Shown: in pieces, positions 1 through 33,566 of the stretch
How positions within the stretch are numbered: the stretch's first letter is position 1
Layout of the letters: every line of letters begins with the position of its first letter
Origin: Williamsia herbipolensis
GTDB lineage: Bacteria; Actinomycetota; Actinomycetes; Mycobacteriales; Mycobacteriaceae
Length of the DNA stretch: 33,566 nt
NCBI RefSeq assembly: GCF_000964005.1
Contig: NZ_JXYP01000043.1
Span: 1-33,566, forward strand
Direction of reading: 5' to 3'
Notes under the pieces: model-generated
Databases searched by the model: none
Told to the model about the DNA's origin: nothing
What the model saw: the letters and a program-made list of their open reading frames with translations, nothing else
Program-made: the position numbers and the translations under genes

Positions 1-79
1 GCTCGGCATCAGACTCCAACGCCGTCTCCAACATGCGCACAGATTGCTGCCGGAACTCCGGCGGATACTGACGTGGCAT
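1..79 (-). CDS. IS3-family transposase OrfA, N-terminal part (runs off the window)
   Basis: Reading the minus strand from an ATG at 79 gives MPRQYPPEFRQQSVRMLETA and continues off the left edge. This is the usual start of the small helix-turn-helix OrfA of IS3-family elements, which binds the element ends and is normally joined to OrfB by frameshifting. An AGGAGG ribosome site lies just upstream (about 87-92). Only about 26 residues are visible, so the IS3 subgroup cannot be assigned and it is unknown whether the element is complete. Confidence 0.75.
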   Translation of the reverse strand, partial: MPRQYPPEFRQQSVRMLETALESDAE

Positions 80-128
80 AGCTCCATCCTCCTATAAGGA
101 TCGGAACTAAACCTGGGGTACTTCACAC
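1..128 (-). mobile_element. Left-edge IS3-family insertion sequence, terminal part
   Basis: The OrfA start lies about 50 bp from a probable element end. Read on the minus strand, the end begins TGTGAAGTACCCCAGG (from about 128), in keeping with the TG...CA ends of IS3 elements. The neighbouring reading frame at 123-557 loses its homology-like sequence exactly here, which supports a boundary near 126-128. The other inverted repeat and any target duplication are outside the window. Confidence 0.5.
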
Positions 129-557
129 TGACCAGCTATTCAGGTCGGGATGAAACTCCGTGACTCCCCGAAACCTGAATGACAACCAGTGGCCGCGTGC
201 TGCGCTGTAGGTGAGGACCCTTCGATCTGTCAGCAGCACGTCGGTTGTGTGCCCCTCGCGCCACATGGGGGTGGCCGCGGCCATCGCAGTCGATTTGGCG
301 CGTGAATTGGCTACTGCTGCGCCGAGGAATGCGCTGGCCACTACTGCGGGGCGACCGGCCACGAACGGATGGGCGGCCGACCACGAGCCGTCGCCTGCGG
401 CGTAGAAGCGAGCGTACTGGCCACGCGTCATCAGGAAGGCATCTTCGTTTGGCTCGAGGACCAGCCCGCGGACTGTGAGGGTCGGTGGCGGGTGACCGCC
501 GACGAGGGCGCGGGCCGTTGCAACGCTGTAGTTCCACCACTGCGTTGCATCGCGCAC
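123..557 (-). pseudogene. Hypothetical protein truncated at its C-terminus by the IS3 element
   Basis: A 144-codon frame starting at GTG 557 codes for a protein with regions such as MTRGQYARFY, HPFVAGRPAVVAS and a segment near VTEFHPDLNSW. I recognise this only as the style of a conserved actinobacterial hypothetical family; no function is known to me. The frame ends with two or three codons that lie in the IS end, so the C-terminal part has been cut off. No good ribosome site is visible before the GTG and the true start may be elsewhere. It is probably inactive. Confidence 0.5.
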
Positions 558-1163
558 TCGCTCGTATGGCCGTGGGGTGTGTCGGGGCGCCGTCCGTCAT
601 AGGTGCCTTCAGATGCCGCTCAACACACGTGGGCATCGTTGAGGCACCCGCCGCAGGATCGCTCGACGGTGAACCGCAGAGCGTGGGGTGGTCAGCCTCC
701 TTCGAACCGGAGTTTCGGATGCCGTACCCGTGTGACCCGTCGCGAGTGATTCGATCCTGGAATGCCCCGTCCGACCCGCTCGACCCATCTAGCAAGCACA
801 GGTGAGGTTGCACCCGGGACGACAACGTCTGGCCGGCGGCCGAGCTGTTGCTTCTACGCCTGACTTCGCCGGATGTGACCTCTTAGATGGGCGAAAACCA
901 GTCGCTACCGTCTTGAGACACGACGGTTCGGTCCGGGCCGTTGACCTGTGGGTTTGCGATGGCCAGGCACTTTGACCTCTTCGTTGGACACAAGCAGTCA
1001 GGTGCGGTCGCGGGTCGCGGATGGTTGCGGGATCAACGCCGCTCAACGCGTGCCCAACAGAATCAGCTGATCGCGGAAGACGAATTTCGCGTCAGAATGG
1101 GGCCGGATTTTTTCTCCTGCGGACTGTCTGCGGACTGGTGCAGAACAGCCTGAGCCGAGAAAC
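558..1163. other. About 600 bp with no convincing gene
   Basis: Short frames exist on both strands but they are Arg/Ser/Pro-rich translations with no recognisable motif or ribosome site. The only structure I see is the 24-bp direct-repeat copy at 1117-1140, next to a T-rich run at about 1108-1113. If the tRNA fragment at 1222-1265 is an attachment scar, this stretch is the host-side flank. Confidence 0.5.
1117..1140 (+). repeat. 24-bp direct repeat, copy 1
   Basis: This copy differs from the one at 1370-1393 by one base (G here, A at 1386). Each copy is itself two tandem ten-base units, CTGCGGACTG followed by CTGCGGACTG or CTGCGAACTG. The copies lie in the same orientation on either side of the tRNA-Pro fragment, 253 bp apart. 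Repeats of this kind flanking a tRNA core could be arm-type integrase sites; this is inference, and no integrase gene is in the window. Confidence 0.7.
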
Positions 1164-1204
1164 GAGGAAGCCCCGACCGGGTTTCCCTGGTCAGGGCCTC
1201 TTCT
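1164..1204 (-). terminator. Hairpin terminator downstream of the tRNA-Pro fragment
   Basis: A GC-rich dyad with arms around GCCCCGACCGGG and CCCTGGTCAGGGC and a short T-rich loop lies directly after the tRNA 3' end when read on the minus strand. This position and shape fit the natural terminator of a tRNA gene, so the flank below 1222 probably came from the original tRNA locus. Confidence 0.65.
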
Positions 1205-1221
1205 GTGTCTCAACCAACACG

Positions 1222-1265
1222 TCGGGGTGGCGGGATTCGAACCCACGACCTCTTCGTCCCGAACG
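1222..1265 (-). other. 3' half of tRNA-Pro(CGG), probable integrase attachment-site scar
   Basis: Read on the minus strand, this holds an anticodon loop TTCGGGA (anticodon CGG), the stem half CGAAG, variable loop AGGTC, a T arm GTGGG-TTCGAAT-CCCGC and the acceptor half CACCCCG with discriminator A. That matches tRNA-Pro, whose 5' acceptor is CGGGGTG. The D arm, the 5' acceptor and the outer part of the anticodon stem are missing: the upstream bases GCTCG pair at only three of five positions. Partial 3' tRNA copies are typical attachment-site remnants. By that logic the mobile DNA lies to the right. Confidence 0.8.
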
Positions 1266-1369
1266 AGCGCACCTGGGAGTTTGGTGTTGTTGACGCAGTT
1301 GAGGATTCACTGTTTCTGCTGGTGAGCGGCGTTGTGGGTGTTTGCCGGTGATGGCCTCTTTTGGTGCTG

Positions 1370-1393
1370 CTGCGGACTGTCTGCGAACTGGTG
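1370..1393 (+). repeat. 24-bp direct repeat, copy 2
   Basis: Same as copy 1 at 1117-1140 except for an A at 1386. It lies on the parA side of the tRNA fragment. Confidence 0.7.
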
Positions 1394-1504
1394 GTGTTTC
1401 CCCAGGTCGTGCCCGGCGGGCGTTCGAACGTGCTCTCGATCAACCGTATTCGATACATGTGTCTTGGCGCACCCGGTCTGCGCGAGGCCCGCCGTCGGGC
1501 GCGG

Positions 1505-1518
1505 TTTACCGCGGTAAA
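1505..1518. promoter_or_regulatory. Perfect 14-bp palindrome, candidate parS or ParAB operator
   Basis: TTTACCGCGGTAAA is perfectly self-complementary and lies 62 bp before the parA start. Plasmid partition operons are often repressed by their own ParA or ParB bound at such a site, and parS is often palindromic. Only one copy was found in the window. It differs from the chromosomal actinobacterial parS (GTTTCACGTGAAAC core). Confidence 0.45.
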
Positions 1519-1580
1519 GACCGATGCCGGTGGGCGTCGAATGACAGGTAGTTCGCGAGCGGATTGGAGAGGTGAAGAGC

Positions 1581-2276
1581 ATGGGTGTGCATGTGGTGAT
1601 GAATCAGAAGGGTGGGGTGGGGAAGTCGACGTTGGCGATGAACCTCGCCGCAGTGAAGGCCGACGTTCTTGTGGATCCGGTGGGCGAGCGAGAGGTGTCG
1701 CCGGTGTTGGCGGTGTCGATTGATCCGCAGGGCTCAGCGGTGTGGTGGGCCGATCGGGTCGCTGATCTGCCGTTCCGGATTGCCCAGGCCCATGACGATG
1801 TCGGGATGTTGGGTCGGCTGCGGCACCTTCCGGGTGTCGATCACGTCATCGTCGACACTCCCGGGTGGATTGGTGACACCCCGGGTGCGACGGACAACGG
1901 GGGCACCGGCTACGCGCTGGATGCGGTGTTGGGGTCGGCGGATCTGGTGATAGTGCCGATCGTTCCCGAACCGCTGGCGTTCGACCCGACCGCCCGCACG
2001 ATCACGAAAGTGATCGAACCGTTGGGCATCCCGTACGTGGTGGTGGTCAACGACTGGGATCCACGAGACGGACGCTCGGATCTCGAGCAGACCCAGGCGT
2101 TCGTCCGCTCGCGCGGTTGGCCGCTGGCCCGCACCGTGGTCCGGCACTACAAGGTGCACGCCCGCGCCGCCGCCGAAGGCCGCGTTGTCTCCGAGTACGG
2201 ATCGTCTCGGGTGGCATTGCAGGCTCGTGAAGACGTGCAGCGGTTGTGCCTGGAACTTGAAGTCGGGGCACGCTGA
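1581..2276 (+). CDS. parA: ParA-family partition ATPase
   Basis: This is a deviant-Walker ATPase of the ParA/Soj type, which drives DNA segregation together with ParB. The N-terminus has the signature NQKGGVGKST (residues 8-17), and a Walker-B-like VDTPGW segment sits in the middle. At about 231 aa it is a small ParA without an N-terminal DNA-binding domain. I chose ATG 1581 because GGAGAGG lies upstream at workable distance; an in-frame GTG at 1572 almost touches that site. Its stop overlaps the parB start by one base, so the two are one operon. The nearby palindrome at 1505-1518 may be its control site. Presence of parAB suggests a plasmid or a plasmid-like integrative element. Confidence 0.88.
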   Translation: MGVHVVMNQKGGVGKSTLAMNLAAVKADVLVDPVGEREVSPVLAVSIDPQGSAVWWADRVADLPFRIAQAHDDVGMLGRLRHLPGVDHVIVDTPGWIGDTPGATDNGGTGYALDAVLGSADLVIVPIVPEPLAFDPTARTITKVIEPLGIPYVVVVNDWDPRDGRSDLEQTQAFVRSRGWPLARTVVRHYKVHARAAAEGRVVSEYGSSRVALQAREDVQRLCLELEVGAR

Positions 2277-3130
2277 TGGCCGCCCGGGGTGGACGGGTGG
2301 ACCTCGCAGACCTGGCCGGGTCCGTGGGAGACGGTTCCACGGTCGATGCACCGGTCAGTTCGGATGGGGTGTTTCGGGCGAATGTGCCTCTCGAGCAGTT
2401 GGTGGCGAACCCGCGTAACCCACGGGCCGCGGTCGGCAACCTCGAAGACCTCGCCACTATCGCCGATCGACAGTTGCAACCGGGAACGGTGGTCACCAGG
2501 TCCGCGTGGCTCACCCTGTGGCCCGATGACGCATCGCAGTTGGGTGCCGCGCGGTGGGTGGTGGTCAACGGCTGCCGGCGCCTGGCCGCCTGCCACCACT
2601 ACCGCCGGCCAGGTATGGATGTCGTCATCCGCGACTCCCTCGCCACCGACACGCAGTCCGTCCTATGGGCGGCGATCGTGGAGAACATCGACCGACAAGA
2701 CTTCGACGTCCTCGAAGAAGCCCACGCCGTGGAACTCCTCGTCACCGAGACCGGCAGCGCCACCGCCGCAGCGGAACGCCTAGCCCGCAGCCCGGGCTGG
2801 ATCTCCCAACGCCGAGCACTGCTGAAGCTGGCCCCCGAGCTACAACAAGCACTGCGCGATGGTGAACTGGCGGTCCGACTGGCACGCTCGTTGGCGCAAG
2901 TGCCTATGGCATTTCAGGTCGATGCGTGGCGTCGAGCGGAGGAACGATCCGTTAATAGAGCCGCTTCTACTAAATGCCGGGATCGCCGCACCCCCATCGA
3001 GATCCTTTCGCGTCATTTCCTTCGAAGCGAAGCTAGCCCGCACGACATAGCGTCCGCTCTCCTCATCACATTGGATCAGTCGCAGGTCGCCGAACTCGTC
3101 GCGCTGCTAGCCAGCGACGAAGCTGAGTGA
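2276..3130 (+). CDS. parB: ParB/Spo0J-family partition protein
   Basis: A 284-aa centromere-binding partner of ParA. The N-terminal third holds the ParB nuclease-like/CTPase region, with VPLEQLVANPRNPR near residue 40 and the motif VVNGCRRLAA near 100. A helix-turn-helix region follows around residues 150-190 (SATAAAERLARSPGWISQR). The C-terminus would be the dimer domain. The ATG overlaps the last base of the parA stop, so translation is probably coupled. It faces the minus-strand cadmium operon, whose last gene ends 43 bp away. Confidence 0.85.
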   Translation: MAARGGRVDLADLAGSVGDGSTVDAPVSSDGVFRANVPLEQLVANPRNPRAAVGNLEDLATIADRQLQPGTVVTRSAWLTLWPDDASQLGAARWVVVNGCRRLAACHHYRRPGMDVVIRDSLATDTQSVLWAAIVENIDRQDFDVLEEAHAVELLVTETGSATAAAERLARSPGWISQRRALLKLAPELQQALRDGELAVRLARSLAQVPMAFQVDAWRRAEERSVNRAASTKCRDRRTPIEILSRHFLRSEASPHDIASALLITLDQSQVAELVALLASDEAE

Positions 3131-3172
3131 GCCGCAGCCGACGACTGCGTTATGTAAATCAGGAAGCTGACT

Positions 3173-3619
3173 TCAGTTGTGCCTGTGGGGAGTTGGGTTC
3201 TCTCGTGGGTGTGGAAGTTGAGTGCCAGGTGGATCGGGGCGTTGTGTGGTCCGCGGATCGACCTCGCTGGGACTGTCGGGGGTGTGTCTGGCCGGCATTC
3301 CTGGGTCGTGCGGTGAGTTTCTGAGGGCATGGCGTAGGTCGGGGAGGGGTGGGACGCCTTGCAGCCCCTCGGCGGTTGGGTAGAGCCGGCAGGTCAGCCC
3401 GATGGGTTGGCCCGGTCGAGCGAAGGGATCGGTTCCGTTGATCAGGATGGTCGGCGAGCCAGTGAAGTTACGCTCGCGTGCTTGTTGGTCGGTGGTGATC
3501 ACTGTGCGGGTGATGTGGGCTGCGAGGTGCTCGCGAGCGAGAGCGGTGCGGGCGCTGGTGATGGCCTTCGCATCATTCGGGCAGTCGGGCACGACGAGCA
3601 CCTCGATGTTCACGGTCAT
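3173..3619 (-). CDS. Thioredoxin-fold protein with a single active-site-like cysteine
   Basis: A 148-aa protein. The first 100 residues look like a thioredoxin fold: beta strand VNIEVLVVPDCPN (Cys13), then SPTILING, which carries the usual cis-proline. The CxxC motif is reduced to one Cys (DCPN) and a second Cys appears in LTCRLY. The last 45 residues are a Pro/His/Arg-rich tail without recognisable fold. ATG 3619 overlaps the stop of the preceding zinc-ribbon gene (ATGA), which fixes the start and indicates coupling; an in-frame ATG at 3640 is less likely. It is the last gene of the cadC operon, so a role in thiol or metal handling is inferred. Similar proteins are sometimes annotated as alkylmercury-lyase-related. 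Confidence 0.65.
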   Translation of the reverse strand: MTVNIEVLVVPDCPNDAKAITSARTALAREHLAAHITRTVITTDQQARERNFTGSPTILINGTDPFARPGQPIGLTCRLYPTAEGLQGVPPLPDLRHALRNSPHDPGMPARHTPDSPSEVDPRTTQRPDPPGTQLPHPRENPTPHRHN

Positions 3620-3990
3620 GGTAGGTGTTTTCCGAGCCATTGCAGCGGTGCGCCGAGGTAGGTGTTGTTGTGCCATCCGTGCTCGATGACTTGCGTACGC
3701 AGGCCGCGAATCGTGTCGCGTGCGGTTGCCCCGAATCCGTGGCGGTCCTGGTCCTCGATTTCCCAGGCTTGCTGGTGGACGAAGTGTGCACATTGAGGGC
3801 ACAGGTGGACTTCGGGGTGGTTTCCCAGGTGGACCATCTTGTCAGGGGTGGCGGTGGTGGCGCAGCACCAGCACTCGACCTGGTCTGCGGCTGGGGAGTT
3901 GTTTGCGATGTCGTGTGGTTGGGTGCGCATCGGTCCAGTGTGCGCCCGGACGTTGATCCGACTGTCTAGATTCTTGGTGCTGTTTTTCAT
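3616..3990 (-). CDS. Small zinc-ribbon-like protein, function unknown
   Basis: A 124-aa cytoplasmic protein. Residues about 39-70 hold two Cys pairs, CWCC and CPQC, separated by about 25 residues, the pattern of a zinc ribbon or a metal-binding knuckle; His residues lie nearby ([15 protein letters not shown]). The rest ([35 protein letters not shown]) is not recognised. The start at 3990 overlaps the lspA stop as ATGA and its own stop overlaps the next start in the same way, so it is embedded in the cad operon. A role as a metal-binding accessory is inference only. Confidence 0.65.
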
Positions 3991-4502
3991 GGGATTTGCG
4001 GGCTGTTATGAGTGGTGTCGGTGGGTCGGGGAGATGGCTCGAAGAGTAGCGATCCGATGAGTAGTACGACACCGCATGTGAGGTAGGTGTCCGCCAGATT
4101 GAAGGTTGGCCACCACCCGGTGTGGAAGTAGTCGGTAACTTTCCCGTCGATGGTGCGATCGATGAGGTTGGCTACGGCGCCGGCAAGGATGGCCGCCAAC
4201 CCGACGGTCCCGGCCACGGGGCTGGTCGGGACAGTTCGCCACGCATATATGCCGACACCGACGGTGATGCTCGCCGTGACCGCGAGAACGACCGCGGCCG
4301 GTAGCTGACCGCCGACGCTGAACGCGACGCCGGTGTTGTAGGCCAATTTCAGTTGCAGGAGGTGGAAGTCAACGGTGCGTCCATCCGACAGCTGCCCGCG
4401 CAGTATGGGTTCGGACAGCACTGCGATGGAGCCGAGCGCGCTGGCGATGATCATCAAGACTCGTCGGGGGCTCGGGGTCGATCTGGCTGCCGCCGCGCTC
4501 AT
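3987..4502 (-). CDS. lspA: Lipoprotein signal peptidase (signal peptidase II)
   Basis: This membrane aspartyl protease cleaves the signal peptide of diacylglyceryl-modified prolipoproteins. The 171 aa fit the family length. Key motifs are YNTGVAFS (residues 55-62), NLIDRTIDG with catalytic Asp115, and [11 protein letters not shown] with catalytic Asp138; about four hydrophobic segments are visible. I chose ATG 4502 because AGGAGG lies six bases upstream; longer upstream frames are Pro/Thr-rich and implausible. It follows the P1B ATPase by about 100 bp and overlaps the next gene. An extra lspA beside a Cd/Zn ATPase recurs on actinobacterial resistance elements. Here it may also serve the several lipoproteins encoded further right. 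Confidence 0.93.
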
Positions 4503-4605
4503 CTGCGCCTCCTGGTGGTACGTGCCGGTAGGCGGGGGGTGCCGCTGATGGACACGGTGGGTGCTGAGGGTGAGAGCAGTGGTGTGTGTGGGCGAGGGGT
4601 GTGGG

Positions 4606-6744
4606 TCACCGCGTTCGAGACGGGTCGGGGGTGGGTGATTTCTCGCAGCATGAGCAGCCTTCGTCGATGGTCGTGGGCGCGAGGGGAGCGGTGATCGGTG
4701 CGAGGTGTGGGTGGGCGAGGTTCCGCGTGGTGACCTGATTGGTGGGTCGAGGCGTGGGAGCGCAGCACGCGTCACCCACCGCGTGTGCTGGTGGAGCGAC
4801 GGCTACGTGGATGGCGCCGGTTGTGGTCGGTGCTGAGACGAAGCCCGGCAGGGCGGCGGCTCGTGCGGCGCGAATTGCGTTGCCGATGACGAGTACTTCG
4901 GCGAATTCGTGGATGAACACCACGGTCGCGAGGTTGAGGACGCCGGTGGCGGCCAGTGGGATCAGCGTCGCGATTATGGCGAGTGAGAGCACAATGTTTT
5001 GCAGCATGATTCGGCGCGCGCGCCGCGCGTGGGCGAGGACTTGCGGTAGGTGGCGCAGATCCTCGCCCATCAATGCGACGTCGGCGGTTTCGATCGCGAC
5101 GTCGGTGCCCATGGCTCCCATGGCGATACCGATGTCGGCGGTTGCCAGGGCGGGGGCGTCGTTGATGCCGTCGCCCACCATTGCGATCGGGCGGCCCGCG
5201 GCGATCGTCGGCAGCAGGGCGGCTTTGTCCTCGGGTAGGAGATCAGCGTGGACGGTGGTGATGCCGGCTTCGGTGGCGAGGCTGGTAGCGGCGCGGTTGT
5301 TGTCACCGGTGAGCATCGCGACGTCGATTCCGAGGCGGCGTAGCCGATCGATCGTTTCGGGGGCCTCGGGTCGCAGCTCGTCGCGAACAGCGGCCACTGC
5401 TATGGGCGCTGAATCGCGTTCGAGGACAACAACGGTCGCACCGGTGTCCTGCAGGGAGTTGATTGTGTCGGAGAAGGGTCCGGGGTCGATCCATCCCGGC
5501 TTACCCAGCCGGATGGCGCTGCCGTCGAGCACGCCTTCTAGGCCGTGACCGGGGATTGCGGTGACGTCGGTCGCGGCGGGGATTGCTGTGCCGGCGGCGG
5601 TGAGGATTGCCCGGGCGAGGGGGTGTTCGCTGCGGGCTTCGAGGGCAGCTGCGGCGGCGAGCGCGTCGGTTTCGGTGACCCCGGGTGCGGTGAGCACGGT
5701 TGTGACTTGTGGGGTTCCGCGGGTCAGGGTGCCTGTTTTGTCGAGGGCGACTGATCGGATCGCGCCGAGTTTTTCCAGCGCGGCACCACCTTTGATGAGT
5801 GCGCCGTGGCGGCTCGACGCGCCGATGGCGGCGACGACGGTCAATGGGACGGCGATGGCCAGGGCGCAGGGGGAGGCGGCGACGAGTACGACCAGGGCGC
5901 GTTCGAGCCACAGCATCGGGTCCCCGAGTAGCGCGCCGAGGGCGGCGACGGTCGACGCCAATGCCATGATCGCGGGCACGAGCGGGCGGGCGATGGTGTC
6001 GGCGAGTCGTTGCCCGGAGCCTTTGCGGTCCTGGGCCTGTTCGACGATATGGACGATGCGGGCCAGTGAGCTGTCCGCGGCGCGGGCGGTAACCGTCACC
6101 TCGATTGCGCCACCACCATTGATGGCCCCGGCGTGCAGGGCGTCGCCGGGGCCGGCTTCGACTGGCATCGATTCCCCGGTGATGGCGGACAGATCCAGGG
6201 TGGTTCGGCCGGTGATGATGGTGCCGTCGGTGGCTGCCCGCTCGCCCGGTCGGATGACCATGCGGTCTCCGACGGCCAGCTGATCGGGTGCGACCGTCTC
6301 CTCGACATCACCGCGCAGGACGGTGGCGCCGGCGGGAACCAGCGTCAACAGGGCACGCAGCCCACGACGGGTACGGGCAACCGCGTAGTGCTCGAGGCCT
6401 TCGGCGATCGAGAACAAGATCCCCAGCAGCGCCGCCTCGGCGAATTGTCCCAGGGCGAGGGCGCCGATCAGGGCGATCGCCATCAGCGTTCCGACGCCGA
6501 TCCTGCGATGGCGAAGGTTACGGACCGCATCAGGCAGGAATGTCGACGCCGCGGTCACCGCAGCCAGGACCTCGGCGACGGTGCCGACGAGGTCAGCTCC
6601 GGCACGGGTGACACCCCAGCCGATGGCGAGCAGGACCGCGGCGACGGCTGCGGCCTGCAACTCGCGGATCCGCCACCACTGTTGTGCGGTGTCCAGGTCG
6701 GCTGAGTCGTCAGTCGAATCGGGGCCGCAGCATGCATCAGACAT
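4606..6744 (-). CDS. Heavy-metal-translocating P1B-type ATPase, CtpG/CadA-like
   Basis: A 712-aa metal efflux pump of the inner membrane. Motifs: TGES (189-192), SPC in the metal-binding transmembrane helix (291-293), phosphorylation site DKTGTLT (Asp335), hinge [10 protein letters not shown], and [11 protein letters not shown] in the last helix. It lacks an N-terminal HMA domain; instead there is DACC at residues 3-6 and Cys-rich stretches at the C-terminus (DACCAP, GCSCCE). The sequence closely recalls M. tuberculosis CtpG. The SPC triad rather than CPC leaves the substrate open (Cd/Zn or Co). Its ATG lies inside the end of cadC, eight bases overlapping, so expression is coupled to the repressor. 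Confidence 0.93.
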
Positions 6745-7123
6745 GGTCGAGTTCCTGCTCCGAGCCCGGTGTCGCGGCGGTGGTGATCGCCTCGACCAGC
6801 GCGGCTCCGCGGGTGGTCAGCGAGTACATCACCAGCCGGCCATGCCGCCGCGACGTCACCAGGTCGACCGACTTGAGTTGACGTAGGTGATGTGACACCA
6901 GGTTCTGCGCCTGGCCGACGACCCACGCCATGTCGCACACACACAGCTCGTGCCCGACAGCGAGCGCGGTGGCGATGGTCAGCCTGGTGGGGTCCCCTAA
7001 CGACCTCGCTGCTGCTGCGGCGGTGTCGATCGCTGCCGCCGACGGCAGTGAGGCGCGAATCTTCTCCGCGTGCGGCAGGTCGAGGCAGAGCAGGTCGCAG
7101 GTGTCGACGGGTGGTTCGATCAT
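6737..7123 (-). CDS. cadC: ArsR/SmtB-family metal-responsive repressor, CadC-like
   Basis: A 128-aa winged-helix repressor that leaves DNA when it binds Cd, Pb or Zn. Cys9 and Cys13 in DTCDLLC, and Cys61 and Cys63 in ELCVCD, match the spacing of the alpha3N ligands of staphylococcal CadC (Cys7, 11, 58, 60). The DNA-recognition helix is near QNLVSHHLRQLK (72-84). It heads the minus-strand operon with the ATPase (8-bp overlap), lspA, the zinc-ribbon and the thioredoxin-like genes. Its own promoter must lie in 7124-7346, where I see no TACTA-N7-TAGTA site, so this operon has separate metal control. Confidence 0.92.
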   Translation of the reverse strand: MIEPPVDTCDLLCLDLPHAEKIRASLPSAAAIDTAAAAARSLGDPTRLTIATALAVGHELCVCDMAWVVGQAQNLVSHHLRQLKSVDLVTSRRHGRLVMYSLTTRGAALVEAITTAATPGSEQELDHV

Positions 7124-7259
7124 CCGCTCATCCTAACGCTCGTTGATACGACGGACAATGGTCATTCCAACCGTTGTTAGTATCGCGGGGGAGTTCCGGG
7201 TCGATGACCCGGCGTAGCTCGGCATGGGTCTTCGGACCCTTCCGACAGCGAGCGGGGTC

Positions 7260-7298
7260 GCGCGGTCGGGACCGAGGTGGGCCAACTCGCGACCGCGC
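7260..7298 (-). terminator. Possible terminator after the M56 gene
   Basis: A 9-bp perfect inverted repeat (GCGCGGTCG and CGACCGCGC) with a 21-base loop lies just beyond the M56 stop and before cadC, in the right place to separate the two minus-strand units. The loop is long and no T run follows, so the call is weak. Confidence 0.3.
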
Positions 7299-7346
7299 GC
7301 AATCGCTGGCCGCCCTCCTCTCACGCCTTGAGCGAGACAAAGCCCG

Positions 7347-8306
7347 TCAGGACGGCATTGGGCCGCACATGATCACCCCTACAGTCCAGAGGACACCGAA
7401 GGCGATCGGTGTCGCCGCGATCGCGATTGTGGTCACCGACAACAGCGCGCGGGACCGCAGGTGGGTCAGCGGCGAGACGGAGATGGTGAGCCGGTCGGCA
7501 CGAGCGACTACATCGTGGCCGCCCGCGCGAAGCGCGCCCGCGGGGGCGGGCTGTGTCCCGGTCAGGGCGAGTAGACCGCCGAGTAATGCCCGCCGGCCGT
7601 GAGAGCGGGCGGCGGTGTCGTCGGCGCACATCTCGAGTAGTCGAGCGATGTCGGCTGCCCCCTCGCCGAACAGGCGCATTCGGGGCAGCGCTGCGGCCAT
7701 GCCCCGGACGGCTGCGAGCACCAGGTGATGGCGGCCGGTCAGGTGGGCGCGTTCGTGGGCGAGGACCGCCTGCAGCTGTTCCGGGGTGAGCGCGGCCAAC
7801 GCGCCAGTGGTGACCACGATGGTGTGCGGACGCCCGGCGACGCAGTAGGCGATCCGGTCGGTGGTATCGACGACCACTGTGTCGGAGCCGGGCATGCAGT
7901 GGCCGATGACCCGCGCCATCCGGGCGTGACGGTGCGAGAGCGCACGCATCCGTAGCGCCCCACGCCCGGTCCGCCACACCACGAACGGGAACATGACTAC
8001 AACGACGGCGACGACGGTCATCAACCCTGCGTGCGCTACGGCACCGGCTCGGCCCTCGTTGGACCCAGTCACCCAGGCGAAACAGGCAGCCATCCACTGC
8101 GCGTGTCGAATCCAGACCGGCATCGCCTCGCCAACAACCATGACCACCGTCGCGGTCCACGCCAACAGCACCGCGACGATAGCGACCAGCCATGCACTGA
8201 CTCCCAGCCATGGAGCGATACCCCGGCGGGTCAGCCGCACCAACACCGGCGGGCCGACCACTGCGACCATCAGGCCGTAGACCACGAGGCAGATCGTGAT
8301 GCTCAT
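7347..8306 (-). CDS. M56-family membrane metalloprotease, BlaR1-like without sensor domain (copy 1)
   Basis: A 319-aa membrane protein. Three to four hydrophobic segments surround a zinc-protease motif HERAH in VLAHERAHLTGRHH. BlaR1 and MecR1 have the same protease unit plus a large C-terminal penicillin-binding sensor; this protein is only about half as long and has no such domain, so the signal it senses is unknown. It overlaps the blaI stop by four bases (ATGA). By family logic it would relieve BlaI repression by proteolysis. A homologous pair lies at 21735-23032. Confidence 0.85.
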   Translation of the reverse strand: MSITICLVVYGLMVAVVGPPVLVRLTRRGIAPWLGVSAWLVAIVAVLLAWTATVVMVVGEAMPVWIRHAQWMAACFAWVTGSNEGRAGAVAHAGLMTVVAVVVVMFPFVVWRTGRGALRMRALSHRHARMARVIGHCMPGSDTVVVDTTDRIAYCVAGRPHTIVVTTGALAALTPEQLQAVLAHERAHLTGRHHLVLAAVRGMAAALPRMRLFGEGAADIARLLEMCADDTAARSHGRRALLGGLLALTGTQPAPAGALRAGGHDVVARADRLTISVSPLTHLRSRALLSVTTIAIAATPIAFGVLWTVGVIMCGPMPS

Positions 8307-8680
8307 TGCGCCGATCCGGGGTCAACTAGACGGCGCAACGCCTGACGTACGCGCTCAGATTCCTCGTCACTCATCTGTTCGACGAAATGAGTGAGCACCA
8401 CATCCGACTTGCCGCCGGCATCGAACGCCTCACGCATCAGCTGGGCGCTGTGCTCCTCGCGAGACAAAGTAGGCCAGTAGCTGAACGCCTTGCCCTGGCG
8501 AATGCGGTCCAACCAGCCCTTTCGATGCAGGTTATCCATCGTCGACATCACCGTGGTGTAGGCGATGTCACGATGCTCGGCGATCTCGTCGAACACGTCT
8601 CGAACGGTCGATCGACCAGTGCGGGCCCATAAGCGGTCCATGACCACCGCCTCGAGCTCGCCGAATCCATTCACCCGCAC
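8303..8680 (-). CDS. blaI: BlaI/MecI/CopY-family repressor (copy 1)
   Basis: A 125-aa dimeric winged-helix repressor. The N-terminal half, GFGELEAVVMDRLW ... AYTTVMSTMDNLHRKGWL, is the typical recognition-helix region of the family; the C-terminal half is the dimer domain with the protease-sensitive stretch. GTG 8680 is preceded by AGGAGG at six bases. It lies about 75 bp from the operator at 8754-8770, which fits autoregulation. It has neither the C-terminal CxCx(4)CxC metal site of enterococcal CopY nor other Cys residues, so direct copper sensing is not evident. It or its paralogue at 21735 is the likely reader of all 13 TACTA-N7-TAGTA sites. Confidence 0.9.
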   Translation of the reverse strand: MRVNGFGELEAVVMDRLWARTGRSTVRDVFDEIAEHRDIAYTTVMSTMDNLHRKGWLDRIRQGKAFSYWPTLSREEHSAQLMREAFDAGGKSDVVLTHFVEQMSDEESERVRQALRRLVDPGSAQ

Positions 8681-8753
8681 CTCGCGCCTCCTGCTCGTTC
8701 CACATCCTAGGGCGCGATCGGCTCGCCTCTGCCCGTGAAACTATCTACGTACG

Positions 8754-8770
8754 TACTACGTACAATAGTA
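8754..8770. promoter_or_regulatory. BlaI-type operator 1 (TACTA-N7-TAGTA)
   Basis: TACTA CGTACAA TAGTA lies between blaI (minus) and the Met/Cys peptide gene (plus). It contains TACAAT (8761-8766), a good -10 for the rightward gene, and reads TACTAT on the minus strand, a possible -10 for blaI. It is the only site that can serve both. Confidence 0.8.
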
Positions 8771-8811
8771 GCGGGCTCGCTCCTGCGAGACCCACGACAG
8801 AGGAGGACTCG

Positions 8812-8973
8812 ATGACAGAGCTGATGACGAACCTGCAAACGTGGTGGGACTGCCACATGATGATGGCCGCCGGCCTGAAAGACATGTGTGCCGACATGGG
8901 GGACATGTGCGTCGGGATGAAGGACATGTGTACCGACATGGGGGACATGTGTGCCGGGATGAAGTGCTGCTGA
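8812..8973 (+). CDS. 53-aa Met/Cys-rich repeat peptide, probable metal-binding (metallothionein-like)
   Basis: ATG 8812 has a strong AGGAGG five bases upstream. The 53 residues include 13 Met and 7 Cys. After MTELMTNLQTWWDCHMMMAA comes a 14-residue unit KDMCADMGDMCVGM (23-36) repeated as KDMCTDMGDMCAGM (37-50), ending in KCC. Cys26, 33, 40 and 47 are exactly seven residues apart, each in a DMC triplet with further Met every three to four residues. On a helix these would form one continuous Met/Cys face between Asp residues. No signal peptide is visible, so it is probably cytoplasmic. It resembles neither MymT nor any metallothionein I know. Operator 1 and a hairpin terminator frame it. Binding of Cu(I) or a similar soft metal is inference. 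Confidence 0.85.
   Translation: MTELMTNLQTWWDCHMMMAAGLKDMCADMGDMCVGMKDMCTDMGDMCAGMKCC
8878..8961 (+). repeat. 42-bp tandem repeat, two copies, in frame
   Basis: Copies 8878-8919 and 8920-8961 differ at four of 42 positions; two of the changes are synonymous. They encode the 14-residue repeat of the Met/Cys peptide. Each copy itself contains two related 21-base halves, suggesting growth by duplication of a seven-residue unit. Confidence 0.85.
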
Positions 8974-8988
8974 TCGGCGCGTGACCGA

Positions 8989-9020
8989 GGTGGTCGGGGG
9001 TCTATCGACCCCCGACCACC
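8989..9020 (+). terminator. Strong hairpin terminator after the Met/Cys peptide gene
   Basis: A perfect 14-bp stem (GGTGGTCGGGGGTC with its complement) and a four-base loop begin 16 bases after the stop codon. No T run follows, which is common for terminators of high-GC actinobacteria. It separates the peptide gene from the iron transporter. Confidence 0.75.
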
Positions 9021-9237
9021 GTGAGCGCGGCCAAGGCCCGCTCGCAGGGTCACACCGTGGCGGGCGGTTGAGGGGGCAACTATTTCGATCGCGGCCCCGG
9101 CTCGACTGCGCAACATCAAACGGGTTGATGCTTAAGCGGATGCGCCCGGGGGCGCCGAACCGCACCTTGCCTCTCTGCCCTCCTCACCCGGACGGGCTTG
9201 GCCTCCCCGCCCGGCCGTAGGCCCCAAATTCGAATGG

Positions 9238-9256
9238 TTAGGTTTGCCAAACCTGT
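9238..9256. promoter_or_regulatory. IdeR/DtxR-type iron box
   Basis: TTAGGTTTGCCAAACCTGT matches the 19-base IdeR/DtxR consensus (TTAGGTTAGGCTAACCTAA, from memory) at 14 positions and keeps the symmetric TTAGGTT/AACCT arms. It lies about 60 bp before the substrate-binding protein start, so iron-dependent repression of the transporter is expected. Confidence 0.75.
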
Positions 9257-9317
9257 GGGTAGCATCATATTTCCAATGACGGCTGGGGAGAGTTCCCGCT
9301 GCGGAAGAGGACGGACG

Positions 9318-10358
9318 ATGAGGATGCGGATCGGACTGATGTCGGGGGTGGCGCTCGCCACCGCCGCGGTGCTGACGGTGGCAGGGTGCTCGGATTCCGG
9401 TTCGGACAACCCGACCGACTCCGGCGCCGCCAACCAGATCACCGTGTACAACGCGCAGCACGAATCGTTGACCCAGGAATGGGCCGACGCCTTCACCGCG
9501 GAGACCGGCATCAAGGTAGAACTGCGCAACGGCAGCGACACCGAACTCGGCAACCAGCTCGTGGCCGAGGGTGACCAGTCGCCGGCCGACGTGTTCCTCA
9601 CCGAGAATTCCCCGGCGATGACGCTGGTGGAGAACGCCGGGCTCTTCGCCGACGTGAACCAGGACGTCCTCGACCAGGTCCCGGGCCAGTACCGGCCGTC
9701 GAGCGGCAAGTGGACCGGCATCGCGGCGCGCTCGACCGTCTTTGCGTACAACAAGGACCAACTGACCGAGGACCAGCTGCCGAAGTCGCTGCTCGACCTG
9801 CAGGACCCCATGTGGAAGGACCGCTGGGCGGCGTCGCCGTCGGGCGCGGACTTCCAGGCCATCGTCAGCGCGCTGCTCGAGCTGAAGGGTAAGGACGCCA
9901 CCGGGCAGTGGCTGGCCGGGATGAAGGACAATGTCCGCACCTATAAAGGCAACGGCGCGGTGATGAAGGCCGTCAACGCCGGGGAGATCCCGGGCGGGGT
10001 GATCTACCACTACTACTGGTTCGGTGATCAGGCCAAGACCCGTGAGAACAGCAACAACGTCGCTCTGCACTACTTCAAGAACGAGGACCCCGGCGCGTTC
10101 GTCAGCGTCTCCGGTGGCGGCGTCCTCAAGTCCAGCACGAAGCAGGCTGCGGCGCAGCAGTTCCTAAAGTTCGTCACCGGGCAGAAGGGGCAGGCGGTCC
10201 TGCAGACCGGGACGTCGTTCGAATACACGGTGGGCAGTGGCGTGCCCGCGAATCCGAAGCTGGTTCCCCTCGCTGATCTGCAGGCCCCGCCTGTCGACCC
10301 CGCGAAGCTCAACAGCCCGCAGGTCACCGAGCTCATGACGGAAGCTGGATTGCTCTGA
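9318..10358 (+). CDS. fbpA: Ferric-iron ABC transporter substrate-binding lipoprotein
   Basis: A 346-aa periplasmic-type binding protein anchored as a lipoprotein: signal MRMRIGLMSGVALATAAVLT followed by lipobox VAGC. The mature part (ITVYNAQHESLTQEWADAF, then GSDTELGNQLVAEG) follows the FbpA/SfuA/FutA pattern of family-1 ferric-binding proteins; YHYYWFGDQ near residue 230 holds the Tyr pair that usually contacts Fe(III). I chose ATG 9318 because it starts directly at the signal peptide and has GGAAGAGGA upstream. It is first in an operon with a two-domain permease and an ATPase, under an IdeR box. Its very high GC at third positions contrasts with the envelope genes to the right. Confidence 0.9.
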   Translation: MRMRIGLMSGVALATAAVLTVAGCSDSGSDNPTDSGAANQITVYNAQHESLTQEWADAFTAETGIKVELRNGSDTELGNQLVAEGDQSPADVFLTENSPAMTLVENAGLFADVNQDVLDQVPGQYRPSSGKWTGIAARSTVFAYNKDQLTEDQLPKSLLDLQDPMWKDRWAASPSGADFQAIVSALLELKGKDATGQWLAGMKDNVRTYKGNGAVMKAVNAGEIPGGVIYHYYWFGDQAKTRENSNNVALHYFKNEDPGAFVSVSGGGVLKSSTKQAAAQQFLKFVTGQKGQAVLQTGTSFEYTVGSGVPANPKLVPLADLQAPPVDPAKLNSPQVTELMTEAGLL

Positions 10359-10380
10359 ATCTCGCGCCGATCGGCCGAGC

Positions 10381-10419
10381 GCGGTCGGGGGACGCGGTCA
10401 CGACGGGTCCCCCGACCGC
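10381..10419 (+). other. Intercistronic hairpin between binding protein and permease
   Basis: Perfect 13-base arms GCGGTCGGGGGAC (10381-10393) and GTCCCCCGACCGC (10407-10419) surround a 13-base loop. Such hairpins after the first gene of ABC operons often attenuate readthrough or stabilise the 5' mRNA, so that binding protein exceeds permease. Confidence 0.65.
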
Positions 10420-10441
10420 CCGGCCGCGCCTTCCCCGCCCT

Positions 10442-11944
10442 TTGGCCGTCGCCGCGGTGATCGTTGTGGCCGCATCGTTCATTCCGCTCGGCTACGTGAT
10501 CGCGGCGAGCATCGCCACGGGCTGGGATACCGCGTCGGCTTTGCTGTTCCGGCCCCGGGTAGGCGAATTGCTGTCGAACACCGTGCTGCTTGTCGTGGCC
10601 ACGGTGCCGATCTGCGTCATTGTCGGCGTCCTCGCCGCCTGGCTCGTCGAGCGCACCCGGCTTCCGGGGGCGAAGGTGTGGGCAGTGCTTCTCGCGGCGC
10701 CCCTGGCCGTTCCGGCGTTCGTGAACAGTTATTCGTGGGTGACGGCGATTCCCTCCCTCGGAGGGCTGCACGGCGGTGTTCTCATCGCGACCCTGTCGTA
10801 CTTCCCGCTCGTCTACATTCCGGCGGCCGCGACACTGCGCCGACTGGACCCGGCCGTCGAAGAATCTGCGCGAGCACTCGGCGTGGGGCCGTGGGCGGTG
10901 TTCTTCCGCGTCGTGGTGCCGCAGCTGCGCCTTGCCATCGCCGGCGGGGCGCTGCTGGTCTCGCTGCACCTTCTCGCCGAATACGGCGCCTTCGTCTTCA
11001 TCAGGTTCGATACGTTCACGACGGCGATTTTCGAGCAGTACCAGTCGACGTTCAACGGAGCCGCGGCGACCATGCTCGCCGGTGTCCTGGTGCTGCTGTG
11101 CCTGACCCTGCTGGTGATCGAATCGGTCGTCCGCGGCAGCGCCCGGTACGCCCGCATAGGGTCGGGTACGGCCCGCCGGGCGGTGCCCGCCGAACTCGGC
11201 TGGCGGTACTCGCCGATAGTGCTTGCGTTCCTCGGGGTGCTGATCGCAGCGTCCGTCGGTGTCCCGGTCGTCAGCGTCCTGCGGTGGCTCATCATCGGCG
11301 GGAGCGCGGTCTGGGAATGGGACGCCCTCGCGCCCGCGCTGTTCCAGACTCTCGGGTTCGGCATCGCCGGCGCCGTCGTGACGTGTGTACTCGCGTTCCC
11401 GATCGCCTGGATCTCGATCCGCCGCCGCGGACGGTTCAGCCGGTTCCTCGAGGGCGGCACCTACATCTCGAGTTCGCTGCCCGGAATCGTGGTGGCACTG
11501 GCATTGGTCACCGTCTCCATCCGCTACCTCCACCCGCTCTACCAGAGCGTGGCCGTCGTGATCGCGGGCTACGCGCTGCTCTTCCTGCCGCGTGCCCTGG
11601 TGAACCTGCGGGCCGGACTCGCGCAAGCGCCGGTCGGGCTCGAGGAGGCGGCGCAGTCGCTGGGTGTCTCACCGCTGTCGGCCTTCTTCCGTGTGACGCT
11701 GCGCCTTGCCGCCCCGGCCACGGCGGCGGGCGGGGCGCTGGTGTTCCTGGGGATCGTGAACGAGCTGACCGCCACCCTCCTGCTCGCGCCCACCGGTACC
11801 CGCACCCTTTCCATGCGGTTCTGGTCACTGAGCAGCGAGATCGACTACGCCGGCGCCGCACCGTACGCCCTGATCATGATCGTGTTGTCGCTGCCCATGA
11901 CCTACGTGCTCTTCTCCCAGTCGAAAAAGGTAGCGGGACTATGA
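10442..11944 (+). CDS. fbpB: Ferric-iron ABC transporter permease, fused two-domain
   Basis: A 500-aa inner-membrane protein with about 12 hydrophobic helices and two internal permease halves. Each half has the EAA loop that docks to the ATPase: EESARALGVGPWAVFFRV near residue 140 and EEAAQSLGVSPLSAFFRV near 400. This is the FbpB/SfuB arrangement. The start is uncertain: TTG 10442 lies just after the hairpin, without a clear ribosome site, while the frame is open back to a CTG overlapping the previous stop at 10355. The downstream ATPase start overlaps its stop (ATGA). Confidence 0.88.
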   Translation: MAVAAVIVVAASFIPLGYVIAASIATGWDTASALLFRPRVGELLSNTVLLVVATVPICVIVGVLAAWLVERTRLPGAKVWAVLLAAPLAVPAFVNSYSWVTAIPSLGGLHGGVLIATLSYFPLVYIPAAATLRRLDPAVEESARALGVGPWAVFFRVVVPQLRLAIAGGALLVSLHLLAEYGAFVFIRFDTFTTAIFEQYQSTFNGAAATMLAGVLVLLCLTLLVIESVVRGSARYARIGSGTARRAVPAELGWRYSPIVLAFLGVLIAASVGVPVVSVLRWLIIGGSAVWEWDALAPALFQTLGFGIAGAVVTCVLAFPIAWISIRRRGRFSRFLEGGTYISSSLPGIVVALALVTVSIRYLHPLYQSVAVVIAGYALLFLPRALVNLRAGLAQAPVGLEEAAQSLGVSPLSAFFRVTLRLAAPATAAGGALVFLGIVNELTATLLLAPTGTRTLSMRFWSLSSEIDYAGAAPYALIMIVLSLPMTYVLFSQSKKVAGL

Positions 11945-12981
11945 CATACGCACTCAAAGTGGAAGGGCTCGACAAGTCGTTCGGCGCCTCGACGATCCTC
12001 CGGCACGTCACGTTCGCCGTCGAGGCCGGATCCACCACGGCGATCGTCGGACCGTCCGGTTGCGGCAAGACCACCCTGCTCCGCCTGATCGCCGGTTTCG
12101 AGAAGCCGGACGCCGGCACCATCGCCCTGGCCGGCCGGGTCGTCGCGGGCGGTGGCTGGGCGCCCGCGCACCGGCGGTCGGTGGGGTACGTCGCCCAGGA
12201 CGGTGCGCTGTTCCCGCACGCCACCGTCGGCGCGAATGTCGGGTTCGGGCTGCCCCGCCGGGCCCGCACCGCGCCGAGGATCGCCGAGCTCCTCGAGATG
12301 GTGTCGCTGGACCCCTCCTACGCGGCCCGTCGCCCCGACGAGCTGTCGGGCGGGCAGCAGCAGCGGGTGGCTCTCGCCCGGGCGCTAGCCCGCGAACCCG
12401 AACTCATGCTGCTCGACGAACCGTTCTCCGCACTCGACGCCGGCCTGCGGGCAAACACGCGCAGGATCGTCGCCGACGTCCTCGCCAAGGCCGCGATCAC
12501 CACCATCCTCGTCACCCACGACCAGCCCGAGGCGCTGTCGTTCGCCGACCGGGTCGCGGTGATGAGCACCGGTTGCCTCGCCCAGATCGGCACCCCCCGC
12601 GAAATCTATTCCACCCCGATCGACGTCCCCACCGCACAGTTCATCGGCGACGCCGTCGTAATGTCGGCACATGTCGACCGCGGCCGCGCCCACTGCGCCC
12701 TCGGCGACGTGACCGTGGCCTCGAACGGCGTCCACGGAAACGCCCGAATCATGTTGCGGCCCGAACAGATCGAACTCACCTCGGACGGCGCAGGTATAAC
12801 CGGGACGGTCGTCGACGTCGAATTCCTCGGGTCGGAGATGCTGCTCGGCATTCGCCTCGACAACGCGGACGGCGTCGTCTCCGAACGGGTCACCGTGCGT
12901 CGCTTCGGTGCCACCGCCCTCACCCCGGGCGATCGCGTCGGCATCCGCGTCCTCGGCAAGGCCGTCGCGTACGAACTGTGA
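11941..12981 (+). CDS. fbpC: Ferric-iron ABC transporter ATP-binding protein
   Basis: A 346-aa ATPase that energises the FbpB permease. Walker A GPSGCGKTT (37-45), signature LSGGQ (135-139), Walker B LMLLDEP (155-161) and the switch histidine in VTHDQPEA are all intact. After about residue 240 a TOBE-like C-terminal domain follows (MLRPEQIELTS ... GSEMLLGIRL). The start overlaps the permease stop by four bases, so all three transporter genes are one unit. No gene follows within 368 bp. Confidence 0.93.
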   Translation: MTYALKVEGLDKSFGASTILRHVTFAVEAGSTTAIVGPSGCGKTTLLRLIAGFEKPDAGTIALAGRVVAGGGWAPAHRRSVGYVAQDGALFPHATVGANVGFGLPRRARTAPRIAELLEMVSLDPSYAARRPDELSGGQQQRVALARALAREPELMLLDEPFSALDAGLRANTRRIVADVLAKAAITTILVTHDQPEALSFADRVAVMSTGCLAQIGTPREIYSTPIDVPTAQFIGDAVVMSAHVDRGRAHCALGDVTVASNGVHGNARIMLRPEQIELTSDGAGITGTVVDVEFLGSEMLLGIRLDNADGVVSERVTVRRFGATALTPGDRVGIRVLGKAVAYEL

Positions 12982-13349
12982 GAGGTCGCGGCGCGTGGGG
13001 TGGTGGGATCCGCGTGTCACAACGCTGGATGCGCGCACAGGTGAGACCCGGATGCGGATCTTACGTTTCGTGGCCTGCCCCGTAGGTCCGCGAGTGTGTT
13101 GTGATCCCGGCGGCAGTGGTGATCCTTAGGTGACGCCGGGTTGTTCGGCCTGACACCGCGCTGCGTCGCGTTCGCCGATCGGCTATTCAGGCTGCGTCAA
13201 AGGGTTGGGCATCGCCGCGGGAAACATTGCGGTGGTCAATGCTGTGGCGGTGGTTGCCCCGTAGCTATGTCAGAACGTCAGCAAAACCATCACTGCGCAA
13301 CATCTCTTACGAGCGGTAACATTTCGTTATGTCGTCTCGTTGGTGAGCG
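12982..13349. other. 368-bp stretch with no recognised gene
   Basis: This separates the iron operon from the oppositely oriented L,D-transpeptidase gene. Short frames are present (for example 13141-13353, plus strand) but without ribosome sites or known motifs. I see no clear terminator or operator. It may mark a junction, since composition and control differ on the two sides. Confidence 0.45.
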
Positions 13350-14621
13350 TTAGAGTGCTGAACCTTGCTGCCAGGTTGTCCAGGGGACGCTCCAGTCTCC
13401 GTTTTGTGCCTGGGTGAGTGGGTCGCCGCCGGTGTTTCGTACCTCGACGATGTCGCCGGGTTGGGAGAAGTCGTAGAACCATTGTGCGTTGGCTGGATTG
13501 AGGTTGAGGCATCCATGAGATGTATTGGTGTTTCCCTGCGCCCAGATGCTACTTTCCAGCTGGTGTAGGTAGATGCCGTCGTTGCTGATTCGGGTTGCGT
13601 AATAGATAGTTTCGCGGTACCCGAGGCGGGAGTTGATGGGTAGACCGTACGTCGAGGAATCCATGATTACGGGATTGGATTTATCGAGGACGGTGTAGAT
13701 GCCTCGTTGGGTCCAGAACGACAGTGTCTGGCCGTTGATGGTTTCGGTTCCGCCCATGCCCATGGATGTGGGCATGGTGCGTACGAGTTTGCCGTTGTCG
13801 TAAACCGTCACCTGCTTTGTGTTGTCGTCGGCGATTGCGACGTGCGCGGGGCCGATCTGGAATGTTGTAGCCGTGTCTTCCTGGCCGTAGAGGCCGTCTC
13901 CGAGAGCTACGCCGTACACGCTGGCGGCAATTTCGACGCGAGTTCCGGGGGTGTAGTACCGCTCGGGACGCCAGTGCGCATTCTGGTCGTCGACCCACAT
14001 CCATTGTCCCGGCACTGGTGGGGTGGTGCGGACACTGAGGCGTCGTTGTGCTGCCGTGCGGTCGCTGATCGGCTCGTCGAAGTGGGCGACAACAACTATT
14101 CCGATCCCGTAGGTGCCGCCAGCGGTGATGGGGGTGCCGCCTGTCGTGGTCAGCGAGACCATGGTTTGGGTGCGAGGCTCGACTGTGGTGAAGCTGGTGG
14201 TGTCCGTGGTCTGACGACCTGTGGTGTCGCGGCTGGTCGCGGTGAGACTGTAGGTTTTGCCGAATCCGAGGGGTTCTGTCGGCTTCCACGACATTCGGTC
14301 GGGGGTTAAAACGCCGATAACGGTCTTGCCTTCCGTATTGGTCATGGCAACGCTGGCCAGCGTTCCGTTGGCGACCGAGACCGAAACCCGCCCCAGTGGG
14401 TCGACTCCCGTGCTGCCGCGGGGTGGAGTGAACGTCATGGTTGCAGGTTGCGCGGCGGAGGTTTGTGAGGAACTGGCGGCGGATCCAGGGGAGTTGCTGG
14501 GGCGGGCGGAGGTGCATGCGGCCAGTGTGCCGGTGGTAGCTGCGGCGATTCCTCCGATCAGTACCTGCCGCCGTGTCACTGTGCTGCGGCTATCGACATC
14601 TGGCCTTCTTCTCGCACACAT
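13350..14621 (-). CDS. L,D-transpeptidase lipoprotein, LdtMt2-like
   Basis: A 423-aa peptidoglycan cross-linking enzyme forming 3-3 links. A twin-arginine-like signal (VTRRQVLIGG) ends in lipobox LAAC (Cys36), so it is a lipoprotein. Two Ig-like domains (about 60-260) precede the YkuD catalytic domain (about 265-395), which has the active-site block SHGCLNL with the nucleophilic Cys and an upstream His in IYLHQLE. This matches mycobacterial Ldt architecture. ATG 14621 lies inside operator 2; the site's TACTAT (14637-14632) as -10 would start the mRNA within a few bases of the ATG, so it is nearly leaderless. GTG 14579 at VTRRQV is an alternative start. It is divergent from the multicopper oxidase. 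Confidence 0.9.
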   Translation of the reverse strand: MCARRRPDVDSRSTVTRRQVLIGGIAAATTGTLAACTSARPSNSPGSAASSSQTSAAQPATMTFTPPRGSTGVDPLGRVSVSVANGTLASVAMTNTEGKTVIGVLTPDRMSWKPTEPLGFGKTYSLTATSRDTTGRQTTDTTSFTTVEPRTQTMVSLTTTGGTPITAGGTYGIGIVVVAHFDEPISDRTAAQRRLSVRTTPPVPGQWMWVDDQNAHWRPERYYTPGTRVEIAASVYGVALGDGLYGQEDTATTFQIGPAHVAIADDNTKQVTVYDNGKLVRTMPTSMGMGGTETINGQTLSFWTQRGIYTVLDKSNPVIMDSSTYGLPINSRLGYRETIYYATRISNDGIYLHQLESSIWAQGNTNTSHGCLNLNPANAQWFYDFSQPGDIVEVRNTGGDPLTQAQNGDWSVPWTTWQQGSAL

Positions 14622-14637
14622 ACTAAGAAGCATAGTA
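14621..14637. promoter_or_regulatory. BlaI-type operator 2
   Basis: TACTA AGAAGCA TAGTA overlaps the start codon and predicted -10 of the L,D-transpeptidase gene on the minus strand; a bound repressor would block the promoter directly. Confidence 0.8.
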
Positions 14638-14701
14638 GGTCGCGGTGGCGGTGTGAAGTTGACCAGGGAGTCTGCAGGCTGGAGATAGCAAGCGACGTGT
14701 C

Positions 14702-14718
14702 TACTATGGCAACTAGTA
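14702..14718. promoter_or_regulatory. BlaI-type operator 3
   Basis: TACTA TGGCAAC TAGTA lies upstream of the multicopper oxidase gene on the plus strand. Its right half could supply a -10 (ACTAGT, 14712-14717) with initiation near 14724. Confidence 0.8.
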
Positions 14719-14725
14719 GTACGCG

Positions 14726-14749
14726 ATGTGGTGGCGGGAAGGCGACTGA
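14726..14749 (+). CDS. Possible seven-residue upstream reading frame coupled to the oxidase start
   Basis: ATG 14726 opens MWWREGD, whose TGA overlaps the ATG of the oxidase (TGATG). If transcription starts near 14724 it would be a leaderless mini-cistron feeding ribosomes into the oxidase gene. No transcript data support it and chance is possible in such a short frame. Confidence 0.25.
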   Translation: MWWREGD

Positions 14750-16299
14750 TGCGTGAGGGTGCACGAGACGGTGGTCTACCGACGGCTGGCGGCGGAATGT
14801 CGCGGCGCCAGTTGTTGGCGACTGCGGGTGTTGTCGCGTTGTCCGGTGCGGTTGCAGCGTGTTCTAGTGGCGGCACAACATCGCCGAGGCGGCGTGTGTT
14901 GCCCAACGATCCAGTGGTGGCCGCGACGGAACGGACGCGCCTCGAGGCCGGCGGCGGAACGCTCCGATCGTTCGCGCTCACCGCGGAACCTGGAACCATT
15001 GACCTCGGCGGGGTGATGGTGCCGACGTGGACGTACGGGGCAGCGGTACCCGGTCGCGAGATTAGAGTGCGCCAGGGTGAACGGCTGCGAGTCGATGTGT
15101 CCAACGCGCTCCCAGATCCCACCTCGGTGCACTGGCACGGATTGGCTATCCGCAATGACATGGATGGGGTTGCCGGGCTTACCCAGCAACCGGTGGTGGC
15201 CGGCAAAAGTCAGCGTTATGAGTTCGTCGTTCCCGATGCTGGAACTTATTGGTTTCATCCCCACGTCGGAACTCAACTTGACCGCGGGCTGTATGCACCA
15301 CTGATCGTGGAGGATCCGGCCGACGGGGCTGCCTATGACGACGAATGGGTGCTGGTTGTCGATGATTGGATCGACGGGACCGGAAGTCCAGCGACCACGC
15401 CGGACACCGTGTTGGCTGGGCTCCGCCGAGACGGAATGTCGGCGATGGGTGGTATGGATGGTACGGCGCCGGCGTCAGCGTCTGAGCCGTTGGGCTCGGA
15501 CACCGGCGACGTTGTCTACCCGTATTACCTGATCAATGGGCGGCTTCCGATCGCGGCGGATTCTCGGACTGTCCGTGCCGGGCAGCGAATTCGGTTGCGG
15601 CTGATCAACGCGGGCGGCGACACGGCATTTCGGATCGGTATCCCGGGGGTGCCGATGACGATTACTCACACCGACGGGTTCGCGGTAGAACCGACCTCAA
15701 AGGAAGCAATTCTTCTGGGAATGGGGGAGCGGGTCGACGCGATCATCACTGTCCCTCCGTCCACGACTCCGATTCTCGCCATCGCTGAAGGGAAAACTGG
15801 CTCGGCGCAGGCGGTTCTCAAGGTCGCAGGGTCGTCGCTGGGTGATACCGGTGGGGCGCTCGCCAAGCTCGCCGCGTCAGTGCCGTTTGACAGCGCGCGG
15901 GCAGCCGCGGTGACGGCAGTTCGTCTGTCGCAGAAGGCCCCCGATGTTCGACACGAACTCGTCTTGGGTGGGCCCGACGGGCAATACAATTGGACTATCA
16001 ACGGTCGCGGTTATGATCCCGCACGCGGGCTGCCTGTAGTCCAGGGGCAGCGCGTGCGATTGACGTTCACCAATCAAACCGGAATGTTTCACCCGATGCA
16101 TCTGCACGGCCACACCTTTCAAGTGCGCCCCACCGACGGCGGCGCGGGGCCGCGTAAAGACACCGTTTTGGTGCTACCCGGTGCCAGCGTCGATGTCGAC
16201 TTCGACGCCGACAACCCCGGTCAGTGGCTGACACACTGCCACAACATCTATCACGGCGAAGCCGGCATGATGACCGTGGTGTCGTACATGTCCACCTGA
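14749..16299 (+). CDS. mmcO: Multicopper oxidase lipoprotein, MmcO-like
   Basis: A 516-aa exported oxidase that probably converts toxic Cu(I) to Cu(II) outside the membrane. A Tat-type signal SRRQLLATAGVVAL ends in lipobox VAAC (Cys38). All copper motifs are intact: HWHG, WFHPHVG, HPMHLHGHTF, and HCHNIYHGEAGMM with the type-1 Cys, His and Met. The Met-bearing stretch MSAMGGMDG at about 230 could be an extra copper site. I chose ATG 14749 because GGGAAGG lies seven bases upstream; in-frame GTG 14728 is possible. Operator 3 lies directly upstream. M. tuberculosis MmcO (Rv0846c) is the nearest named relative I can cite; there the control is RicR, here BlaI-type sites. Confidence 0.93.
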   Translation: MREGARDGGLPTAGGGMSRRQLLATAGVVALSGAVAACSSGGTTSPRRRVLPNDPVVAATERTRLEAGGGTLRSFALTAEPGTIDLGGVMVPTWTYGAAVPGREIRVRQGERLRVDVSNALPDPTSVHWHGLAIRNDMDGVAGLTQQPVVAGKSQRYEFVVPDAGTYWFHPHVGTQLDRGLYAPLIVEDPADGAAYDDEWVLVVDDWIDGTGSPATTPDTVLAGLRRDGMSAMGGMDGTAPASASEPLGSDTGDVVYPYYLINGRLPIAADSRTVRAGQRIRLRLINAGGDTAFRIGIPGVPMTITHTDGFAVEPTSKEAILLGMGERVDAIITVPPSTTPILAIAEGKTGSAQAVLKVAGSSLGDTGGALAKLAASVPFDSARAAAVTAVRLSQKAPDVRHELVLGGPDGQYNWTINGRGYDPARGLPVVQGQRVRLTFTNQTGMFHPMHLHGHTFQVRPTDGGAGPRKDTVLVLPGASVDVDFDADNPGQWLTHCHNIYHGEAGMMTVVSYMST

Positions 16300-16373
16300 A
16301 CTGGCGCCTCCCGGATGCCCTGGGTCTCGCCCCCTGCGCCACGGACCGGAGTCTTCCTGGGTTCGTGGGTGAT

Positions 16374-16652
16374 TTAGCGCGGATACGCGATGAGGCCGAG
16401 CACAATGAGCGCGGCGGCCATGGGATAGCCCAGGACAAGGTCTTGAACCACTCCAGGCAGAACGTGCAGGCGCCCGAGGTGTTCGATCATGTGCGACAGC
16501 GCCATCGTTATGCCGACGACGATGACGCCGAGAGCGAGTGCGCGTCGACGCCGCCACCGGCGGTATGACGGTTGTGCGGTGATCGCGACGGGGATCCGTG
16601 ACCGTGGACCGTCAGGCGTGCGTGTGGGTGGTGATGGTCGCCGGCGAGGCAT
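16374..16652 (-). CDS. Small membrane protein, cut from its operon by the ISL3 insertion
   Basis: A 92-aa protein. After a basic N-terminus (RRRPSPPTR, YRRWRRRR) it has two hydrophobic segments (about 37-53 and 72-90) joined by SHMIEHLGRLHV, which carries His and Met residues. The family is not named to my knowledge. Before the IS arrived, its ATG lay four bases after the stop of the TlpA gene now at 18104; the 8-bp target duplication ends at the bases just before this ATG. The IS therefore separated it from its promoter and ribosome supply, so it may now be silent or be read from the IS. It was probably the third gene of the lgt-like/tlpA operon. Confidence 0.65.
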   Translation of the reverse strand: MPRRRPSPPTRTPDGPRSRIPVAITAQPSYRRWRRRRALALGVIVVGITMALSHMIEHLGRLHVLPGVVQDLVLGYPMAAALIVLGLIAYPR

Positions 16653-16655
16653 CAG
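16648..16655 (+). repeat. Target-site duplication, left copy (GGCATCAG)
   Basis: Eight bases, identical to 18095-18102, directly flank the left end of the IS; an 8-bp duplication is typical of ISL3 elements. Confidence 0.9.
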
Positions 16656-18094
16656 GGCTCATCCCAATCGGGGGTGCAGGAGTTGGGGTCTGAAGCCGCC
16701 GGTCTCGAGCAGGCTTCGGGCGATGTAGTTGGTCAGGTTGCGGAACCCGAGTGCGGAGCCGCGCAGGTGTTCGAGCCGTCCGTTGAGCGCCTCGGTCGGC
16801 CCGTTGCTGGTGCCGGGTCGTTCGAAGTAGGCGAGCACGTCGGCGGCTCGCTTCTTCAGGGTCCGGCCCAGGGTGGTGAGCTCGGTGAGCACCTTGGGGA
16901 CGCCGGCGCTGAGGTCGGTGATCAGCTTCTCCATGAGCTCGCGGCCACGTTGCCGGTCCTCGTGGCGATAGGCGGCGATCATGCGCTGGTAGACACCCCA
17001 GGTCGCCTCGACCTCGACGTGAGCGTCATCAACGAACAGCGCGCGTAGCCTGTCGCTCTGCTTGTCGGTAAGCAGGTCCGCGCCGGTGTGCAGCGTGCGC
17101 CGCGACTTGTAGAGCGGGTCGTCCCTGAACCCACGGTGCCCGTGGATCGCGAGTTGGACCCGGCGCCGACACCTGTCGAGGGCGTCACCGGCCAGGCGCA
17201 CGACATGGAAGGGATCCATCACCGTGACCGCGTCCGGGATCTCCTCCGCAGCGGCGGTCTTGAACCCGGTGAAGCCGTCCATCGCGACCACCTCGACCGC
17301 GTCACGGAAGGCGTCGTCGCGGTCGGCGAGCCAGGTCTTGAACGCCGCCTTCGACCGGCCCTCGACCATGTCCAGCAGCCTTGCTGGGCCGGCGCCATCG
17401 CGGACCGGGGTGAGGTCGATGATCACGGTGACGTACTTGTCGCCACGCCTGGTGTGGCGCCAGACGTGCTCATCGACGCCAATGACCTTCACGCCCTCGA
17501 ACCGCGTGGGGTCGTTGATCAGCAGCCGATTGCCTTCGGCCAGGACCGCGTTGTTGGCGGTGTCCCACGCGACCCCGAGTCCCTCGGCGACACGGGCGAC
17601 GGTGAGGTGTGCGACCACGATCCCTTCCAGCGCCCACCGCAACCCGGTGCGCGAGAGCTTCGCGCGTGGCTCCGCCGCGGCGCTGGTGTCTTGGCGCCAC
17701 ACGTGTCCGCAGTCGGCACAGCGGTAGCGGCGCACTACAACTTCCAGCACGGTCGGTCGCCAGCCCAGCGGCTCGTGGGCCAACCGCCGGATCACGGTGT
17801 CACGAGCAGCGCCTTCGCTGCCGCACCGTCGGCACCACTGATCTGGTTCCACCACGCGGCACGCGAGGACCGCACGATCCGGTTCAAGTCGTTGCCCGGT
17901 CACGCTCAGACCGAGGCCGTCGAGTCGAGCGAAGGCGGTCAGGTCAGGGCGGCCGAAGCCGGCCGGCGGGGTAGCGTCGGACACGTCGAGGTCTTTCGGA
18001 TGGATGGCGTAGGAACCTCCATCGTCGGGAGACCTCGACGTCTATCTGCGGACCGACGCGCCCGGCCGACCTACACCCTCATCTGGGAAGAGCC
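16656..18094 (-). mobile_element. Complete ISL3-family insertion sequence
   Basis: 1,439 bp. The ends form an imperfect inverted repeat of about 25 bp: 16656-16680 begins GGCTCATCCCA and the reverse of 18070-18094 begins GGCTCTTCCCA, agreeing at about 20 positions. Perfect 8-bp target copies on both sides show a simple, fairly recent insertion. It carries one transposase gene. It landed between two genes of a minus-strand operon. Confidence 0.93.
16659..17984 (-). CDS. ISL3-family transposase
   Basis: A 441-aa DDE transposase. The N-terminal zinc-finger part has CRRCGSEG and CADCGHVW (about 52-100). A helix-turn-helix follows (HLTVARVAEGLGVAWDTANN), then the catalytic core with first Asp in VIGVDEHVW, second in VVAMDGFTGF/VTVMDPFHVV and the Glu near SNGPTEALNGRLEHLRG. 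The start is GTG 17984. The stop lies within the left inverted repeat. The gene looks intact, so the element is probably still mobile. Shared strand with the surrounding operon means partial readthrough to 16374-16652 is possible. Confidence 0.93.
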   Translation of the reverse strand: MSDATPPAGFGRPDLTAFARLDGLGLSVTGQRLEPDRAVLACRVVEPDQWCRRCGSEGAARDTVIRRLAHEPLGWRPTVLEVVVRRYRCADCGHVWRQDTSAAAEPRAKLSRTGLRWALEGIVVAHLTVARVAEGLGVAWDTANNAVLAEGNRLLINDPTRFEGVKVIGVDEHVWRHTRRGDKYVTVIIDLTPVRDGAGPARLLDMVEGRSKAAFKTWLADRDDAFRDAVEVVAMDGFTGFKTAAAEEIPDAVTVMDPFHVVRLAGDALDRCRRRVQLAIHGHRGFRDDPLYKSRRTLHTGADLLTDKQSDRLRALFVDDAHVEVEATWGVYQRMIAAYRHEDRQRGRELMEKLITDLSAGVPKVLTELTTLGRTLKKRAADVLAYFERPGTSNGPTEALNGRLEHLRGSALGFRNLTNYIARSLLETGGFRPQLLHPRLG

Positions 18095-18102
18095 GGCATC
18101 AG
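18095..18102 (+). repeat. Target-site duplication, right copy (GGCATCAG)
   Basis: Identical to 16648-16655; it lies two bases from the tlpA stop codon. Confidence 0.9.
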
Positions 18103-18103
18103 C

Positions 18104-18742
18104 CTAAGGCCCTTCTGCAGCAGGAACGTCAATGACTGGTTCACGAAGAAGCGACACGACCTCAGGGCCGAGTTCGGTTGCGCGAATCGATCGCAGGTAG
18201 ACCTTGGCGACGCGGTGTTTGCGATCGAGAACAATGGTGGTCGGAACGACCGACGTCGGGGTTGTCAGAGCTGCGAGGCTACGGCCGGCATAATCAAACA
18301 AAGAGGGATACCCCATCTTCCGGTCGGTGACGAAATCGCGCGCGGTGTCGCGATCGTCACGAAAATCGATGCCGAGGAACGCTGAACCCATGGGCGAAGT
18401 CTGAGCAAACACTTGCTCGAGTTCGGTGCTTTCCAGCCGACAGGGAGCACACCACGACGCCCACACGTTGATCACCACGACACGCCCGGCGAACTCTGTA
18501 AGCGATCGCGGTCGCCCAGACATCAGATCGGTACCTGTCAACTCGCGCACCATCTGGCGAGAAGACGGCGGGTCGTAGCTGATCACGACCTTGCCGCCGG
18601 GGGAAATGAACTGGAACGAGCTGCCCTTGTTGACGGCATCGTTGCCGGTCGAGCATGCGGCGAGAACCACTGCGACAACGCTGAGCACAGCGACCATATG
18701 CGGGCCGCGCCGCGGCCGGCGACGCGCATAGGAGGTGGTCAC
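18104..18742 (-). CDS. TlpA-like thioredoxin lipoprotein (copy 1)
   Basis: A 212-aa exported thiol-disulfide oxidoreductase. The signal peptide ends in lipobox LAAC (Cys30), so it is a lipoprotein. The thioredoxin domain has the CxxC active site WCAPC (Cys98, Cys101) and a cis-Pro region VVPTTIVLD. GTG 18742 overlaps the stop of the Lgt-like gene (GTGA), which fixes the start. It likely receives electrons from CcdA encoded at 19988, keeping cysteines or copper sites of envelope proteins reduced. Next in the operon was the small membrane protein now separated by the IS. Confidence 0.88.
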   Translation of the reverse strand: MTTSYARRRPRRGPHMVAVLSVVAVVLAACSTGNDAVNKGSSFQFISPGGKVVISYDPPSSRQMVRELTGTDLMSGRPRSLTEFAGRVVVINVWASWCAPCRLESTELEQVFAQTSPMGSAFLGIDFRDDRDTARDFVTDRKMGYPSLFDYAGRSLAALTTPTSVVPTTIVLDRKHRVAKVYLRSIRATELGPEVVSLLREPVIDVPAAEGP

Positions 18743-19851
18743 AGCACCCACACGATGACGGCCGCGACGACAACGCCTGCGGCCACACCGCCGGTCCATA
18801 AACGGCCCCGGCCCGAGTGCGGGTCTTCGCGCAGCGGAAACAGCAGTTGACGAAACAACACGTATGCCGCCATCGACGCGACAAACACAGCGCCGGAGTT
18901 GTCGGTCACGCCCACCAGGAGTGCACTGAGGGTGGCTGCGGCGACTACAACAGCAAAACCCGCTTCAATCAGCGGAACAGGATAGCGGCGCACCCCGATC
19001 CGTCGATCCGACGACCATATCGCCCACCGCGACGTTGTCGGTCGCCCCACGCAGCAACCCGCCAGTACGCAGCCGGGTCGCCCGATCGCGATTCCGACGA
19101 ACACCCCGGGGGTGGTGGCGTCGAGCAACGTGCCGATTGGAAGGCCGAACAACGCGGCTTGACCAATCATGGCGGCCACCGCACCGAGGAGGAAACCCTG
19201 GATACACGATCCTGCGGACAGGAACCCACGGCGCTCCCGATCGCGATGCAGCGCCACGTAATACAACTTGGCACAGGGAAAACCCACACCGCAGGCAACG
19301 AGTGTGATCACCGCCGCGGTCCACCAACGGTGGTCGACGCGGGCGAAAAGCAGGGCCTGAATCACGATGGCAGCGAGCGCACCAATTCCCACCAGCGCGG
19401 GCCATGCCCCCCACCGAACCCCTGGACCGAACGTCGTGGGTGCGAAACGTGTCGTGGTGGTGAACGTCTTCGGCGACAACGTGGAATGGGCCCGGCCAGC
19501 CGCGGTCAACGGACGCGCCGACACCGTCCACTGACCGGCAGTAATGCCGTGCACGCGGGTGGTGACGCTGAGGTGGCCGATCAGATGAGAAGCCGCCACC
19601 GTGCTCGTCTTCTCGAAGCGGTCCCCGGCCGCAGTCGAGGGTTTTCCGCCAATCCGTCGTCCGATGAACCGCACCATGACGGCCTCTTGCGTACCTGGAT
19701 GGGCATCGAAGGAGTACGTTGCCGCGATACCCGGCTCCGCCCGAGCCATGAGTTCTCCGCACTGAGCGGCATCGTCGGATTCGGGACCAGAAGCCACAGA
19801 CGGGCGACCTGACGCGGGGACGCTCTCTTGTACAACCGAATTACTGCGCAC
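18739..19851 (-). CDS. Lgt-like membrane protein with an N-terminal extracytoplasmic-type domain
   Basis: A 370-aa protein. Residues about 145-370 form a multi-helix membrane unit with the pattern GRPGCVLAGCCVGRPT and RYPVPLIEAG, the positions where prolipoprotein diacylglyceryl transferase has GRxGNFxNxE and the HPSQLYE-like loop. The canonical HGG motif is absent (GSCIQGFLLG instead) and the catalytic Asn is replaced, with three Cys added, so true Lgt activity is doubtful. The first 140 residues contain a beta-rich stretch (ATYSFDAHPGTQEAVMVRF ... GITAGQWTVSARPL) resembling an Ig-like export domain, although no clear N-terminal signal precedes it. GTG 19851 has GGGAG upstream. Operators 4 and 5 lie about 65-110 bp upstream. 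It overlaps tlpA by four bases. Confidence 0.7.
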   Translation of the reverse strand: MRSNSVVQESVPASGRPSVASGPESDDAAQCGELMARAEPGIAATYSFDAHPGTQEAVMVRFIGRRIGGKPSTAAGDRFEKTSTVAASHLIGHLSVTTRVHGITAGQWTVSARPLTAAGRAHSTLSPKTFTTTTRFAPTTFGPGVRWGAWPALVGIGALAAIVIQALLFARVDHRWWTAAVITLVACGVGFPCAKLYYVALHRDRERRGFLSAGSCIQGFLLGAVAAMIGQAALFGLPIGTLLDATTPGVFVGIAIGRPGCVLAGCCVGRPTTSRWAIWSSDRRIGVRRYPVPLIEAGFAVVVAAATLSALLVGVTDNSGAVFVASMAAYVLFRQLLFPLREDPHSGRGRLWTGGVAAGVVVAAVIVWVL

Positions 19852-19915
19852 AGCTTCTCCCTGGGTCTTGTTCCGGCACGCAACCGTCCATACCGCACGC
19901 GTGATCGCACGTTAC

Positions 19916-19932
19916 TACTATCCAGCATAGTA
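19916..19932. promoter_or_regulatory. BlaI-type operator 4
   Basis: TACTA TCCAGCA TAGTA, 24 bp centre to centre from operator 5; both lie before the minus-strand Lgt-like/TlpA operon, a tandem arrangement that would allow cooperative binding. Confidence 0.8.
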
Positions 19933-19939
19933 GCTGTAC

Positions 19940-19956
19940 TACTAATGAAGGTAGTA
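19940..19956. promoter_or_regulatory. BlaI-type operator 5
   Basis: TACTA ATGAAGG TAGTA; the symmetry extends outward to ACTACTA/TAGTAGT, making it the most symmetric site of the set. Confidence 0.8.
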
Positions 19957-19987
19957 GTAAATCGTGCGGGTGTGGTGTGACCGCAGC

Positions 19988-20800
19988 TCAGATGGGGGTG
20001 AGGTAGGTCGAGACGAACTCCGCGCGCAACCACAGGGTGAATTGAGCCCACTGGCCCGTGACGAGGAGCACTCCGACCAGGATGAGGGTGAGCCCGCCAA
20101 AGAGCTGCACGCCACGTGCGTGGCGCCGTAGCCAGCCAACCCCGGACATCAACCGCGTCGAACCAAAAGCCAGGGCGATGAACGGCACCCCCAAGCCCAG
20201 GCAGTAGGCGACGATGAGAATGACACCGCGCACCGCTGTCGTGCCCGAAGTGCCTGCGGCAACCGACAACACCCCAGACAGGGTGGGACCCAGACACGGC
20301 GTCCAACCCAGTCCGAACACTGCCCCCAACAGCGGGGCACCCACCAACCCGGATGTGGGTCGCAGATGCGGGCGGGTGTCGCGCTGCAACGCGGGGATGA
20401 AGCCGAGGAATGCCAGGCCCATGACGATGGTGACGACACCGCCGACGCGCTGTAGCAACGCTTGGTTGAGTTGGAGGACGGTTATCAGCCCGAAGACCGA
20501 CGCCGTAGCGGCAACAAACACCGCGGTGAACCCCGCCACGAACAGTATTGCTGCAGCTGTGACCCGCCATCTGCGCATCTTGCCCGGGGTTTCGCCGGCG
20601 GAATCTGCAGAGGTATCGGCACCCGCCAGTCCCGCGAGGTAGGACAGGTATCCGGGAACAAGGGGAAGACAACACGGCGATGCAAACGACACCAGTCCGG
20701 CGAGAATAGCTGCCCCGAGGGCCAGTAACAGCGGTCCCGAAGCGGCCGCAGATTGAAAGGCAGTACCGATCGTCTGACCCCCTTCTTTGCAATCCCCCAC
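19988..20800 (-). CDS. ccdA: CcdA/DsbD-type thiol-electron carrier
   Basis: A 270-aa membrane protein with about six helices that moves electrons from cytoplasmic thioredoxin to envelope TlpA-type proteins. The two conserved Cys-Pro sites are present: SFASPCCLPLVPGYLSYL (Cys43/44) and GWTPCLGP (Cys169). GTG 20800 starts five bases after operator 6; the predicted -10 GATAGT inside the operator puts the transcript start at the GTG, so the mRNA is probably leaderless. The two TlpA proteins of the window (18104 and 30094) are natural partners. Confidence 0.9.
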   Translation of the reverse strand: MGDCKEGGQTIGTAFQSAAASGPLLLALGAAILAGLVSFASPCCLPLVPGYLSYLAGLAGADTSADSAGETPGKMRRWRVTAAAILFVAGFTAVFVAATASVFGLITVLQLNQALLQRVGGVVTIVMGLAFLGFIPALQRDTRPHLRPTSGLVGAPLLGAVFGLGWTPCLGPTLSGVLSVAAGTSGTTAVRGVILIVAYCLGLGVPFIALAFGSTRLMSGVGWLRRHARGVQLFGGLTLILVGVLLVTGQWAQFTLWLRAEFVSTYLTPI

Positions 20801-20804
20801 GAAC

Positions 20805-20821
20805 TACTATCCACGGTAGTA
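20805..20821. promoter_or_regulatory. BlaI-type operator 6
   Basis: TACTA TCCACGG TAGTA immediately before ccdA; on the minus strand TAGTAGTTC runs straight into the GTG start. Confidence 0.8.
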
Positions 20822-20851
20822 GATGGTTGGTTTGGAGTGGTCCCCCGGGGG

Positions 20852-21094
20852 TTAGCCGAGCGACCGCAGGTAGCGCAGCAGGACTGTTGTAACCAAGGCC
20901 GAACCGGTGAGTCCCCAGGTCCAGTGATGCAGCTGCGACCACTGCAGCACCGTCGCTGCGCCGGGGCCTAGCCCGCTGTGCGCGAATTCCGCTGTGACGA
21001 AGAGAATTAAGCCCAGCGTCATGCCAGCGCAGTAGGCCACCGTGATGTAGCGCAGCAGCGCTGGGACATGACCTGCAGGATTCGGGTCAGTCAT
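20852..21094 (-). CDS. Small two-helix membrane protein
   Basis: An 80-aa protein with two hydrophobic segments (about 15-35 and 55-75) separated by EFAHSGLGPG and LQWSQLHHWTWG. No named family is recognised. ATG 21094 follows GAGG at about ten bases; the frame is open further up to near operator 7, so a longer version is possible. Operator 7 lies about 50 bp upstream and is shared with the divergent operon that starts at 21197. Placement suggests a membrane component of the same stress response; nothing in the sequence says what it does. Confidence 0.6.
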   Translation of the reverse strand: MTDPNPAGHVPALLRYITVAYCAGMTLGLILFVTAEFAHSGLGPGAATVLQWSQLHHWTWGLTGSALVTTVLLRYLRSLG

Positions 21095-21142
21095 GACGCA
21101 GGCATCCTCGCTGTTCAAACCCGATGGGGGTGGACGATCAAC

Positions 21143-21159
21143 TACTATCCCCAATAGTA
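21143..21159. promoter_or_regulatory. BlaI-type operator 7, between divergent units
   Basis: TACTA TCCCCAA TAGTA sits between the small membrane gene (minus) and the CPVC membrane protein-blaI2-M56-cyclase operon (plus), so the second repressor is probably autoregulated. Confidence 0.8.
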
Positions 21160-21196
21160 TGTCATCAGGTAACTGGTCGGTGAACGGAGAAGCGGT

Positions 21197-21751
21197 GTGG
21201 TGAGGGTAGTCGGCTCGGTGACATGGAATGTGCCTCGGGCGCTGGTGGCGGCGATGCTGACAGTGGTTGTCGTGGGTGTGCCAACGGATGTGATCGATAC
21301 CGGATTCTTCACGCGGATGACACCGGTGCGGTGGTGGGAGCCGGGTGTGGTGGCGGCAATGGCGGTGTTGATGTTCGCCTGGGCCGGTATCGAGGCCGCG
21401 CCGCGCGCCCGATCGTCGAATGTGCGCAGTGTGTTCGGCGTTGTGGGGAGTGCGCTGGCGGTGGGGTGTCCGGTGTGCAACAAGATTGCGGTGTCGCTCT
21501 TGGGTGTCTCGGGGGCGTTGAGCGTATGGGCGCCGGTACAGCCGATTCTCGCGGGAGTGTCGTTGCTTGCGAGTGCCAGTGCGGTGATGGCCCGTTGGCG
21601 GGGTGCGCGATGCGGCGTTGATCGTTGCCGACGCACCGAGGCTGAGACGACGGTGGGCGACGTTGTCACTGAGTATCCTGGCTCCACTGGGACCCGGTCT
21701 ACCGGGAGCGTCGTGAGAGAAGGTGGCATTGGCCATGCGAGGGTTGGGTGA
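21197..21751 (+). CDS. Membrane protein with a CPVC motif in a helix
   Basis: A 184-aa protein with four hydrophobic helices. Helix 3 begins AVGCPVCNKIAVSLLGVSGAL (Cys91, Cys94), a CxxC next to the membrane that suggests redox chemistry or metal transfer. The C-terminal 45 residues are hydrophilic and probably cytoplasmic. GGAGAAGC precedes a pair of overlapping GTG codons; I used 21197. Its end overlaps the blaI2 start, so the four genes 21197-23770 are one operon under operator 7. No named family is recognised. Confidence 0.7.
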   Translation: MVRVVGSVTWNVPRALVAAMLTVVVVGVPTDVIDTGFFTRMTPVRWWEPGVVAAMAVLMFAWAGIEAAPRARSSNVRSVFGVVGSALAVGCPVCNKIAVSLLGVSGALSVWAPVQPILAGVSLLASASAVMARWRGARCGVDRCRRTEAETTVGDVVTEYPGSTGTRSTGSVVREGGIGHARVG

Positions 21752-22097
21752 GCTCGAATCGGCGGTGATGGCTGCGCTGTGGTCGAGCGCTGAACCGATG
21801 CGTGTGCGCGACGTGATGGACGTGATGGACCCCGCGCGACCGTTCGCCTACACCACCGTCATGACGGTCCTGGACAACCTGTATGGCAAAAACTGGGTCA
21901 CGCGTGAACGGGTGGGGCGCGCTTACCACTACCGGCCCCGTCTGAGTAAGACTGCGGCGGTTGCAGAGACCGTCCGCGGAATTCTCGACGAATCCGATGA
22001 GGCCGAAGCCATATTGTTGCATTTCGCGCAGTCGACAAGCGACAACGAATCCGATGCGCTGCGGCGGGGCTTGCGCCGTCGAGCGCGACGGTCGTGA
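21735..22097 (+). CDS. blaI: BlaI/MecI/CopY-family repressor (copy 2)
   Basis: About 120 aa. MRGLGELESAVMAALW and AYTTVMTVLDNLYGKNWV align with the DNA-binding half of copy 1 at 8303-8680, including the identical AYTTVM recognition-helix stretch, so both repressors could read the same sites. ATG 21735 gives the family-typical N-terminus and has AGGTGG eight bases upstream; GTG 21723 is the alternative. The stop overlaps the M56 start (GTGA). No metal-binding Cys is present, so any metal signal would have to come through the protease or another route. Confidence 0.9.
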   Translation: MRGLGELESAVMAALWSSAEPMRVRDVMDVMDPARPFAYTTVMTVLDNLYGKNWVTRERVGRAYHYRPRLSKTAAVAETVRGILDESDEAEAILLHFAQSTSDNESDALRRGLRRRARRS

Positions 22098-23032
22098 ACG
22101 TCCCTTTCGCGTTCATCGCGACAGCGGGCGCTCTGGGGTGGGTATGGCCGACGTGGATGATCCGGCACCAGCATCGAATCGACCCGCGACTGGCGATGGC
22201 GGCGTGGCCGACCGCGCAAGTGCTGTTTGCGCTGGTATCAGTCGGTGCGGCGGTGACCCTGCTCGTTCCGGGCCACGCCACCAGCTTCGTGTCGTCGCTG
22301 GTGGGTCGGTGTTTGAATTCACTGGCCCACACGACACCGGCCGCGGGTGAAAATGTCGCTGGTGCGGCCGGGTCGGTAGCACTGCTCGTGGTGTTCAGCT
22401 GCGTATTCGTTCGTATCCTGCGGCGCCGCAACGCCCAACGTGACCGGCGTGAGCAGTTGTCCGACACCATCTTCCTCACCGGCTTCCAGCTACCGGGTTT
22501 TCCTGACGTGTGGTGGCTCGACGACGACCGTCCGGTCGCGTTCTGTCTCGCCGGGCCTCGCACGCGGATCGGCGCGTCGACGGGGCTGTTCGGTTTCCTC
22601 AACGACAACGAACTCGACGCAGTGCTGAGTCACGAACGCGCCCACGCACGAATGCGCCACCACACCACCATCGTGTGGGCCGAGGCGTGCGGACGAACCC
22701 TCTCCGCCATACCCCTGTTCCGGTACGGAGCACAGTCGGTTCGCGGGCTCAGCGAACAGGCCGCCGATGCCGCTGCCGCGTCGGCCCACGGCCCGATGAC
22801 GGTCGCCTCGGCGCTAATCAAACTAGCCAGCGCTCCCCGGCAGGCCACTCCTCCGCGGGGCTCGTTGGCCGCAGCTCAGGGCAATCTGGGGTTTCGCCTC
22901 AACACGTTGACGCGGCAGGGTCAGCGGTCGCATCTCTCGGCAAGCCTGCATATCGCGGCAATCACCACCGCGTGTGTGCTGGCGCCCGCCGCGACGGTCA
23001 CCATGGTGCTAGCAACTTTGACCTGCTCGTAG
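22094..23032 (+). CDS. M56-family membrane metalloprotease (copy 2)
   Basis: A 312-aa membrane protease with the zinc motif HERAH in LSHERAHARMRHH and a downstream EQAADAAA that fits the third zinc ligand region. Hydrophobic segments lie near the N-terminus (two or three) and at the C-terminus. Like copy 1 it has no penicillin-binding sensor domain. Start GTG 22094 overlaps the blaI2 stop by four bases. It presumably inactivates BlaI copy 2 on a signal not evident in the sequence. Confidence 0.85.
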   Translation: MNVPFAFIATAGALGWVWPTWMIRHQHRIDPRLAMAAWPTAQVLFALVSVGAAVTLLVPGHATSFVSSLVGRCLNSLAHTTPAAGENVAGAAGSVALLVVFSCVFVRILRRRNAQRDRREQLSDTIFLTGFQLPGFPDVWWLDDDRPVAFCLAGPRTRIGASTGLFGFLNDNELDAVLSHERAHARMRHHTTIVWAEACGRTLSAIPLFRYGAQSVRGLSEQAADAAAASAHGPMTVASALIKLASAPRQATPPRGSLAAAQGNLGFRLNTLTRQGQRSHLSASLHIAAITTACVLAPAATVTMVLATLTCS

Positions 23033-23107
23033 CACAGGCACGGAGTGCTGCCGCGCGGGTCAGATGGCGTTCAGCGACCACCAGCGCTCATCGAAAGAGA
23101 ATCGACC

Positions 23108-23770
23108 ATGGCAGCAGACGTAGATCTCCACACACCCGGCGAAGGCGAAACGGTGATTTTCGTCGACCTTGCCGGGTTCACAGCGCTGACCGAGGCCCAT
23201 GGCGATCAGCATGCCGCCGACCTCGCCGATGCACTCACCGACCTGGCGCGCACGGCCCTGAGCGACGGGGACCAGCTAGTCAAGTCCATCGGTGACGCGG
23301 TATTGCTGACCTCGGCGACACCTCGAGCAGCAGTACACCTGGTCACCACGATGGTTCGTGACAGTCACCGCAATCAGGACTTCCTCGACCTGCGGGCCGG
23401 CCTGCACCATGGGCCGGTGATCCACCGTCGTGGTGACGTATTCGGCGCCACGGTGAACGTAGCCGCCCGGGTTGCCGGCATGGCCACAGCCGGTCAGGTA
23501 CTGTGCACGCCCGACATCGCCGACGATGCCCGTGCTTGTGGGATAGCCGTTTTTGATCTCGGCCTCACGTCTATGCGCAACGTCGCCGCTCCGGTCCATC
23601 TGTTCGCGCTCGACGTCGCGTCGCCCCGAACGGGACTCGTCGATCCGGTCTGCCGCATGCGGGTGAGACCCGAAAACGCCATCGGCACTCTGCGCCACGC
23701 CGGGGCGACGTACGCATTCTGTTCGTTGCGCTGCGCCGGCCTGTTCGCGCAGAACCCGGACCGGTACTAG
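23108..23770 (+). CDS. Adenylate-cyclase domain fused to a YHS metal-binding domain
   Basis: A 220-aa soluble protein. Residues 14-170 form a class III nucleotidyl-cyclase domain: metal Asp20 (IFVDLAGFT) and Asp63 (IGDAVLL), adenine-specifying Lys59 and Asp110, and transition-state Asn117 and Arg121 in FGATVNVAAR are all present, so it should make cAMP as a dimer. Residues 177-220 form a YHS domain (DPVCRM ... AFCSLRCAGLFAQNPDRY; Cys182, 205, 209), a fold found in copper and heavy-metal proteins. ATG 23108 lies 75 bp after the M56 stop, with a weak GAAAGAGAA site. A metal-sensitive cAMP signal is an attractive inference. Confidence 0.85.
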   Translation: MAADVDLHTPGEGETVIFVDLAGFTALTEAHGDQHAADLADALTDLARTALSDGDQLVKSIGDAVLLTSATPRAAVHLVTTMVRDSHRNQDFLDLRAGLHHGPVIHRRGDVFGATVNVAARVAGMATAGQVLCTPDIADDARACGIAVFDLGLTSMRNVAAPVHLFALDVASPRTGLVDPVCRMRVRPENAIGTLRHAGATYAFCSLRCAGLFAQNPDRY

Positions 23771-23773
23771 TCG

Positions 23774-23788
23774 ACGCGCGCTGCGCGT
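23774..23788. terminator. Small hairpin between convergent genes
   Basis: ACGCGC-GCT-GCGCGT lies in the 24-bp gap between the cyclase stop and the NlpC/P60 stop, and could end transcripts from both sides. The stem is only six base pairs. Confidence 0.35.
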
Positions 23789-23794
23789 GGGGTG

Positions 23795-25231
23795 TCAGAG
23801 CAGGCGAACGACATAGGGCATGGCGCCACTGGTGCGCAGTGCTGACACCTTGACGACATCGCCGGACTGCGGCGCCTCGATCATCTTGTTGTCGCCGATG
23901 TAGAGCGCGTTGTGCTCGCTGGCGTTGGGACCGTAGAAGATGATGTCACCGCGCTGGATGTCTGCCAACGGGATTTGGCGGCCTGAGGTGTACTGGTAAC
24001 CGGTGTAGTGCGGCAGCGCGATGCCTGCACCGGCAAACGCATACAGAATCAACCCGGAGCAATCGAACCCGACCTTCGCGTAGTCGCCGAAGCTGTCGGC
24101 GACGCCACCATCGCGAACACCGACGGTGGGTCCGCTGGCGTTGCCGCCGCCCCATGAGTACGGCACACCCAACTGAGACATGGCCCGGTTGACCACGGTT
24201 TCCACCGCCGCCGGCCCCGCCGTCGCATCGGGCGGAATAGGGCCTACAGCAGAGGGTGTGGTCGAAGGTGAGCCGCCCTCGCCTTGTGTAGGTGGCGGTG
24301 AGGCTACCGCCGGTGGACTGGGCTGTTGTGAACCCTCGATATCGGTATGAGGACGACTCAACGACGCAACGATCGCCGCCAATGCCTGCTGAACGGCATT
24401 CTTGGCCAGCTTCACCACAGCCTCACGCACCATTGCGGCCGGGTCCGGGACAGCCTCCGGGGTCGCTGATGGTGGGGCCGCCGCCGGCAGTGGCGCACTG
24501 CCAGCGGCCACCGGCGTACGACCGGTGGCTACGGCGGGCCGCAGCCGAGCGAGTTGCGCTGCGGCTTCACTTCTCTTTGTTGTCAGGGCTGCTCTGCGTG
24601 ACTGCTGTTGGGTCACAGCTGCCATGGCGTCGGTAAGCGCTGAGCGGGCGACTTGCTGTTGGCGCTGGGCAGTGGTGGTCGCCCGCCGGGCCGTCGTCAC
24701 TGTGGCCTCGGCGATCGCTGAACGATTGGCGGCGTCATTACGACGACGTTTGACGTCATCGACGATGCGCCGCTGCTCCCGTGTGATCCTGCCGATCACT
24801 CCGGTGCGCTCAAGGAACGAATCCGGATCCGGTGACAGTAAGAAGCCCGTGGAATCCGATGAATTGCCCTGGCGGTACAACCGGGCCACGACGGCGTCGA
24901 ATTGCTTCTGCGCGGCGTTCGCGGCGACCGTGGACTCACTCAGTGAGCGACGGGCTCCGTCGGCAGCAACAGCGGCCAGGTGCTGAGCATCGCGGGCCAT
25001 CTGCAAATCGACCAACGTCCGATTGACGCCTTCACGTTTGCCTGCTGCGGCGCGCTCGAGGTCGGCGATTTGTTGGTCGACACCGGCGATGGAGGTGACC
25101 AACGCCGCGATTCGATCACCCGGCGACTCCGGTAGCGGCGCACCCCACGCCACCGCACTACCAACCACCAACGAACTCGCCACCGCAATCACCGCAGCGA
25201 ACACCGACCGCCGACACACCGCAACACCCAT
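23795..25231 (-). CDS. NlpC/P60 peptidoglycan hydrolase, RipA-like
   Basis: A 478-aa exported endopeptidase. A signal peptide (VFAAVIAVASSLVVGSAVAWGA) is followed by long Ala/Gln/Arg coiled coils (about 40-250), a Pro/Ser linker and the C-terminal NlpC/P60 domain (about 345-478). The catalytic triad is Cys391 (FDCSGL), His440 (SEHNALYIG) and Glu452 (MIEAP); the 49- and 12-residue spacing is identical to M. tuberculosis RipA (Cys383, His432, Glu444, from memory). It cleaves peptide stems between D-Glu and meso-DAP by family analogy. Operator 8 lies about 40 bp before ATG 25231. Regulation of a cell-separation type hydrolase by this operator is unusual. Confidence 0.9.
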   Translation of the reverse strand: MGVAVCRRSVFAAVIAVASSLVVGSAVAWGAPLPESPGDRIAALVTSIAGVDQQIADLERAAAGKREGVNRTLVDLQMARDAQHLAAVAADGARRSLSESTVAANAAQKQFDAVVARLYRQGNSSDSTGFLLSPDPDSFLERTGVIGRITREQRRIVDDVKRRRNDAANRSAIAEATVTTARRATTTAQRQQQVARSALTDAMAAVTQQQSRRAALTTKRSEAAAQLARLRPAVATGRTPVAAGSAPLPAAAPPSATPEAVPDPAAMVREAVVKLAKNAVQQALAAIVASLSRPHTDIEGSQQPSPPAVASPPPTQGEGGSPSTTPSAVGPIPPDATAGPAAVETVVNRAMSQLGVPYSWGGGNASGPTVGVRDGGVADSFGDYAKVGFDCSGLILYAFAGAGIALPHYTGYQYTSGRQIPLADIQRGDIIFYGPNASEHNALYIGDNKMIEAPQSGDVVKVSALRTSGAMPYVVRLL

Positions 25232-25267
25232 ACGTCACACTGCTCCCTGCAGTCGCTTACACCTCAG

Positions 25268-25284
25268 TACTATCCGACATAGTA
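25268..25284. promoter_or_regulatory. BlaI-type operator 8
   Basis: TACTA TCCGACA TAGTA before the NlpC/P60 gene (minus). It lies 25 bp from operator 9, similar to the 24-bp spacing of operators 4 and 5. Confidence 0.8.
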
Positions 25285-25292
25285 GACACAGC

Positions 25293-25309
25293 TACTAGCC
25301 GGGTTAGTA
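25293..25309. promoter_or_regulatory. BlaI-type operator 9
   Basis: TACTA GCCGGGT TAGTA; TAGTAGTTCG runs directly into ATG 25315, the same layout as ccdA, so a leaderless rightward transcript is expected. Confidence 0.8.
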
Positions 25310-25314
25310 GTTCG

Positions 25315-25527
25315 ATGGCCGCTTCGTTGCGCAATCGTTGCCTCATCCGTGCTCGCTATCGGGCGGTGCAGGCGCGGAGTGTCGGGGGGATTGGTCTCGT
25401 CGCTGGGGGAGCGGGTCACACTGCGTGCCCGGGCGGCGTTGCCTGCCCGTCATCCCTTCCACGGGGACCACCGCACCGATGTCGAACATCCCGTTTTCAC
25501 CGCCGGCGTCGTACCCCTAGGGGGTAA
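25315..25527 (+). CDS. Possible small leaderless gene before the methyltransferase
   Basis: ATG 25315 lies seven bases after the predicted -10 GTTAGT inside operator 9 and opens a 70-codon frame rich in Arg, Gly and Pro, with three Cys (HTACPGGVACP). The placement is the same as for ccdA, which argues that something is translated here. Against it, third-position GC is lower than in an overlapping frame (25349 onward, with a plausible stretch LPARHPFHGDHRTDVEHPVF), so the frame may shift or the region may be untranslated leader of the methyltransferase. No family is recognised. Confidence 0.3.
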   Translation: MAASLRNRCLIRARYRAVQARSVGGIGLVAGGAGHTACPGGVACPSSLPRGPPHRCRTSRFHRRRRTPRG

Positions 25528-25554
25528 CGTGTGTCCACGTACAGGAGGTTGGTC

Positions 25555-26145
25555 ATGCCCGCCATGTCAGCGGTTGAGTCGGCGTTTTGTCGGAGCGCGT
25601 CATGGGGAGCGATGGCTCACCGCATCATCGTCCCGTGGTCGCTTCAACAAGCGCCCTTGGGCAGTCAAGTCCTGGAGATCGGGGCCGGAGATGGTGCGAT
25701 GGCAGCACGGATCCTTGCCGATCACCCCGACATCAGCATGACGGTCACCGATGTCGATCCGATCATGGTCGCCGCGGCGCGGCAACGGTTGGCCAGGTAC
25801 GGCGCCCGAGCCGACGTGGCACAGGCGGATGCGACGGGTCTACCGTTCGCCAGCGAAGTGTTCGGGTCGGTCGTGTCGTTTTTGATGCTGCATCACACCC
25901 TGAGGTGGGAGCTGGTGCTCGGGGAGGCGATGCGGGTGCTGCGACCAGGGGGCTGGCTGGTCGGTTACGACTTGCTGTCCACTCGATCCACCCGGGTGCT
26001 TCATCAGCTTGATCGTTCACCATTTCGCCTCATCCGCAGCGACGAGATCGAACCAGCCTTCGAACAGTTTGCGGTGCAACGTGTTGTGATCCGGCAATCG
26101 GCGCGAGGACAGGTGGTCCGGTTCATGGTGCAAAAGAGCCAATAA
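25555..26145 (+). CDS. Class I SAM-dependent methyltransferase
   Basis: A 196-aa Rossmann-fold methyltransferase. Motif I is LEIGAGDGAMA (residues about 39-49), the acidic loop at the end of strand 2 is VTDVDP, and the post-motif region is QADATGLPF, followed by LRPGGWLVGYDLL. The substrate is not evident; the type resembles UbiE/Methyltransf_11 enzymes acting on small molecules. ATG 25555 has AGGAGG six bases upstream; a GTG at 25531 is less likely. It is the only recognisable gene under the rightward arm of operators 8/9, so its product may modify an envelope lipid, quinone or metallophore, which is inference. Confidence 0.85.
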   Translation: MPAMSAVESAFCRSASWGAMAHRIIVPWSLQQAPLGSQVLEIGAGDGAMAARILADHPDISMTVTDVDPIMVAAARQRLARYGARADVAQADATGLPFASEVFGSVVSFLMLHHTLRWELVLGEAMRVLRPGGWLVGYDLLSTRSTRVLHQLDRSPFRLIRSDEIEPAFEQFAVQRVVIRQSARGQVVRFMVQKSQ

Positions 26146-26194
26146 CCCTTGCTGCCTCGCACTCATCGGTATGACGGTGGGGCAGTAGACGGGG

Positions 26195-26812
26195 TCAGTC
26201 GAGAAGCTTGTTCATGGTCGCGATCTCGGTGCGTTGGGCGGCCACGATGCTCTGGGCGAGGGCCTTTGCCTCGGCGCTTTTACCCGACTGGATCTCTTTG
26301 GTTGCCATCGCAATCGCTCCCGTGTGATGGGCGACCATCATGGTCAACCATTCGCGATCGAACGCTGTACCGGACAGGGTTTGCAGCTTGCTCATATCGG
26401 CTGATGACATCATCCCATCCATCGCCATCGAACCCGACATGTCCATCTGCGCCGACGGCGCCGGTTGCCCCCACTGCGTCAAAAGCGATTTCAGTGTGGT
26501 CATCTCCGGTTCCTGCGCCTTGCTGATCTGATCGGCGAGCGCCAGGACCGCCGGGGTGGTGGTGCGTCCCTTCACGTAACCCGCCATCTCCACGGCTTGT
26601 GCGTGATGGGGATACATGTCTTTGGCGAATGTCACGTCGGCCTGATTGAACGCGGCGTCCTGGGCGACCGAGCTGGTCTGCGCGCTGCCGCTCATGTTCA
26701 TCTGTGACCCGCCGCCCATGTCCATCCCGCCCATCGACCCCCCACATGCGGAGACCCCGACAACGAGTGCCAGGGCAGACGAACCAATTGCGGCTGACTT
26801 CCACGTATTCAC
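26195..26812 (-). CDS. DUF305 Met-rich lipoprotein
   Basis: A 205-aa secreted lipoprotein. The signal ends in lipobox VSAC (about Cys23), then a Met/Gly-rich linker (GGSMGGMDMGGGSQMNMSG) leads to a duplicated DUF305 helical domain. The family marks are MYPHHAQAVEMA (first half) and MMVAHHTGAIAMA (second half), each with a His-His pair; MDMSGSMAMDGMM sits between. DUF305 proteins are repeatedly found in copper and silver resistance loci and are thought to bind Cu by Met and His. GTG 26812 has AAGGAG seven bases upstream. Operator 10 lies about 100 bp upstream. Confidence 0.92.
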   Translation of the reverse strand: MNTWKSAAIGSSALALVVGVSACGGSMGGMDMGGGSQMNMSGSAQTSSVAQDAAFNQADVTFAKDMYPHHAQAVEMAGYVKGRTTTPAVLALADQISKAQEPEMTTLKSLLTQWGQPAPSAQMDMSGSMAMDGMMSSADMSKLQTLSGTAFDREWLTMMVAHHTGAIAMATKEIQSGKSAEAKALAQSIVAAQRTEIATMNKLLD

Positions 26813-26912
26813 GGCCTGACTCCTTGCTGTGGGCGCGCAACCTGAGGTCCTGTTGCACGCGATGTGAGACGGTCGACAGCGGTCGCACCGTCCTGGGTCC
26901 TACACCCGGTAC

Positions 26913-26929
26913 TACTATCACCGATAGTA
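26913..26929. promoter_or_regulatory. BlaI-type operator 10, between divergent units
   Basis: TACTA TCACCGA TAGTA lies between the DUF305 gene (minus) and the His-rich frame/lpqS-like/cysK2/MFS genes (plus). GATAGT in either direction can serve as -10. Confidence 0.8.
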
Positions 26930-26943
26930 CCAAATCGGGCGGG

Positions 26944-27108
26944 GTGGTTGACTCGACTGCAGCGCATCAGCCCGATCAGCACACGCACGTGCATACCAGG
27001 GTGCACTCTGATGCGTGGTCGACGTTGCCGCCGAACCCGTTGGGTGTCAACAGGGTTGCTTGCCCTCATGCCAGGACGTCGCGGAAAGTGGGGGCAAAAC
27101 ATCCCTGA
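26944..27108 (+). CDS. Possible 54-aa His-rich peptide
   Basis: GTG 26944 begins nine bases after the transcript start predicted from GATAGT in operator 10. The peptide has a His cluster AAHQPDQHTHVHTRVHSD (five His in 14 residues) and a CPHAR stretch later. There is no strong ribosome site, but short or absent leaders are the norm at these operators. His spacing HxHxH would suit Cu or Zn binding. It could equally be a chance frame in an untranslated leader. Confidence 0.35.
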   Translation: MVDSTAAHQPDQHTHVHTRVHSDAWSTLPPNPLGVNRVACPHARTSRKVGAKHP

Positions 27109-27145
27109 CCAGTGAGGTCGTTTTGCGCTGCTACAGTCGCGGCTC

Positions 27146-27559
27146 GTGAGGCCTGCAAACCGTTCGACCTGGCGCCGCGAGGTGGCAGTGACGGTCACCG
27201 TCGGGGTGGTTGTGGCCGTGGCCATGCTGTGCGGTGCGGCTGGGGTGGCCGGAGTGAATCAGACGCCGGGCGGGGCGCATCCGGTAAGCCCGATGGCCCA
27301 GCAGGCTGAGGAGCACGCCCCCGACCACGGTCATCTCACGACCGGGGGACTCGCCGTTCACCACGACACCGTCGAGGGTCACCTGGTGCGCGACACAGGT
27401 GTGCGGCGCGGGATGGTGGTGGCGTGGCCGACTGCGGCCGAGGCCCATGGACTACCCGCGGCAGTGGTCGCGGCGCACCGCGCGCGGGCTCCGCCGCGAC
27501 CGTGGTGTTCCCTCTGGGGCCGTCAGCTCCTGCTGGCTGTGTGTATCGATCGCTGCTGA
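27146..27559 (+). CDS. LpqS-like small membrane-anchored protein
   Basis: A 137-aa protein with one N-terminal membrane segment (VAVTVTVGVVVAVAMLCGAA) and an exported His-rich part (EEHAPDHGHLTTGGLAVHHD, EGHLV). It ends with a hydrophobic, Cys-containing tail (LLLAVCIDRC). This layout and its place directly before a cysK2-like and an MFS gene resemble M. tuberculosis lpqS (Rv0847), a copper-induced gene upstream of cysK2 (Rv0848) and Rv0849. The lipobox is poor (AMLC), so lipidation is uncertain. GTG 27146 lies about eight bases after TACAGT (27132-27137), so the gene could have its own leaderless promoter in addition to readthrough from operator 10. Confidence 0.55.
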   Translation: MRPANRSTWRREVAVTVTVGVVVAVAMLCGAAGVAGVNQTPGGAHPVSPMAQQAEEHAPDHGHLTTGGLAVHHDTVEGHLVRDTGVRRGMVVAWPTAAEAHGLPAAVVAAHRARAPPRPWCSLWGRQLLLAVCIDRC

Positions 27560-27637
27560 GGGGTGCGCGAGACATCAAACACGTGCCGCGACCGCCGGCA
27601 TCTGACGCTCGTCACCAATTCAGGAGATCTACCCCAC

Positions 27638-28744
27638 ATGAGTACAACTGACCTGACCTTTTCCAACCCGCCCGAAACCGCGCCCCGCTCAACCGCCGAT
27701 GGCGGTGCACCAAGTGCTCTGGTGGGCAACACCCCGCTGCTACGCATCGGCGACCCGTTCGCATCTGGCGGGTTGGGGTTCTGGGCGAAACTAGAAGGGT
27801 GCAACCCCGGTGGCATGAAAGATCGACCGGCCCTGCACATGGTTCAGCGAGCGCGATCTCGTGGGGACTTGGCTCCGGGTGCGCGAATCGTCGAATCAAC
27901 CAGCGGCACTCTCGGTTTGGGTCTCGCCCTGGCGGGCACCGTTTACGATCACCCGGTGACCCTGGTCACCGACCCCGGCCTAGAACCGATTGTGCACAAC
28001 ATGCTGCACGCCTACGGAGCCGAGGTGGAGGTGGTGTCGGTAACCCATCCCAGCGGCGGGTGGCAGCAAGCCCGGCGCGATCGGGTGCACGAGCTCCTCG
28101 CCGTTCATCCGGGGTCGTGGTGTCCTGACCAATACTCCAACCCTGACAATGTTGCAGGCTACAAATCGTTGGCACTCGAATTGCTCGAACAGCTCGACCG
28201 CGTCGATGTTCTCGTGTGTTCGGTCGGAACAGGCGGCCATTCCGCTGGAGTGGCGCACGTTCTGCGACAGCACTACCCCGATATGCGTCTGGTTGGGGTC
28301 GACGCCGTCGGATCGACCATCTTCGGGCAACCAGCGCGACCACGCCTCATGCGGGGACTGGGGTCGAGCATCTTCCCGGCGAACGTGGACTACGACGCGT
28401 TCGATGAGGTGCATTGGTTGGCTCCGGGCGAGGTAGTGACTGCATGCCGGGCCCTCGCTGCGGGCTATCACGGCAGCGGGGGGTGGAGTGTTGGTGCTGT
28501 AGCCCTGGCCGCGGGCTGGGTCGCGCGCAACTCGGCCCGCGACACCAACGTCGTGACGATCTTCCCAGACGGGCCGCAACGGTACTTCGACTCGATCTAC
28601 AACGACGACTTCTGCAGCGAACACGGTCTGCTGAACGCCGCCATGCCCACCGACCCAGTCACCGTCAGCAACCCGGCCGACGTCGTCATCGACCGGTGGA
28701 GTCGCTGCGCGGATATGACGCAAGTGAAAGGTCCCCGCCGATGA
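27638..28744 (+). CDS. cysK2: PLP-dependent cysteine-synthase-family enzyme, CysK2-like
   Basis: A 368-aa fold-type II PLP enzyme. [10 protein letters not shown] (about 29-38) opens the domain, the PLP lysine is in [17 protein letters not shown] is the substrate loop and VGTGGHSAG the phosphate-binding loop. The family makes cysteine from activated serine and a sulfur donor; M. tuberculosis CysK2 makes S-sulfocysteine from thiosulfate. AGGAG lies 11 bases before ATG 27638; an in-frame earlier start exists but without support. It overlaps the MFS gene by four bases. The pair recalls Rv0848-Rv0849, part of a copper-induced set. A role in making or exporting a sulfur compound under copper stress is inference. 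Confidence 0.85.
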
Positions 28745-30003
28745 TCGACGTGACACGACAGTTTCGTACGTTCGATCGACCCAGCCAAATCTTGATGGTC
28801 AACCAATTCACCATCAACTTGGGCTTTTACATGTTGATGCCCTATCTGGCCGGCTACCTCGCCGGTCCACTGGGTCTGGCCGCATGGGTCATAGGTTTCG
28901 TTCTGGGAGTCCGAAACTTCTCCCAGCAGGGACTGTTTTTGGTGGGCGGCACCCTCGCCGACCGCTTCGGATACAAACCCATGATCATCGCTGGGTGCGT
29001 GTTGAGGACGGTCGGCTTCGGTCTCCTAGCCTTCGCATCATCGCTGCCGCTCATTGTGCTCGCCTCTGCGCTCACCGGGTTTGCCGGTGCACTGTTCAAT
29101 CCCGCCGTGCGCGCCTACCTGGCCGCGGACGCGGGCGAACGCCGACTCGAGGCGTTCGCAGTGTTCAACATGTTCTATCAAGCAGGAATTTTGCTGGGTC
29201 CCCTGGTCGGATTGGCGCTGACCATGCTCGATTTTCGGGTGACATGCATCGCGGCGGCAATCATCTTCGGGGCGTTGACAGTGATCCAAATAGTGACGCT
29301 TCCGGCGCATCACAAAGAAGCGGCGAGCGAACGAACTCGAATACGTGACGACTGGCGCACCATCCTGAGAAACAGAACTTTTGTTCTTTTCGCGATCACG
29401 ATGATCTCGTCGTACGTGCTGTCCTTTCAGGTGTACCTCGCCCTCCCGTTACAGGCCGCGGTGGTGGCCGGTCCTGGACGAGACGACACAGCACTGGTGA
29501 CATCGCTGTTTGTCGTGTCGGGGCTGGTTGCCGTGCTGGCGCAACTGCGCATCACGAAGCTGTGCACACGGTGGCTGGGACGCGATCGCAGCTTGTGTAT
29601 CGGCCTGGCAGTGATGGCAGCGGCGTTTGTTCCACTTGTGGTGGTCGGTGAGCCGGCGGTGGCAGGACGTGTGACCGCAGGGGTCGCACTGTTGCTGTGC
29701 GCGGCGCTGCTCGCGGTAGGGACCGCGATCGTATTCCCCTTCGAGATGGACACGATCGTCGCGTTGTCGGGAGGGCGCCTGATGGGCACCCACTATGGCT
29801 TCTACAACACGATCGTCGGCGTGGGGATACTGCTGGGGAACCTGGGAACCGGTGCACTGTTCGGTGTGTTCCGCGACGCTGACGCCGGCGCATTCGTCTG
29901 GGTTGTGTTGGTGAGCCTCGGGGTGATCTGCGCAGCGACAATGGCCCTACTCGTCCGGGCCCGCGACCTCGCCGCCCCACCTGCTGTTGTGGGAGCCGGG
30001 TAA
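28741..30003 (+). CDS. MFS transporter coupled to the CysK2-like enzyme
   Basis: A 420-aa membrane protein with about 12 helices. The motif between helices 2 and 3, [12 protein letters not shown], is the MFS motif A. ATG 28741 overlaps the cysK2 stop (ATGA), so the two are coupled. It resembles Rv0849, the MFS partner of cysK2 in M. tuberculosis. The direction and substrate are not determined by the sequence; export of a thiol or sulfocysteine-type product is one possibility. A small hairpin follows the stop. Confidence 0.88.
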
Positions 30004-30018
30004 CGAACCCCCAATTTC

Positions 30019-30033
30019 GCGAAGGGACTTCGC
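30019..30033 (+). terminator. Small hairpin after the MFS gene
   Basis: GCGAAG-GGA-CTTCGC begins 16 bases after the MFS stop and before operator 11. The stem is six base pairs with no T run, so it is a weak terminator candidate. Confidence 0.35.
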
Positions 30034-30070
30034 TACAGGGCGCATTGCGCACGTAACTCCACCCCGGAAC

Positions 30071-30087
30071 TACTATCCCGTATAGTA
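30071..30087. promoter_or_regulatory. BlaI-type operator 11 with built-in -10
   Basis: TACTA TCCCGTA TAGTA. TATAGT (30081-30086) is a good -10, and position 30093-30094, where transcription should begin, coincides with GTG 30094 of the TlpA2 gene; a leaderless mRNA is predicted. Confidence 0.82.
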
Positions 30088-30093
30088 GTTCCG

Positions 30094-30777
30094 GTGGCTG
30101 GACAGTGGACACAGGTGTCAACGTCGACGCGGGTCGGGGTGTGCATTCTCGTCGTCGTCGCCGCCCTCATCGTCGCTGTGTGGCCGCAGGCGACAGGCCG
30201 GGACGACACGGTTCCGGCGCAGCGGCAGAGCGCCGTTGATACGGCATCGCAACCAGCGGCCGCCGCAAGCGATCTCGTTGCGGCACGTGCCAAAGCTCAA
30301 CTGTCGCCCTGTCCAGTTCCCGGCCCTCCGGTATCTGCCGCATCTCCGCTGCGTGGTGTGACGCTGGACTGCTTAGCAGGACCGCCGGCGGTCGACATCG
30401 CACGCGCTGGCGCGGGACGACCCATGTTCATCAATTATTGGGCGTTCTGGTGTGGGCCGTGTCGCACCGAGTTGCCGATCGTCGCTGAGTACGCGTCGCG
30501 GGCAGGCCAACGAGTCCAGGTGCTGACTGTGCAAGGCGTTGACGGGGCGCAACGACCCGATTTGTCGCTGAAGTTGCTCACCGACATCGCAGTTCATCTA
30601 CCGACGGTCGTAGACACACAGGGGCGTCTCGCCGCCGCGGTGGGATTTCCGCGGGTGTATCCGACATCGGTGCTTATTCGCCCTGACGGGACCGTTGCGG
30701 CGCTGTTGCCGCGCGTTTTTCGCTCCTCGGACGAGATAGCGCGTGCTGTTGAGCAGTACTTGGCAGTGACGACGTGA
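30094..30777 (+). CDS. TlpA-like thioredoxin, membrane-anchored (copy 2)
   Basis: A 227-aa exported thiol-disulfide protein with an uncleaved-type N-terminal anchor (VGVCILVVVAALIVAVW, 14-30). The thioredoxin domain has active site WCGPC (119-123) in INYWAFWCGPCRTELP and a cis-Pro loop YPTSVLIRPDG. Before the domain are two extra Cys (SPCPVPG, LDCLAG). Start GTG 30094 is set by the leaderless promoter in operator 11. It overlaps the Lnt gene by four bases. It is probably reduced by CcdA (19988). Confidence 0.88.
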   Translation: MAGQWTQVSTSTRVGVCILVVVAALIVAVWPQATGRDDTVPAQRQSAVDTASQPAAAASDLVAARAKAQLSPCPVPGPPVSAASPLRGVTLDCLAGPPAVDIARAGAGRPMFINYWAFWCGPCRTELPIVAEYASRAGQRVQVLTVQGVDGAQRPDLSLKLLTDIAVHLPTVVDTQGRLAAAVGFPRVYPTSVLIRPDGTVAALLPRVFRSSDEIARAVEQYLAVTT

Positions 30778-32360
30778 AGCGGGCCGTGATGGGCCGGGAC
30801 GCCCACTACGGCGACAGGAGCGGTCGACGGGGTGTTAACGCACGCGCGTTGGCCGCATCGGCTGCCCGCTTGGGAGTCGCGGTGGTGTCGGGTTATCTGC
30901 TGTATCTCAGTTTTCCACCACGAGGACTGTGGTTCCTGGCCCCGATCGGTATGGCGATTCTGATAGTGACGCTGCGCGGTAGATCGGTCCGCGCCGCCGC
31001 GGGAATCGGGTATGTGGCGGGACTGGCGTTCTTCCTTCCACTGCTGCCGTGGGTAGGTGAGTACGTGGGCGCAGCGCCCTGGCTCGCGTTGTCGGCGGCC
31101 CAAGCGGTCGCGGTCGCGGTCTTCGCCGCCGGCGTGCCCACATTGGTGCAGATGCGGTGGGCGCCGATGTGGATCGCCAGCGGCTGGGTTGCCGTCGAAG
31201 CAGTCCGTTCCCGCATCCCGTTTGGCGGTTTCCCCTGGGGGCGTTTGGGATTTGGACAGGCCGATGGTCCACTGCTGCCACTCGCATCACTGGCGGGAAC
31301 GCCTGGGTTATCGTTCGTCGTCGTCGCCTTAGGGGCAGCCTTGGGACTGTCGATGGTCGCGGTTACGCCCATTCGTGTACGGGCGGTGGTCACAATCGTG
31401 GGCATTGCACTGGTGGGAGTTGCCGTTGTCGTTGCCCCGCCAACCGGCGGCGGCGGTCCAGAGGTGACCGTTGCCGTGGTGCAGGGGAATGTGCCGCGGC
31501 TGGGGCTGGACTTCAACGCTCAACGCCGCGCCGTGCTCGACAATCATGTACGTGCGACTATCGACCTGGCCACCCGAGTGGCCGCGGGTGACATGAAGCA
31601 ACCCGCCTTCGTCGTGTGGCCGGAAAATTCCTCCGACATCGACCCGTACCGCAATCCCGACGCGGCCCAACAGATCACCATCGCAGCCCAGGCGGTGGGG
31701 GTACCTATTCTTGTCGGCGCGGTCGTCGCCAACGGCGGTGGCACCACCCGGAATTCGGTCATTGTGTGGGACCCCCGCACCGGCCCGGGGCAGCGCTCCG
31801 ACAAGCGTCAACTCGTGCCCTTCGGCGAGTATCTACCGCTGCGTGCGCTGATGACCAAGCTCTCCCCGTATGCCGCGCAGGCTGGGCGTTTCGTTGCCGG
31901 CACCGGAGACGGCGTCGTCGACATCAGCGGAGTTCCGATCGCGGTAGCGACCTGTTATGAAATTGCGTTCGACCGGTTGGTGAGTCGATCGGTGCGCGCC
32001 GGCGCCCAACTGATCACCGTACCCACGAACAACGCCACCTTCGGTCGAACAGACATGACGTATCAGCAGCTGGCGATGTCGCGGGTCCGTGCGGTCGAAC
32101 ACGGCCGCGCGGTCCTCGTGGCGGCCACCAGCGGTGTGAGTGCGGTCATCACCACGGACGGCCGGGTCGCGCAGCGCACCCGCTTGTTCACCGCCGACGT
32201 CCTCGTAGCCCAAGTGCAGCTGCGCTCGGACCTCACGGTCGCTACCCGAGTCGGGGCTCTACCGGAATGGCTGGCGGTCGCGGTAGCGGTGATATCTCTA
32301 CTCGACCCCGCACGTCGACGGGTAGCGCTTCGCTCGGCGCGGGAACGCGCCGTCGCGTGA
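30774..32360 (+). CDS. lnt: Apolipoprotein N-acyltransferase
   Basis: A 528-aa membrane enzyme that adds the third acyl chain to lipoproteins. The N-terminal 220 residues form about six helices (YLLYLSFPPRGLWFLAPIG and others); the C-terminal carbon-nitrogen hydrolase domain has the full triad Glu284 (VVWPENSS), Lys344 (SDKRQLVPFGEYLP) and Cys394 (ATCYEIAFD). Start GTG 30774 overlaps the TlpA2 stop (GTGA), so it is co-expressed under operator 11. Chromosomal Lnt of mycobacteria is often fused to a dolichol-phosphate mannose synthase (Ppm1); this copy is stand-alone. With lspA (3987) and the Lgt-like protein (18739), it gives the window three proteins related to lipoprotein biogenesis. Confidence 0.93.
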   Translation: MKRAVMGRDAHYGDRSGRRGVNARALAASAARLGVAVVSGYLLYLSFPPRGLWFLAPIGMAILIVTLRGRSVRAAAGIGYVAGLAFFLPLLPWVGEYVGAAPWLALSAAQAVAVAVFAAGVPTLVQMRWAPMWIASGWVAVEAVRSRIPFGGFPWGRLGFGQADGPLLPLASLAGTPGLSFVVVALGAALGLSMVAVTPIRVRAVVTIVGIALVGVAVVVAPPTGGGGPEVTVAVVQGNVPRLGLDFNAQRRAVLDNHVRATIDLATRVAAGDMKQPAFVVWPENSSDIDPYRNPDAAQQITIAAQAVGVPILVGAVVANGGGTTRNSVIVWDPRTGPGQRSDKRQLVPFGEYLPLRALMTKLSPYAAQAGRFVAGTGDGVVDISGVPIAVATCYEIAFDRLVSRSVRAGAQLITVPTNNATFGRTDMTYQQLAMSRVRAVEHGRAVLVAATSGVSAVITTDGRVAQRTRLFTADVLVAQVQLRSDLTVATRVGALPEWLAVAVAVISLLDPARRRVALRSARERAVA

Positions 32361-32398
32361 ACCTGCGGCGGTAAGCGGACTGCGCGGGCCGACTGTAG

Positions 32399-33316
32399 CT
32401 ATTGAAAGACAACGCCGCGGGCCCGTAACCACGCCGCCGGATCAAGACGCACCGAGTCGCCCTGCCACACCTCGAAGTGCAGATGCGGACCAGTAGAGAT
32501 ACCACGATTGCCGACAGTCGCGATCTGTTGTCCGGCACGGACCCGTTGGCCCACCGCGACCAGTGTCTCGTTGATATGCCCGTACACCGCTGTGGTGCCG
32601 TCGTCGTGGCGTATTCGCACCCACAGGCCGAACCCACTGGCGGGTCCGGAGTTCAGGATCACCCCATCAGACACCGAGAAGATCGGAGTACCGATGACAT
32701 TGGCGATATCGAGACCATAGTGTTCGGTTCCCCACCGCATCCCGTACCCCGAGGTCACCACGCCGACGACGGGGGCCACTGAACGCGGTCGACGAGGGGT
32801 CAAGCGAGTACGCGCAGCGCTGGGTGCTGCGCGCGGTGGCGGTGGCAGGAAAGCCTGACGGCGAGTGGGTGATGCGCGGGCAACGACTGCGGCGACATCT
32901 GAGGGGCTCTTGCCCGCGGTCCTCGGCCCGTCTGGGGAGATCGCCCCGCCGGCGACAAGGGCTCCGCATGCCACCGCTGCGAGCAGGACGGTCACCCCGT
33001 TCGGCCGCCGGCGATCACCACCCACCACTGACACAGGTTCCGGCGCCGGTTCATCGGTCGGCGGCGCCCAGCACCACCTCCGTTCCCACGGCGCGGGATA
33101 ACTCAGGCGCAGTGGACCCAGTAACTCCGTGAGATCGACTGTCTCCAAGGACGAAACTCCACAGCGATCGTGCGCGGATCGTGCGTCGCTCTGCATGGCG
33201 GCGAAGCCCAGACGTGCTGGCCGTCTCGACGCCGGATCTGCCACCGCGAGCGCCGCCCCGCTGCCACTACGTGCAATCGGTGTGTCGTCAGATTCGTACC
33301 TGCGATGTCGCGCCAC
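32399..33316 (-). CDS. M23 (LytM-type) peptidase
   Basis: A 305-aa protein. After an N-terminal cytoplasmic stretch of about 100 residues there is one membrane anchor (VTVLLAAVACGALVAGGAIS), a Pro/Arg linker and the M23 domain at the C-terminus (about 185-305). Zinc ligands are in HYGLDIAN (His and Asp) and HLHFEVW; SGYGMRWGTEHYG is the usual start of the domain. M23 enzymes cut peptidoglycan cross-bridges or activate other hydrolases. The GTG at 33316 has GGCAGGG upstream. Operators 12 and 13 lie about 40-70 bp upstream, so it is a third cell-wall enzyme with these sites. Confidence 0.88.
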   Translation of the reverse strand: MARHRRYESDDTPIARSGSGAALAVADPASRRPARLGFAAMQSDARSAHDRCGVSSLETVDLTELLGPLRLSYPAPWERRWCWAPPTDEPAPEPVSVVGGDRRRPNGVTVLLAAVACGALVAGGAISPDGPRTAGKSPSDVAAVVARASPTRRQAFLPPPPRAAPSAARTRLTPRRPRSVAPVVGVVTSGYGMRWGTEHYGLDIANVIGTPIFSVSDGVILNSGPASGFGLWVRIRHDDGTTAVYGHINETLVAVGQRVRAGQQIATVGNRGISTGPHLHFEVWQGDSVRLDPAAWLRARGVVFQ

Positions 33317-33357
33317 GTCGTGTCCCTGCCGGTCGAGACAGGCCTACCGCCCATGTC

Positions 33358-33374
33358 TACTATGTGTCATAGTA
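33358..33374. promoter_or_regulatory. BlaI-type operator 12
   Basis: TACTA TGTGTCA TAGTA before the M23 gene. It overlaps operator 13 by two bases (shared TA at 33373-33374), giving a run of four half-sites. Confidence 0.8.
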
Positions 33375-33389
33375 CTAAGGCACATAGTA
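33373..33389. promoter_or_regulatory. BlaI-type operator 13
   Basis: TACTA AGGCACA TAGTA. TAGTAGTCGTG follows on the plus strand, the same operator-to-start layout as ccdA, so a rightward transcript beyond the window is likely. Confidence 0.8.
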
Positions 33390-33392
33390 GTC

Positions 33393-33479
33393 GTGTTAGG
33401 CGCGGTGTCTCCTTGTTGGGAAAGGTTGTGTGTGAGCGCGTTAGCCTCAGTCTTTCACCAGCGTTGCGCTGATTACTGA
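33393..33479 (+). CDS. Possible 28-aa leaderless frame after operator 13
   Basis: GTG 33393 follows operator 13 at the same distance seen for ccdA and opens a short frame with three Cys (VSPCWERLCVSAL, HQRCADY). It could be a small Cys peptide, a leader peptide, or chance. Nothing similar is known to me. Confidence 0.2.
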   Translation: MLGAVSPCWERLCVSALASVFHQRCADY

Positions 33480-33566
33480 TTCTGTTGTGTGGCTGCTGGT
33501 TTGGTGATGTGGGCATGCGGAGGTTGCCGGCTGGCTGTGTCGGTGGGCGGGTCTTCGGGCCCGCGG
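33480..33566. other. Right edge, nothing recognised
   Basis: The last 87 bases hold no start with a convincing ribosome site and no recognised motif. A gene controlled by operator 13 may begin outside the window. Confidence 0.4.

Follow-up and report, generated by a model that had tools for sequence, protein, structure and literature searches.

The window (the whole stretch of 33,566 nucleotides analysed here) is a plasmid-like contig of Williamsia herbipolensis. It carries two blaI genes, each overlapping the gene of its own M48/M56-type membrane protease by 4 bp, among genes of lipoprotein, thiol-redox, peptidoglycan and copper functions (Table 1). Both repressor genes had been recognized in an earlier note on this DNA and are borne out by their Pfam matches; elsewhere in the genome there is a blaI on C45, another on C34, and a fifth match that is weak. 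The divergent motif of the Lgt-family protein was read from an alignment using the window, L017 and L018 rows (rows L034 and L074 were not Lgt, and a wrong-strand ORF row was left out).

Table 1. Genes and putative operator sites of the window (strand "." for the palindromes).
Feature	Position	Strand	Basis
M48/M56-like membrane protease, BlaI_1 partner; HERAH; Cys75, Cys314	7347..8306	-	Pfam M48 7e-11
BlaI_1 repressor (Penicillinase_R); recognition helix AYTTVMS; no Cys	8303..8680	-	Pfam PF03965 2.4e-24; sequence
Operator site preceding blaI_1 (82 bp to its centre)	8754..8770	.	exact motif
Big_10 + YkuD L,D-transpeptidase, predicted lipoprotein	13350..14579	-	domain scan; lipobox regex
Operator site, 50 bp upstream of L,D-transpeptidase	14621..14637	.	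exact motif
Operator site, ~40 bp upstream of multicopper oxidase	14702..14718	.	exact motif
Multicopper oxidase, probable lipoprotein	14749..16299	+	domain scan; ATG at 14749 and lipobox by eye
TlpA/AhpC-like thioredoxin lipoprotein, downstream of lgt-like gene	18104..18697	-	domain scan; lipobox regex
Lgt-family protein, divergent motif GRPGCxLxGCC	18739..19749	-	Pfam LGT 2.1e-19; alignment
Operator site 1 upstream of lgt-like gene	19916..19932	.	exact motif
Operator site 2 upstream of lgt-like gene	19940..19956	.	exact motif
CcdA/DsbD-like thiol transporter	19988..20800	-	Pfam DsbD_TM 6.9e-7
Operator site adjoining ccdA start	20805..20821	.	exact motif
80-aa ORF, hydrophobic in parts, divergent from blaI_2 operon	20852..21094	-	sequence
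Operator site between 80-aa ORF and blaI_2 operon (autoregulation would follow)	21143..21159	.	exact motif
184-aa ORF, hydrophobic stretches and CPVC motif, first gene of blaI_2 operon	21197..21751	+	ORF list, sequence; no Pfam match
BlaI_2 repressor (Penicillinase_R); recognition helix AYTTVMT; no Cys; possible alternative start 21735	21723..22097	+	Pfam PF03965 9.8e-24; PDB 2g9w E 1.4e-18
M48/M56-like membrane protease, BlaI_2 partner; HERAH at 180; Cys73 and Cys311 predicted on outer face	22094..23032	+	domain scan; AlphaFold2 mean pLDDT 86
Class III nucleotide-cyclase domain fused to YHS domain, in blaI_2 operon	23045..23770	+	domain scan
NlpC/P60 peptidoglycan hydrolase	23795..25231	-	domain scan
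Operator site 1 upstream of NlpC/P60	25268..25284	.	exact motif
Operator site 2 upstream of NlpC/P60; 254 bp from divergent methyltransferase	25293..25309	.	exact motif
DUF305 Met-rich predicted lipoprotein	26195..26812	-	domain scan; lipobox regex
Operator site upstream of DUF305; 225 bp from divergent hypothetical/cysK-like/MFS unit	26913..26929	.	exact motif
Operator site directly before tlpA_2-lnt start	30071..30087	.	exact motif
TlpA/AhpC-like thioredoxin (tlpA_2)	30094..30777	+	domain scan
Lnt, apolipoprotein N-acyltransferase	30774..32360	+	Pfam LNT_N 6.2e-34, CN_hydrolase
M23 peptidase	32399..33316	-	domain scan
Operator site 1 upstream of M23	33358..33374	.	exact motif
Operator site 2 upstream of M23, 2-bp overlap with site 1	33373..33389	.	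exact motif

The palindrome TACTA-N7-TAGTA, described in the earlier note as recurring 13 times, too often for chance and only between genes or over start codons, occurs in exactly those 13 copies and in none of 100 dinucleotide shuffles of the window. No curated gene model contains a site, even though 86.6% of positions 8000-33566 is coding (chance about 5e-12), and two sites are centred close to start codons (20805 at 13 bp from that of ccdA, 30071 at 15 bp from that of tlpA_2). Some mechanically called ORFs of other frames run across sites (e.g. 8707-9165); none of those scanned has a Pfam match. The words TACTA (n=19) and TAGTA (n=18) mostly belong to the 13 sites, and their spacing is seven throughout except for five pairs at spacer 10 and one at spacer 13, which arise because the TACTACTA/TAGTAGTA repeats overlap. 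The iron transporter and the IS lack a site, as had been noted, and so does the LspA/P-type ATPase/ArsR block. The whole genome (4.74 Mb) has 20 sites, all outside called genes, 13 of them on this 33.6-kb contig. A control with the reversed pattern gave 4 hits against 20 in this genome, and in most relatives it exceeded the forward count, so that the raw count alone is no proof, which comes instead from the position of the sites together with their link to BlaI. The extended consensus of the 17-bp palindrome is about AAC-TACTAT-G-NNN-C-ATAGTA-GTT. Among 128 oriented site-gene pairs no offset was prominent for a fixed -35 box upstream, and thus TACTAT doubling as a -10 box, with the operator overlaying the promoter, is one possibility.

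This link was sought in related genomes. In 80 BlaI loci, the pair at spacer 7 was observed 135 times against 0.09 expected, other spacers being rare (12 at 10, 6 at 14 and 0-2 each elsewhere); 24 of these loci have no exact site. The 12 cases at spacer 10 fit triplet-shifted repeats. When sites inside and between genes were counted in 85 related loci (158 sites, 82% coding), a single one fell deep inside a called gene and 141 were no more than 400 bp from a start, with the fullest bins at 25-75 bp upstream. The repressor family is present in 218 of 251 genomes of the host's bacterial family, and across these 251 the numbers of sites and of blaI genes are correlated (Spearman 0.61): the 33 genomes lacking blaI have a mean of 0.12 sites (none at all in 29), those with five blaI genes (n=7) a mean of 13.7. 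Within single genera the correlation was 0.71 (g23), 0.45 (g6) and a non-significant 0.25 (g29, p 0.28). These comparisons indicate that BlaI-type repressors use the sites as operators. The motif might belong to some other local regulator (two-component, CsoR-like or ArsR) with BlaI a mere neighbour, since related islands do carry response regulators and one of them a metal-sensitive repressor. We consider this highly improbable given that blaI number matches site number (blaI being the sole regulator family counted), that congeners with three chromosomal sites have one close blaI ortholog, and that M. tuberculosis BlaI has a target at Rv1303 (ATP synthase), to whose promoter it is reported to bind. 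We therefore regard TACTA-N7-TAGTA with good confidence as the operator of actinobacterial BlaI-family repressors, which would run a regulon on the contig; the proposal of the earlier note that such sites tie copper, thiol-redox, lipoprotein and peptidoglycan genes together thus finds strong support from comparative genomics.

By position, sites 8754 and 21143 would be palindromes at the promoters of the two repressors themselves. As judged from site positions, autoregulation is not general among relatives: an exact site lies near 11 of 79 blaI_2-type starts (25 of 79 when up to one mismatch is accepted) and near only 2 of 21 blaI_1-type starts, and therefore BlaI_1 may read a different sequence.

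Contig and chromosomal sites differ in the sixth base of the half-site. A C stands there in 40 of the 48 half-sites from chromosomes versus 3 of 34 others (Fisher 6.5e-12, with orthologous sites counted apart), i.e., chromosomal sites are mostly of the TACTAC type and those of the contig mostly TACTAT. In each of seven congeners there are three sites and a single close BlaI ortholog; of these 21 sites 14 could be placed, every one of them at atpI-atpB, at cydA or at a DUF3817 gene. The chromosomal site of the Williamsia herbipolensis genome likewise has ATP-synt_I and ATP-synt_A downstream, as in three congener loci, and the chromosomal blaI promoter of G000 has no good site. The chromosomal ortholog thus appears to use the TACTAC version at the ATP synthase, cytochrome bd and DUF3817 genes. 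Chromosomal and window BlaIs have the helix core AYTTVM in common and differ in the residues after the helix (QR against DN/TN). The split between TACTAT and TACTAC sites suggests two BlaI "dialects" with a one-base operator difference, apparently a new point. The common helix core, the ten-base core and its spacer would also suit the chromosomal BlaI being in sole charge of a joint regulon on contig and chromosome, leaving the window BlaIs to serve other targets; the sixth base, the residues after the helix, the mere three sites of congeners with only the close ortholog, and the sites preceding blaI_1 and the blaI_2 operon make this quite unlikely.

The protease partners carry the HExxH zinc-protease motif, with HERAH in all four from this genome and the H, E and H columns invariant across 92 partners. 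In the AlphaFold2 model of the BlaI_2 partner, helices are predicted at 2-28, 31-57, 84-129 and 281-311, the protein ending with the last long helix, and fold comparison of this model returned weak zinc-protease matches, none at E 0.001 or better. M48/M56 were the only relevant Pfam matches in the window partners (312 and 319 aa), with no penicillin-binding domain, and no beta-lactamase or PBP2a-type family was found among the 40 window ORFs scanned. A beta-lactam is for these reasons the less likely signal for the two pairs. Two cysteines are predicted to face outward; both are present in 77 of the 92 partners and neither in 9, and the C45 partner lacks the C-terminal one. Loci with sites are modestly more frequent with the pair (46/61) than among the others (5/12, one of the five being a truncated gene call; p 0.035). 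In sensor-less BlaR-like partners, such a predicted outward-facing Cys pair looks new.

The content of the regulon is a further guide to its signal. Among 150 site-downstream genes, Pfam gave DsbA-like 8, Redoxin 7, COX1 7, LNT 6, LGT 5 and M23 5; the 25-family list from 150 control genes (lowest listed count 2) contains not one of them. In related loci no P-type ATPase (0/31), cysK-like (0/11) or MFS gene (0/10) and few DUF305 genes (2/34) were near a site, and YkuD (3 versus 2 in the controls), DUF305 (3 versus 4) and multicopper oxidase (5 versus 3) were not distinctive; a core copper-export regulon was therefore rejected. Judged by titles and the starts of abstracts, none of the papers listed, in a library with few subscription papers, describes an actinobacterial BlaI copper regulon. 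One candidate copper link (PMC13235563) was discarded, copper being merely a coupling reagent there. Copper does impair lipoprotein acylation in E. coli, according to PMC6538781. The L,D-transpeptidase, NlpC/P60 and M23 genes under sites could instead point to cell-wall damage or beta-lactams as the trigger, in line with reports on M. tuberculosis BlaI, with the metal genes as passengers; along these lines, BlaI is reported in PMC12565901 to potentiate beta-lactam efficacy against mycobacteria. With lipoprotein and thiol genes the more distinctive targets, and with partners and window devoid of penicillin-binding and beta-lactamase matches as described above, we hold this to be unlikely.

Taken together, the locus is probably a BlaI/M56 envelope-stress regulon that induces spare envelope enzymes under copper or thiol stress, this signal itself being a tentative proposal. 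BlaI_1 and BlaI_2 would sit at promoters, keeping in check the operons that encode them as well as about nine other units. Each would be paired with a membrane zinc protease amounting to a BlaR1-like core, which may sense extracytoplasmic damage (most likely copper or oxidised thiols) through the outward-facing Cys pair and, once activated, would cleave BlaI. Derepression would then yield Lgt-like, Lnt, CcdA/TlpA, L,D-transpeptidase, peptidoglycan hydrolases and multicopper oxidase as the spare set. More speculatively, Mycobacteriales and related actinobacteria could harbour, on their accessory islands, a second BlaI dialect in which an extracytoplasmic Cys pair (copper/disulfide stress) replaces the antibiotic sensor, a single base insulates TACTAT from the respiratory TACTAC of the host, and the output is a spare kit for copper-vulnerable envelope functions (lipoprotein acylation, L,D-transpeptidase, thiol transfer). 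With an operator proposed for so widespread a repressor family, BlaI regulons could become readable from sequence; the pairs without penicillin sensor may be envelope guards against metal or thiol damage, the two conserved cysteines offer a testable sensor candidate, and the one-base difference is a small testable case of an acquired regulon staying apart from that of its host.

Operator half-sites of MecI, staphylococcal BlaI and CopY have the core TACA/TGTA, unlike the TACTA-N7-TAGTA of the window, whose half-sites the earlier note had likened to BlaI/MecI operators. CopY/CopR resembles the present repressors in fold family (BlaI_2 weakly matches PDB 2k4b, presumably CopR, E 0.0046) and in having copper genes nearby. 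The C-terminal CxC copper site of CopY is absent here (0 of 99 BlaIs), so these repressors do not bind copper as CopY does, and a CopY-type Cu-binding repressor was ruled out. The staphylococcal BlaI-BlaR1 and MecI-MecR1 systems likewise pair a repressor with a membrane zinc metalloprotease, with HExxH between transmembrane helices, and the partner model weakly resembles the BlaR1 core (8exs E 0.027, 8exr E 0.040); they differ in their extracellular, C-terminal penicillin sensor domain and in their beta-lactamase or PBP2a-type target. The closest comparison is with M. tuberculosis BlaI (Rv1846c), whose regulon was reportedly described by Sala in 2009 and whose structure we take to be 2g9w. The repressor family and recognition-helix core (the same AYTTVM in BlaI_2 and 2g9w) are alike, and both systems target the ATP synthase operon, here through the chromosomal site only; what sets the present system apart is a plasmid-like contig with two further BlaI/M48-M56 pairs, 13 sites, a changed sixth base, and envelope and copper genes.

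Every one of the 13 copies of the 17-bp palindrome TACTA-N7-TAGTA reported in the earlier note was exact and at its stated start, and none fell inside a curated gene of the window, though ~87% of the region is coding. Half-site pairs in the window had a spacer of 7 only, save overlaps of triplet-shifted repeats. Genome-wide (50 contigs, 4.74 Mb) there were 20 sites, the second highest number among 251 genomes: 13 on C27, the contig that is the entire window, and 4 on C45, a contig of 217 kb; the remaining 3 sit on further contigs, which are taken to be chromosomal. All 20 lay outside genes called with a codon model (the ORF model 21145-21669 being set aside for the + strand ORF 21197-21751), so that the proposed location between genes stands. 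Shuffled window sequence gave zero sites, but a reversed-pattern control usually exceeded the forward count in the family genomes, and raw site frequency therefore says little.

The ParA and ParB-type genes of C27 (table), together with relatives on plasmids, suggest that it is a plasmid. Identity to Rhodococcus plasmids reaches 93% for the iron ABC transporter, which carries no site, as had been noted, and identity to ISPfr2 copies is 98-99% for the ISL3 element; because of these near-identities the contig resembles a mosaic of recent origin. A lipobox is present in four exported products under sites, found by regular expression in the L,D-transpeptidase, TlpA_1 and DUF305 and by eye in the multicopper oxidase. 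Since the genome encodes a second Lgt on contig C1 and has more Lnt genes on C34 and C45, the lgt-like and lnt genes of the window are additional copies. In the Lgt-like protein, GRPGCxLxGCC, shared by relatives in loci L017 and L018, stands at the position of R-x-x-N and E in the Lgt motif; given this divergence it is a putative Lgt only, of unproven activity. Inside the blaI_2 operon, a class III nucleotide-cyclase domain is fused to a YHS domain, with no homologs in 85 related loci at the cut used.

Features of the window, with genes identified by Pfam scans of 40 ORFs
Feature	Position (strand)	Basis	Site
TACTA-N7-TAGTA starts	8754, 14621, 14702, 19916, 19940, 20805, 21143, 25268, 25293, 26913, 30071, 33358, 33373	exact match	
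ParA and ParB-type genes		Pfam	
Thioredoxin-like ORF		Pfam, weak	
LspA, P-type ATPase, ArsR		Pfam	without
M48-type protease, BlaI_1	BlaI_1 8303-8680 (-)	Pfam	
blaI_1 promoter	8680-8860		
Iron ABC transporter	9180-12980	Pfam	without
Ig-like L,D-transpeptidase		Pfam	
Multicopper oxidase		Pfam	
ISL3 transposase	element 16650-18100	Pfam	
TlpA_1		Pfam	
Lgt-like protein	18739-19749	Pfam	
CcdA		Pfam	
CPVC ORF (no Pfam match), BlaI_2, M48-type protease, cyclase-YHS	BlaI_2 21723-22097 (+); cyclase-YHS 23045-23770	Pfam	
NlpC/P60		Pfam	
Methyltransferase		Pfam	
DUF305		Pfam	
cysK-like, MFS		Pfam	
TlpA (tlpA_2), Lnt		Pfam	
M23		Pfam	

The attribution of the sites to BlaI rests on comparison. In 80 loci picked solely for coding a BlaI relative (the best 80 of 584, so biased to this type, near-duplicates included), there were 135 occurrences of TACTA-Nk-TAGTA at k=7, where 0.09 were expected, 12 at k=10, 6 at k=14 and 0-2 at each of the other spacers up to 15; at least one spacer-7 site was present in 56 of the 80. 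Triplet-shifted repeats do not account for the six N14 pairs, nor for one such pair upstream of a blaI_1-type gene at L016:27369. With five plasmid loci added, the sites numbered 158; one of them was deep within a called gene, and for 141 a gene start was no more than 400 bp away. Across 251 family genomes, mean sites per genome were 0.12, 1.67, 3.08, 4.69, 5.40 and 13.71 for 0-5 blaI matches (the 5 of our own genome include one weak match), and within genera the correlation held in two of three tested. The window's set of probable BlaI-type operators is real and unusually dense.

What these operators have in common was approached through relatives of the window genes (at least 40% of the query) with sites near the estimated start, for which chance is ~4%. 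Sites accompanied lgt-like (5/6), lnt (6/11), tlpA_1 (7/11), tlpA_2 (3/9), Ig-L,D-transpeptidase (9/17), M23 (9/24), NlpC (3/7), multicopper oxidase (5/21), ccdA (2/14), blaI_2-type (11/79), blaI_1-type (2/21) and DUF305 (2/34) genes, and none of the P-type ATPase (0/31), cysK-like (0/11), MFS (0/10) or methyltransferase (0/5) relatives. A Pfam tally (25 families listed) compared 150 of 172 genes downstream of sites (near-duplicates and short genes, 22 in all, being omitted) with 150 others of 60-800 aa drawn at random from the same loci; multicopper oxidase (5 vs 3), NlpC (6 vs 4), YkuD (3 vs 2) and DUF305 (3 vs 4) were not distinctive. Both tallies point to thiol and lipoprotein enzymes of the envelope as the common core of the regulon, and away from metal export. 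COX1 (7/150) and DsbA-like (8/150) genes were frequent downstream of sites elsewhere (L016-L112), and were found in none of the 40 scanned window ORFs.

Each of seven congeners has exactly three sites and a single close ortholog of the chromosomal BlaI, with one or two Penicillinase_R matches. Fourteen of their 21 sites were placed, at cydA (7), DUF3817 (4) and atpI-atpB (3), the same promoters that house the three chromosomal sites of our genome. BlaI of M. tuberculosis reportedly binds the Rv1303 (ATP synthase) promoter. The third conserved site (L027:6319) precedes a DUF3817 and thiamine-binding-protein gene pair. C45 (L021-L024) has its own BlaI/M48 pair, and its four sites are near DUF4396, Caa3_CtaG, ResB-Lnt and DUF1275 genes.

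The sixth half-site base mostly differs between chromosomal sites and those of C27 and C45, which suggests two operator dialects. It is C in 40 of 48 half-sites of the 24 chromosomal sites in eight congeneric genomes (17 placed by locus, 14 congener and 3 own), whereas the 34 half-sites on C27 and C45 (17 sites) have T 24 times and C 3 times (Fisher 6.5e-12, overstated since orthologous sites were counted apart). BlaI_2 aligns, AYTTVM included, to PDB 2g9w (molecule name 'conserved hypothetical protein'), which we take to be M. tuberculosis BlaI. The two residues following the helix core are QR in 2g9w and the chromosomal BlaI, DN in 70 and TH in 15 of 99 BlaIs, DN in both BlaI_1 and BlaI_2, and TN in the C45 BlaI. 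Half-sites of TH loci have T in 31/34, and those of DN loci T 113, A 81, C 22 and G 28 times. These residues go with the sixth base as an association, not as a measured specificity. Promoters of the blaI_1 type often carry diverged sites, e.g. TACGTACGTAGATAGTA, so BlaI_1 may read its own operator variant. The blaI_1 promoter of the window has a run of TACGTACGTA beside an exact site.

The adjoining partners of the two BlaIs (312 and 319 aa) have M48/M56 as their relevant matches. In an AlphaFold2 model (75 rows, mean pLDDT 86, pTM 0.83) the HERAH domain separates the third of four long helices from the fourth; Cys73 closes a short helix that follows the second one, and Cys311 is at the end of the last (pLDDT at both only 53-56). 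Oriented by BlaR1-like topology, both cysteines are predicted to face outward. Both are present in 77 of 92 partners, just one in 6 and neither in 9 (Fisher 4e-8, without correction for descent); the partner of the chromosomal BlaI has neither, and no CxC motif was found in 99 BlaIs. Given this conservation, the predicted orientation and the lack of CxC in the BlaIs, a disulfide or metal switch in the partner is a reasonable guess, no more. The cysteine pair and the proposed operator dialects are the parts that might surprise a specialist.

Most likely, BlaI would repress the envelope genes from their promoters, the membrane protease would sense a signal at the outer face, and it would then cleave BlaI, upon which the envelope set would be made. 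We favour copper as the signal because a multicopper oxidase and a Met-rich DUF305 protein belong to the set, and because copper is described as impairing lipoprotein acylation in E. coli (PMC6538781) and as inhibiting LD-transpeptidases (Peters 2018). The regulon may thus replace enzymes poisoned by copper.
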